Source of the DNA: Thelephora terrestris
Taxonomy: Eukaryota > Basidiomycota > Agaricomycetes > Thelephorales > Thelephoraceae
Length of the DNA stretch: 64,000 bases
Assembly: GCA_015956445.1 (NCBI GenBank)
Contig: WIUZ02000016.1
Span: 892,850-956,849 of the forward strand
Direction of reading: 5' to 3'
Within the stretch, counting starts at the first letter, position 1, and every line of letters starts with the position of its first letter. The position numbers and the translations under genes are program-made. This document shows positions 1 to 64,000 of the stretch, one piece after another. The notes under the pieces were generated by a model, which searched no databases, was not told the DNA's origin, and saw only the letters and a program-made list of their open reading frames with translations.

Positions 1-830
1 CGCAATCCCCCCCTCCCTCCCACCAATCGCACTCCCATGGATAAGCAGCAATTTGTGTTCTACCTCGATGGCAAGGCTGTGAAGAACCACATTCATCGGA
101 AAAGGTGGCAAGGAACTTAATCCATGATTTTCTGTGCTTATTTAGCAAATAAGCGTGCATAATCAAAAAATCAATCATCAAAAAATTCAAAAACAAAAGG
201 GAAATCTGAATTCTCTCACGCTCTGATTTGCCAGACAACTTCAGCAAACTTGCGTCCTGATTGGCTCAACAAACTTCACGCGACGACTCAAGACAAAGTC
301 GTGTCCTGATTGGCCGCCACAATTGTCAAATAAACGTGGTTCCACGCGGCTCTGAATGCTTCAGCCGTGCCTTGTGGCTCCGCTTTCAACCACTGTTGTG
401 CGGCCGCTACCCTCAAACATTTTTCTTCTATGTGGGGCTCCGAGGCGTGTACAGGGCCCCGCTTCTTCCTTCGTTCATTCTGTTTGCTGTCCGCTCCAAC
501 AACGTCTTCGGGCTGGCACCGGTTGATTTTTCAAGGGACACTATTTGCTCTGGCAATGGTGGTGGCATATTCACCCACCGATACATCTGTGAGCTTCTAA
601 GTTGAACAAGGGTCGCAAGAACGCCTAATCAGACTTCAATAATGTTTCATAGTGTGGGCTGGCTTCATCTATGCCGTTGTGAAAATCACAGTACATCGTG
701 TCATCAACTTTGTTCGTGCACCGCGAGCTTCATCCGTACCCTCCATTTCAAGTTACATACAAGTACGACGGTCCACGCTTCTCGACGCTGTACCGCACCG
801 CGCCACAGCGCGCCACCCCCCGCTGTCAAC

Positions 831-882
831 AATTTGAAAAAAAAACCGAAATACGCGAGGGATTTGGTTTTTTTTTCAAATT
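831..882. repeat. Perfect 17-bp inverted repeat with A9/T9 tracts
   Basis: Arms at 831-847 and 866-882 are exact reverse complements. Each arm contains a run of nine A or nine T flanked by the same six and two bases, and the arms are separated by an 18-base spacer. It may be a transposon end, a terminator-like hairpin or a chance AT palindrome; the sequence does not decide between these. Confidence 0.7.
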
Positions 883-917
883 CTGTCGAGCTCTTGCCGA
901 GGTCTTCGCATCTCGGC

Positions 918-950
918 AAAAACATGGACCCGTCACGGGTCGACGTTTTT
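918..950. repeat. GACCCG/CGGGTC hairpin with A/T flanks
   Basis: A short palindrome with ACCCG and CGGGT arms around a 3-base loop, bounded by an A-run on the left and a T-run on the right. Two better-preserved relatives lie at the far end of the window (63,585-63,620 and 63,646-63,678), which suggests a dispersed small palindromic repeat family in this genome. Confidence 0.55.
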
Positions 951-1776
951 GTAAGCGATCCCCTCGGGTGGACGGTCCTTACTCTTACACAACGCCTGAC
1001 GATCTGACCTGTGTGACAGGGTTGGTTCCAACGGTCATACCGAATGTTCAAGAACGCGGCCCGCGCACGACGGAAACACCGAAGCCTCGGAAGCGTGGCC
1101 CGCTGTGTCGGTAAACATCTGTTCCTATTGGGATGTCCGACGGTCATTGGCCCCGGATATTCATGGAATATTCGCATCCGCTTGGCAGCTACAATGCCTG
1201 TTCGTATGCCCGTCGAAGCTTCACGCTTCTTACGGTCATAGAGGTAAGTGAAGATATTTCATTCGAAATATCTAATCAAGGAAGTGCTGTTCACCCGTTC
1301 CGTCGAACCAGAAGCATTCTTCGCTTCGCCTCAAGCGTGCCTCGTACTTGGCAACAATCGACACTGAATATCCTCGTGGATACCTACCTGGGATTATGTC
1401 AAGAGCGGTAGAGCCCTTGACATTCTTGGAACCATAGAGGTAGCTATCCACGGAACTACCACATCTACAGCAACTTCATTGTCGGCTCTGCTGCAGGTTG
1501 ATGCCCAACGGGGTGCCATTAACGCCTCGGAGTTCCCGCAGACATGCATCACGACACGCACGAGAGCTCGAAGACACCGTGAGACGACGCCGCATACCAG
1601 TAGGTGCCCCCAACGGTTTCAGGCGTGAACGCACTAACCATATCATCACTCCCGCCAGAATAACGAGACCGGGACGACTGAAGACAACTTATTCACGGAA
1701 CCCAGTCGACAAGACACAACCGGTGTGCGTCTTTCTTGCCATGTACTGGTCTGTGATAAACACAACATCACTTTCA

Positions 1777-4700
1777 GAATTTCGGTCTGTTTGTGACAAG
1801 TGTTCGCCCTCAAAGTCAACACGCCCCACCGACACCAGCACCACCAGAAACTTCAACCAGAACTCATGCAATTTCCACGAACCGTTCTGCAGGTCAACGC
1901 CGACGACGTGAGAGAGAACGACTCGAACGTGAGCACCTACAGAGGCCAGTGAGTGTGATCCATGTAATACTCCCAACTTGATGCTGACTAATAACCGCAC
2001 AGGAAAATCCTCAAACATCCACCCCGCTTCCATCGACTTCTGAGCAGACAGGAACTCCAGCTAGCCCTCTGCGGGCCACTGCAAATCACTCCACAGGCCA
2101 ATGCCAACAACACGATAGGGAACAGCTCGAACGCGAGGGCCCACAGATACCGGTGAGTATGATAGATGTGCTTCCATTGCTCCTAACTTGATGTTGATGA
2201 ACAAGTGAACAGGGGGATCCGCAAACACTCCGCCTGCCACTGTCAACGCCGAGGCGGACAGAAACTACAACTAGAACCCAGTTGATTGCTGCAAACCGTG
2301 CTGCAGGCCAACGCCAACGACGCGAGAGGGAGCGGCTCGAACGCGAGCACTCACAGGGACTGGTGAGTGTAAGACACATGACTCTTAACTTCACCTTGAC
2401 GATCAACACACAGGGACCTTCACAAACACTCCTCCCGCCTCTGCCAACACCGGGGCAGACAGAAACTCCAACTAGAACTGAGGAGATTGCTGCAAACCGT
2501 GCTGCAGGCCAACACCGACGACGCGAGAGGGAACGGCTTGAGCGTGAGCGCTTACAAGGGCCGGTGAGTGCAATACAAGTATTGCCCCTAACTTAATGTT
2601 GACCAGTAAACACGTAGGGAGATTCTCAGGCACTCGACCCACCTCCATCAACATCAGGGCAGACGGGAACTCCAGCTAGAGCTCAGGAGATCATTGCAAA
2701 TCGCTCTGCAGGCCAACGTCAACGACACGAGAGGGAACAACTTGGAAGAGAGCACCCACAGACCCTGGTGAGTGTTACACATGTCTTGCCATTGCTCCTA
2801 ATTCGTTGTTGACGATTAAACACACAGGGACATCTTCGAACACTACACCCGCCTTTGCCAACACCAGGCCAGACAGAAACTCCAACCAGAATTCAGTTGA
2901 TTGCCACGAACCGCTCTGCAGGCCAACGTCGACGACGTGAGAGGGAACAACTTGAGCGCGAACGTTCACAGGCTCCAGTGAGTACCTGTTGCGTAGTAAT
3001 TGTCATTGAGTATTGACCATTGAATATGCAGGGCAATTTTCGAGCACTCCACTTGCTCCCGCCAACGCCCCCACCAACCCAGGCTGCCAACTCCGCTCTC
3101 CTACAGGGCTCGACGAATTTGCCAATTGCAAGGCAACCATACCGAGAACCTTCCAAAAGACATGACCTTGGACGGATGGATAAGGCCTGTACGGAGTGCG
3201 GTGCCTTGCACTGGCTCATGGAGCGTTCAACAGCTTCGGGAAGCAGTGACTCTCACCCCCTGTTTTCAATGTGTTGCGGCAACGCAAATATCCGACTTCC
3301 AGCCATTGCCCCCCCACCTCCGCAACTTCTATACTTCTTCATCGAGTCGACGCCAGAAGCCCAACGGTTCCTTGACAACATTCGTCAGTACAATGCCGCC
3401 CTCGCGTTTACCTCTCTAGGAGTCAAGGTTGATAACACTGTAAACGCTGGAGGAGGTGGACCACCCACATTCCGCATTCATGGAGAACTCCACCATCAAC
3501 TTGGCTCTCTGTTACCACGAGATGGAGAAAGTCCTGTATATGCTCAACTATATATTTATGACTCCCACATCGCCCTTGAACACCGGATGAACCGAAACTC
3601 CGGTCTTGATTCGCACACTATGCAACGCCTACAGGACCTTATCCTCGAACACCATCGCTGGGCCACAACATTTAAAAATGCAGCAAAAGTCTTCGAACAA
3701 ACGCACTGTCGAGACGTTTCCATAAATCTCACTACCAACCGAAACCGCGATCCACGTCGATACAATCTCCCAGCATCTGATGAGGTTGCTATCATTGTAC
3801 CAGGGGACGGAACTCAGTCGTATGGCCGCCGCGATATTGTCCTTCACCTTCAAGACGGCCCTCTGTGGCGCATCAGTGATGGGTCTGCCATGTATGAATG
3901 TCTGCAGTATCCCTTCCTCTTTATTTACGGAGAGGATGGGTATCACTATGATCTCCAAATGTCCCCCACGAACGGAGGCCGTCTCTCGCAAACCGATTAT
4001 GTTGCATACCGTATTCAACACCGACCAGAAGAATTCTCACTCTTACTCCTTGCCAGCCGTCTCTTCCAACAGTACCTGGTTGACATGTGGGCTGCAGCTG
4101 ATCAAAACCGCCTCAACTACATTCGCTACCACCAACAAGACATACGAGCAACACTATATTCTGGCCTTACAGATGCCCTTGCAAACGACACAGATCTCAA
4201 CAACGTCGGTCAACGATTTATCCTCCCATCCTCATATACCGGTGGCCCTCGATACATGAGACAGTGTTTTCAAGATTCACTCGCATTGGCTCGTTACTAC
4301 CGAAGCATTGACCTCTTCATCACCATGACTTGTAACCCGACTTGGCCAGAAATTACTCGAGAGCTGCTTCCTGGGCAAACGGCTGCGGACCGGCCGGATC
4401 TGTGCGCAAGGGTTTTCACTATGAAGAAGAAAGCCATAATTGAGGACCTCTTCAAGAAGGGTATCTTTGGACGGGCTGTTGCCTACGTATATACAATCGA
4501 GTTCCAGAAGCGTGGTTTGCCTCATATGCACATCTTGATTTTTCTCGAAGACGGACAGAAGATCCTCACACCTGATGACATCGACACTGCGATTTGGGCG
4601 CGTTGGCCAAACCCCGACACCGAGCCAAAACTTTTCGATACAGTGAAGAGGTGTATGGTTCATACCTGTAACAGCCGATGTCTTGAAGATGGAAAGTGCA

Positions 4701-7449
4701 AGAAGTACTTCCCGAAACCTTTTCAATCCCACACATGTATCGACAATGAAGGTTACCCCCAGTACTACCGTCCTGACGACGGCCATGCTTATGATGTTGG
4801 TGGGCGCTTGGTGGACAACCGGTGGATTGTCCCATATAACCCATACCTCTCTGCCAAATTTGACTGCCACATCAATGTCGAGTGTTTAATTTCCTTCGCC
4901 ACACTCAAGTATGTGAACAAATATATTCACAAGGGGTCTGATCGGGCAACACTTCAAGTAGGTTGTTTCAAACTTTCACTTGCATCCGCAAACTAATAAA
5001 TTCTCAGCTCTCTGAAAATGACGAAATTCAACACCACATTGACTCACGTTTTATTGGCGCCTCAGAAGCAGTCTGGCGAATTTTCCACTTTCATATCCAC
5101 AAGCAGGTTCCCAACATTGTTCGCCTGCAAATCCACCTCCCCGGCAACCACTTTGTGACGTTTGACCCAGAGGAGCCTCGGGAAAGTCTTCTTGCCCGTG
5201 CTCCAGAGGAGAAAACCACCCTGACAGCATTCTTCAACGCCAACTCAAATCCAGCCCTAGCGGCCATCGCAAAACATCTGACCTATCAGGAGTTTCCCCA
5301 ACGCTTTGTCTACAACGAAAAGGAGAAGAAGTGGACCATCCGAAAAAAAGGCTTTGCCCTTGGGCGAATGTACTTTGTCCCTCCCAACACCAACGACGAA
5401 CGATTCTATCTTCGGACACTTCTGGCAGTTGCAAAAGGTCCAAAATCATATGAAGACTTGCGCACATTCAACAACACCTGTTATCCAATGTTTCGCGATG
5501 CCTGTATTGCTAGGGGGCTACTCGAAGATGATGGAGAGTGGCGACAGTGTCTTTTGGAGGCATCAGCTATGCAAACTGGAGCACAACTTCGAAATCTCTT
5601 CGCAACCCTCCTTGGCTTTTGTTGCCCCACCAAACCTGAACTACTGTGGAACGACTTTCGCCGCCACATCTGCGATGACCTGCGCTATCGACTACAGTGC
5701 ACTGGACGCCACGATCCTCAAGAAGCCGAGATTTTCGACTACGGTCTTTGGCTCATTGAGCAGATCCTACTCAAGACGCTTCGAAAACGCCTCCAAGACT
5801 TTCCAGACATGCCACTTCCAAACCATGCCTGGGACAATGAAGCAGAGAACCCTCTTATTGGTGAACAACTCAATTACAATTGCCACCACGAACGCACCAT
5901 GGCTGAGGAACGAATCGCACAGCTCAATGCCAAGCAACGCCACGCATACGACCAAATCATTTCGTCTGTTGAATCACAAGCTGGCCGCACTTTTTTCCTG
6001 AACGGTCCAGGTGGAACAGGGAAGACTTTCATCTACAATACTGTCTGCAATACAGTACGTGGCAACGCATGGATCGCGTTGTGTGTGGCATCCTCTGGCA
6101 TTGCCGCCCTTCTCCTTTGTGGTGGCCGCACAGCCCACTCAATGTTCAAGATTCCAATATCACTTAACCCGGAGTCAACCTGCCCAATTCCTAAGGAGGG
6201 AAGACTTGCATCACTGATTCGAGCAACAAGACTCATCATCTGGGACAAGATCACTATGCAGCATCGATACGCTGCCGAGGCGGTGGACCGTGCGTGTAGG
6301 GACATCCTTGGCAAACCCGATCAGAAGTTTGGCGGAATCACTGTGGTCTTTGGCGGTGACTTCCAACAAATTCTCCCCGTCGTCTACAAGGGAACCCGAG
6401 AAGACATTGTGTCTGCATCGCTGCTGCGGTCGGCACTCTGGACAGACATCGAAGTCCTAAAACTGACACAGAACATGCGCGTGGCAAGTGATCCCAATGC
6501 ACAAGCCTTCTCTTCTTGGCTCCTTGACATCGGACATGGACGAGGGCGGGCCGTTGACGAAACAATTCACCTTCCACGGGAAATGGTTGCTCCGGACCTT
6601 GAAGCATTCATGAGTCAAGTCTACCCTGGCATCAGATCAGACCCACATCCCCCTGGAGATTACTTTTTGGAACGGATCATCCTTGCACCCCGAAATAGTG
6701 ATGTCGGGGACCTGAACAGACGCATCCTTGATTTAATGTCTGGCGAGGAGGTTTTTCTGAGTGCAGATACTGTTGTTGACGAGGCAGGTGTAGACGACGG
6801 TTCATCAAGTCATCACACATTTCCACCTGAATTCCTTTGCACACTGCACCCACCCGGTTTACCACCAGGCGAGCTTCGGCTGAAGTCCGGCTGCCCGATC
6901 ATCCTCCTACGGAACTTATGTCCTGCCCAAGGTCTCTGCAACGGAACACGGATGGTTGTGGTTCGGACATCGAGAAGGGTGCTAGAGGTCAAATTGATCG
7001 GAGGAGAACATCACGGAGAACATGCCTTCATTCCCCGAATTACGCTAATGCCGACAGAAGGTCAGACTGGCTTCGCATTCGCGTTGAGGCGTTGCCAATT
7101 CCCAGTCAACCTCGCATTTGCACTAACTATCAACAAGGCCCAAGGCCAATCCGTCAAGAGAGTTGGTATCGACCTTCGAATTCCAGTTTTCACCCACGGC
7201 CAACTATATGTGGCACTTTCACGTGCCACAAGCAGCCAAAATAGCATATATTCCGAGCCGATAGTGTACCACTATCTGGCGCCCGTCGCAGAATCCGCCC
7301 CGGGGCCCCGACCGTCGGCCGCCGGGCCTCGGCCCGGCCCGCCGTCCGGACCCCGGCGCGACCCGGTCCAGGCCTTTCCCACGCCCGCCGGCCCGGGGGG
7401 CCTGCACGCTTTTTCGCCCCCTCGCCGGTCGCGACGTTGCACGTTGTGA
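1777..7449 (+). CDS. Helitron Rep/helicase protein, multi-exon, C-terminus replaced
   Basis: This is the rolling-circle transposase of a Helitron. Readable exons are 1777-1948, five 150-bp exons (2003-2152, 2213-2362, 2414-2563, 2618-2767, 2828-2977), 3032-4957 and 5008-7449. All introns are phase 0, 50-60 bp, GTGAGT/GTAGGT to AG. The Rep part shows FITMTCNPTWPEI, the HUH-type motif GLPHMHILIFL and the two-tyrosine motif YVNKYIHKG. The PIF1-like helicase shows Walker A GPGGTGKTF near 6010 and the C-terminal FTHGQLYVALSRAT. Odd points: the Walker B position reads WDK instead of the usual WDE (6241-6249), and after SRAT the family's usual ending is replaced by a Pro/Arg-rich tail encoded by a GC-rich block. 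It is therefore probably defective. The N-terminal start is uncertain. Confidence 0.85.
1850..2977 (+). repeat. Ladder of 150-bp exons encoding a 50-residue repeat
   Basis: Five complete exons of exactly 150 bp, plus the end of a sixth at 1948, each encode a 50-residue unit ending in a basic/acidic block like AGQRRRRERERLEREHLQ. They are separated by 51-60 bp introns with GTGAGT donors and AG acceptors. Unit starts are 2003, 2213, 2414, 2618 and 2828. Every exon begins with a G-initial codon in phase 0, so units can be gained or lost without a frame change. The charged segment is predicted to be helical. It sits N-terminal to the Rep domain, and its role (DNA or protein binding) is an inference. 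Confidence 0.9.
7279..7433. other. Extremely GC-rich block at Helitron gene end
   Basis: About 155 bases made almost only of C and G (CCCGGCC-type runs) replace the expected 3' end of the helicase coding sequence. The frame happens to stay open as a Pro/Arg/Gly-rich tail. Immediately to the right, a 15-base unit (GACGTTGCACGTTGT) is repeated in tandem at about 7431-7462. The composition is unlike both neighbours, so this is probably foreign sequence joined to the Helitron or a captured fragment. A Helitron 3' hairpin plus CTRR end was not recognised. Confidence 0.6.
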
Positions 7450-7555
7450 CGTTGCACGTTGTCACATTGTGATGTCACATGTTGCTATGTGACTATCACA
7501 CAATTCAGTAAGGCAGGAATCATTTATTTTTAACAAATTCCACATGGTGACTTCC

Positions 7556-8640
7556 TGTCAGGAACATGGTATTTTTGAACTCTTTCCCTATCTCATCCAT
7601 CCCACTACACTCGTTTATCCGTTCATCTTGTTGGACCACCAAGAAAATCAAAAAGCGTAATCAATTCAAGGCACACAGAACACAAGACAAGACATAGTTG
7701 TACAATGAAATGGGAATCAAATCCTGGTTGACCTGATGTTTTCCAGGAACCCTTTCAGACGTCTACAACCTCCTCACCATCTGCCTCCCACTCCGGACTC
7801 GACAAACAATCACGTACCACCATCAAGGCAAAGAACATCGGTCTCCTTCTTCTGCACTCAGCTGAACAGCAAGTTCAAGCCAATATGAAGAGACTCCTTT
7901 GTGGGGCCCAATGAGGCAATCCAACGCTCCCAAACTCCTCATCGCCTCATTGATTGCAGATCTGACACTGTATCAGAACCGTCTTCCCTCGTCTCCACCA
8001 GACTCGTCGCCATCCGACCCAACTGGAAGAGGGTAAGGATTTGAGGCTGTCATACAACCCACTCAACTAAACCGGGAGTGTTTACAACGCTGCCCAGTTT
8101 GAGTCGGACGTACCTCAACAGCCTGCTGAACATCCTCTACCCTGTCGACTGTCATTTCCTCGATCGGTGTAGTGCCTCCAGTTCTGGGGATGTGGGATTC
8201 TGATGTTTGCTGTCCTCAGTCCTCATTCCTCCTCTTCGCTTTTCCTCTCCTTCACAACCTTCAGAACTTCTTCCTCTTCTTCACGAACTTCCTCTTCGCC
8301 AGAGCTTCTCTTTGCTGGAGCTTCCTCTTTGCCGGGCTTCCTCTTTGCTGGAACTTCCTCCTCTTTACGATCTCCTCTTCGCCGGAACTTCCTCTTCTCC
8401 AGAATGCTTTCCTCTTTGCTTAGTTCCCCCCTTTATGACGACTTTCCCCTTTTCTCCTCTTCCCCTATGACTTCACCATTGCATCGTGGGTCCCTATTTT
8501 GCAGTTTTCCTCCTTTCTTCTCTGGATCCTTCTCAGAGCAGACCTTGAGTATATATCCTGTATTAGCTACTCTGGAGATCATTGCGCTCCATCCTATTGA
8601 AGTCCAGTCAGCGATGTTCCCCTCCTCCTAGTCTGAAGCT
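7556..8640. mobile_element. Decayed copy of the 2-3 kb LTR-like element
   Basis: Bases from 7556 start with TGTCAGGAACATGGTATTTT, matching the left end of the intact element at 9875. The similarity continues in order: 7835-7895 matches about 10155-10215, 7960-8035 matches about 10435-10505, and 8060-8165 matches about 10540-10650. The corresponding minus-strand protein frame is broken. The 5 bases before the left end are CTTCC. I did not find a matching right end with that duplication, so the copy may be truncated or rearranged. Beyond 8170 the similarity to the 9875 copy is lost. Confidence 0.65.
8215..8423 (-). other. Lys/Glu-rich low-complexity open stretch
   Basis: The plus strand is a CTTCCTCTT-type pyrimidine tract. 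Read on the minus strand it stays open and encodes imperfect repeats of KEE(E/A)xPAKR, followed by a Glu-rich tail and a TGA stop. It may be the remains of the charged C-terminus of the decayed element's protein. It could equally be simple-sequence expansion without coding meaning. Confidence 0.35.
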
Positions 8641-9390
8641 TTGCTCTAGTCCCCTCGTCATCCCCAGTGTCTTCTTGCTTTCCTCAGTGTCTTCCCCTCA
8701 TGTTCTCTGCTACCCTCATCGAATCTTCCCTTCAGAACTCTCAGAACTCTCGGAGCTCTTTTGGAACTCTTTTGGAACTCTCGCGATCTCTCTGTTCTTC
8801 TTGCTTTGTCTCTAGCTCTCTTCTGGTCTCTCCACCTTCACACTTTCTTCGCAACTGTTCCCTAGTTGCTGCTGGGAGTTCCTTGACATTGTACAACCTA
8901 GGACCCGCCTTCTCAGGAACTCTCTGGGCTCTGATCCTCTATCCTCACGGAGGTCCCCCAGTAGAACCCCTGTTCACCTAGTAGAGGATGAGAAATAGTT
9001 CTGTTGGCAACTAAGGACGGTTGGCTTTTAAAGTCCCAAGGAGATGTCACAATGTTTAATCCGCTGTTCACCGATTCCTTCCTATTGGCTGTTCGACTCT
9101 ATTGAGTTCCGGACGCTTCCCGGCCTCGCAACTACCTCGAGGCAGTCTTCACTCTAGTCACCGGTGACCCGCCATCTATTCGCACAACTTTCGACTCTAA
9201 TATCAGTCCTCACACTGGGGACAGGCCCCCACTTACTGACCAGGTACTTTTTGAATACACTGTAGTTCCATGTCCAATGTACTGACACTTTGCTGGGCAA
9301 GAACAAGTTGAGTTCTTTCAGAATGTACTGAACAATGTAACCACTACTTCCCAGCTCAGGACATCGTGGAAACACTCAAAAGGTGCTGAA
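8641..9390. other. No supported gene
   Basis: Open frames here are short and low in complexity (Ser/Leu-rich from pyrimidine tracts). The minus frame at 9154-9375 has no recognisable family and lies downstream of the split host gene at 9391-13427, so it may be its 3' untranslated region or an unrecognised last exon. Confidence 0.4.
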
Positions 9391-10194
9391 TCATGTGACC
9401 ACAATGTCTGTGATTAGAGAGACTCCCGCCATGATACGGCAGCGGAAACACCATGTATGGGCATCTGGGGGTGAAAAGAAAGACGCGGTTATTGTTGGTT
9501 GATTCACAAAAATCGAATCGATGGAGTCCAAATTTTCCTCAATCCCACTCGACTGCGAATAGACAGAGCTTGCTTCTGAATGTTGCTTCTTTCGCGCTTC
9601 CGTCGAGATCTTCGAGAAGTATCCGGTGAAATGACAACGTTCATACGAGATGAGGGTAGCCATGGTCGTCTTAAACGACTCTGTACTAGTCTCAAGAGTA
9701 ATGATAGTCTTCTTTGGATCGATCGGAAGCGACGGAATGGCAGATAGGAGAATCGGGTCAAAGGGCGGAAGTGGGAGTGCAGGAAATGCCGGTTCCATGG
9801 GGGGACCACAGAGTCCTCGCTTAATGAGACAGGATATGAAGCTTTGGACCTTTACGGGGAAGGTACGGGTGGGGTGTCAGGAACATGGTATTTTTAAACT
9901 TTTTATAACACACTCTTTCTTCGAACTCTTCTTACCACTTCTTATGTTTCGAATGCTTCACATTCCTTATCCTTCACACCAATCATTCAAAACACACAAA
10001 CGCGCATACATTCACGGCAATACGGAACAACTGGCTATACAATGCTTATACAACGTCCTCAAAAGTCGACTCTATCTACGGCAGGCCTCATGGTCATCAA
10101 GCGTCCATCCCGGAGATCGTAGTGCTGGCCCCTCCTCGCAAGGACCTCCCCGAACATGGCGTCACCATCTTCGGCACTCAGCTGAACGACTAGT

Positions 10195-11800
10195 TCAAGC
10201 CGATAGGAAGAGATGCCTTCGAGCGGACCGATCAGCCTTCCAGATGTCACCGAACTCTGGAACACCTGATCCCACATCTCCATCACCGGGTGACTGCTCG
10301 ACAGCACTATCGATGTAGTCGGCGAGCGACCCTCCGTCTCCCTCGTCACACCCCTGGGTGGGATCCTCTCTTGCGAGTCGTAGCTGGTGGCGAAGCTGGA
10401 TCTCCGACTCGACCTGTCGGTAGGGACGGTGGACTCGATAGCGGAACTCTCGTCCCCTATCTCGACCAGACTGGTCACCATCCGACTCAACTGGACGCGG
10501 GTATGGGTTAGCCGAAGGAGCCATGCGATGAGCAAGGCGGCGTGTAGAGCGTTTACAACGCTGACCCTTGATCACCGGACGTACCTCTATGGCCCTCGGA
10601 ACATCTTCGGCCCGGTCTACTTCCATGACCTCATCCTCGATCTTGACCAGCTGACTGATCGGCTGCAACGGGCAGCGCCGACAGTTCTCCTTGTCGGACT
10701 CGGCCAACGTGGAAGCCGGAGCCGGAGTTGGAACGGGAACCGCGTTCTCGATCGGAGGCGTCGCATAGGATGATGGGTTAGGCGAAGGGAGTACCACCTC
10801 GTCGGCGTACTCCAGCTCAAACGGAACGTCGGCAGTCCCCTGACCGACCAACTTCGGACCCTCCTTGCAGTTGCAGGTCTTATCCTGCAAGGACGCGACC
10901 TGCGCCGTCAACACCGCTACCACGTCTTCGAGTTCTTCCGTCTAGGAAATGTCAGCTTCCATCATTCTAAAGCAATGATGAAAGCGGCATTACCTTTTCA
11001 TCCCTCCTGGCCAGCGCCCCCTTGATGTTGTTGTCCCTGACCTTCAGCCCGGCGATCAACTCTTGATGGTTAGCGACCATCGCCTCCAACGCCTCGTTCG
11101 TTCCCTGCTGGAAGGCGGCCAGAGTCTCCTTCATCAGAAGACCCTCCGCTGACAGACGAAGGACGTCTGCCTTCGCCTCCTTCACCTCGCGCTCCAATCG
11201 TTCAACCTAGGCAGTTTGGTTAGTCGAGAGTCATACTCGAATATCCAAACGAAACACCTACCTTGCTCTCTCCCTCCCGAACGAGCGACCATAACAACGA
11301 GGTGGCGGCAGTGGCATGGCGGACGGCCCGAGGAACGGTTGCCCCGTGCTCCAACAGGTCCTGATCATAGATCCCCCGTTGCAGGGTGTACCAGAGCTCC
11401 TTCTTGATCGGATGCTCCAGTTCCCCGAACCTACCCCTCATTCGGAAGATCACCTTCTCGGCAATCATGGTACGGACCCAGAGCTCATCGTCCCAGGTCA
11501 ATCCCATCAAATGAGGGATCGTCTCCCGGAGACGTTCGGCGTCCACCTCCTGGACGACCTCCAAGATCTAGAAGCCGTTAGCTGGACATCAACGCCCAAA
11601 AGAACGTAACCTCTACCTAGAGGAAGGCGTTAGTGCTAAACACATTAAGCTCTAAGTCTCCCCCATACCTGGTCATCTGTGGTATAGGGAGTCCCAGCTG
11701 CACAGGCGTAGGACTTGCGGGCGGCGACACGACGGTCGATACGGGAGATGGTGGAGATGCCGTTGGCGACTTTGTAGGTGTGGTTGTTGGGGAAAGACAT
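10195..11800 (-). CDS. Antisense coiled-coil protein of LTR-like element
   Basis: A four-exon gene on the minus strand: 11800-11669, 11567-11262, 11206-10994 and 10941-10195. All introns are phase 0 with GT-AG ends, giving 465 residues with no lesion. Exon 1 starts MSFPNNHTYKV. Exon 2 contains WDDELWVRTMIAEKVIFRMR. Exon 3 is a long heptad-rich helix (LERLEREVKEAK-type, coiled coil). Exon 4 starts with another helix and then becomes acidic and basic low complexity with no known domain. A TATA-like CTATAAG lies about 70 bp upstream of the ATG (plus coordinates 11868-11874). I do not recognise the family. Similar layout is seen in the genes at 31236-32496 and 45982-46884. A structural or regulatory role for the element is only inference. 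Confidence 0.7.
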
Positions 11801-12697
11801 GTTTTGGTAAGATGATGGGGAAGTTGCTGGTGTTGCTGATCAAGGATGGCTCCAAGAAGACGTCCTTCTTATAGCCTAGATCGGTGATCCTTCACGTGAC
11901 CTACCTCGACGAACCTCATTGGTCCGGGTCACATCAACTTCCGCCCCTGTACCATCATCGTTGGCTTACTACATCAAGCTGACACCTCGGCCCGCGGGAC
12001 GGCCTTGGAAGAACTTCGTTCCGGAACGCCTAGAACGCGCGCGCACTAAAAATAGGTCTCAAGACCCTGATGACCCCTTTATGACATCACGAACCCCTTT
12101 TACGACCCTTCATGACTTTACGATTACGATCAACCCTGGACCCTGATCACACACATGGACAGTCACATCACAGTCTCCTAACCGGAGGAAGGACTCGCCG
12201 CTATTCGGAAGCATCGCCCTAGGATTCTTCTGGTTAGCCCAGCGCATGTGGAGTAGCCGTTAGCGTGAAACACCGGCGAATCTGTAATCCCTTATGTCCC
12301 ATGAGTCTAGGCCCTCGCTCCTCATGTTCGGACGCACGATAAGGTTGCCACTAGTCCGTGATGCTGTTACCGCCTACAGACAACAAGGGATGCTGCATGG
12401 TCTCTATCTTTGGCCTCTCCAAAGGAAGCATCCAAGAAGATTCTCACCTAGCCCTTGGGTGTGATCCCCAGGTACAAACTTTCATGACCCCATGCCCCTT
12501 TTTCTTTTAGGACTAGTGTTATCTTTACCCCTGTGTTTCATGCGGACATTCGTTATCTTTTATGCAATCCTTCACACGCTAGTAAGGCCCTTTGTCCTTT
12601 ATCTTCCCACGCGTCATATTTGCTCGCTTCCCTTACTTAGCGTTCTCACACTCCTTATCTCCCTTTGTTCGGACTTGATAAGGGTATATTAGGGTAT

Positions 12698-12730
12698 TGA
12701 CGTCATGGCCACTCCTTTAGTATAAGTAGC
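12698..12730 (+). promoter_or_regulatory. CRE-like site and TATA box of LTR-like element
   Basis: A perfect TGACGTCA palindrome (12698-12705) lies 16 bp upstream of TATAAGTA (12721). The block points right, towards the element's end at 13174, opposite to the coiled-coil gene. The other two elements have a TATATATA at 32926 (preceded by a CACGTCAC half-CRE) and a GGTATATAAGG at 47353 in the equivalent place. This is expected for an LTR promoter at the U3/R boundary; activity is inferred. Confidence 0.55.
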
Positions 12731-13733
12731 AACTGTGGCTGTATCGTAGTACCTTAGTTTTGTTACCTCAGGAAATCCTCTGCCCTTCTCAGCCCAGTTG
12801 CAGTTAAGGACAAGTCAGAGTTTCTTGTTTGATCCAAGACATCCCCCATCTGCTCTCCCTCCCGCTCTGCGCATCGGCTGCGCCTCGTAACTATAGAACC
12901 CCAGCGTTCATATTAGAACACCTCGAACGTCCAGTCGATCAACTGGTGGAGTCATCAATCCTGTTGTAGGGATAAACCCTTGCGTGTTAAACCGAAAAAA
13001 GTACGGTTTAGGTTGGGTTTCCCTTTAGGATTTCGACCTGACTTGTAGTGACCTCGGACAACCTACCGGAAGAATAGAGACGTGATCGTTCTCTCACAAG
13101 CTAGTTGGACTAGTGAGTACTCTGCGGAGTCGGCTCAGTGCACTGGTAGTTGTTGGGGTAGAGTGGCCCTGACATGGGGGAACGACGCGAATCGCTGTGT
13201 TCGGAGCTACCTTCTCTCGACCTTTCTTTTTCCTCGTGCGTGAAGGTGAGAGCTTCGTGGGGTGTTCGTGCAATGGTCACGGTCGGTGCTTGTTCCACGC
13301 GACCGAAGACGTCGTTGAGCTTGGGCTCGGGTTTCCGAAGGGGAGGAGAAGCAGCGGTATACGGTGCTTTGTTGGACTTATTTCCCAACATCGTACCAGA
13401 CGAGCGGCCACCTTCGACCGAACGCATCGGAGAGCAGTCCAAAGATTACCTGTAGACATGGAGGTGAGACAAGGTGCAGCAAAAAAGCGATGAAGACTTA
13501 CAGCACCAACAGACCAGAACAGCTTGGGCGGATCGGCGGGGGAGAGGCCTGATGCGCTCGTGGACAAGTTTGTTTAGCCGAAAGGCAGAACAGTGAAGAA
13601 AACCGATGGTGCACCAGCCAGAGGTTAGAAAGAAAAAAGTTGGGGGTGCTGCTGGCGATTGATCAAGGGAGAGGTTATGAGCGGTGTTTAGAGTGATGTG
13701 CGTCCCATGTTCAATTCCGTTGAGTTGCCGACT

Positions 13734-16700
13734 GATGGACCCCCGTCACGCGCCGGAAGCAAATTTCGCAGAGGGTGTGTGGCATTTGCCGGTCCCGGAA
13801 CGATCACCCACGACCCCTCCCCCACCTCTGGAAGGCCAGCTACTGACCTCAACTGTAATGCCTACGACACCTCCCTCAAAGGAGACCACAGCCAATGCGC
13901 CTGACAGTTTACCGCGCGAAAGGAAACTCGCAAGCAGTGGGTACAGGACGAGCGACCTTGACGTGGCTCGGAAGATGGTTCGTGAAGATATCAACCACGC
14001 CATCTCTCTTCCTCTCGAGTATCTATGGCAAGTTCCCCCGGTGTATGGATTGGACGGCATAAGACAATACCTCAGTCAACAGGGGTGGCTGTCGAATGGC
14101 AAATGGGTCTCCAAGAGGATACCTAAGGCAGGCTTGGATTCGCGGTCGGATCTTCTGGAATGGGACGCCTTTCAACCGCTCACAGATCTCTTCAATATAA
14201 TCCTCGCATATTCCCCAGCCGCGACATCGCGAAAGCATGTTCAGGGTATGGTCCACGCTGGCTGGACCACTCCCAAGTCCTACAGGATCAGCAAGCATCG
14301 ACCAGACACCTTTATCCTCGTGGATCCCGATCCCGAGAGCAACCTTTCGGGTGCGTCTGTGATGAAAAAAAAGGATACATTTCACTGGAGAAACGTGACC
14401 TGTCCTTTTGAGTACAAGTTTGGAGACAGAGACAAGGTGGATGTGGGTCTGACTGTTCAACTTGGTTTCCCAATGATATCTTACCAGTTTCACAGAACCA
14501 AAACAAACTATTCTGGAGTCTTCATCACGAGCTGCGTTCCGATCCTCGAAGGGCGTTCTCGTTCGGGGTCACTGTGGATGGATCCAAGTTCTGTGTCTGG
14601 TTAGCATGTCGTATCGCGTTGTTCAAGTTTGCTTCCTTCAACTGGCTCAAGGTCCGTCGACTCTCCACACTGATGTCCTCTCAATTTCCCTCCTCTCACA
14701 ATACCTGCAGGATCCGGATTTACTGATCCGGTTTTTTGTCTTCCTCGCCTTCGCGAGCGAATCCAACCTCGGGTTCGATACTGAGATTGAAAGGGTCAAT
14801 ATTTCCGATTTCCAGCTCCGCTTCTCTATCCAGGGAGAAAACTACCTGACTTCGATGGTTCTGTACGACATCGGAGCAGACTCAATGTGTGGCCACGGAA
14901 CTTGGGTCTTCGAAGCCTATCTGGAGGATCACAAAAACTTGGAACCGTATGCCATCAAAGACTGCTGGGTGGAGGACCGGCCAGGGAAGCAGATAGAACA
15001 TGCGATCATCGAGCAAGTCCGGGAGGTGATTGGCCGCCAAGCGTTTTGCGAGCACTTTGTTGATTTCCGCAGTTACCGCAAGGTGACCAACGAAGCAATT
15101 ACAAAATACTGCGGGATTACACTCTGTAGCGAAACACCTTCATGGTCCAAGATCTACCCTCTTGTATTGGAAGCCAAGGTTGATCACGCCACCACTTACA
15201 CAAAATCCGGCCAAGCTGTTGTCATAGACCCAGAATTCCGTCTCGAACCAGGCGCTAGCAGTGCGGCCCACCAACGCCACCCGCATCCTCGCTTCCGCTA
15301 TCAGATCGTCTACGCGGAGAGGGGCGTTTTGTTGTACGACATTACCTCCCTTTCGAAACTGTTTGGCCATTTGATCGAAGTGACGAAAGGCATGATATTT
15401 GGCGCCATCGTATTACTGCCCAATCTCACGCGCACATTCAGGCCTCCAGTTGCTTCACGAAGCAGGTTTTGTACACAGGGACTTGAGCCCTGGCAACGTC
15501 ATCGTTGTGAACGGAAAGGCCAAGATCTCTGATCTGGAATTTGCCAAGGCGCGCAAGGCATCTGACCTGCAAACACTGGGGGCAGGGGCACCTGGAATCG
15601 GTGATTACATCTTGATTACATGGTGAGTTCATGTGCACTGTTCAATGATTGTAATCGCCAATTCCAGGTTGATTACATTTCAAATGTTACCTTGACATGT
15701 AATTCAACTGTTGCCACCAACTCCATTTGAAATTGCCTCAGGATGTTTCCAAGCAATGTTTCCTGAATGTGCCCTGTGGGTACATTGTGAAAACATCTCA
15801 TGTTTTTGAGCGCATTTAGATTACATCTCGGACGATTGAAGAACATGCTGATTACATTGCAGTATCATTTTTGCCAACAGGTCAAAAGCATCCCAGAAAC
15901 ATTTTTTGAGAACATTTCAAATGGAATTGGTGGACATTGGTTGGATTACATGTCAAGGTAACATTTGAAATGTAATAAACCTGGAATTGGCGATTACAAT
16001 CATTGAAAAGTGCACATGAACTCACCATGTAATCAAGATGTAATCACCGATTCCAGGTGCCCTTGCCCCCAGTGAAAGGCTCACCAAGCCACCTGAGGAA
16101 TCTTCCTCACCAGCTGCCATTGATACCCGAACGGTAAGTCACTTCGTCTCGTTTTGGGGGTCAATCCTCACCTGTTGACAGGGTACGTTGAAATTTGCCG
16201 CTGTCGAAGCGGTCAGTAACTTCTACCTATTTATGCCGCAACTTTCTTCCCCCACGCAAACCATCGAAAATCGTATGTTTCTCTATACACCTCTTCACGA
16301 CTACGAGTCCGTCTGGTGGATTGCAACTTGGGTTGTTTTCAACTGCAAGCTGAATACCGCCATATGCAACACAACCGCCAGAGATGGGTTGTTTTCACAA
16401 CGTGACAGGGCATTTGTATATCATGGTTTCGAGGGCTTTGGCCGCTCACTCCCGAAGCAACTCTGGCCCTTGGTAGATGTTCTGGAGAAAATGAGGCGAA
16501 CCCTCGTCTTCAAGTACACCAACTACGAGAAGAAGTTTGACGGTTCCTGCATCTCGGGCATTGTCCCTGACCTCATTACACATCTTCAGGTCCTCTTTGA
16601 GGCATCCAAGGAGATAGGAATTGAACCCTTATTTGTGCCTTCAACGGTGGAGAGGTCGGAAATGCTGATTAACGTACAGGAGGATAAGGGTAACGTGTCT

Positions 16701-16823
16701 AGGGGAGGGGAGGTTGAACCCGACAAAGCTCAATCCGAGTGGCGCAAACACAAGCGTGGTAACTCCATAAACTTGGAGCACCCAGATGAGAAACGGAGGA
16801 TGATCGATGAGGTCAATTGCTAG
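13734..16823 (+). pseudogene. FunK1-type fungal protein kinase, split by a MITE
   Basis: This is a serine/threonine-kinase-like protein of the fungal FunK1 family. Exons: 13734-14446, 14488-14651, 14711-15389, 15442-16133 (containing the insertion) and 16182-16823. The N-terminal region has MVREDINHAISLPLEYLW and LEWDAFQPLTDLFNIIL. The catalytic loop is HRDLSPGNVIV and the metal-binding region ISDLEFAKA. The C-lobe has GTLKFAAVEAV and HDYESVWWI. One intron (15390-15441) begins GC rather than GT. A 501-bp MITE lies in exon 4, just after the metal-binding motif, with AAA on both sides. Removing it with one AAA restores an open frame. As it stands, translation runs into the MITE and stops, so the gene is disabled unless the MITE is spliced or excised. 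No other clear lesion was seen. Confidence 0.85.
15574..16074. mobile_element. CACTG-ended MITE, 501 bp, TSD AAA
   Basis: The ends read CACTGGGGGCAGGGGCACCT and, in reverse complement, CACTGGGGGCAAGGGCACCT. The terminal inverted repeats extend for roughly 130 bases with only a few mismatches. AAA lies immediately outside both ends (15571-15573 and 16075-16077). CACTR termini with a 3-bp duplication fit the CACTA/Plavaka superfamily. There is no coding capacity, so it is non-autonomous. It interrupts exon 4 of the FunK1 kinase. The near-identity of its arms argues for a recent insertion. Confidence 0.9.
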
Positions 16824-17787
16824 AACGGTAGGATGTTTCATACCTTTTCTGAGCCCGAGTTCATGATCCCTTAGGTCTAGAATGCAGCATATCATAGTCG
16901 AGTTGATGTCACTCAAGCTGAGCCAGAAGCTTTGTTGCGCTCAACTTGCTGGTTTTCATCTTATCTGACACCGGGCCCCCAGTTGTCTCAAGACTGGCAA
17001 GTCAGCTTAACTGTGGTTCTCCTCCCCCGGCTGGCCTTGCGGGGGAGGAGTGTCATAGCCGTAGCATTACAACAGTACTTACTGCTGTACAGTGGTTCCA
17101 TATTGTTTTTCCAGCGTACAAAGATTATAGACAGGTGGTAGAGGAGAGCCGCAAACTTGTCGCTTCTGAATTCAGTACGGATGGATAAAATCTTCGCCAT
17201 AATTCGTGTGATGTTTCAAGAGTGACTGGCTTCGGGCTTGCTATTTGGCGAGGATACGGGGAGCGCGTACACGAAGCGGGTGTGCTTCCAGAGCTTGGGT
17301 AACAACGTGGAGAAAACCGAATGACAGTAGCCTGATGGCCGTCAAGATTTTAGCTGGGGGAAAGTCAACTCAAACACGCCCTTGTTTGCGCAGCATGGCA
17401 GTTGTGGCTCTGGAGAAACACAAGTACCACAACCCCGCAGAATTATACAACTCACGCTGTCGGATGCGTTAGCCAGCCCTGCCATGGCATTGGAGCCAGG
17501 CAGAAGTGGGGAGGGGTTGAGTGTGCAACGAGAAAACTGTGCTCTATTCCTCTCCAAAAATGGTAGCGATGGAAGCAGTGGTAAGGAGGCCCGTGGCCCA
17601 AATGAGGGGATATTCGTGGCCAAGATGATGATTGGTGTTATCTATCGAAGTGGGGCCGATGCACGGGGCTCTAGTCCCTCGGGGAACTGAAAATTGGACG
17701 ATCAGCAAATACTCGATAGAGTCATGTCCGTCTCAAATCATCCGCAACACCTTTTTCTCCATCTCTCATCTCTTTTTCTCGGCCCAA
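16824..17787. other. No supported gene
   Basis: The stretch between the kinase stop and the Fes1-like start contains only short, overlapping frames on both strands with no recognisable motif. It may hold the kinase 3' untranslated region and the promoter of the next gene. Confidence 0.5.
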
Positions 17788-19035
17788 ATGGACAGCCTCC
17801 CCTGCTGGTTTGTCGAACACTCCACGCCCCGGAGCACAGATGACCCCCCTCCTGCCTGAAGAGATATCAACCCCGGAATAATCGATCACATTCTTGGCAA
17901 GCCTGACACGGTCTTGATGAAAGAGGCCCTCGAAGTCGCCCTGGACGAGAGCCGGGATGATGATGCTCGGATACAAGCCCTCGATGACTTTGAAATGCTT
18001 GTCGAACACATCGATAATGTCAACGGTACGCCCATACGTCGCCTCGTTTTATCTCCAGCGCTGGGAATTTAAACCCATGACCCCAGACCTCCCAAAGCTG
18101 GATGTGGGATCCGTTGCAATCCCTCTTGACGTCTCAAGACTTGTCCGATGAAATCAAGGTACACACACTTTGGATTATTGGCACCACGGTACAAAACAAC
18201 CCTACCGCTCAAATCTCCGTAGGCATTTCTTCAGAGAATTCGCGGGCTGGACTTGATCCACGCTAGTACCTCGCCCTGAAGCCGGTACCGGTAGTGATAT
18301 CGTTCCTTTCGCCAAGTGTGCGATTCCCAAAACTTAGGTCAAAGGCTGTGTATGCGCTATCTGGCCTTTGCAAACACAATTCCAGGGCGGTGAAACAGTT
18401 AGATGAATCGGGAGGCTGGGAGGCGCTGTCCGCCGCACTTGAAGGTTGAAGCACCTGTTTTTCCCCCTACACGTCGTATTGACGCATCGAGGTTGGAAAT
18501 AGACTCGGATATCACCGTTAGACGAAAGGTCGCATTCCTCTTGAACGCGTTGCTGATTCAGAGTGACTCTGGGCTGACAGGCGAAACCTCGAATCTGCCA
18601 ACACCCGGCTCCTCGTCTGCACCTGCCCACCCAAATTTGCACGCATCTATGGTTAGCGACCCCTCTTCGACGAGGTCGTCGCAATTTGCTGTGAAAGCAT
18701 TGGAAGATCGTGGGCTGCTGCAAGCGCTTGTCAGCTCATTGACCTCCCCAGTTCCTCATGGGGAATTGGACGGCGATCCGGACTTCGAAGAACAGGTTTG
18801 TTCGGTGAGTGTTCGGGCTGTGTTGCCTCTACCGCTCATCTCTGACAGCCTCGTGCTTAGGACGCTCTTGGCCTATCTGACAGCCTGCGCTGGCAGATTC
18901 CCTCGTGGGGTTATCAGAGACACTGATCTGAGCGCTATAAAAAAAATTGTGGCTCAGCACCCAGCTCTCAGCGAACGATGTGGGATGACGGAGGATGAGA
19001 TGGGCTTGCTGACAAGGGCAGTGGGGGGCATTTAG
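17788..19035 (+). pseudogene. Fes1/HspBP1-like Hsp70 nucleotide exchange factor, decayed
   Basis: Fes1 is an armadillo-type protein that releases ADP from cytosolic Hsp70. Exons: 17788-18025, 18087-18218, 18267-18444 and 18503 onwards. Visible family motifs are IIDHILGKPDTVLMKEA, the WIIGTTVQNNPTAQ repeat, ALKPVPVVISFLS, LRSKAVYALSGLCKHN and SDITVRRKVAFLLNALL. Lesions: codon 24 is TGA (17857-17859) where flanking residues continue in frame, compatible with CGA to TGA; a 1- or 2-base frame slip lies between NDLPKL and MWDPLQSLL in exon 2 (about 18100); and the region around 18796-18860 does not splice in frame. An intact Fes1 copy elsewhere in the genome would be expected. Confidence 0.8.
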
Positions 19036-19209
19036 AGCATAACGTGGCTTCTAGGTACTAACTCGACTGAATGGGAGGGACTGCCCGTCATCCTGGAGAA
19101 CTGTTGAGCGGTGACCGTTTCCAGTAACTTTTAGATTTGGTGTAATATCTGTTACTTATCTCCTGAATCGAGCCACACCTCATCTGACCGGACGAACCCA
19201 GCCGATTCA

Positions 19210-21078
19210 ATGATGTTCTTAACAATCTTGTACAAAATCGTGTTAGTCGAGGGGGCTGTTAACAAACCCCTGCCTTTCTTTTCTCCCATTGCTATCGTCC
19301 ACATCGACGATGGCTGCACTCTACCGTTGCATCACGCTCTTTTTGCACCCGAGCCTTCCCCCCTACTTCCCCAGAGGAACCCAACCTCGGACACAGAGCT
19401 CCCGCCTGGCCTGTCCGCTGTGAATTTGCGAAATTCGTCGTCAGTTTCCACCGTGACCCTCCGCGCATCCGGCAGTGATTTCTTCAAGGGTTCCCATCAC
19501 TCTGAACCTCTACTCGATCCTGGCTCGCAAGAGGCCACCACCGCGTTTCTGGATATCCCAATCATCTCGGCTAGGAACCTAAACCACCCCCCAGATCCTG
19601 GGCCAGGGTGGTTGAATGGTCCACGCTTCGAACGCGATTTCTCGAGGCAATCGAACAGAAGGTGGCTGTTGGATGGCATCTGGCGCCGTCTGAGACGTCT
19701 CAAGTTGCTCTATGCTCTCGCTTACACCCTCATAGGTGCGGGGAGCCCAATTCACCGAGACTTCCCGCTGTTGATCATCACCCATAGTTGTCTGGGCGAC
19801 CTACAACACCATTCGATACTTTCTATCTTTCTCTGGCTTTTTCTCTCGGCAGAGGCAAATCAACTCGCTTTGTCTGGACACCTCTATGATTCTCTGTGTT
19901 GCTGTTCTCGTTTCCTCCCTTCTGCTAGCCGTCCTGAACCCTTGCGTCCACGACACCCCTTCCAGCCTGTTTGAATACACACGAGGCGTTGTCTTGCCGT
20001 ATTTGGCTTCGTTTCTCCTCCTCGCCCCGGCCATCGCTAACCTCGTCCTCGTCATCGTTTGGAGGGCTTCTGATGATCCACAGATTACCCTACGCGGTCG
20101 ATGTCGCTGGGACATTGATGTTGTGTGGTCTGGCGTTGGCCTTATTTGCGACCGGTCCCCCTCTTTCGCCAGCTGGGTCGGCAGTGCAGTCTCGCGTCTC
20201 TCCATCACAAGTATGGTTCTAGTACGTCTGTCGGACTGTATCCGCCCAGTCTGTTCCGCTTCCCGTCATGTGTACCGTGCTGACATTCCCTCCTGTCCAG
20301 GTAACATAACTCGTGGTGCTGCACAAATATCGCACGGTCTGTCGAGCTGCAGAGAGGACCATATACTTGTTTCCCAAAGTCTGTGTACGCAGAAAGGCGC
20401 AAGTCCATTACGACTGTCGGGAGTGGAAGAACGAGAACGTCCCGGCCTCAAAGCTTCCTCGATCGGGCTGAATCCATCAGTCCCCCACCCAGCGTCCACA
20501 CCCACCCCGAACCTGCGGGTCACACACAACCGAGTATCAGCTGTGACACCGTCCAGACCTTGAGGTCACCGCACGACGAAACTGGGATGCCGGAAGGTAT
20601 TGCGACTTTGTCATCCTCTTGTTCGATGCCACCTGTCACAAGCGCAGACTTTTCCCATTATGAAGACGCCGAGCTGCACACCTTTGTCACCCAATTCAGA
20701 CGTATGGTCGATCAAGTCTCCAGGGACACGGAAGAGGGTTTGGGTCATCTATCGCCAGAAAGCTCAGAAGAGAGCCGGGAGTATCTGGGCGATCAGCACA
20801 AGTACAACCCCTATACCGAAGGAAACCTCCTGTACGACACGAACGGCCGCCTTGTCGAGATTTCTGTCGAGCCTTATCAAATCCAAGTGCTCGGAAGGAT
20901 GGTGCATCGCATGCCGACGATCACCTCGATCGGTTCTGGTGAACGATCATCTCGAGCAACCAGTAAAGCGTACAGCAGCTACCCTCCACTGGGGGAGAGG
21001 TCGCTGCCGAGTTCAAGGTCAAACACGGTTGAGAATGACCTTGCTGGACAACCCCACCCCCGCCAAGGCATTCACTGA
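19210..21078 (+). CDS. Predicted multi-pass membrane protein, unknown
   Basis: The coding signal starts somewhere after 19210 (the start codon is uncertain) and runs through a Ser/Pro-rich segment to a first hydrophobic helix, KLLYALAYTLI. It crosses a clean 52-bp intron (19736-19787) and continues VVWATYNTIRYFLSF. Two further strong hydrophobic segments follow (MILCVAVLVSSLLLAVL and VLPYLASFLLLAPAIANLVLVIVW), then the motif LRGRCRWDIDVVWSG. The last part (about 20383-21078) is a polar Ser/Pro tail in another frame, so at least one more intron lies between 20218 and 20400. Three or four membrane spans with a long cytosolic tail are predicted. I do not recognise a family. Confidence 0.55.
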
Positions 21079-23137
21079 GGAGGGACAGACCGGACGTTCG
21101 TTTAGTTTTACTGACTTCCTGGACTGACTTTGTACACATTATCACTGCAACGTGTTTCATTACTGCCTGTACTACTCATACGTTAGGAATTGTACTAGAC
21201 CGGAAGGCAACGGGATATCACCGGATATGCTCTCAGAACGCGACGAGTTGATGGTGGTTCACCTCTTCCTCTTCTTTCGTGAACTGTGCTCTGGGACGCC
21301 AGTGACTTGGGTGGGAGTGTCCTTTGTCCGCTTCTTTTGTTCAACTGCATCGCTCTCGATGATGGTGTCAACAACAGGTTTACTCGGAGGCTGCGAGAGT
21401 TGGGGAGGCGCCTCTACGTCCGCGTCCGCGGGCTTGATGAAACCCGTTCCGTGGCTCTCGTTGATGCAAAGTCAGCACCGACACCCGCGTCCTGGTATAT
21501 CAAACTGCTTGCGGGAAGAATGGGTTTCTTACCCGGAAGTCTTGAGTTGGAAGAGGAAGTCGCCGGGACTGATGACTTGAAACCCGAGATGGACACCAGT
21601 TTTTTCTCTTTCTTGGGCTTGATCAAACCAACGTCACAATAACTGCGGCCAGCGCCAGCCTCACCCGACACGGAGTCCGACTCGAGCTTGGCAACAGGTA
21701 ATTGTGGGGAATCAGAGGATTGTACCGGTTCAGGTTGCTGCGAAGACGTCCGAACGAAAAGAGCGGGGATTAGTCGCGATGCTCGCGCAAAGCACTGTAG
21801 CGTAAAAAGACGAAACAGACCGGTATGACTTCCTTGCCGTGAACAAAGGATCGCCTGCCTTTGAATTGGGGCAATGCATTGTCCTCAGCACAGAAGAGGA
21901 ATGGTAGATAGGATTGCTCGGAAACCGCAGACCTGGTTCAAGCGCTCTGCTTTTTAATATAACGGTCGGGAATAGAGGGATGGCACCTCACGAGTTGGAG
22001 TTGGTCAGAGATGGACCGTCTGAGCTCCATGTATCCCTCACGTTCTGTGGGAAGTGCCACTCAGCGTCATCGGCTGGACCCCCTTTCTCAGGCTTTGCTT
22101 CGGATGGATTCCTACCCCGCCGAGCGTTTTGCATGAAAGGCAACCCGAGCGCGCCATTGCTGAACATCTTTGACATGGCGGAAGAGAGATGAGATTTTTG
22201 GCAGTGGCGCTTGGAATCCGACTCGATAAGGCCCGGTACTTACGTCCTGGGAATGACATGACTTTACCTGCCACCATCTGCGACCGCACGCTGCCAGATA
22301 GAAGACGAGAGATGTCCCCTTCTACGTGATCAACTTCCCATTCTCGTTTCCCCCGTCCTGCTTGCATAAGCCTGCACCCGGCTCGCTTGAGACCTTCCCA
22401 TGGACCATGGTTGATTATTACCGACAGTTGTGGATGGACGTTGCTAGGGGTCTTTGTGGGACTATCTGCCGCGAAAGCCAGGGGAGTTCGTGACGGACTC
22501 CGGTGTGCTTTCGCGTCGAGGGCGATCCTGCGTGCGCAACCACAATGGGTAGATATTGAAGTGCGGATAGTGTCGTTTGTCTAGAGGTCGTAAGATGCGT
22601 CAAAATACAGGAAGACTAGAGGAAAATTTGATTGTCAAATCTCTATAACGGGATACAAAGGGCCGGGAGTGCTCACAACCCATGTTGTAGGCGTTGCAGT
22701 CACCCCCGAAAATGAGCACGTACAACTTCAGGAGAAGGAAGGCCGGTAATATTGACCCGCGACTTTCGTTTTTACCATGGCTTCTCTTATGGTGGGATAT
22801 ATCGAAGTTCGGGTACACGGCGGGATCTATACAAGACAAAACACGGAACGGCCGAACAGAATCGTAGTCAGACTTCACTTTTATCAGGTGGGAGGGAAAC
22901 ACTACAGAGATAGACTCACAGATGTCCAATCGGGGATACGCAGCCTCTATTTCGACCGAGACAGACCGTGTTCAACTTCCCAGAGGCCGCCGGGGGAAAT
23001 GATAGGGGTGGGAAGAGGGTGTCTTGGAGACGGTTGCTGGATTTTTGGTTGGTTATGGACCGTTTGGCGGGGAGGATTGGATGGGGAGTACTGTGTGAGA
23101 TTATGGATTAGACATATTGTGCTGTAGCCGACAACGA
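21079..23137. other. No confidently supported gene
   Basis: Several 60-140 codon frames overlap on both strands, but none gives a coherent protein across plausible introns. A minus-strand segment at 21414-21671 with a Lys/Glu then Ser/Arg-rich stretch, and a minus segment at 22600-22929 with a hydrophobic patch, are the only weak candidates. The region may contain a decayed gene. Confidence 0.45.
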
Positions 23138-23338
23138 TTACTTCTTCTCGTTGTCGTTGGTGACAACAACACCAGAGACAATGGCAGCGATGATAGCCAG
23201 TAACAGGACGAAAAGGTATCTTCTGATGGATTGGTATGCGGGAGCGCTAGCCACACACGGCGTAAGTTGTGTCGACCGCGTTTGTGGACTTCGGAGGGAT
23301 CCATCAGCCAGCCGGAAAGAAAACGGTGAGCATAGCAC
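23138..23338 (-). CDS. C-terminal exon with single membrane helix
   Basis: The minus-strand frame ends in a 19-residue hydrophobic helix (YLFVLLLAIIAAIVSGVVV) followed by a short polar tail VTNDNEKK and a stop. This looks like the last exon of a tail-anchored or single-pass membrane protein. No upstream exon could be identified with confidence on its 5' side (23,340-23,480), so the product is unknown. Confidence 0.35.
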   Translation of the reverse strand: MLCSPFSFRLADGSLRSPQTRSTQLTPCVASAPAYQSIRRYLFVLLLAIIAAIVSGVVVTNDNEKK

Positions 23339-23478
23339 TCCATCTAGCGAAGAGTCAACTGGCTATCAAGGAGGTTCTCCCAAGACGAACCACGTACCAA
23401 TTGAAGGAGGCTTGATATCGGTCTGAGTGTAAGAAGTGCCGGCTGGGACCCCCCGGCCATCGAAAAACACCGAAAACA

Positions 23479-23802
23479 ATGGCTACAGGGCCCAAACCAA
23501 AGAAGGTGAAGGGTTACAACGACCTCACGGTGATTGCCACTACCGGAGAAGCCACTCATCAGGAGCTTGATCAAAGGCTAAAAGATGAGGCACCGGAACT
23601 CCTCTCTGAAGTAGAACCCAAGATAGAGGATCTGCAAAGAGAAGATGGCAAGGCAGCCCGTGAGCCCCCTCCACTCACCGAGTGGGAGAATGTGTTAGAG
23701 CGCATCAGAACATTGATAGATGAAAGGATGGAACTGGCCAAAAGGTTAGCTGATGTGGACAGACTTCTCAAGGAGGCGATGGAGCACGGGCGCCGGTTTT
23801 AA
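23479..23802 (+). CDS. Small charged helical protein, hypothetical
   Basis: A 107-codon open frame starts MATGPKPKKVKGYNDLTVI and ends in an amphipathic stretch LIDERMELAKRLADVDRLLK that could form a coiled coil. Charged residues make up about 40 percent. It has no recognised family and no splice signals inside. It may be a single-exon small gene or one exon of a larger one. Confidence 0.4.
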   Translation: MATGPKPKKVKGYNDLTVIATTGEATHQELDQRLKDEAPELLSEVEPKIEDLQREDGKAAREPPPLTEWENVLERIRTLIDERMELAKRLADVDRLLKEAMEHGRRF

Positions 23803-24681
23803 CGTCATCAGCAAACCATGGAAACCCTGTTAGCCTTGTGGCGCTGGTGAGAGAGGCGCTCCCTGGATAAGGGGTCATGGTGCATTGTAACCCGTCGTTG
23901 TTTCCTCTGGAGGCGTTGTAACAAATTATAACGCGTCACAAGCTTGCTAGGTGGCAATTGTATTCCTGTAATGCCTCCGTCCAGGTCTTATAATTCAGTA
24001 TAGCATCTCGTATCACACATACAGGACAATGACAATATGCCGTACAATGCCTCACATTACCCTAGATGGCAATGGTAACTAGGATACACAGAACATCTGC
24101 ATTATCTACGAATACAAGCGGACGCCAGCCCTGTGTAATACGATCTTAGGCTCTGCGCGGTTCGAGTCCAAGCTCCGCTACTCGCTCACAGGGAGCGCCC
24201 GAGTTCTAAGCTTCGAACGGACAAGTCGAGGCCACATCCGAAAACTTCGCGATGACCTTGTGTTTATTTTTGAGTACATAGTTCTCCCAATGTATCTACA
24301 ACTCCGCTGTCTTATTTACATTGCACTGAGGGATCTGTAATTCTGGAGAGGCGGCACCATCCCCCTGATCAGGAGATCCCAGGATAGTTGTTGTTGGTGA
24401 CCGAAGCGACAACCATCAGGTTCCCATCGTCGTGGAACGGACGGCCGTTCGTTGAGACGTATCACAGCGTTCGCAAAGATACCTCTGATGGACAACAGGT
24501 GGCGGACGAAAGCGGTGGTTCCCTCGGAAATGAGCCACATGGGACCCGTCCAATAATGAAGTCGCACAGATGGACGAGTTGATAAATCGGTTTCGGCGTA
24601 GGCACGCTGACCGAGTCATAATGGAGGTTTTGGTGCGGGGGATAGGAGACCTTGAACTGTTTCTTCTGATAATCAGGGTTG
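23803..24681. other. No supported gene
   Basis: No convincing coding region. An isolated Pol III B-box-like GGTTCGAGTCC lies at 24159-24169, but no tRNA fold or A box accompanies it. The last 380 bases (minus strand) are the left flank of the LTR-like element that starts at 24682. Collapsing its GGTTG duplication leaves a minus frame open for about 60 codons across the junction, with no recognised motif. Confidence 0.45.
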
Positions 24682-25109
24682 TGTGATGATTTCGCCGTTT
24701 ACCCCCTTTATTCCCTTTATTTAACGCCTCATCACCACTAAGTCAGTAGGTGCCCTGCCCTAAACACGGCGGTAAACTGTTTATTATGCCATATGCCCTA
24801 TGCCTAACGATTCAAAGTCCAATACGTGGAACGTGCTACTAGTCAAGATACCCCAGAAGACCCGAGGTATAATACGTGAACATGTACCGGCGAACCTTCA
24901 TACAAAGATTCCCCCTACCTGGCCCTCCGTTGCCCCTGGACGACTAGTAGATATTCAGGCTACTGACAACAAGGGATGTATTAATAAGTGTCGCGCGTTG
25001 ACCTCTCGCAGAAGTCAACCGGCTTATTAATCTGACCCTTGGATTGGACTTACGAAAACCATTATGCTTAATGACATCATGCGCAATAGACAAGAAAGAA
25101 GATTAATTC

Positions 25110-25466
25110 TGTTGAGCAGGTAGAGTACAATACTATACTACTACATGGATACTCTAATCCTTACCTGAAGGGGAGAGGCTTATAGTTGCTAGTGGGGGAG
25201 AGAGAGAGAGAGAAGCGATTGATTCATCTATCTACACATGAGGGGTATATATATCTATCTACTCTATTGTTGTCACATCTATACAGTGTGACTGATGCAG
25301 GGTCCGTGCGGCGGCTTAAGGCACGCGTGCGTCATACCGATCGATCGGATCACTGATGTGATACCGTCCCTTCGGGTCGCTTTGATCAGCGCTCTCCGGC
25401 ATCGGCTCTCGCTTGAAGCGGTGGAGCCGGTTGACCCGTTGCCGGGCATAGACCTCCAGTTCAACA
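25110..25466 (-). repeat. 3' LTR of copia element
   Basis: A 357-bp terminal repeat, 3' with respect to the minus-strand element. A purine tract (AAGGGGGAG on the minus strand, 25467-25475) touches its inner edge and is the likely polypurine tract that primes plus-strand synthesis. Confidence 0.95.
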
Positions 25467-25542
25467 CTCCCCCTTACTAAGTACAGCTCCCTGTATAACT
25501 TCATTGGTGGGAACTGGTCTGTAGTAAGTTGGAGGTATGTGC

Positions 25543-28500
25543 TCAGAAGAATTCGAGGCCAAGGGCATCTCTGAATTTTCTAAGTTTGACGACTCCAAGG
25601 TTTTTTGTCAGGAGATCCGCAGGATTGTCATCCCCAGGAATGAAATACACAACCACTCGTCCGTCATTGATGACTTCCCGGATGTAGTGGTAGCGGATGT
25701 CGATATGCTTCGACCTTTTTTCAGTAACCGGGTTGGAGGCGATAAAGATCGAGCCTTGGTTATCTCCACAGATCAGGATGGCTTTTAGGTTATAGCCGAG
25801 CTCCCCCAGAAGGGTATGCATCCAGACTACCTGGCGGCTGCAATCAGAGAGCGCCATGTATTCAGCCTCAGTGGACGATAAGGCAATGGTTTTTTGTGCC
25901 CTTGAGGTCCAAGAGATGAGTCCTTTTGCCATCCGGACAAAGTATCCACTTTGGGATCGTCTCTGAGTGGGATCTGAGGCCCAGTCTGAGTCGGTACAAG
26001 CTGAGATACCTTCCCGTGAATCTCCGTCGTAAGTTAACCGGTATCTTGAGGTCCCGATTAGGTAGCGGCAGATATACAGCGCTTTTTCGACGTGCTCTTT
26101 TGACGGGTTTGCAGCATATTGCGCAAGTTTGGTGACCGCGAAGGCGATATCAGGTCGGGTACCCAGCATTAGGTACAGTAAGGAACCGATTATGGTCTGG
26201 AACCTGCTTCGTCTTTCCGGGCATGCTACCTCTGTTGATGGAGTCGGTACATACCCGGCTGGAAGAGGAGTTGGAGCAACTTTTGCATTTTGCATCCCAC
26301 ATCGCTCGAGGACTGTCTGGAGGTAGGCGCATTGATCTATAGAAATCTTGCTGCCATGTCGAGTGATCCTCATGCGGAGGAAATCGGTTAGGTCTCCTAG
26401 ATCCCTAGTTTCCCATATCTTCATGAACTCCCCCTTGAGCTGCTCCGTAAGCGCTGTGTGGGGTCCGGTAAAAATGGCATCGTCTACATAGATTAACGCA
26501 ATTACGAATTTTCCATCTTTATCCTGGTAAATGAAGATCCCGGCATCTGAGCTCAAGGATTTGAATCCGAGCTTTTCCATGGACCGTTTCAGGGCTCGCC
26601 ACCACGCGAGCCCGGCTTGTTTCAGTCCGTAGAGGGCACGCTTTAAGCGGAGAACATGGGTCTCTTTTCCTGGGGCTACGAATCCCTCTGGTTGTTCCAT
26701 GTAGATCTCCTCGTCGAGTTCGCCGTATAGGTATGCATTTCGAACGTCAAGTCCTTTAAGGACCCATCCTCCGAGGGCGGCCATTGCGAATATTAGGCAC
26801 ACTGTCTCGAATCGGACAACAGGAGAGAACACAGCATCGTAGTCCATTCCCTCAACCTGTGAGAAGCCTTTCGCTACTAAGCGGGCTTTCTTGCGACCAT
26901 CTGGTTTCTGGTCGAATACCCAGCGGTTTTTAATAACCTTGCGGCCTCGGGGGCGCTCTACCAGGTCGTATACGTTACGCTTGCGAAGAGCTTCCAACTC
27001 TTCGTTGCAAGCTGTCCTCCATTCCTCGAGCTCAGCCTGTGGTAGTGTGGCGATGTCTCGGTATTTCCATTCTTTTGGAGTTTTTCCGTCGGCAGTTGGT
27101 GAGACAGCCTTCGAAATTAAGAGGTTTTGGAGTTCTACTCCCCCTTCCCGGCATAGCCTAGCCAGAAGGGCATCCGTGTCTTCTTCAGGGGTGGTAAATC
27201 CGGATGGTTCAACGGATTTCTCGACCTCATCCTCGGACTCTGATGCCTCTTCAATCCTTCCCTCAGCGGAGGATTCTCTCTCAGGAAGATGCTGCGTGCT
27301 AGGTCCGGGAACTGGTACTGCTCCTGAACTTCGCCCACGCCTAGGTGCTACGGAGAAATCTCCGACAACCTTCTTCCAATCCTTCATACGCCGGGTAGAT
27401 TTTAATATTTCTACCGGATGTTTACTTCCGTAAACATTACCAGGCTTGGTCGGTACTTTCCGCTCACGCTGAGGCCTCCGAGCCTTGTCTGGTGACGGAG
27501 GCATAATCGTTGGCGGAGCGGGTGGCGCATCCTCAGGGCCGGAATCAGAGCTAGAGCTGGGGGTAGGCGATCTCGGCGGCTCCAAACTGGGCGCTCTAGA
27601 TTGCACCGGCGTTTGCGGCCGTGGTGCGGGCTCATTAGTACGTTCCTTGCCTTTTGAGGAAGGCCTGGGGGTAGTTTTGGGACGCGCAGAGGGTGTTGTG
27701 TCATCCTCCTCTTGTCCTCCTGGAAGGGGACACTGGCAGTCACCGTCTCTATGACAGTGATGACTGGGTAAGGGTGGCGCAGCAGATTGCAGCCGTGTGT
27801 TGCGCCGTGTACTGGTAGTTGGGCACTTTGGAAAGTGCAACTCATCGAAGGTGGCTTGTGCGGTGGAGAAGATAATGTTATTTGGTCCGCGCATGAAGAT
27901 CCATCCTTTTCCTCCCGGGTGGGTACCTAGGTAGGTCATCAACTCCGACCGGGGTGCGAGTTTATTTACCCGTACTTCTTCCGGGATGAAGACGTATGCT
28001 CCGCAACCGAGGACCCGAAGATGATCTATCGATGGCTTACTCCCATTCAATAGCTGGAATGGGGTCTGCCAGTTTAGGCGACGGTTCGGCGTTCGATTGT
28101 AAACGTGAGTTGCGTGGTCAATGGCGAATTCCCACCAGGATTGAGGGAGGCAAGCCTGCAATCTCATGGATTCTGCCTTATCCATCAGTGTTCGAATGAT
28201 CCTTTCCGCGCGGCCATTTTGCTGGTGTGCATGCGGGATAGATTGGAGGATCTCAATTCCCTTTTCCTTGAGCATCGTTGTAAATGTTAGGGACGTGTAT
28301 TCCCCCCCGGCATCGGACATCCATCAGCGTACTCTCTTCTGGTACTTGGTCTCAACCATAGCCAGGAAGTGCCTGGTAGCCACAAGTGCAGCATCTTTAG
28401 TGCGCAAATTCATGGTCCAGGCGTGTGAGGTATAGTCGTCATAGAAGACGATTGAGTACTTGTATTTGCGATAGGACTCAATGGGGAAGGTCTTCAGGTC

Positions 28501-30483
28501 CGAGTGGATCAGCTCGAAGGGGGCAGTCGCTCTGGTGCTGGAAGGGGGAAAGGTTTTATTGGTCATCTTTCCTTGCGCGCATCCAGTGCAGAGGTGCTCT
28601 CTCGGGATTTCGACATGAGGAAAATCCTTGACATGTTTCCCGGCCTTTTGGATCACTTCTTTAGAGGGGTGAGCCAGTCGGCGGTGTATGATCTCAAAAT
28701 CAGCATCGTATATGGTTTCAATTTTGGCAGCAGTAAGTTGCGCCCCGAGGAGAGTTCTGATGATGTAAATACTATCATCCTCGGTTCGAGGGTGGAAGGT
28801 AAGAAACTCGGTTTCTTCTTCGTAGAGCGAGATTTCGCGAGCACTCCCCCTCGAGAAGAGTCCGCTTTTGAGGAACTGGCCAAGAGATAATAGCCTATGG
28901 GATATTTCAGGAACAAAATAGACGGGGTTTAGCCTAACAGCCTTTTCGTCTACGTAGAGGATCACTGTTCCTTTACCGATGATTGTTGTGAAAGTAGTCG
29001 CAGTCCTTAGAGGGATGGGCTCGATTGCCTCGTATTCAACGAAATCATTCATATCGAAGGTAAAGTGCCGGGATGCACCAGAGTCGAGCATCCACACGGC
29101 TTCAGTTTCACTCAGGGCGGACAAGGTCAAACAAGTGTATTCAGAAGCTATTACTGAAGAATTATGTTTATCTTCAGCTGCTGTGGAGTCGTCAGTATCG
29201 TTACTCAACACTTGAACACTTGTTCCATACCTTCCGCCAGACGGACCGGCAACCGACACGGGGGATCCAACAACCATCTCATCACCCGACCATCCCAAGC
29301 TCACTTCATCCTCGCTTGGCGGGGTACGCGCCTTTTTGCGAGGTCGAGGATCGACCGTCTGCTCGCAGGAGCGCTCCAGTCGTTTGAGGGTCTCAATCGT
29401 GGGCGTGACGCCTAGTCGTGCTGAGAGATCTCTTGCCTTCTGAACGGAGGGGTAGAAGGAAGGGGTCCCTGCACCTTCACGATGGACCGGGAGGGAGCGT
29501 ATGGGAAAGGCTGCCATAGAGGCGAAGCCGTAGTCGGTGACCGACATACCGGAGCCAGACGCAACTGGAGGTTGAGGAGGGACGGGAGAGGGTATGGGGG
29601 GCTCCTCAGACTGTTGTGCCTGTTGTTGGAACCTTCCTCGGCCTCCTCTGGTTCCTCGGCGGTTACGTCCGCGTCCGCCTTGGCCCTGGGGTTGATCCCC
29701 GCTGTACTGCTGCTGCTGTTGGAAATTGGGGTTTCCAGGAGTGCGCTGTACATTGGACAGCCTATGCGCCTGCTGTCTGCCTTTGCCGTTGGACGTCTGC
29801 TCCCATGCGAGGAGGATTGACCGCCGAAGACCATCCACATCAAGCTTGGTCAGATCCTCCGTCTGGCAAATTGCCTGTGGAATGTTATTGTATGACGGAG
29901 GAAGCTTCGACATGAGCATCATCGCTTTGATGAAAGGGGGGATGACGGCGTCTTCCCCGTTGCTCTCAAGTCGGCCGATATGGGAAGCAAACTTATCTAA
30001 GGCGGGCGTGGGGTCTTGTCCCTCGAGGATCTTGACCTCCATCGCATGTTTGAACTCCAGGTAGATTCCGATGATCCCTGGCTTTCCATACTCCTTCTCG
30101 ATTGCTTTGAGAAGGGCGGCAGCGTTGGTTTCAGCTCGGTACTTGTACTGGATATCCGGGACAAGGCGCAGGAGGATGTTGCCGAGGGCTTTGTCATTTG
30201 CCTCAGCCCATGCGTCTACTTCGTCTTGGTTATCAGTGCCTTCCTGTGCCTGAGTCAATAGGTTGTTCTCGGCATCATAGGTGGCTTCAGTTTTCGGCCA
30301 TACCTCGAGGGTAGGTTCCTTTTTCTGGATCGTCCTCCATTGTCCTTGCGACATCAGGTATGAGCGCATTGGTCCAGCCCACTGTTGGTAGTTTGGGCCG
30401 GAGAGGACGGGGACGAGGGAGGTGAGTTGAGAAGACATTTGTTTTTGGGAGGTAGAAGTCCTGCGACCAATAACAAGTTTCAT
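25543..30483 (-). pseudogene. Ty1/copia Gag-Pol polyprotein with one in-frame TGA
   Basis: One reading frame of about 1645 codons is interrupted only by a TGA at 28324-28326, leaving 719- and 925-codon parts. Order: Gag/UBN2-like region (LSGPNYQQWAGPMRSYL), RGG-rich stretch without an obvious zinc knuckle, protease (MLDSGASRHF), pre-integrase HHCC (HPSKEV...CTGCAQGKM), integrase with the first Asp in FELIHSDLK, the stop, then the second Asp in SDAGGEYTS and Glu in NGRAERIIR, reverse transcriptase (LDVRNAYLYG, ALIYVDDAIF) and RNase H (ACTDSDWASD, LSSTEAEYMAL). The codon before the stop and those after it fit the integrase core, so a CGA-to-TGA change is the simplest explanation. Everything else looks intact. 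Confidence 0.93.
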
Positions 30484-30841
30484 CAGTTATCGTACGCTTT
30501 TTTGTGCCAGAAGCAAGTGAAAGGGGAAGAAGCAGTCTTTCCTTTCAGGGATTAATTTAGTGAGAAGCTTTATCGCATATTGCCTCATTCCACACCGTCG
30601 GCAGATGTTAATTGACTACCCTCCCCTGTGGGGTCTACGAATGTGTGTTGTGCTCAGCTTTGGCTAGTCACTGTTTCATCCCCTCTTGGGGTTTTGACTT
30701 TTTTTGTTCTAAGTCCCCTTCCTACGCAGTGGATAGCGCAGTGGCAGCCATTAAGGCGCACTAAGGTAAGATTAGAGCCTGTTCACAGCGCAGCCACAGA
30801 GGCGCAGCTTGGAACACAGGGCATAGCCCGGGCTCATAACC
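30484..30841 (-). other. Copia leader with half-tRNA primer-binding site
   Basis: The untranslated leader lies between the 5' LTR and the gag ATG. Directly inside the LTR the minus strand reads GGTTATGAGCCC (30841-30830), complementary to the anticodon-arm part GGGCUCAUAACC of initiator tRNA-Met. This fits priming by a cleaved half-tRNA, as known for Drosophila copia. On the plus strand, 30800-30841 also resembles the 5' half of an initiator tRNA-Met, with GGCGCAGC ahead of GGGCTCATAACC. Confidence 0.65.
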
Positions 30842-31200
30842 TGTTGAGCAGGTAGAGTACAATACTATACTACTACATGGATACTCTAATCCTTACCTGA
30901 AGGGGAGAGGCTTATAGTTGCTAGTGGGGGAGAGAGAGAGAGAGAGAAGCGATTGATTCATCTATCTACACATGAGGGGTATATATATCTATCTACTCTA
31001 TTGTTGTCACATCTATACAGTGTGACTGATGCAGGGTCCGTGCAGCGGCTTAAGGCACGCGTGCGTCATACCGATCGATCGGATCACTGATGTGATACCG
31101 TCCCTTCGGGTCGCTTTGATCAGCGCTCTCCGGCATCGGCTCTCGCTTGAAGCGGTGGAGCCGGTTGACCCGTTGCCGGGCATAGACCTCCAGTTCAACA
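30842..31200 (-). repeat. 5' LTR of copia element
   Basis: A 359-bp terminal repeat, nearly identical to 25110-25466. It contains a TATA-type run (TATATATA, near 30978) and a GA microsatellite that is two bases longer than in the partner LTR. Confidence 0.95.
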
Positions 31201-31235
31201 AATTCCTTGGAAGCCCAATAGTACAAAAGAGTTAT

Positions 31236-32496
31236 TTAATCAATATCTCTGCAAATCCTTTGTACTACTTCCAAGGCCGATCTCACCAACTCCTCATTCA
31301 ACCAATTCTGCTCCCTAATCTCGTTCGGGTCCACATCCGACAGGTCATCATAATCTGGAAGCTCTGTATCAGAATTCGGTTCGCTATCAGGAACGAACTC
31401 GGCATACGGATCATACTCCAGGGCAGGCCATTGACGACGACTACCCCAAGGAGTAGAAACGAACTCAGGACGAGGAGTGTCCCTACGGACGACTCCTACG
31501 TTCTGGTAGAACTCGTCGCTCCCAATCTCAATGACCTCATCATCAACGGGAACCAACCTGTTCTCGTAACGGACCAACAGACGAGCGGGCGGCGACTCGG
31601 CCCGATTAGGAATTATCGGCAACCCGGCCCGATGCGGAACTTCCAACTCCTCTTCCTCGACTTGGACCTCCGGCTCGTTACACCTCCTCTGGAGATCCCG
31701 GACCTCTCCGGTCAACTCCGAGATACGACGAGTAAGGCGAACCTAAAGGAATAGGGTTAGAAGATAACAAAAACCTTCAACCCCTACCCCTTACCTTGTC
31801 GTCCTCCAATTCTCCGGTCTTAGTAACCAGAGCCCGGACCAAGTCTTTGAGAGTAGTCACCTCTCCCTAAAAAGGAGATGTTGGGTTAGAAAAGTCAATT
31901 ACCTCCCACCCCACATTTACCTTCAACAAATCAATGTTGGCGCCTTGCCGAACCACGCTATCTTCTTGTCCATGAATGACCCCTTGCATATCTTCCTTCC
32001 AATTCTCCAAGGCTTCTATCTCTTCGCGACGACCATCAATACGTTCGTTGACATGAGCCACTTCATCCATTAACATGGACCCAACGTTCCCCGTATGGAG
32101 AACGCTGGCCTCCAACATGGAGTTGAAGGTCTCGTTGGACTCTGTCACGAACTCGACACCCCTATTGAGGAGTTCGCTCGCATATGGGTTGGTCTCAATG
32201 CGCGCCAACTTGCGCCGAGATACCCTTCGAGCAGCCTGGAGAAAGTCCCTGAAACCTAAAAGGAGTTAGTTCGCTTTCTTAAATCAGAATGCGCAACCAG
32301 ACCCCCCACCTAGATCAGAGAACCCTTCATTAGGGTCAGCGGTGGCAGTCCGGTCCATAACAGCTCCCAAAGTGGGATAAGGACGGGAAGGATCCCGACG
32401 AGCATGGGAGAAGCGGTCGATATTGTAGTTGTTCTCCTGAACAGGAGAGTAAGAGGAAGAGCGACGGGTGGGATTGCGAGTAGAGGCACGAGGCAT
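31236..32496 (-). CDS. Antisense coiled-coil protein of second LTR-like element
   Basis: Four exons on the minus strand, 32496-32310, 32255-31921, 31866-31795 and 31742-31236, with GT-AG introns in phases 1, 0 and 0, give 366 residues without a lesion. Exon 1 starts MPRASTRNPTRRSSSYS. Exon 2 has a long helical segment (NERIDGRREEIEALENWKED) likely to form a coiled coil. Exon 4 starts with another heptad-like helix and becomes acidic (PDSEPNSDTELPDYDDL). A TATATA at 32557-32562 lies about 60 bp upstream of the ATG. It has the same plan as the gene at 10195-11800 (short first exon, helical middle, small third exon, acidic last exon) with little sequence identity visible by eye. Function unknown. 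Confidence 0.7.
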
Positions 32497-32899
32497 GTTG
32501 GCAGTGTGTAACAAAGGTGGGTTTGTTGGAAGACCAGTCATCCAACCCCCTTTGGTTATATACCAAATGCCACGCCCCTTTCACGACTCAGGAGTTGAGT
32601 CATCTTTTCTATTGTTTACTGCGCATGACCCACATGACATCATATGCCCCTATCTTTAGTCATATGCTCCCCTTTTGCCATTGGCTGTTAGTCAGCCATA
32701 TCCACATTCCTTCCGAACATTCCCATGATACGTCATGCTTTGTAACTGCTTTGTAATGCTCTCAAATTGCTATTGGCCACCACACTTTCGTTTATCAGCT
32801 GATAATTTGTAGCATTAGTCACCACGTAACGCACAGACCATGCAGTGCTGTGCACGGACCATGCTTGTCTGTGTTTGTATCATTAGTGTAGTTACATGT

Positions 32900-32940
32900 C
32901 ACTGTCACGTCACAAATCTAAGTAGTATATATACTCAGAG
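32900..32940 (+). promoter_or_regulatory. TATA box and half-CRE of second LTR-like element
   Basis: TATATATA (32926-32934) is preceded by CACGTCAC about 20 bp upstream. It faces the right end of the element, 255 bp away, and is divergent from the coiled-coil gene promoter at 32557. This is the position expected for the sense promoter of an LTR. Confidence 0.5.
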
Positions 32941-33199
32941 TAGTTTAGCCTGTACTCCTTAGATTTGTTATCATCAGACTCTCCGTGACCTCTACTGCTG
33001 TGTGCTTAGAGCAAGAGTGCCTGAAGACCCTTGTCTCCTTCTTTCTCCTCTTCTCCATCTAAGTCTGTGAAGAGACTTCTGATATCCCTGGGTTTGCAAC
33101 AGGGTTATAACTGTGTGTTTGACCCCTGCGTGTGATAGGTTTGGATAACAAGAGTGTTATTGAACTGTAGAGGTCGCGTCGGCCTGACAGGTTGACGTC

Positions 33200-34140
33200 C
33201 ACAAAGATCTTGAAAAAGATTTGTGTTCCACCAGAAGACGGAGGACGGACCCAGTGGAGGGCGGACTCTTTTTGGATGTTGTAGTCGTTCAGAGTGCGCC
33301 CATCCTCCAACTGCTTTCCAGCGAAGACAAGTCGTTGCTGATCGGAGGGGATGCCTTCGTTATCCTGGATCTTGGCCCTCACGTCATTGATGGTATCCGA
33401 AGACTCCGCCTCCAACGTAGTCGTCTTACCCGTGGCGGTCTTAACAGGGATTTGCATGCCGCCTCGGAGGCGAAGGACCAAGTGACGAGTGGCCGCCTTA
33501 TGGATATTGTAGTCCGAGAGGGCGCGCCCACCCTTGAGTTGCTTTTCGGAAAATCAAACGTTGCTGGTCGAGGGGAATTCCATCCTTGTCCTGGATCGTC
33601 GCCTTCGCATTATCGATGGTATCCAAAGACTTGACCTCAATGGTGATGGTCTTGCCAGTGAGGGTCTTGACAAAAATCTGCATACCACCACGCAGACGGA
33701 GGACTGAGAGGAGCGTCAGGTGGGCTTCAACGAACAAAAATGGAGGCCGACTCACCGAGATGAAGGGTGGACCCCTTCTGAACGCTGTAGTCGGAGAGGG
33801 GTACGGTCTGCTTCGTGCTGCTTCCCAGCAAAGATCAGGCGCTGCTGGTCAGGGGGATGCCCTCCTTGTCCTGAATCTTGGTCTTGACGTTGTTGATGGT
33901 ATTGGAGGACTCGACCTCAAGGGTAATGGTTCTACCCGTTCGGGTCTTGACGAAGATCTGCATTCCACCGCAGGGACGAAGGGCCAGGTGGAGGGTTGAC
34001 TCCTGAATGTTACTGTCGACATGTCAGACACATTTGTGATGCTGATGAGAATATAAGTCATCAACGTACCAGCCATTTGAGGTAAGCCTGTCTTTGAGCC
34101 GCTTGCCAGCGAAGATGAGACGTTGCTGGCCAGGGAGAAA
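33200..34140 (-). pseudogene. Polyubiquitin pseudogene, about four decayed repeats
   Basis: The minus strand reads head-to-tail ubiquitin units: a partial unit ([13 protein letters not shown] at about 34135) followed by an intron; a unit starting [19 protein letters not shown] with frame slips after KEGIPL; a unit starting [19 protein letters not shown] whose second half is shifted; and a unit starting [19 protein letters not shown] that reads to the end. A last fragment (TQIFFKIF) is cut at about 33200 next to the LTR-like element. Ubiquitin is almost invariant in eukaryotes, so the many substitutions (VKTA, LEAES, DNEGIPS) and the frame slips show that this copy is not under selection. Confidence 0.88.
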
Positions 34141-34745
34141 GATTAGTGAGTAAGACGATGGTGGGAAGGGCTGCAGGCGCGGGTCCGCGTTTGAAGCGGA
34201 GAAAGGAGGGATAACGGGTTAAGGTGAGGGAAGTGTGGTTTCGATCATCGACGCTCAACGTGAAGAGGGATTGGAGGCCACATGCCGATTGCCCTCAGAT
34301 CTTATTTCCCACCGGTGGAGAAAGAGTGACACTCTCCTCCACCGCGGAAGGTTTTGGAATCGAGACTTGAAGGGTCATTAATTTTTCACCCATAAATTGA
34401 CGTTGAATCATCTATTTCGGCCATTGTCTCACGTCATCTGCTTGGAGGCATTCCTACTCCCCAAGAACCTGCATAATGGATTAACAAAGGTAACGAGGCT
34501 CGGGGGACATCCATACCCCATCCGGTGTGCCCAACAGACTCCCCGACATTCTCTCATAGTCGTCGACTTGATGGACGTTGGATGTAATCTCATCTTGCAG
34601 TTCAGCGTCGGTCATGCCCTCCCTGATGCCCTTCCCATACAAGAAAGCCCGATCCATCCCAACCCCACAGCACGTCCACTTCTCTGGCTCCCTCCAACGA
34701 TCGTGAGTGATGACGTGACACTTAAGGTCGGGAACACTTGTCCCT
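34141..34745. other. No supported gene; possible gene relic
   Basis: The minus strand at about 34,500-34,660 has a short protein-like stretch (FLYGKGIREGMTDAELQDEI) that stays open for about 60 codons, but no exon neighbours were found. Otherwise nothing is recognisable. Confidence 0.4.
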
Positions 34746-35573
34746 CTAGACGTAGTTGTATGCGGTGACGGGGCGCTCGAAGTCGTACTCCTTGTTTACG
34801 AACAAGGCACTATCCTCACATTGAGGGTTGCGAGAAGGGATGTTACGCCTGTAAGGATGTGGGCGCCTGCTAGCGCGAGAAGATGGATCAAGCGGGAGAA
34901 GAGACCTCGCGGTGGCGGGACTTGTACTGCGAGGTGGTCTTGTGCTTTTTGTGCTTCTGAGAGTTGGACTGTGCTGGGCGGTACTCCTCATCTTCGTCAG
35001 CGGGGGAACGTAGTCGCCATCGACATCCGACCTGGAGCTGTCGTAGTGGTGGGACGAGACAAATGGGGTGGTAGGAGGCGAAGCGATGCTTGCATTCTCC
35101 GGAGAAGACGGTATTTCGTATCTGCTGGTGCGGAAGTGCTGTAGTCGCTGTGGAACAGCAGGGAGTAGGTGTTCTGATAGGCATGGTCATTGAAGCTACA
35201 CGAAAGTGCGGTCAGCGATCGTGATCGATACGGACGAGAACAAAGAGAAAATCGCATACAACTTACCGGGCTGGACGCTGAAGGGAACATTGCACGCATA
35301 CAAGGTGGAGTCTGCGAAGTGTGCGGGTTCAGAGCCTCTGGATGAGGCGGAAGGTGCCAGAGCTTGGTCCGTGTAGTACACCGATTTCAATTGGACTTGA
35401 AGGAAACATTGCGAGAAGAAGGCCTGCTCTTGAGCATGAAAGAAACTCGAACCGGTGATATGGGGTACCTGAGGTGCGAGAGTGGGGAAGCCAAATTGTC
35501 GCTCGGAGTTGAAGTTGAGTTCACGGCTGAGATGGGGACTGGATGGGTGTTGTGGCGGAGCAACTGTGGCCAT
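34746..35573 (-). CDS. Hypothetical protein, possible regulator relic
   Basis: Exon 1 runs from the ATG at 35573 to 35267 (MATVAPPQHPSSPHLSREL, later EQAFFSQCFLQVQLKSVYYTD) and ends at a GTAAGT donor. Exon 2 begins at 35195 and reads FNDHAYQNTYSLLFHSDYS. After that, sensible stretches alternate between frames: a Ser/Asp segment with DVDGDYVPPLT, an acidic/basic tail DEDEEYRPAQSNSQKHKKH, and a last part ending YDFERPVTAYNYV at 34746. Either more introns exist or the gene carries frame slips. The giant foldback element begins about 100 bp upstream of the ATG, so the promoter is separated from its original surroundings. Family not recognised. Confidence 0.45.
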
Positions 35574-36059
35574 AATTGTATAGTGAATCGGATGGAAAAA
35601 GTGGGGGCAGGGGTGGTTTCGTGCAGGAACGAGGGTCTTACGCTTATTTTCATTAGTGGTTACTAGGGATTTACATAAAAAGTGTGGCAAGGGTGCCATT
35701 TTTTGACAGTTAATCAGTGGGAAGGATTTGACAATAAATGTGTGGGAAGCACAAAGGGGTGGTCAAGTAGCGTTTGGGGCCTAATCGGGACATATTTGGG
35801 CCTGATGGGATTACATAACAGGAGCATCAGTAGGAACGGAATTGGTCGTGTGAGGGGGTCATGTGACCAGATGATGTTGGCAGACGGGGTTTTGACGTTA
35901 AATCTGTGGGAGGCACAAAGGGGTGGTCAAGTAGCATTGGGGGCCTAATCAGGATATATTTGGACCTAATGGGGGTATATGACAGGGGCATTGGTGGGTC
36001 CGTGATGGATTGTGTGAGAAGGTCATGTGACGTGGCCAGGAAAGGGAATTCCAAAAGGG

Positions 36060-36600
36060 GAAGTTTTTATGGCTTATATAAGCAATGATGGAGAGGTGTT
36101 GTGAGGGAATATTCCAAATGGAGATATTTTGATGGCCAACATAAGCTGGTCATGTGATGTATGAGTGAGAGAGGATTATGTAAGCAAGTCATGTGACTGA
36201 CCAAAAAAGGAAATTTTTGATGGCTTACATAAGCAACTCAAAAATGATTTTGGCATTGAATTTCCTTTTTGGGAAATTTTGATAGCTGACATAAGCAGAT
36301 CATGTGACCGAAAAAGTGAGTGTTGCTTATGTAATCAGGTCATGCGACTGACCAAAAAAGGAAAGTTTTGATGGCTTACATAAGTGTCTCAAAAATGCTT
36401 TTGGAGGGTTCTTTCCCAAAAAGGAAATTCCTTTTTAGGAAATATTTGATGGGTTACCAAAAAAGGAAATTTTGATTGCTTACATAAGCAACTCGAAATG
36501 AGATTTCCCAAACAGGAAATTTCTTTTTTAGGAAAGACTTTCCAAAATAGGCAATTTTGATGGCTTACATAAGCGACTCAAAAATGGTACTGGAAACAAT
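36060..36600. repeat. Subterminal CTTACATAAGC repeat cluster, left arm
   Basis: The motif GATGGCTTACATAAGC(A/G)ACTC occurs several times at irregular spacing, mixed with CATGTGAC units and AAAAAGGAAA runs. The mirrored cluster lies at about 39,520-40,060. Subterminal repeats of this kind are typical transposase-binding regions. The motif core resembles the element's own target duplication. Confidence 0.7.
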
Positions 36601-36979
36601 TACCAAAAAAAGAATTTTTCTAAAAAGGAAATTATATGTTAGAAAATTCGGAAAAATGCCAGAAAAATCCTAAAAAATTCCCACAGATCTAGAAAGTGCC
36701 AAAAAATGCAAATAAATCCCACAAATATCCAAATAAATTGTTTTTCTGGCTGGAAAAATCAGGAAAAATCCGAAATAATTTCAAAAAAATTCAGAATATA
36801 GATAAATATTTTATAAAGATTATTTCAATTTTTTTTGTTCATTAAATAGCCTAAAATTTTGATGTTATTTTTTGCCCAAAAAATTCATAAAATTCCCAGA
36901 AAAATAAATAAAAATTGGAAAATACAAATAAATCTATAATATTCATTATATCATACAGTACAGAACAGGTTGTAGTCAT

Positions 36980-37480
36980 AAACTAGCCCTAAACCTAGTC
37001 CTGGACCTAACCTAACCTAAACCTAAACCTAACCTAGCACCAAACCTAACCTAGCACCAAACCTAAACCTAAACCTGCCCTAAACCTTAATCCAACACTA
37101 AACCTAAACCTGACCCTAAACCTGCCCAAAACCTAAACTTAACACTAAACTTAACCTAACCTCAACCTAACAACTTGAACTAACCTCAACCTAACCCTAA
37201 CCTAAACCTAACCCATCCCAAACCTAACCTACCCTAATCCTAGCCTGCCCTAAACCTAACCTAACCTAACTTAACCTAAACCTAAACCTAACCCACCCTA
37301 AACCTAACCTGCCCTAAACCTAACCTGCCCTAAACCTAACCTGCCCTAAACCTAACCTGCCCTAAACCTAACCTGCCCTAAACCTAACCTGCCCTAAACC
37401 TAACCTGCCCTAAACCTAACCTAACCTAACCTGACCTAAACCTAAACCTAAACCTAAACCCAACCTGCTCTAAACCTAAC
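36980..37480. repeat. Telomere-like CCTAAACC/CCTAACC array, left arm
   Basis: About 500 bp of degenerate CCTAA-based repeats (CCTAACC, CCTAAACC, and a 15-bp unit CCTAACCTGCCCTAAA repeated about eight times at 37,310-37,410). On the other strand these are TTAGG and TTTAGGG types rather than a clean TTAGGG. The mirrored array at 38,640-39,140 has the opposite orientation, so the two G-rich strands point away from the centre of the element. Confidence 0.85.
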
Positions 37481-38639
37481 CCAATTCTAACCTCACCTAG
37501 TCCTACCCTGACCTGGCCTAGTTTGGCCTTATCTTATCTTATCTATCTTATCCTATCTCACCCACCCTAAACCTAACCTAATCCAGCCTAGCCTAACCTG
37601 ACATAGTCCACTTAACCCAGTCCACCACAGATCACTCAACCTAACCTAAAGTGGTCCACCTGACCTAGCCTGATGCAACTTGACTTGATCTTATCTAATC
37701 AGCTGTCATCTTATCTAACCTCAATCTAAATACCCTATCTAATCAACATCTAACCAACCTCACCTGGCTCACCAGCACATGACTGGGTTACAGGAACACA
37801 CTGTGAGCTGTACCATCCCATATCCTGTATCCAACCGTCACTCAAGCACATCAACTGTGGTGGAGCTACAAGTCAGTGGACCTATAAGCCCACAGACCCA
37901 CACCCACAGACTGCTCACTCAGTAGAGACATCTGTTATTCAACCTCACCCACGTACCACCCTCACCCTGTGTTCTGTGCCAGACTGCAACTTCACCACAA
38001 CTTAAGTTCAGCCACCTGGCTGAAACCATGTATTCTCAGGTCTACAAATCCATGGATGCATAACTTGTAGCCTATATCAGTCTGGCTTGCAGGTTCAGCC
38101 AGGTGGTTGGACTTGAGATGTGGTGAAGTTGCAGTCTGGCACAGAACACACAGGGTGAGGGTGGTATGTGGGCGAGATTGGATAACAGATGTCACTACTG
38201 AGTGAGCAGTCTGTGGGTGTGGGTCTGTGGGCTTATAGGTCCACTGACTTGTAGCTCCACCACAGTTGATGTGCTTGAGTGACGGTTGGATACAGGATAT
38301 GGGATGGTACAGCTCACAGTGTGTTCCTGTAACCCAGTCATGTGCTGGTGAGCCAGGTGAGGTTGGTTAGATGTTGATTAGATAGGGTATTTAGATTGAG
38401 GTTAGATAAGATGACAGCTGATTAGATAAGATCAAGTCAAGTTGCATCAGGCTAGGTCAGGTGGACCACTTTAGGTTAGGTTGAGTGATCTGTGGTGGAC
38501 TGGGTTAAGTGGACTATGTCAGGTTAGGCTAGGCTGGATTAGGTTAGGTTTAGGGTGGGTGAGATAGGATAAGATAGATAAGATAAGATAAGGCCAAACT
38601 AGGCCAGGTCAGGGTAGGACTAGGTGAGGTTAGAATTGG

Positions 38640-39140
38640 GTTAGGTTTAGAGCAGGTTGGGTTTAGGTTTAGGTTTAGGTTTAGGTCAGGTTAGGTTAGG
38701 TTAGGTTTAGGGCAGGTTAGGTTTAGGGCAGGTTAGGTTTAGGGCAGGTTAGGTTTAGGGCAGGTTAGGTTTAGGGCAGGTTAGGTTTAGGGCAGGTTAG
38801 GTTTAGGGCAGGTTAGGTTTAGGGTGGGTTAGGTTTAGGTTTAGGTTAAGTTAGGTTAGGTTAGGTTTAGGGCAGGCTAGGATTAGGGTAGGTTAGGTTT
38901 GGGATGGGTTAGGTTTAGGTTAGGGTTAGGTTGAGGTTAGTTCAAGTTGTTAGGTTGAGGTTAGGTTAAGTTTAGTGTTAAGTTTAGGTTTTGGGCAGGT
39001 TTAGGGTCAGGTTTAGGTTTAGTGTTGGATTAAGGTTTAGGGCAGGTTTAGGTTTAGGTTTGGTGCTAGGTTAGGTTTGGTGCTAGGTTAGGTTTAGGTT
39101 TAGGTTAGGTTAGGTCCAGGACTAGGTTTAGGGCTAGTTT
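38640..39140. repeat. Telomere-like TTAGG/TTTAGGG array, right arm
   Basis: This is the reverse-complement partner of the array at 36,980-37,480, with the same 15-bp subunit (TTTAGGGCAGGTTAGG) repeated about eight times. Its order 5'-CCCTAA...TTAGGG-3' relative to the left array is the opposite of what a head-to-head telomere fusion would leave. Confidence 0.85.
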
Positions 39141-40679
39141 ATGACTACAACCTGTTCTGTACTGTATGATATAATGAATATTATAGATTTATTTGTATTT
39201 TCCAATTTTTATTTATTTTTCTGGGAATTTTATGAATTTTTTGGGCAAAAAATAACATCAAAATTTTAGGCTATTTAATGAACAAAAAAATTGAAATAAT
39301 CTTTATAAAATATTTATCTATATTCTGAATTTTTTTGAAATTATTTCGGATTTTTCCTGATTTTTCCAGCCAGAAAAACAATTTATTTGGATATTTGTGG
39401 GATTTATTTGCATTTTTTGGCACTTTCTAGATCTGTGGGAATTTTTTAGGATTTTTCTGGCATTTTTCCGAATTTTCTAACATATAATTTCCTTTTTAGA
39501 AAAATTCTTTTTTTGGTAATTGTTTCCAGTACCATTTTTGAGTCGCTTATGTAAGCCATCAAAATTGCCTATTTTGGAAAGTCTTTCCTAAAAAAGAAAT
39601 TTCCTGTTTGGGAAATCTCATTTCGAGTTGCTTATGTAAGCAATCAAAATTTCCTTTTTTGGTAACCCATCAAATATTTCCTAAAAAGGAATTTCCTTTT
39701 TGGGAAAGAACCCTCCAAAAGCATTTTTGAGACACTTATGTAAGCCATCAAAACTTTCCTTTTTTGGTCAGTCGCATGACCTGATTACATAAGCAACACT
39801 CACTTTTTCGGTCACATGATCTGCTTATGTCAGCTATCAAAATTTCCCAAAAAGGAAATTCAATGCCAAAATCATTTTGAGTTGCTTATGTAAGCCATCA
39901 AAAATTTCCTTTTTTGGTCAGTCACATGACTTGCTTACATAATCCTCTCTCACTCATACATCACATGACCAGCTTATGTTGGCCATCAAAATATCTCCAT
40001 TTGGAATATTCCCTCACAACACCTCTCCATCATTGCTTATATAAGCCATAAAAACTTCCCCTTTTGGAATTCCCTTTCCTGGCCACGTCACATGACCTTC
40101 TCACACAATCCATCACGGACCCACCAATGCCCCTGTCATATACCCCCATTAGGTCCAAATATATCCTGATTAGGCCCCCAATGCTACTTGACCACCCCTT
40201 TGTGCCTCCCACAGATTTAACGTCAAAACCCCGTCTGCCAACATCATCTGGTCACATGACCCCCTCACACGACCAATTCCGTTCCTACTGATGCTCCTGT
40301 TATGTAATCCCATCAGGCCCAAATATGTCCCGATTAGGCCCCAAACGCTACTTGACCACCCCTTTGTGCTTCCCACACATTTATTGTCAAATCCTTCCCA
40401 CTGATTAACTGTCAAAAAATGGCACCCTTGCCACACTTTTTACATAAATGGTTGTCACCACAGCTGCAATCTGATCACCGGATTTATTCGAAGCTCGACT
40501 CAACCGTCTCTTTCCACCTGTGACTCTTTGGAAAGATGCAGGCATTCATGCATACGCTTGCAACCTGAGGGTTGGCGACTTGTCATCAAAAATCTGAAGG
40601 TGCATCACACCGGATCAACCACAGGGTACAGGTACTATATCCGAGATGGTTTCATTCTTGACCGCTGACGTTTTCTCTC

Positions 40680-41240
40680 GCACAGCGCAACTTTAACAAG
40701 GTCGTCAACTTCGCACCTCCAGATTGGCTACCATTCGGTCTTGATTTTGCACCCAGGCGTCAGGCTGGAAAGGTGCCAGCCTTTTCCCCGCCACGAGCTT
40801 TTAGCGACCGTGACTCAACAATCGAGTTTCAATCAAAGCACGTTGGTTCGTAATATCTCGCCAATCTGGCCATTAAAGGCCACACCACAAATGACACCGT
40901 GCCCACACTAGGTTGAACAACAGTTTCAAGGCGATTGACCGAGAGTTTGCCTCCAGAAGACATGTTCGCGGCACCAAGATCCTCGTCGAGGAGGATTGCC
41001 CGGAGGACCAGTGTCAGTGCTCCGTATGCAAGGCCTTCCTCTACCTGTCCCAAATCAGCTGCCAGCATACGAACCAGGTGACCGTTACCCGCGCAGACCG
41101 TGCCGGGAAGCTTTGCATGCGGTCTATCCCAAGCCGTGCGTTGGGGAAGAATTTCTCAGATAAGGAATCGATCGATGCCCTTGCCAAGGTCCCAGACAGG
41201 GCCAGGTTCTCGCAATGCTGTCGTTCATTGCGAGCCGGGT
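40680..41240 (+). pseudogene. KDM5/JARID1-like histone demethylase fragment
   Basis: Translations show FNKVVNFAPPDWLPFG, the end of the JmjC catalytic domain in KDM5-type H3K4 demethylases. After a gap comes KILVEEDCPEDQCQCSVCKA with FLYLSQISCQHTNQV, the start of the C5HC2 zinc finger, and SDKESIDALAKVPDRARF, which resembles the following helical segment. The zinc finger has lost its expected later Cys/His residues, and the pieces lie in interrupted frames. No JmjN, ARID or catalytic HxD part is present. This is a gene fragment, not a working enzyme. Confidence 0.65.
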
Positions 41241-41699
41241 GTTGTCAAGACCAAACTTTAGGACGCTATGAAGTTGGTCGCCTGTGTGGTTCGGGAAGCT
41301 ACTTTGCGCTTAATTTGGAACCTTGAAGCCGCAGTCAGCAGAGCCCAGCTCTGCAACAAAGCTTTGTCATGCGGGCAACACAGATCAACGACAACACCCC
41401 TTCCACAGGCGGAGTACCTCAATTGTATTTATATTGCACCCGTTCAGCCTCTCGCGCCGGGAACTGTGTTTGGTGCGATTCAGTGCGACTGGAACCCAAA
41501 AGGAACGAAATCGGCGCCACCACCACCCCATTGTAGTCGCCAACGAGGCCCCCTTGGTCTCACGTACTCTCCTGAGTGGAACCATGGCTTTTCGTCTTGT
41601 GCACCGGGTTGGCAAGTTCCAGGGCTTCACATCCCATCATGCCAACCATTCAGAGAATGTCCCGTGCGGACTTGACCTCGCGGATCTGCACTGACTCGT

Positions 41700-42985
41700 C
41701 GTCGCTCAACCTTCCCAGCTCATCTTCGAGGTCCGGTCGCCCCAACGCAGCCCCAACGCCAAAGGAAAGGAGCTTGATCTTTCACAAATTCGAACTCATG
41801 ATAGTTGTATTCGAAAAGGTTACTCGCGACAAAACCGAGCGTCTCCGTCGATGCCTTTGCCCCAGTTCACTGAATACCAGGGCACTTTTTTTGCGCCACT
41901 TTCCCCACGCACATTCGCCAACTTCGTAGCACATTCCTCGCCCCATACCTCCACTCATCTCCTACGCCTCGCGATAATCGCATACCCTCATTGGTGTGAA
42001 CGATGTCTCGAGGCCGGAGCCAAAAGGATTATACCTGCCGTCAACGTGCGTCCTCCTTTCCATTCATTGTCGTTACCTAACATCTCACCAGCTCGACGAG
42101 ACAGATATCGGGAATAAGCCATGCATCTGTTTCCGAAGGAGAGAAATCAAGGTTGTCCGCAAGACTTCTTTCTACGTCACCTTCTTAGACAAACTCATCC
42201 GATTTCGAAACAGCCTTGCAACCGCATTCGAGATTGCCAACGAAGCCGTTGCGAGGGAAGCGCAGAAGAAGCGGACAAGAAGTTTGGAATCAACGGATCC
42301 TCTTCTCCGACCTCAGGAGGAAGTTCCCCGCTCTCGGCATGAAAGAGGGCGAAATGCTTCTCGATGATAAGGATCCCGTTACAAAGAAACCAAAGGGCGA
42401 GCCGTAAGTTCCTGTCCAATTTCATCTTCGCTGTCGGGCAAATTTAATAAGCTTACAGTCGCATGGGTTTGAAGTTAAGAACGGCCGAAGCTACCCCTCA
42501 CCTCGAGCTGCTTGTGCGACCAAAGGAGCATGCTGCCGCAAGCCTCCAGCAGATCGACTGCGACGTAGCAAAATTGAAAGAGAAGGGTCATGGTTGCTGG
42601 GATGATCAGGTCGAGGTTAGTTCAATGCTAGCCTCGTGAATATCCTCAGATATTGACGCACCGCAATAGGCCCCGTTACAGTCACAGTTTACCCTCCTCT
42701 CCCAACGGCATTCTGAGAACTCTCCCTCATCAGAAGAGGATTCACCCCCCTGTCCTTGAGCAGCTGTCACTCTGCGAAGGCGCCTTGGTCGCGGAGATGT
42801 TCTGCATTACGACCGCCGGGCCGCGCCTCCGATTACCGCTCACCGTGTGTTACGTGGTGGAGACATCTATGGATGAGGATGAGGTACCACCTTTGGAATC
42901 TGTGACTCCAAGCACTTTGGAAGGAACCCAAAAGTCCATGACCTCAGGTGACGAGAAGCTTGACTGGGGAGAAGATGAGTTGTGA
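41700..42985 (+). pseudogene. EPL1-like (enhancer of polycomb) gene relic
   Basis: EPL1 is the scaffold of the NuA4/Piccolo histone acetyltransferase. Recognisable pieces in order: KFELMIVVFEKVTRDKT, then in another frame QFTEYQGTFFAPLSPRTFA and LAIIAYPHWCERCLEAGAKR ending at an intron (GTGCGT near 42050), then CICFRRREIKVVRKT, then LFSDLRRKFPALGMKEGEM, then MGLKLRTAEATPHLELLVRP with a WDDQVE ending near 42615. The N-terminal part is missing and reading frames slip, so this is a pseudogene. The last part (42,660-42,985) ends in an acidic tail, DEKLDWGEDEL. It follows the KDM5-like fragment on the same strand. Confidence 0.68.
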
Positions 42986-43674
42986 AGGTGACTGCAAACA
43001 TGGTCACATTTGACTGTCAACCAAAATGTACTACAAGACAAGTAGTACATCTCTCAATAGTGTTTTCTTTGTTGGGGAGGGTGTGAGCTGTACAGCTTAG
43101 CTGTCCCAAGTGTGGGAAATATATTAGAAATAGATATATAGATCATTGGTAGACTAGATGATTGCTAGCTTTTTATCTCTTTACCACAACCCAGCAATCT
43201 ATATGGATTCTGGTTCACTTTGAGAGTTGAGAAGCTCTGCCATGTCCAACACGGCTTACAGAGCTCCTGGGCATTGCACAACCCTGGACCCACTTTCTCT
43301 GGCAGTGTCTAGACTTCCTCAGTCTTCCCTTCCTCCTGATTACCCCCATACAGTCAGTTAGCTCAGCATGATCCAGCATCAAGCTGCATTTAGCATGCCT
43401 CCCAGATGTCCTAGTTAACTGGGTGTTAGACCATCTGTTTCAACAGATGGGATCAGTAACTATCCCATAGATAGGAATTCATACCTCAGCTCTAACTGTG
43501 CACTGGCCAAATCTATGTGTAGGTTGTTCTTTGATACTATACAATTTGGGTAAAGCTTGGAGCCATAGATAGACGGTTCATCATGATGCTGGAAAACCTT
43601 GAAATGGGACCCAAATTTTGATAAATGATATATATCACAAATCTTTCATTGCCTGACACTAATTCTCACTCTTG
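42986..43674. other. No supported gene
   Basis: AT-rich sequence between the EPL1 relic and the 3' end of the OrsD-type gene. No coding or repeat structure was recognised apart from short TA-rich runs (TATATAGATC near 43130). Confidence 0.5.
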
Positions 43675-45817
43675 TTAACTTTGAACAAGTTCTGGTAATC
43701 TGGTGACATAGTAATACAACATGTTTGTAAAGATCAAGAAATCTGTAAAGCAGTGAGGGATTAAGCAAGGAGTGCATGTGAAAATAAGCAGGAAATGGGT
43801 GCCAAAAATGAAGAGAGCTTGTGTATTCAAGCCCATTTCTGAATTAACAATAGCACCATGGGGGTCCCAAACCTTCCAAACCTCAATGCTTTGAACTCTG
43901 GGTTGTCCGGCCTGACCTGTGTACTTTGTCCTATAGTTGTTGTTAGAGATAAAGTCTTCATTGCAAAGAGGTTTTTTTACCTGTTTTTTTGTTGGTTCCA
44001 ATACCCCTGGATCTTGAAGAACTGTAGTGGTAACAGTAGTTTGGAACCGAGTTTCTAGCCCTTCAATATGACCCTCCAGTTTCTTGATATGAGCTTCTGC
44101 ATTGTCAAGCTTTTCAATGACTTGGTCAAGCTTCTTGAGAATATCATCACTATTTGCAGTATAGTCCACTGGTGAGAGATCACCGCTTTTGATACCTATG
44201 AAGACCAAAATTAGGGAACACAGGTGTTAACAAGCATAAGGAGAAATGAACATACCAACAAGGTGGTACCACCAGTGTGCAGTCTGGAGATGGGATTTAA
44301 GGGTTTCAAACCTAATTCCAGTTGGGTCTTCAGGAGTGATTCCATAGTTTTCATTAGATGTCTGATTATTGTGTCCTCGGATTTGATTGTCTGGGTCAAC
44401 ACCACGGATCTGAACTGCATAGGGGTCTTTGTGCGCTCGTGAAAATGTGGCAGTGATTTGACGCCAATCCTTTAAGCCAATTTTACTTCCAAGGAACCTT
44501 GAAGTGTCTTGACATAATGCTTTGGAGATATCTGTAGATGTAGTTGGGAATTCAAGGCCAGGAAATAGCCTGGCAAGGAACCTGTCTCCAAAATCTTGGA
44601 TGCCAAGCGCTTTGGCAATGCAATGTTCAAATGGGCGGAACACAACAAAGTCGATTATGCAGGTTGGCCAAGCACATTTGGGGATAAATCGGTAATTGAC
44701 CTTCAATTCCTGTGTCTATAAGCAAATTGATTAGTAACTCAGATGAAATATTGTCATTGTAAGCTTACAGCAAAGGAGGTTTTGTTGTAACCTGAAACAA
44801 GGCACAACCTTCCAAGGATTACTTTGACATTCCGGCTGTTTCCATTGGCTGTATTGCGGATGCAAGTTGTGGCATATTCAGTGCCTCGATATGGGCCAGA
44901 GGTGCAGATATGGAGAAGAGTGCCAAGTGCAGCCCAAAGTGACTGTATGTCCTGAAGGAACTTGTAACACCTTGGCTGATTCAAAACAAGTTTACCTCCT
45001 TCCACAGTCCCAAACTTGCCCTTGAAAGCTTCATGGCCAAAGACAATGCCAACTAACAGTTTTTCATAGCCCTGGAGGTTGTTTTGTGGAATCTTGCTAA
45101 AGTAAAATCCCAGGCTGTTGTTGTCTGGTTCATCAACAAGGATATCTGGTATTTTGACTACATCTTCCATCTCAATCCCCATCAACAATGCCTTCCGCCG
45201 GGACTTTATGTCATCAAGGAGTGCATGAAACATGGTGCCAATCTTGCAGAAACTGACAGTAGATTTGTTGATTATGACTGTTTGAAAGTTATCAACCAGG
45301 TTAAGGTTCATCCCATGGGTCTCCTGGGCTCTAAACATTTTGAGCAGGTTTCTTGTGAGATATAATGCAGAGAGCACATAGTCAGACTTGAGAGAGAGGT
45401 ATGGTCGGAAAGCAGATTCATTCCTAAGTATCAAGAGCTTGAGTTGGTGGGAAATAAAATACTTGGCAAAAAAAAACTTACTCAAAGAACCCCTTCTTGG
45501 TTCGCTTCATTTCTTGCTGAATTTCATTGAAGATTGCCCCTCGTCCAAGGAAAACAATGGCAGATATGTATTGGGTGATAACACTGGACTTCTGGAGATT
45601 TCCATCTGAGCAGAATGAATAGAGGATGAGGAACCGATACACAGTGAAGGTGTATCTTGATGATTCTCCTTTGTTCTGGGTAAAGAGTGAGAAAAGGAGT
45701 TTCTGCAGTGCAACATCTTGTTTCTTCTCATCTGATCCAAGGGCCTTGACAAAATTGCTGGCCGCTGTCTTCTGATCTTTTTCCACTGGTTCTTGTAGTT
45801 CTTGAACTTTCTCAAAG
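43675..45817 (-). CDS. OrsD-type gene, C-terminal part
   Basis: This is the third segment of the minus-strand gene that starts at 59358. It begins at 45817, where AA from the previous exon plus C gives Asn and then FEKVQELQEP. It continues through SRYTFTVYRFLILYSFC, LDDIKSRRKALLMGIE, GPYRGTEYATTCIRN, RNVKVILGRLCLVSGYNKTSF, IDFVVFRPFEHCIAKALG and LKDWRQITATFSRAH. This pattern I associate with the long proteins that carry OrsD/DUF3505 domains in Agaricomycetes. A coiled coil (ILKKLDQVIEKLDNAEAHIKKLE) lies near the end. Introns are short. The junction at about 45,440-45,482 does not keep frame with any splice pair I tried, so there may be a lesion. The exact stop is uncertain. Confidence 0.6.
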
Positions 45818-45981
45818 CTAGGCCAAGGCAAAAGAGGACCATATCAGTGCCAAATTTTCGATATTTTTGCTGGGCATGTCACGAACACGTGACATATTAT
45901 CTAAGATCACGCAGATAATTCAAGACATTGGTCTTATTCGAGGTAATAAAAGGACAAAGGCAACCACTAGATATTACAAAA

Positions 45982-46884
45982 CTAAACAAGAACAAAAGGA
46001 TCTACGTCACAAGAACAGGCCTGAGGATACGCGCAACGATGAGCGAAGTGATGAGGATTATGAACACTCTGAGGACAGTAAGAATACACCCGAGTTACCG
46101 GGTCCTGCCAACACTCCCTGCACCCTAACACGTCATGAGACAAGCTCTCATACATCTCTCGCTTCACGTCCGACAAGGCCTCGCTCACTAATGCGAACCC
46201 ATACCGGTCTTGGAGACCCGCCACTTCCACCTTCAACTTCATCCGTACTTGACGTGACTTGTCGGAGGGACGACAACGTGACCAGAACGAGTCATCGGAT
46301 TCTTGCAGGTCTTCTTCCTCTGGGACCTCTCCACCATCTGACGAACTGGGACAGGACTCCAGGGAGGGGACGGAGGGAGAGGAACGCCCTGATCCTGGCG
46401 GTGGCGAAGGGACGACTGGGGACTTAGAAGGGGGATCGGTGCAATAGGCTCCGTGACATTGGTGTCCGAAATGTCTGAAGAGAGCCGCCTGGAAAGGTCC
46501 CCAATGTTCCAAAGCAAAGTGAGAGAAATCCTCGTTCAAACTGTTCATGATGACGTACATGAGATCCACTCGCTTCTCCAACTTCGCAATCCTATCTTCC
46601 CTCTCCCTCTCCATCCTGTCCAATAGAAGAACGGCTCCAGGATGCCTAGCTTCCGGTTGAGGCCTAGAAGCCCTGGGATCCTCGAAACCAGCTTGTTCCC
46701 AGAAGTCGGCAGGGGCATTGTGGGCGGTCAAGAAGTCCACCGCTACCTGATTGTCATGGGCGATGTTGGCGGGGGAGTCGTACAAGTGTTGCTCCACGTT
46801 GTAGGGAGCATCCGTCTCGAAGGACGGGGTAAAGGGGGTGGCGGCAACGTTGAGCACGGCGTTGTTGGCAACAAAGGCAGACAT
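45982..46884 (-). CDS. Antisense protein of third LTR-like element
   Basis: A single-exon 300-codon gene starts MSAFVANNAVLNVAATPF. It has a charged helix MEREREDRIAKLEKRVDLMYVI (coiled coil), a Ser/Pro-rich then acidic middle (PSSSDGGEVPEEEDLQES), a second helix with SEALSDVKREMYESL, and a Cys/His-rich end (CRECWQDP... HNPHHFAHRCAYPQACSCD) that could bind metal. A TATATA lies about 95 bp upstream of the ATG. The plan (Met-rich start, coiled coil, acidic C-terminal half) matches the genes in the other two elements, but here there are no introns. Function unknown; the frame is intact. Confidence 0.65.
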   Translation of the reverse strand: MSAFVANNAVLNVAATPFTPSFETDAPYNVEQHLYDSPANIAHDNQVAVDFLTAHNAPADFWEQAGFEDPRASRPQPEARHPGAVLLLDRMEREREDRIAKLEKRVDLMYVIMNSLNEDFSHFALEHWGPFQAALFRHFGHQCHGAYCTDPPSKSPVVPSPPPGSGRSSPSVPSLESCPSSSDGGEVPEEEDLQESDDSFWSRCRPSDKSRQVRMKLKVEVAGLQDRYGFALVSEALSDVKREMYESLSHDVLGCRECWQDPVTRVYSYCPQSVHNPHHFAHRCAYPQACSCDVDPFVLV

Positions 46885-47095
46885 AGTAAACAAAGATGTT
46901 TGAGAGGGGAGAGTAGTAGTGGTGATTGTGGGAAAGGAAAAGAGACGATGAGAGGAAAGGACCAATAATCCCCCTGGATTATATACAACCGACTCAATAG
47001 GAAACCAAAAGGGGAAGACAATGAATCATCATCCATTTAAGTCCTAATTAGGATAAACGAACCCTTAACCCCAAATCGCGATCCCATCAAACCCC

Positions 47096-47188
47096 GAGAA
47101 ATCCCCACCGATCATGAGAAATCCCCATTGCGCTTCTATTGCTACCATGAAACACGAGAAATCCCCATCGATCAAGAGAAATCCCCAT
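47096..47188. promoter_or_regulatory. Four copies of GAGAAATCCCCA between divergent TATA boxes
   Basis: GAGAAATCCCCAY occurs at 47096, 47116, 47156 and 47176 with 20, 40 and 20 bp spacing, each followed by a CGATCA-like or similar short sequence. The cluster lies between the minus TATA (46979) and the plus TATA (47353), so it could be a shared upstream activating region. A 20-bp phase corresponds to about two helical turns. Confidence 0.6.
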
Positions 47189-47352
47189 CAGACCCTGAAA
47201 TGACTCATCCGCTATTGTTCCCCTACTTCGTACTCGATACCGGTTGTTCTAAGTCTCACTTCTCTGACTCATTTACCCTACCCTAAAGTACGCACAGACC
47301 ATGTTGACCCCTGTTTGGCTCGTTGTAGAATTATGACTCCTGTAGAGAACTG

Positions 47353-48129
47353 GGTATATAAGGAAGAGCGTTCGCTCCTTTCTTTCCCCATTCTCAATCT
47401 CTTCTGTACTCCTCTACCCACAAACTTGAATAAATCAGTAAGCTGAGGAATTCTCCTCCGTCTTACTACTTCTGACTCATTCTAGCAGGAATCCTCCTGC
47501 CAGTGTATGTTCAGTGCCCCAAACCCCTTCCCTTCTAACAGTCCAGTCCAACGCCCCGTCATCCCTGACGCCAGGAGATCTATCTGGGAGTATAAACTTA
47601 TCAGAAGTCTCCAAGTAACCGAACAGCCGGTTTACTTACTCATTTTCCTTACTATCGCCCCTTCGCGGCTCTTGACGCCGGAGTCACCACTCCTCCTTTT
47701 CTCTTAGGCGCCGATCATCAGTTCCTTTGGAACTCCGACTTTACTGAGAGCGTCCTAGCGACCGTCTACTTCAGTATAAGCCCCGCTTTCTACTTCCCTA
47801 ATCCACGCGTTCACCTTACCACTAACATCCACACCCATTCCCCTGCTATCATCGTTCTTTGGTGGGAAGTACCAGCTGAATTACCTTATTCAGTCATAGA
47901 ATACCTCGTCAACTTCGAACGTCTTAGCGACCAAGACTTCGACCCGTTCGTACAAACGCTACATCAATTCTGCCAGGACTACCATTCGCCAGTGCACCCC
48001 TATCAGACGGAGTCACCTCTCTCTCTTGATATTCCTCCGCCTCTCACCTCTACTCCCGGTACTCCTTTCAAGCCTCGACCCGACACCCCTCACCCATCCG
48101 CTAATCCTCTAGCGCCCCACAAACAGTAA
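47353..48129 (+). pseudogene. Plus-strand gene of LTR-like element with a frame slip
   Basis: A TATA box (GGTATATAAGG, 47353) precedes an ATG at 47507. The first frame gives MFSAPNPFPSNSPVQRPVIP up to about codon 35. From about 47603 a different frame is open for some 175 codons to the TAA at 48127-48129, 20 bp from the element's right end (TAGLLTHFPYYRPFAALDAG... VIEYLVNFERLSDQDFDPF... HKQ). A single-base slip near 47600, a programmed frameshift or an unrecognised intron could join them. No family recognised. It lies where the R-U5 or start of an internal region would be expected. The promoter and ATG are clear; the protein is not. Confidence 0.5.
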
Positions 48130-48246
48130 GCAGGCCCACAACCCTGACAGGGCACCCTCTTGCAATGGCCTAAACCAGCTGGTAGAATGACCCTGGCTAG
48201 GAGGTTTTAGTTAAGACAACTTGTGATCAATGTGGAACAAACTCAC

Positions 48247-48597
48247 TTGTTATAGTCTCCAATGGCAAGTCTTTCACTTGGCCCAACATCACTGAGTTCT
48301 GAAACTAGGCCAGAAATATACCGAGCAACAGCTGACTTTACAGCTGCTTGGTACTCAGGCATTGCACTCCGTGAGAGCTCCCTTATTTCTGGACCTGTCA
48401 TCCCCTCAACTTCTGCCAGCCAATTCTCTGAAGCCAAAAAAAGGTGCATTTCCCTTGGATGGGATGTGGCCTGGATCTGATTTACCTCACTATAAGGGTC
48501 AGATCCAAATTGCTGATTAAAGAGCATGACGGAATTGTCTGGGTTGGTGCTGGGACTTGGATGGGAGGGCAGCTTTATTCCAATCCAGCCAAGTTTA
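48247..48597 (-). CDS. OrsD-type gene, middle exon piece
   Basis: The minus-strand exon reads LGWIGIKLPSHPSPSTNPDN, VMLFNQQFGSDPYSE, HLFLASENWLAEVEGMTG and ends DYNK at a GTGAGT donor (48246). Upstream it is cut by the DNA transposon whose edge is at 48598. Joining across the transposon with one TA copy continues the frame from the segment ending near 57874. This is the clearest evidence that the 43.7-59.4 kb pieces are one gene. Confidence 0.75.
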
Positions 48598-48619
48598 CAT
48601 CAGCAGATTAGTCCGGGAG

Positions 48620-48810
48620 AGATCTGGCCAGCTCTTCCCATAAAAGGCCAGATATGCGGGCCGTCTGTCCATACAGAGTTGATCGGCAGAGAGCTATACA
48701 GATAACCGAAGATCTGGGATTTCCTCAAGAGATCTGTCCCACCTTTGTCACGAGCTGGGCAGATCATGAGCACCTGTAGGGCTATCAGGCCAGATCTCCT
48801 GAGGTGTGTG
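48620..48810. repeat. Subterminal AGATCTGGCCAG repeats, left end
   Basis: Variants of AGATCTGGCCAG, GGCCAGAT and AGATCTGG occur at least six times on both strands within 200 bp of the element's left terminus. A similar cluster lies at 57,660-57,860. These are probable transposase-binding sites. Confidence 0.7.
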
Positions 48811-49069
48811 AACAGATATTATTTTAATATATTGCCCGTACCAATTTCCACAAAATCAAATTATATAATATCCATTATTCACGATAAAAACAATTATTCA
48901 AATGATCACGATTTATTTAACTGCTAGCGGAAAATACAAAATATCCGGCGTATATTAAACGGAATACACCGAGAGGTAGCAGACAGCGACGGTAAACAAT
49001 AGGGAGCAGCGAAAAATGAATACGAGGAAGGCGTGCTGGCGACAGAGGCGGTCCCAGCTCAGAAGGTGT

Positions 49070-49535
49070 TTGAGGACGGCACGCCGCACGACTTCAAGGA
49101 GGGGACAGCGAGAGGCGGGAATTGCGATAGGAGTCGGGAGGGGGGGTTGTCGTCTAGGGACAGGAGGGCGGGGATTTCATCATCTGCCGGGATCGAGTCG
49201 GAGTCGATTGCGGAGGCACAGATCTGGGGTGCAATAATTAAACAAGGGCGGAAGAGTTAACGGAATCAATGATCGGTCCACACTCACCTGGGACTCTCCC
49301 CGACTGACCCTGAAATTGCTGAGGGTTTGAAAGCTGGTTTTGATCTGCCGGTGGCCTCGTCTAGATAAGCGGGTGAATAAACACAATGACTGTAGGCATA
49401 TGAGGTTGTTAATCGTTCAAAACCGACATAATCGTTAAGAGGGAACTCACTGTGAGTGGATTGGGTGTGGCGGACTCATCCGGGTAGATCGACTTGAAGC
49501 TGCCGCGATAGTGATAAAGACGATGATCAGTCTCG
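49070..49535 (-). CDS. Possible small gene in transposon, unknown
   Basis: A minus-strand ATG at about 49533 gives MIIFCETDHRLYHYRGSFKS, then a GTGAGT donor. A later exon contains RPPADQNQLSNPQQFQGQSG, and a last segment near 49,230-49,080 has DSIPADDEIPALLSLDDN. The phases of the last junction do not agree with any splice pair I tried, so the model is tentative. No family recognised. Confidence 0.3.
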
Positions 49536-49964
49536 CAGAAAATAATCATGACCGTAATGGGAAGTAGTAGACATACCGTGAAACTGTCTTGCGATCAGAG
49601 CAGAAGACGACGAAAGATCTCCGAGAAGGGAAGCCCATCGAGACTGAGAATGTGATAGAAGGTGGAGAGGATGCAGACAGGGCAGATTTGGTGAGGCCCG
49701 AGATTATAAATGCCCGGGCAGGAGAAACACCCTTGTTTCTCACGAACGTGGGAGTGCCTACGGCCCGGAAGAGGCCATTACGGTTGTTCAATTTTCTTAT
49801 TTTGGGCGGCTCCTGTTTTGAGTGACTCCCGCTTTGATGGGGTCGTTGCCAAACACAACCAAATAGAAAAAGCTTAATTTGGCGACATTCAGACTTCGAG
49901 TATTTCTTCAGGCAGGCGGGCATTGTTACATGTGTAGGATAGTAGATAAGCTGATAACAAAAAA

Positions 49965-51445
49965 TCATTCTGCTGCTGCGCGCATCCTCTCCTGCCGTTC
50001 ATAGTCACTGCGCTCGCGAGTGGAGGGTCCCTCCGCATCCTGAGTTGTTTCGGGGGGCTGGTTCCCATCGGTTTGTTGGGACGCGCCGAAGACCTGCTCG
50101 TTCCACCACTGCAAGGTGTTGGAGTACCAGGGATCATCAGGATAAGCAAATTGCTCGCGTAGAAGCATGTAGAGGCGTGGAAACTTGATGCCCTTCCATT
50201 CTTCCTTCCATTCTGAGACACTGCACAACACGACGTACGCCTAGAAGACCGCGGCGGCCGGTACCTTTAAATTGTGTTACTTTGGTAGATGTCAAACACG
50301 CACCTGGATCGCCGCATAACATATTGTCGAGGGGATGACTTTCTCCATGCCATGGATTCGTGAATTTCCCCGCTTTAACGAGACCTTTGCACCTGTCGCA
50401 GCGGAAGGCACGATGAAGATGAGTTTGTAGACCTGAATAGAAATGATTAGTTGACAACCTATTGCGTAGGAGTGACGGATGACTTACTGATAGCAAAAGT
50501 GGGCCTCGGAAGAGGCCCTGTGCGAGGGAGCCATCCATGACGTCTTCGTCGTAAAGGAATGCTGGAAACTTTGGATCACCTTTGCTGTCGATCAACGAGA
50601 GCCCCCCGTCGCGTAATTTCATTCTGGAACTGAACGGCGTAAGTCGTTAGGCCAGGGACCCGACATAAAAATGTTCAATCACTTACCTCTCTGGGTCCGT
50701 CTCAAACGTGGCTAGGTGGTCGATGGGGCACAGCAGCCTTGCGGTGGTGAGAGTCTCCCAGCCACGCCAGGACTTAGAGGCATCCGGATCTTTTACTTCT
50801 AAGTCTTGGTATGCATTTGCCGGAATTTTGCCGTTTTCGCCGAGTGGCAGGTACTTCTGTGGGATGAGTTTGACGATGGAGCGCTTGGTCGTCTTCGTGT
50901 CTGTTTGCCGAGCACGAGACGCAAATGATTGGACCTAAGTGGTTTGATGGGTTCCGCGAGTAATAGAAGCAGGAACAGCTTGCAATGACTCACTTGGCGT
51001 AAGATCTTCTGAATAAACTTTGATGGGACATCGGACTCGAGGCGGGATTTGAGAAAGGGCAGATGACTGGTGATTGCGTTGAAGTCTGCCGTGTAGATCT
51101 CTCGTTGGACCAGTGTGCTATAAGAAGGCACAGTGAATAATCATTGTAAGGTGGGCGTTGGAGGCACTCACAGGTCTTGGGCGTGGTCTCGTGCCCGCCT
51201 ATCCTCGGGACGGCGAGAAACTTCTGTTGCTGCAGAGCCAGCAGCTCCAATGGAGACGACAATATACAAGTCCACGAAGGGATTTGCAACTCGACGGAGC
51301 CAACTCGATTTTTCCCTGATTTCTTCGTTCTCCTGAGGGGTGAGCTTGGGCTCGCTGAAGTGTAGGGTAAGCGTGTGGTTATCGGATGGGGTTCGCGAGG
51401 TGCTACATACCTCTGGGGATTGTTCTCAGAAAGCTGCGTTGCCAT
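49965..51445 (-). CDS. DUF6698-like protein, transposon cargo
   Basis: A multi-exon minus-strand gene starts MATQLSENNPQ at 51445. Recognisable pieces: EPKLTPQENEEIREKSSWLR, YTADFNAITSHLPFLKSRLE, a Thr/Lys segment with IVKLIPQKYLPLGENGKI, then WRGWETLTTARLLCPIDHLA, LRDGGLSLIDSKGDPKFPAFLYDED, a middle with HRAFRCDRC, and a last exon GIKFPRLYMLLREQFAYPDDPWYSNTLQWWNEQVFG. The layout (charged helical N-terminus, ARLLCP, LYDE, final WWN) is what I associate with the DUF6698 family of Agaricomycetes, which has no known function. It is head-to-head with the transposase gene (start 51607), sharing a short divergent promoter of about 160 bp. Exon boundaries are approximate. Confidence 0.6.
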
Positions 51446-51606
51446 GGTCGTTCGAGGGAGGGATTCGATGGGCGGTTGCACCCCTAATGTATCCCTCCTG
51501 TGCAGTTTATTTGTTTCAGTTAGCAAACTCCAAACAAGGATAGATCCGATGCACCAGTTGCATCCGCTGCAATTGTGCAACTCTAATCGCGACACTCACA
51601 GGTACG

Positions 51607-54600
51607 ATGCCCCATCTTTGCTACGAGGGAGATTGTGCAGGGCGAGAGTTTTCTTCAATCCGCGGACTCGGTATCCACATAAATAAAAGTCACCGGGACA
51701 CCCCGGAAGGACAAACATCCCTTGGGAGCTCGAGGCTGTTGAAGCGCAAACGCGACGAAGAGGAAGAGGAGGAACAACGAAGGCGAGATGTTGAAGCCCG
51801 TTTGGCATTGGAGACTGTGGATGATCAGCCAGAGCCACCACCAGTACGTTCAATGAACTGAACTCACAAAATACGAGACAAGCTGATGGTGACGCCCAGA
51901 TCCCACTGTTTGATCGTGCAATCGATACGGGACTTCGACGTGCGGTGAGGACTCGGCGACTCCCTGTGCGTTTCCGTGACCCTTTGCCCGTGCCATCGCC
52001 ACCAATCCTACGTACCGATGAACAAAATGAAGAGCCCGAGCGACAGAGTTCTCCTGGATCAGGACGCGGCAGTCCCATCAAAAACTCGTGGACTATGACT
52101 AAGTCCAACTCCTTCAGGGTGTTCCGCAAGTACCTCACCACCTCCACGCACAACCCGCGCAATCCAGACGCCTTCGCCGACGCTCACCCACCTTTGCCCA
52201 CCCCCCAATCTCTTGGGTCTAACTTGATGGTGGTTATTCCTCCAGATCCTGGGGACGACCCCTTCTCCAACTCGAACAACCTCTCGGAAGATCTTATCCT
52301 TGCATGGCTGACTCGGGGACTCGGAAACACCCCTGCGGGAGTCAACGATCTCGTCCATAATGTCATCAGGCACCCAGAGTTCTCTCCCTCGACACTCGAA
52401 GACTTCAATGCTGTTACCGCGATCCGACGATTCGAACGAAAATGGATCTCAAAGCCAGGAGCAGGACTCAAGCTGGGCGATGGGTGGAAGGAGGGTTCGG
52501 TGCGCATACGGGTACCGTGTACGGGGGTGCAGAAGCAGGAAGCCGAGGCGCCAGAGTTTATTGTTGAGGGAATACTCTACCGGGATATCGTTGAAGTCAT
52601 TACAACCGAGCTCGAGGACCCGGATGCCTTCGACGACATCCACATCACCCCGCACGAAGAATGGTGGGACCCGGGCCAGGGTGAAGATCCTATTCGTATC
52701 TACTCCGAAACCTACAACTCAAATGCCATGCTCGAGGCCGATGCAAGAATGAGAGACACCCTCAATGCGACACGCGGTCCAGACGATGAATCGGACTTAG
52801 AGAGTTTCCTCGTATCAGCACTACTCTATTCCGACTCTACCCACCTCACTTCGTTCGGGAGCACGTCACTCTGGCCGATTTACCTCTTCATCGGCAACGT
52901 CTCAAAGTATATCCGTTCAAGACCGAGCTCTTTCGCTGCTCACCACATTGCGTACCTTCCTATGGTAGGTTGTCAATTTCCTCTTACATACTTTTTATAA
53001 CCACGATCTCATTTACACGAACAGCTCCCGGACACCATCAAGGAGTTCTACAAGAAGCATTACAATAAAGAACCCAATGGAGATATGCTCACTTTTCTCG
53101 GGCGCGAGCTGACTCACGCGGTGATACGGTTGATCTTGGGGGGTTCGTGTGCAGACGCCCATAAGCATTCCCGCCATGTCAAATGTGGCGATGGTGTTCT
53201 GCGGCGTTGGCTGCTCCTGCTCCTGCTCCATTCAGCAGATTACAAAGAAAAGTAAGGACATCTCTCCATCTTGTGAAAATCTAAACCTAATCATCACCGA
53301 GGTCTGTCCTCGCAACAATCAAAAGCCTTGGGTTGTTCCTGTGTCCACGCTGTTTGATCCTGAAGGAGAAGGTCTCTCGGATTGGCATGTACTCTGACCA
53401 GGCTGTCCGGCGTCACCTGCGGGACTACGCGAATGATGCCGCGGCTCGTGTGGAACACGCGCGCAGGCTCGTGTTTGACCTTGGGCGGAGCGTTGGTGGG
53501 GATCTAGATATCTTGAAGAGAGGGTCGTTGATCCTAACAAGGGTAATCCTGAGTTACATTGCGCCGCCCCACAACCTCTCACTCACATACCCTAGAATGC
53601 ATATCACACAGAACTAGGTCTCAACCCGGCCGAGATCATGCCTGTTGACATCCTTCATGACTGCAAACTGGGCGTCGGGAAGAATGTGGTCACGCACAAC
53701 GTCCGGATACTTCATGCAATCGGGGAAGCAGCAGTCAACACCTTTGACGCACGGTAAGTAATAGTACCCAAATCGGTACTTCTCAGCTGATCAATTTTCC
53801 TCCCTCGTAGGTTTCGTCAGGTCCCAACCTCCAGCCGCGACACGATCCAAAGGTTTGGAGGGAGTGTCTCGGCCATGAAGAAACTCGCGGGTCGAGACTT
53901 TGAAGACATCCTGCAGGTAACTGTCGCTCCCCTGCTCCCCACCAGACCCAAATCCTAACGTTATTCCCCTTGGCTCCCTGTTCTCGAAGGGATCCTGCCC
54001 AACCCTGAGCACAATAAGATCATACTCGACCTTGCCTTTGACTTGGCTACCTGGCACGCCTACGCGAAGCTCCGCCTTCAAACATCACACACAATCACAT
54101 CACTTCGAACACAGACAAAAGAACTTGGCCGCCTGCTCCGTCTCTACGCCACAAAGTTGTGCCCCAAGTATGCCACGAAACTATTGCCGTGGGAAGCTGC
54201 TGCCGCGTACCGTCGCAAAGCTGCTGACACAAAGACCAAGAAGACCGCTCCCACCTCTCGTCAACCCAAAGTGCCGCCAAAACCAAGCGCTCCCAAAGGC
54301 TCCAGTTTCAATCTCCAGACGTACAAGATACATGCGCTGGGGGATTATGTGGATCATATTGAGCAGTTCGGCCCAACGGATTGTTTCTCCACTCAACAGG
54401 TATACTCCCCTCTCTTCTACATCTCATTTCTGCCGTCTCATGACTCGGATAGGGTGAACTCGAGCACCGCCAAGTTAAACGGTTCTACAAGCGGACCAAC
54501 AAGACTCGATTTGAGCGCCAGATTGCAAAACACGAACGTATGGAGCGTCACTACAGAAAGTACATCAATACCTTAAGGGCCAAAACAGGCGGCCGTGTTA

Positions 54601-55784
54601 CGTCCAAACTCCGTTCGTCCACAAGTGACACCGACGCCACTACACCGCAGCAACACCATTCGATGGCTAAGAAAGACCGGGACCATGTGGACTTGTATAC
54701 TCTGGCTAACCTGCACGTTGGCGACCCCGCACTGAACGTAAGGACTGACTCCATCGCCTGTTCAAACCAAGCTAACAGCACCTCCTTCAGGGCTTTGTCA
54801 CAAAGCTCAAGGACCACCTTCTTGCTCGCATCCTCAACAGGCAGTATGACCCCGACCCCCCCACGTTCACTGGGAAGGACCGCGGCGACCTCTACATAGC
54901 CGAGGACCGTCTCGAACAGCGATACGGGATGAATCTATACCACACGACGTACAATCTCCGCCGCGGCAAGGACAGGGTGAACATGCAAAACCGCTCGCAC
55001 GTCATCACCCTCTCACGAGCCAACAACTCGAACCACCCATATTCTTATGCGCGAGTTCTCGGGATATTCAAAGTTGATGTCCTCCATGGGCCAACAATGT
55101 CAGACGAGGTCAGGATGGACGTCCTTTGGGTTCGTTGGTTCAAGCTGGACGAGACACTGCGAGCCGGCTGGAAGGCCAAGCGCCTGTATTGAATCAAGTT
55201 GGTCCCGTCCCTCGAAGACGGCGCATTCGGGTTCCTTGATCCTGACGATGTCATTCGCGGCTCTCACCTCATCCCTGGCTTCACCCTTGGACTTTGATCC
55301 CATTCTCTGGCAGACCCGGCAAGCGTGTGGGACCTCAAGAAGGAGTCCAACTGGAATGCGTACTACGTCAACCAGTAAGTAATATGCATCTATAGGTACA
55401 GCTGGTCTAACTTTTTTGTTATCTACCAGATTCGTCGATCGCGACATGTTCATGCGATACAGAGGAGGTGGTATTGGCCACAAGTACATGCGGGAGGTGG
55501 AATCTAACTACGAGAATATGTCGCGAGAACGTTTGCATGGGAAGCAGCCCCACCGCGAGCCCGGCCCCCCTCAAGGTGATGGCGGTGACGCGCACGACAG
55601 TGACGACGACCCTGAGGATGCCAAGATCTCATCGGACGACTCTGGTGCCAGTGATAGCGAGTCAGAAGCCGAACACTCAGACTCGGACTCAGCGGTGGCC
55701 TCAGCTGGCGATGAAGGCCAGGATGATTCCGACGAGATCACGTCCGAGGCCGGTTACGAGTCCTATGGCATGGCAGACCTTTAA
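51607..55784 (+). pseudogene. Plavaka-type (CACTA-like) transposase with two in-frame TGA
   Basis: Starts MPHLCYEGDCAGREFSSIRG, a C2H2-like finger (C..C...H...H). Then a Pro/Arg linker, the conserved LWPIYLFIGNVSKYIRSRPS, HIAYLP, CGDGVLRRW, CPRCLILKEK, PVDILHDCKLGVGKNVV, FRQVPT...DTIQRFGG, LDLAFDLATWHAYAKLRL and FSTQQGELEHRQVKRFY. These follow the order of Plavaka-type transposases. The tail is acidic (DSDDDPEDAKISSDDSG). At least seven short introns split the gene. Within the C-terminal part two in-frame TGA codons occur (55190-55192 and 55295-55297) with sensible protein on both sides, compatible with CGA-to-TGA changes. The copy is therefore probably not autonomous, although the N-terminal two thirds look intact. 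Confidence 0.78.
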
Positions 55785-56112
55785 ACAGAACAACGGCGCT
55801 ACGGTAGACCCACTATATAATCATGTTTTCTTACCTAGCCTTTTCCGCAATCTGAATACAATTTTTGTCTCGAGATACGCATTTGTGCCATATAAATAAC
55901 ATATAAATAACATACCAGGTATGGCAACCGTGCAGTCAAAATTGCCCAGTTCATTCAGTGCAACACGGCCGCTGGCTCAGCGAGCCGCTCAAATGGAACC
56001 GCCGCTCGGAGACACACAATAAATGAATCCATTTTTTGTATCGAAATATGATTTACATAAGAAAACATACAAAAAAATATATCGGGTGCAACCGTCGCAC
56101 AGTAAAAATTCA

Positions 56113-56695
56113 TCAGTTCATTTGATGCCCCGAAGCCGCCTCAGCGAGCCGCCCGAGCCTGTTGAGGCGGTTCACGTCTTCGGTTTCCTTGCGGCCATCC
56201 CTTTGGCTGAGGGGGTCTCCGATGACGTCCAAGAGTTGGACGCCGACGATCTTCATGAGCCGGAAGTACGCTTCCCTGAGAATATGTCAGTCTGGGTGTT
56301 TGTTACATAAACAGAAAAACATACCGGTACTCTTCGCATAAGATGTTAAGGAGCTCAAGCTGGGTCCTCATGTTGATCATGGCCGCATATTGCGGCTCGG
56401 CGACGGCAACATTTTTTTTAATCTCTATTTCCGCCGCCGCGCAGAGCTTCTTGAGGCGGTCCTCGAACTGCTCCGAGATAATGGCCTGGATTCTCAGCGT
56501 GAAAACCTTGGAGACCGCATCAAAAAAAATATTCCTGATGTGAAGAGTCGTGTCAGGCCGTCACTGATCTAATTGAGTAATTGATCATTGAACTTACTGT
56601 AAGTCTTCGCGAAGCTTGTCGCGGGACCTGAATTCTTCTGCCAGAGAGCCGGGCAAACACTGGAAGGGGGCGGGACGAGTTGGATAATATTGCAT
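56113..56695 (-). CDS. Unknown small gene, downstream copy of a tandem pair
   Basis: Starts MQYYPTRPAPFQCLPGSLAE and has at least three exons. Further pieces are ISEQFEDRLKKLCAAAEIEI, NVAVAEPQYAAMINMRTQLEL and LMKIVGVQLLDVIGDPL, ending near AEAASGHQMN. It is a diverged paralogue of the gene at 56940-57535: the order of motifs, exon borders and upstream TATA region match. It is probably helical. No family recognised. Confidence 0.55.
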
Positions 56696-56764
56696 GGTGC
56701 TCGTCGGTTTTGTAGAGGAAAGGGGAAGGCGGCGCTCGGACTTGTCACTATTCAATCTGATGAT

Positions 56765-56820
56765 CTCATGTTTTTTTAATTATATATATTAGTGTGACCA
56801 CGTGTGACTACGAGTTGCAC
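56765..56820 (-). promoter_or_regulatory. Promoter of small gene, duplicated TATA region
   Basis: ATATATATAATTAAA (minus strand) lies about 75-95 bp upstream of the ATG at 56695. Next to it is CACGTG (GACCACGTGTGACTAC). Nearly the same block (AATTATATATAT, then CTACGTGTGACTACTA) precedes the other copy at 57585-57630, so the pair was duplicated with its promoter. Confidence 0.6.
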
Positions 56821-56939
56821 TATACAGCTGAGCCTGCTGGCAGGGGCCTGAGGTCGAGTTTGCAGGCGAGTCATTTACATTGAAAAAAACATACAAAAAA
56901 CATACAATTTTTTTCGGCTACTCAAAATACCTGGTTCAC

Positions 56940-57535
56940 TCATGCGTGCATGGCCGCTGCTTGAGCGAGGAACAAGAACATGTCTGCCTCGCTCTCTTCT
57001 TCGGTTGCCTTGCGGTCGTCTTTTTTGTTGAGGCGGTCTCCGGCGACATCGAAGAACGGCATGCCGATGGCTTTGATGAGCGCCTCGTACGCTTCCCTAG
57101 GAACATGCCGAGTCAGTCTGGGCGAACGTTACATAAATGAAAAACTTACAGGTACTGTTCGCTTAGATAATAACTCAGCTCGAGCTGAGTGAACGTGTTG
57201 ATCATCATCGCGTATTCCGGGTCGGCGTCTGCCACATTCTCTTTGATGGCGGCTTCCGCCGCCGCGTTGAGCATGTTGAGGCGTTCTCGGCAATGTGCCG
57301 AGATCAAGGTCCGGACTCTCGGCGTGCAAAGGCTGGAGACCGCGTCAAAATAAGCGTTCCTGATGGGAAGCGCTGTCAGGTATGACATTCAATTGAGTAA
57401 TTGATGGCAGACTCACTGGTGTTGGCGTTGAATCCTCGCTTGCTCCAGGTATCTTTCCTCCAGGCGGGGGGGCATCCACTGGAAGGGGGAATTGCGAGTA
57501 GGGTGTAAATGAATGGTGAAGGGCAGTCCGGCCAT
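56940..57535 (-). CDS. Unknown small gene, upstream copy of a tandem pair
   Basis: Starts MAGLPFTIHLHPTRNSPFQW and continues PPRLEERYLEQARIQRQHQ to a donor at about 57416. Further pieces are FDAVSSLCTPRVRTLISAHC, NMLNAAAEAAIKENVADADP, MMINTFTQLELSYYLSEQYL and ALIKAIGMPFFDVAGDRLNK, ending FLAQAAAMHA. It is intact as far as I can see. It shares the motif order MIN..TQLEL and (D)V.GD.L with its neighbour. The product is predicted mostly helical, about 150 residues. It lies next to the right end of the transposon and its role is unknown. Confidence 0.58.
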
Positions 57536-57873
57536 TTTTGCAGAGGGGAAAGGGGGAAGGCGGTCGCACTTGTGCCATATCTCATGTTTTATTAATTATA
57601 TATATCTGTGACTACGTGTGACTACTACTGTACAGTTGAGGCCCGACCGTCCTCAACTGTGAAGGTCTGCAGGGCGTCCGCCAGATATGGCCACGTCTCA
57701 CGTGATCTGGGCTGGCAGAACCCCCGGTCACACTTGGGTCACACCAAGGGTTGAACTGGTCCCTCGTCGGATCAAGATCAGCGGGGCGCCCGCAGGATCT
57801 TGGTTCGGCTGGCCTGATCTGGCCCGGCATTCTCCGTCTGGCCAGATCAGGCTGGGACAAGTTTGCTGATGTA

Positions 57874-59358
57874 GAACCAGGAGATAAGACCTGGGCAGGT
57901 CCCACTATTATCTCGGCATTTCCACAGGTCTTCACCATTTTCTTGTGCTTGATTAAGACTCCCTTTGACTTGAAGGCAGAACCACAGATATCACAGCAAT
58001 ACTGATCAAAATAGACTGGAAGGCCTGGTATTGCTGTGGGAAAGGCTTTAGGTTTAGGGTGCAACTTCATTGGGTCCTGGAGTTTGTGGTCTCCAATAAG
58101 TTTGTCACAGTACTCTCTGTTACAAAAGGCAAGTCTTCCCCCTTTTCTGAAATCTTGGTGATCAAGGCATCCACCCTTGCAATGGAGGTGCTTGTACAAG
58201 TGAGCCGGGATAATGGTTGTTTCACAGAGGGTACAGATAGCAATCCTATACTTGAGGTTGATTATAATCCCAAGTTTCTTCATTTCAGGATTCTGTAAGG
58301 TTTCCTTTCCAAATGGTAATGTTACAGTAGACTTGGCATGGTACCCTGAGAAAAAATCAATACAGGTATCTTTGATGCTTGATATAGCCCTTACCCCAAC
58401 CCTTGCCATCTCCACCACTACCAGTTGAGTGGATAGGGATCTGAGAAACATCTGAAAGGTGGTCAGAGAAGTCTCTTCAAAATCAGTACTCTGGCCCCTT
58501 ACCAATCCTTTCATTATGGTCATCCTTTTCCTCACCCTCACTCTCATCAGTGTCTTCTTCATCAATGTATTCTCCATCACTGTCCTCCCTATTGCCATCC
58601 CCATTGTCACCACTACCTTCCTCAGGTGGGAGGAGAAAGGCTTTGGCAACTGAAAGGATGTTAGCAAAGGATAATTTCGAAAAATGCACACTTACGGTTT
58701 CTATCTTGACCTGACCTTTGACGTTTCATCAGCTGGGGTGAGACAACAATGTCCATGTGGGTGTCTTCTGGAAGGTAATCAGCCAGAAGCCCTCATCATT
58801 GTTGCTAGAACTCACCGTCACTCTCATTGCTGCCTTCTGCTTCAATGGACATACTGACAATGCTCTCTCCAATGGAAAAACTTCCATCAATATCCATTGG
58901 TTCTACTGAAAGAGATCAGTGAAAAATCCTTCCACTTCTGGCACCTGCTCATACCCTCACCAAGTTCATCACCACTATCACTATCTCTGGTGGACTCACT
59001 ACCCTTTCCACTCACACTCAGCATGTCCTGGTGTTCTGGTTTGGAGCATTTGTTGGCATGAGTCTGTAAAGCCTGTGTCATAGTTGAACTTCATGCACAC
59101 AGGGTCAACTCACCTGAAATGTTGCAGAATTTATATTTGAATATGGACAACGAACACAACGAAAGAGTCCACGCTTATCCCGGTTGAGCTTCCTTTGAGG
59201 GGAACCTGGGTACCGAATTATGATTTCATCGGTATGGACTTCCCTTCTGTGTTTGAGGATGTTTGAGAACTGCTGATCACAAGGTTTGCAACGTCCTCTG
59301 GCAACAGTTGTGTTTTAGAATGTAGTATGTATTTAAACATGGGTTCTCACCGAGCCAT
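57874..59358 (-). CDS. OrsD (DUF3505)-type zinc-finger protein, N-terminal part
   Basis: The gene starts with an 8-nt exon (ATGGCTCG, 59358-59351) followed by a short intron, then RCKPCDQQFSNILKHRREVH and FRCVRCPYSNINSATF...THANKC: two C2H2-like fingers. An acidic linker follows, then the OrsD-like core: LKYRIAICTLCETTIIPAHLYKH, then FPTAIPGLPVYFDQYCCDIC and FKSKGVLIKHKK, a further C2H2-type finger. It runs to VLSPGS where the Plavaka-type transposon inserted (TA at 57872). The gene continues at 48597 and 45817. DUF3505 proteins often form the N-terminal part of long basidiomycete proteins, some with RecQ helicases; no helicase motif is visible here. Function unknown. Confidence 0.72.
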
Positions 59359-59469
59359 CACGTGGTTTGGGGTAGTGTGGTTAGAGGTGGGAGGCAAACA
59401 AAAGCTTAATAAAGGCAGTGAATTAGTGCAATTTCATACACAACGATATGGCAAAATAAAATACGAGAA

Positions 59470-60290
59470 ATGATAGGGTTTAAAACAACCCGTCCGTGCC
59501 AGTGGCATGATGGTTGGCTCAGAAATGTCCTGTTTACACCAAGAATGATATTTTGGTGTGGCAATGAGATGGCAGGGTCAAAATAACCCGTCCTTTCCCA
59601 ACAGCAAGATGGTTTCGTCAGAAACACACCGAAAACGACACTTTCGTGCCTGCGGCAAGACAACGGGGCCGAGAACAACCCGTTCATACAGGCAGCGAGA
59701 TACCCTTGCCAGGAATTTCACGTTTACACCGAAAACGACACCTTCGTGTGGGAAATGAGACGGCAGGGTCAAAACCTAGGGCCCAAATAACCCGTCCTTC
59801 CCAACGGCAAGATCGTTGAGTCAGAAACACACCAAAAGACACTTTCGTGCCTGCGGCAAGACAACGGGGCCGAGAACAACCCGTTCATACAGGCAGCGAG
59901 ATACCCTTGCCAGGAATTTCACGTTTACACCGAAAACGACACCTTCGTGTGGGAAATGAGACGGCAGGGTCAAAACCTAGGGCCCAAATAACCCGTCCTT
60001 CCCAACGGCAAGATCGTTGAGTCAGAAACACACCAAAAGACACTTTCGTGCCTGGGGCAACACGGCAGGGCCAAGAACAACCCGTCTGTGCCAGTGGCGA
60101 GGTGGTTTCAGGCTCACCAAAACGACACTTTCGCATGGGAAATGAGACAGCGGGGTAAAAATGACCCGTCCTTCCCAACGGCGAGACGGTTGAGCCAGGA
60201 ATGTCACATTGCATCCCGAAAACGGCACCTTCGTGTCGGCAATGAGATGAAACGGTCGAAAATAAGACACCTACCAGGAACTTTTTCTAA
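59470..60290. repeat. Minisatellite: about 67-bp units in a 201-bp higher-order repeat
   Basis: A unit of about 65-68 bp containing GAAATGAGACGGCAGGG, AACCCGTCCTTCCCAACGGC and CACYTTCGTG recurs about twelve times with variation. From 59641 a three-unit block is repeated almost exactly with a period of 201 bp (CTTTCGTGCCTG at 59642, 59843 and 60044). Open frames inside are by-products of the repeat. It lies just upstream of the OrsD-type gene start. Confidence 0.85.
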
Positions 60291-60410
60291 ATTGCAGGAG
60301 GTGAGCAGCGGCACAAACAGGAACGCGTGTCTCGCGACCCTCAAAAGCTCCGAGACCCCATACCCCCATATTTGGGAGTGATTACTAAATACAGTAACCA
60401 AAAATGAGTG

Positions 60411-60512
60411 GTAGCGCCGACAAGCGGCATGGCCCATGACCGGTCCTTAGGCTTAGCACGGAATCCCGCTATTATATAACCGTAGCGCCGACAAGCGGCA
60501 TTGCCCACGACC
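60411..60512. repeat. Direct repeat GTAGCGCCGACAAGCGGCAT
   Basis: Two copies, at 60411 and 60482 (71 bp apart), are identical for 20 bases and similar beyond. They lie between the minisatellite and the 3' end of the next gene. They may be remnants of a small tandem array. Confidence 0.6.
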
Positions 60513-60730
60513 CCCTTTGCCTTCCCAAGCGCGTGTAATCTCGAGGGCGGTCGAAGATGCGCATGTCAATGATTTTAATGTTTGAGGGGAGCAGTACGTG
60601 TATTATCACTCTCCACGTATTTTATAAAGGATACTTTGGTCCGGTACACAAGATTTTGTCGGTCAGTCTGCAAATGTTCATCTCTCCTTCTGATATCGTA
60701 CACGATCCCCCATTCCTCCTCCTCAACCCA

Positions 60731-62300
60731 TCACAAGCAAAGGTCTTCCCCTTTCACACGACTGCGCTGCCCATACTCCGGCAGCTCCTCCTCCACAGAT
60801 TCCACCCCGAAAGCGCCCGGGTGTTCTCCCGATTCATAGTCGCTGAAGGGGTCCACGGGGTCAGCGAGCAGCACTATGGCCAGGATATTGAGGTAGACGG
60901 CGGTTGTGAGTCCTCGAGGAAGGTCTTCCCAGTCCTGCACAGCTTTAGGAAGGGCGCCCTTCTTGACGGAAAACAACATCATCACCGCAGCGTCCTTCTT
61001 AATGTCTTCCAAGTAGGGTCTTTCCCAGTAGTTCCCCAGGCGCAATTGGTCCCGCCCGTCGTAAACCGGGACCGAGGGAAGTATTAAAATTGTTGCTGTG
61101 CGATGCAAGAAACTGTGGTGCTCACTCGTATCACCTTCCTTCAATGTGGGGCCGTCAATGGGCGCCATATTTTGCCTTCCTTTCCTTTTCGTGGAGGGGC
61201 CGCCCTTGAAACGACTGGTGCCAAATGTTACGCCTCCCTTGAACGATTGAAAGTAAAGAACGCGCTGTTGAAAGACGTTCGCGAGCACGGCCACGAAACG
61301 ATGCCACCCGTGTGCAAACGGTGTTACACATATCTGCCGAATTCCTGAGTTCGCGAAGTACGCGGCTTGCCCGTTCAAACTGGCGACAACCCAGGAGCTG
61401 TTTTCTTGAGATCGCAAGTAGCCCGTGGTCGGGTTTAAGGACAAGGTGGCCGGATCCCGGAGGGCAACGTTAACGATACCGCCTTTCGGTACTACCAACG
61501 TCGTGATGTCGGGGTGACCCGCGCACTTAAGCAGCCTCCTGCAAACTACGTGAGCACGTGAAGACGGATTCCCATTCACTTACAATGCATGGGTGGGACG
61601 GTACAACTCAAGCACGTTCTCCACAGGGACGATCGTGAAGTCCAAGCTTCCATCCCCGGCCATCCACGTAGAAACAGCGATCCCAGCTCTCAAAATGGTG
61701 TCGTCTCCAGCAAACCTCGACCTACAATGCCGTTAGAATGAGACCGTCCAGCATACGACAAACATACGCGAACGGGTTGGTACTAAAAAGGGTTTCAGCC
61801 GGTGGCGATTAATTCCCTCAGTATCAAACTTACCCGATAGCCCGAGCAAATACATCCTCAGGTGCCAGGTTGTGGGGAGCGCGGGGCGCGTCCGGATCAA
61901 TACTCCCATCACCTGTATGGCCCCCGGCTGGGTGGGCAGCTTCCGCGACGGATGCGGTGGAAGTGTCGGAGGCGGGTTCCAAGGGATAGTTGCTCTGCGG
62001 CCCTTGGGCGCCGTTCAGCTCAATGGGCGGTTCGTTGTTGTTTATAGCGTTCGAGTGTGACAGCTCAGCAACGGCCGCGTCAAGCTCCCCCGCCGGGGGT
62101 TGAAGTGTTGCGGGGGACGAAAGAGCGCGGGAGGGTGCCTCGTCATCGACGATTGAAGGCAGCGCCGATAGGTTGAGAGGGCTTCCCGTTTGGCAATCGT
62201 GGGCCGACGCCTGGTCAGAAGGGCGATCCGGAGTCTTGGGAATCTTTGATTGGCGACCACTAACGGCTGCAGAATCGTCGGTCCTGTTCCTCTTAACCAT
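60731..62300 (-). CDS. Unknown protein, intact multi-exon gene with 15-nt microexon
   Basis: The ATG at 62300 starts MVKRNRTDDSAAVSGRQSKI. Exon 1 ends at 61834. A 15-nt exon (near 61782-61768, giving TNPF) follows, then an exon with RFAGDDTILRAGIAVSTWM and LDFTIVPVENVLELYRPTHA, and a last exon with CRRLLKCAGHPDITTLVVPK, SWVVASLNGQAAYFANSGI, HGWHRFVAVLANVFQQRVL and IKKDAAVMMLFSVKKGALP, ending in an acidic tail (VEEELPEYGQRS). Phases agree throughout, giving a protein of about 490 residues with no stop or frame slip. The N-terminal third is polar and disordered; the rest looks globular with no motif I recognise. It may be a host gene or transposon cargo. Confidence 0.65.
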
Positions 62301-63584
62301 GTTGGAGGATCGGTGGGTGAGGGTGCCAAACGTGCTATCAGATGTCCTTAAATACTTCGGCCACGGAGTGGGGAATACGTTGACGACGTTGGGTAGACAG
62401 CGTCTGGGCCCCCCTAGCTTGTAAGCAGTCGTCCAGCGTGGGTTAGTGCCCGTGCAATCATGATTGATAAGTCTGGACCCACCCCCCTCGCGGAAACCGG
62501 TTATCCGCGGTCTCGACATTCCGCCCTCACAATCGTCCTGGTGCGCCAAATCCGTCTTGTTTGTGGGATCTCGGCCCAAAACCCAAGATGACCGCGCCAC
62601 CACGTCATGCAATGGCGTTCAACCCCTGGGACTGCGTCCAGAACACCCCTCGTCGGGCCCTTGTTCGTCCCACGGTGTTTAGCGCCCTCACACTTTAGTA
62701 AACCCCCTGGGCGCAGCGTTCAAAACTTAGTTACGACACAAGAAACGGGTGATGAATGACGTACAACCTCTTACCCGTTGGGCGTTAGGAACTGTCTTGA
62801 AGCCTGTGGATTGTCGATGTATTTCGGCCGACCGATGATCTGTCATAGAGACGAAACCGTGGACGACGCGTGATCATTGGTCGGCCACCGGAGTGCCAGT
62901 GGCAAGCCAGTGTATGTGGAGACTCGAGCGTACGGTTTCGGATCAGGGAGATCGTAAACTTTTTCGTCCTGAAGGGCCAAAACTTCGCGGCCCGAGGGCT
63001 CTGGATCTCGAAGATCTCCCGAAGCTCACGGGGGATCCAGAATGCCGTTAGGCAGTAGTCCCGGTCTTGTTCCCGGCGACTGCGGTGCGCGTTTGGCTGC
63101 GGGCAAGGTTGAGGAATTGGAAAACCACAGGGTAAGTATCCATTTTCGACCGGCAAGCCTTGGGAACGGCCAGAGGGTTAAGGTGTGATGAACAGATGGA
63201 ACACGTGCGAAATCTTGTGCGGAGTTTCCCAGTGCCGTATGTAGTTGTATAACCGCTTGGCACGTATCACTCTTGCTTGCTCTGGCTCGTCACCGCCAAC
63301 ATCGCCAACGATTATCCCCTCCACATTTCCCCTCTTTCTAACCTATTTCCGTCCTTTCCAAACCTGCTGGCGGCGTAGCCGAAGAAAGCCCTTCGTCCCA
63401 CTCCTTCCTTGATGACCGGTTTCGCGCGTCTTGTTTCATTCAGTTCCCCACCGTTCAAACTCACCCTATTCTGTGATGGCTTTAGTGCTCGAATTGCATC
63501 GCCCGGATGTTCAAGATCACCGTGGATTCGGACACCATCCAGAATTACATGAAGTCCTCCCGCCGCCCATGCAAAACCGCGGGC

Positions 63585-63620
63585 AAAAACCTCGACCCGC
63601 GCCGGGTCGAGGGTTGTTTT
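63585..63620. repeat. Palindrome AAAACCTCGACCCGC / GCCGGGTCGAGG
   Basis: The left arm AAAACCTCGACCCG pairs with CGGGTCGAGG plus a T-rich end. It is the same family as 918-950 and 63646-63678. A-rich and T-rich edges around a GC core resemble a compact hairpin such as a miniature transposon end. Confidence 0.65.
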
Positions 63621-63645
63621 ATTCGGTGATGGCACCCGGTCGGCT

Positions 63646-63678
63646 AAAACCTTGACCCGCCGCGGGTCGAGGTTTTTT
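63646..63678. repeat. Palindrome AAAACCTTGACCCGC / GCGGGTCGAGGTTTT
   Basis: A nearly perfect palindrome with one mismatch and an adjacent CGC/GCG centre, 61 bp from the previous copy. The pair could be the two ends of a very small insertion (about 94 bp) or two independent copies. Confidence 0.65.
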
Positions 63679-64000
63679 ACCCGACGCGTAATTGGCTAAT
63701 TCCTGTCCTTCCTTCAGCCACGATCGTCGAAGAGACCATTGCGACCGTTGACCACTTTCTCGGTCTTCTCGCAATTTCGAGGGGGCGTTCATCCACCGCA
63801 CGCACAAGGAAAAGCATTTCAGCAAGTTCGTCCAGCGGATCTTACAGACCGCCGAAGTAAGCAACACCGATATCCTCGTCACCTCATTTATTTGAGGAGG
63901 GCGAGGGCCCACCTTTCTGTCGACACCGAGGAATGGGCACTTCACCGAGTTTTTCTCGGAGCACTCCTTTGGCTCACAAGTATACAAACGATTCGACGCT

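What the first reader, a model, noticed from the sequence alone, without database searches (positions are those of the whole stretch)
9875..48149. A family of giant LTR-like elements that each carry an antisense coiled-coil gene
Three elements (9875-13174, 24682-33189 with a nested copia, 45877-48149) share TGT...CCTGACA ends and perfect 5-bp target duplications (TGGGG, GGTTG, GGGCA). They lack a second LTR and gag-pol, and all have the same plan: a minus-strand coiled-coil/acidic protein gene with its own TATA box 60-100 bp upstream, and a plus-strand TATA box 255-800 bp from the right end. The simplest reading is solo LTRs 2.3-3.3 kb long whose U3 encodes an antisense protein. The proteins keep open frames although their sequences differ, which suggests they matter to the element. 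I know of no described fungal family with this plan, but I could not search.
Basis: partly seen in the sequence, partly recalled or inferred. Interest (0 to 1): 0.85.

Follow-up and report, generated by a model that had tools for sequence, protein, structure and literature searches.

The report
Fungal retrotransposons with antisense genes in LTRs
In the fungus Thelephora terrestris, jumping elements related to retroviruses carry an extra, backwards-reading protein gene inside their end repeats, so when the rest of the element is deleted the leftover repeat can still hold an intact gene; such repeats occur there by the hundred.

Summary
The host is Thelephora terrestris. Element 1 (E1) is a solo LTR of 3.3 kb: the same assembly holds 8 copies with pol and an LTR/primer-site junction (chromodomain Ty3/gypsy, self-priming layout) beside 410 right ends. 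A second chromovirus family (pol 64% identical) also has LTRs of about 2.9 kb with a homologous antisense gene (about 33% identical). E2 (217 right ends) and E3 (314) look like LTRs of the same kind, but no full-length copy of either was found. The antisense genes are real protein genes: TATA boxes are kept in all copies examined (38, 13, 8), start codons and nearly all splice sites in E1 and E2. Divergence is concentrated at third codon positions (omega about 0.24, 0.16, 0.26; non-complementary control frames 1.4-4.4). The three antisense proteins share a plan but no detectable sequence homology, so this is a recurring design, not one family. Function is not shown; I favour an element-encoded coiled-coil regulator. 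My searches found no printed description of a gene inside a fungal LTR. New variant of a known kind.

The parts
9875..13174 (+). E1, solo LTR (3300 bp) of a chromodomain Ty3/gypsy element; TSD TGGGG at 9870-9874 and 13175-13179
   Evidence: full-length relatives
10059..11800 (-). E1 antisense gene, 5 exons: 11800-11669, 11567-11262, 11206-10994, 10941-10585, 10490-10062, stop TGA 10061-10059
   Evidence: annotated homologues e.g. P0007 (481 aa)
11867..11874 (-). TATA box of the E1 antisense gene, kept in 38 of 38 copies
12721..12725 (+). TATA box of the sense (genomic RNA) promoter of E1
   Evidence: position read from sequence
12755..12766 (+). Start of R (inferred); 12 bases complementary to the primer site next to the 5' LTR of full-length copies (self-priming layout)
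24682..25109 (+). E2, left part; TSD GGTTG 24677-24681 and 33190-33194
25110..31200 (-). Nested copia element inside E2, TSD AATTC (25105-25109, 31201-31205); not part of E2
31206..33189 (+). E2, right part (E2 about 2.41 kb without the insert)
31236..32496 (-). E2 antisense gene, 4 exons: 32496-32310, 32255-31921, 31866-31795, 31742-31236 (366 aa)
   Evidence: annotated homologues P0071/P0072
32555..32562 (-). TATA box of the E2 antisense gene, kept in 13 of 13 copies
32960..32971 (+). E2 stretch TAGATTTGTTAT, similar in sequence and in distance from the TATA box to the E1 self-primer
   Evidence: no matching LTR/primer-site junction in the genome
45877..48149 (+). E3 (2273 bp), TSD GGGCA 45872-45876 and 48150-48154
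45982..46884 (-). E3 antisense gene; the window copy reads 300 codons, the other 7 of 8 fetched copies stop at codon 245-247
46979..46985 (-). TATA box of the E3 antisense gene, kept in 8 of 8 copies
47507..48129 (+). Second, sense-strand gene of E3 (207 aa from the first ATG in the open copies), intronless, ending 20 bp before the right end; interrupted in the window copy, open in 7 of 8 copies
7556..8161 (+). Remnant of an older E1-like LTR (same first bases; antisense-gene similarity up to 59%)

Best explanation
E1-E3 are solo LTRs of Ty3/gypsy (chromovirus-type) retrotransposons whose U3 region has been enlarged to hold a complete antisense transcription unit: own TATA promoter, start codon, small spliceosomal introns (E1, E2), stop, and 105-458 bp to the LTR edge. 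Shown: E1 is such an LTR; the antisense frames evolve as protein genes; a sister chromovirus has a homologous antisense gene in its LTR. Inferred: each round of reverse transcription copies U3 to both ends, so a full-length element carries the gene twice; LTR-LTR recombination deletes gag-pol quickly and leaves one gene-bearing LTR. The antisense orientation would explain why introns survive passage through RNA: in the genomic RNA they are reverse-complemented and not splice substrates; fittingly, the sense gene of E3 is intronless. Inferred and unproved: the protein is an element-encoded, oligomeric coiled-coil regulator with an acidic segment that controls transcription or replication of the element, analogous in position and logic to retroviral antisense regulators; constraint in the transmitted lineages suggests a need in cis or with cis preference.
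For: E1: 3 direct LTR pairs fetched, differing at 0/3300, 0/3301 and 1/3307 sites, around 5.1-6.0 kb; pol with RVT_1, RNase H, H2C2, rve and chromodomain in the two copies scanned; 8 pol copies at 98-100% coincide with all 8 LTR/primer-site junctions found. TSD: of 33 E1 copies, 6 form the 3 pairs with outer duplications, 25 have perfect duplications, 1 has one mismatch, 1 none; E2 12 of 12 and E3 8 of 8 perfect. Protein selection: codon-position divergence .048/.040/.159 (E1, 38 copies).038/.017/.202 (E2, 13).056/.040/.176 (E3, 8); omega .24.16.26 against 1.4-4.4 in the frames whose third positions do not coincide with the gene's; exon indels in E1+E2 2 of 2 in multiples of three, against 6 of 99 outside exons; splice sites kept. 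Sister chromovirus (pol 64%) with LTRs of about 2.9 kb, self-priming complement and an antisense gene about 33% identical, E about 1e-20 (one copy seen, constraint not tested there). E2 shares the self-primer-like stretch 34 bases from its TATA box and the CCTGACA end. AlphaFold gives E2's protein one long helix, residues 105-220.
Against: No full-length E2 or E3 was found: junction search 0 and 0; purine tract plus left end 2 and 3, about chance; the three candidate stretches fetched held no ORF over 168 aa. At E1's rate (8 per 410 right ends) 4.2 and 6.1 were expected. E3 has a second gene in its R-U5 part, unusual for an LTR. In E3, 2 of 3 exon indels are not multiples of three (these reflect the changed frame of the window copy, used as reference, and the differing C-terminal ends). 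No RNA or protein data. The antisense proteins match no family above its cut-off, so the regulator role is analogy. Copies analysed are among the best-scoring ones, 59 in all, so decayed copies are under-sampled.
Confidence: 0.74

Rival explanations
1. E2 and E3 are not LTRs but self-contained mobile units with one gene (E2) or two divergent genes (E3) that multiply as lone units, using an integrase supplied by E1-like elements.
For: 0 full-length copies found against 217 and 314 right ends although the copies examined are young (perfect TSDs in 12 of 12 and 8 of 8) and their genes constrained; E3 holds two divergent genes.
Against: Same TG...CCTGACA ends and 5-bp TSD as the proven E1 LTRs; E2 keeps a stretch like the E1 self-primer; no route known to me lets a lone LTR-like unit without primer site and purine tract retrotranspose (recalled); E1 itself shows about 50 right ends per full-length copy, so loss of gag-pol is fast here.
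Confidence: 0.14
2. The antisense RNA matters (for example as a silencing trigger or decoy), and the frame is incidental.
For: An antisense transcript would overlap the 3' U3 of the genomic RNA; antisense RNAs without coding capacity are known in other retroelements (PMC7264820 passages).
Against: Third-position excess, low omega in the gene frame, frame-keeping exon indels (E1, E2) and conserved splice sites are not expected from RNA function alone.
Confidence: 0.04
3. The antisense protein works in trans after the element is gone: hundreds of gene-bearing solo LTRs act as a host-resident dose of a repressor, a form of element-encoded immunity, and this is what selection keeps.
For: 37 of 38 E1 copies have no internal stop (one copy lost a splice donor) and 13 of 13 E2 copies are intact; 32 of the 38 E1 copies are not in a fetched pair.
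Against: Youth alone explains intactness: in 46 duplications compared there is 1 mismatch in 230 base positions; and singletons show weaker constraint than shared variants (omega .34/.31/.29 against .19/.08/.22), so constraint seems to lie mainly before insertion.
Confidence: 0.1
4. Spurious ORFs or captured ordinary host genes in a repeat.
For: Proteins match no known family above cut-off.
Against: Wrong-frame controls and indel pattern; recurrence in a second chromovirus family; all 70 and 73 hits listed for E1 and E2 are T. terrestris proteins (in one search only the 7995 candidates sharing most words were scored).
Confidence: 0.02

Closest known systems
Fungal chromoviruses (chromodomain Ty3/gypsy elements)
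   Same: E1: gag, protease, RT, RNase H, integrase with C-terminal chromodomain, LTRs TG...CA, 5-bp TSD, self-priming layout next to the 5' LTR; the sister family by pol match and junction.
   Different: LTRs of 2.9-3.3 kb holding an antisense gene. For scale, the LTRs of SM-Tcn1 of a spikemoss are 440 bp (PMC2864245 passages) and those of fungal crapaud 339-443 bp (PMC10787394 passages).
Plant Ty3/gypsy elements with antisense extra ORFs (Grande, RIRE2, Retand, PvRetro13)
   Same: Conserved antisense gene of unknown function in an LTR retrotransposon, own promoter in Grande (PMC7264820, PMC11963269: passages).
   Different: There the gene lies between pol and the 3' LTR, so it would go with the internal region; here it is inside the LTR, present at both ends and kept in solo LTRs. 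No TRP28 domain reported by Pfam.
Retroviral antisense genes (HTLV-1 HBZ, HTLV-2 APH-2)
   Same: Antisense protein gene with an LTR-associated promoter; HBZ and APH-2 are nuclear (PMC11963269 and PMC7264820 passages; PMC5237517 abstract and outline).
   Different: Different host kingdom, no bZIP match in Pfam (that HBZ is a bZIP protein is recalled), whole gene within U3.
MMTV superantigen gene (recalled)
   Same: A whole accessory gene within LTR U3, therefore duplicated at both ends.
   Different: Sense orientation and an unrelated protein; comparison rests on recall, no call.

Membership tests
Chromovirus (E1) | pol with RT, RNase H, integrase and C-terminal chromodomain | tested here: met
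   (ORFs of L026 and L027)
Chromovirus (E1) | Two direct LTRs with TG...CA ends and short TSD | tested here: met
   3 pairs, outer 5-bp duplications ATCAC, GTGCA, CTGCC
Self-primed (Tf1-type) gypsy elements | Primer site beside the 5' LTR complementary to the start of R | tested here: met
   12 complementary bases in E1; junction at 8 of 8 pol copies; similar pairing in the sister family. RNA start, cleavage and priming themselves not tested
Chromovirus LTR (E2, E3) | At least one copy flanking gag-pol | tested here: inconclusive
   none found; E3 primer site guessed; pair search by list covered only the first 100 places of each
Chromovirus LTR (E2, E3) | TG...CA ends, 5-bp TSD | tested here: met
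   12 of 12 and 8 of 8 copies that aligned end to end
[quoted passage not shown]
   Gene lies inside the LTR
Retand TRP28 proteins | TRP28 domain (PF04195) | tested here: not met
   no such match at E <= 0.1
HBZ-like retroviral antisense regulators | bZIP domain (recalled as the HBZ feature) | tested here: not met
   no bZIP match at E <= 0.1; a long helix predicted for E2
HBZ-like retroviral antisense regulators | Modulates sense transcription | not testable with these tools
   needs expression experiments

The most novel reading that the evidence does not exclude
The LTR itself has become the unit of selection: in T. terrestris, LTRs are portable one- or two-gene cassettes (E3: divergent antisense and sense genes) that spread by the hundred while gag-pol is nearly or wholly dispensable in any one copy, with E2 and E3 either propagating as lone units or shedding gag-pol almost at once.
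Probability: 0.15. Interest if true: 0.92.

Novelty: new variant of a known kind. Interest (0 to 1): 0.72.

Why it matters
An LTR is usually treated as regulatory DNA, and a solo LTR as a relic. Here LTRs hold protein genes that evolve under strong constraint, so LTR-LTR recombination leaves behind a gene, and 941 LTR right ends of three families sit in one 40.6-Mb genome (410, 217 and 314; not all need be complete). It gives a testable case for what antisense genes do in LTR retroelements, which reviews of plant elements call unknown (PMC7264820 passages). It also warns annotators: many T. terrestris 'hypothetical proteins' are LTR genes.

Tried and rejected
Rejected: DNA transposon for E1 (gypsy pol between direct LTR pairs). 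Rejected: incidental ORF (wrong-frame controls). Not supported: one homologous antisense family across E1-E3 (shallow profiles), though E1 and E2 share a short LV-I-DEV-E motif that is not significant. Led nowhere: three candidate E2/E3 stretches at about 7.5-kb spacing, without long ORFs, one of them full of nested E2 units; an intron that I first gave the E3 sense gene, which proved to be a one-base length difference in the window copy; my first four-exon model of E1, which missed the last intron; the structure models, too uncertain for a fold search (mean pLDDT 49.9 and 50.6), so none was run; sequence search of solved structures (best E 0.006 to a designed protein for E3 and 0.4 for E1; E2 not searched). 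The complementary-strand frame whose third positions coincide with the gene's also gives low omega (0.25-0.37), as expected, but it holds 6 to 16 stops in the reference copies.
Full report
What is there. The window lies in a 40.6-Mb, 60-contig assembly. Protein hits with matching contig lengths name the host Thelephora terrestris, an agaricomycete of the order Thelephorales. All 70 listed hits for the E1 protein and all 73 for E2 are T. terrestris 'hypothetical proteins'. For E3, 21 of 44 rows are named T. terrestris and 23 come from unnamed metagenome or other sources.

E1 is a solo LTR. Own-genome search gave 33 near-complete copies among 55 matches, with only 40 of 636 candidates scored. 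Three direct pairs enclose 5.1-6.0 kb; their LTRs differ at 0/3300, 0/3301 and 1/3307 sites. The internal regions encode gag and a pol with RT, RNase H, integrase and chromodomain. The 5' LTR is followed by GAGTAACAAAACTACC, 12 bases of which pair with bases 12755-12766, about 34 bases downstream of the sense TATA box. That is the self-priming layout of Tf1-type elements (the Tf1 comparison is recalled; self-priming as a mechanism is described in PMC2864245, passages). A search for that junction returned exactly 8 places, the same insertions as the 8 pol copies at 98-100%. The E1 right end occurs 410 times, so there are about 50 right ends per full-length copy. E1 insertions into E1 copies show the 5-bp duplication directly in the coordinates. 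Of 27 unpaired E1 copies, 25 have perfect duplications, one has a single mismatch and one has none.

A sister family. Three pol copies at 64% identity belong to another element. The one I sampled (C12:1331233) has LTRs of about 2.9 kb, self-primer pairing (ATATCAAAG with CTTTGATAT) and an antisense gene. Its translation matches E1-type proteins at about 33% over some 220 residues, E about 1e-20, and one annotated fusion protein (P0026) at 83-90%. The antisense gene thus probably predates the split of two chromovirus families, and changes faster than pol. Whether it is constrained there was not tested. A decayed E1-like LTR also lies in the window at 7556-8161.

E2 and E3. Their right ends occur 217 and 314 times, with 0 for reversed-pattern controls. 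Every copy that aligned end to end is a lone unit with a perfect 5-bp duplication: 12 of 12 E2 and 8 of 8 E3 (the 8 include the window copy and its C22 duplicate). E2 has a self-primer-like stretch at the same distance from its TATA box as E1. Junction searches found none for either; the E3 junction sequence was my guess from aligning R starts by eye. Purine tract plus left end gave 2 and 3 places, about the 0.85 and 1.2 expected from 8 random purines. Three candidate stretches held no ORF over 168 aa. At E1's rate 4.2 and 6.1 full-length copies would be expected, so their absence is notable: Poisson chance about 0.014 and 0.002, by my arithmetic. I read them as LTRs of families recently stripped of gag-pol in this strain, and keep the lone-unit reading open.

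The antisense genes are protein genes. Across 38 E1, 13 E2 and 8 E3 copies, divergence at codon positions 1, 2, 3 is .048/.040/.159.038/.017/.202 and .056/.040/.176. A counting omega gives 0.24, 0.16 and 0.26 in the gene frame on distinct copies (35, 13, 7; near-duplicates dropped; for E3 the first 600 bases only, before the frame change). The other frames give 1.4-4.4, except the complementary frame that shares third positions (0.25-0.37, with 6-16 stops). Variants seen in more than one copy give 0.19, 0.08, 0.22; singletons 0.34, 0.31, 0.29. In E1 and E2, exon indels were 2, both multiples of three; outside exons 93 of 99 were not. In E3, 2 of 3 exon indels were not multiples of three, as the window copy, used as reference, differs in frame near the C-terminus from the other seven. 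In E1 and E2, start and stop codons and acceptors are kept in all copies; one E1 copy lost one donor and one has an internal stop. For comparison pol gives omega 0.035 over 3 copies, so the antisense protein is less constrained than pol but clearly constrained. Third positions of the antisense genes diverge more than the mean of introns (.10-.11, E1 and E2) and of the noncoding LTR parts (.034-.16), although one 100-bp noncoding stretch of E1 reaches .216. Much noncoding LTR is thus constrained too, or copies are mosaics; I did not resolve which.

When did selection act? One mismatch in 230 compared duplication positions and second-position singletons of about 0.3-0.4% per site per copy (52 over 479 codons and 35 copies; 20 over 367 codons and 13 copies) show that the insertions are young, while copies differ by a median of 7.6% (E1), 6.8% (E2) and 11.7% (E3). 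Most constraint therefore acted in the transmitted lineages, not on the solo copies. That favours a protein the element needs, acting in cis or with cis preference, over a host-kept gene. The copies analysed are among the best-scoring, which under-samples decayed ones.

E3's second gene. The right part of E3 also shows a three-base rhythm, on the sense strand.057/.021/.350 in one window. An intronless ORF of 207 residues runs from 47507 to 48129, with omega 0.12 on 7 distinct copies over the part open in the window copy (wrong frames 2.6 and 4.5). It is open in 7 of 8 copies and interrupted in the window copy. The C22 copy is 2 bases longer and otherwise identical, so these length differences may be assembly errors or allelic damage. 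I did not decide, and mended nothing.

What the proteins are. None matches a Pfam or NCBIfam family above its cut-off; several of the weak matches are coiled-coil families. AlphaFold gives E2's protein one long helix, 105-220, with block confidence 61-89 from residue 121 on and mostly low confidence outside, and E3's protein helices of mostly low confidence. E2 is basic at the start and strongly acidic at 301-350; E1 and E3 have acidic stretches. I propose a coiled-coil regulator of the element. This is the least certain step (about 0.35): a structural or packaging role is about as open.

How it works, step by step. Shown: LTR identity of E1, antisense gene, promoter motif conservation, protein-level constraint, gene retention in solo LTRs. 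Inferred: transcription from the antisense TATA; copying of the gene to both LTRs by normal reverse transcription (the fetched pairs do carry it at both ends); survival of introns because they are antisense in the genomic RNA; rapid LTR-LTR recombination; regulatory function.

Comparison with print. Plant elements (Grande, RIRE2, Retand) carry antisense genes between pol and the 3' LTR (PMC7264820 and PMC11963269, passages). Retroviruses have antisense genes driven from the 3' LTR (PMC5237517, abstract and outline; PMC10186651, search listing only). In the passages I saw of fungal studies (PMC3248453, PMC2864245, PMC10787394) no gene inside an LTR is mentioned; PMC2864245 has an 'add. ORF' in a figure that I could not see. 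Searches, of which I saw the first 2 to 20 rows each, listed no paper on a gene within a fungal LTR; the library lacks most subscription journals. The host species appears in PMC7550596 (search listing only).

Verdict. A real and unusual design, seen in four LTR families of one fungus (constraint tested in three): new variant of a known kind. Weak points: no expression data, no full-length E2 or E3, unknown protein function.

Noticed in passing
47507-48129: Sense-strand, intronless protein gene inside E3, omega 0.12, open in 7 of 8 copies; no relative outside E3 units looked for.
   Followed up: partly
window about 31-48 kb; G000:C22:114787-131732: Contig C22 holds E2 and E3 at about 100% identity with the same spacing as the end of C8, so it looks like a haplotig or a subtelomeric duplicate.
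   Followed up: partly
7556-8161: Remnant of an older E1-like LTR with antisense-gene similarity.
   Followed up: partly
3026-7449: Large ORFs (656 and 693 aa) that look like a Helitron-type replication and helicase gene; named by eye from the translation, not searched.
   Followed up: no
36960-39160: Two inverted arrays of CCTAA/TTAGG-like units, many 16 bases apart, with about 1 kb between the arrays.
   Followed up: no
L053-L057 (E1 positions about 2287-2494): Five E1 copies carry a different stretch of about 230 bp in U3 upstream of the sense promoter, a subfamily marker.
   Followed up: no
E1, E2 and E3 copies: Third codon positions diverge more than the average noncoding LTR DNA; either noncoding LTR is strongly constrained or copies are recombinant mosaics.
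   Followed up: partly
P0057, P0062, P0073, P0141, P0143: Annotated T. terrestris proteins that fuse genes of neighbouring elements (for example E3 antisense with E1 or E2 antisense), likely annotation artefacts of nested insertions.
   Followed up: no
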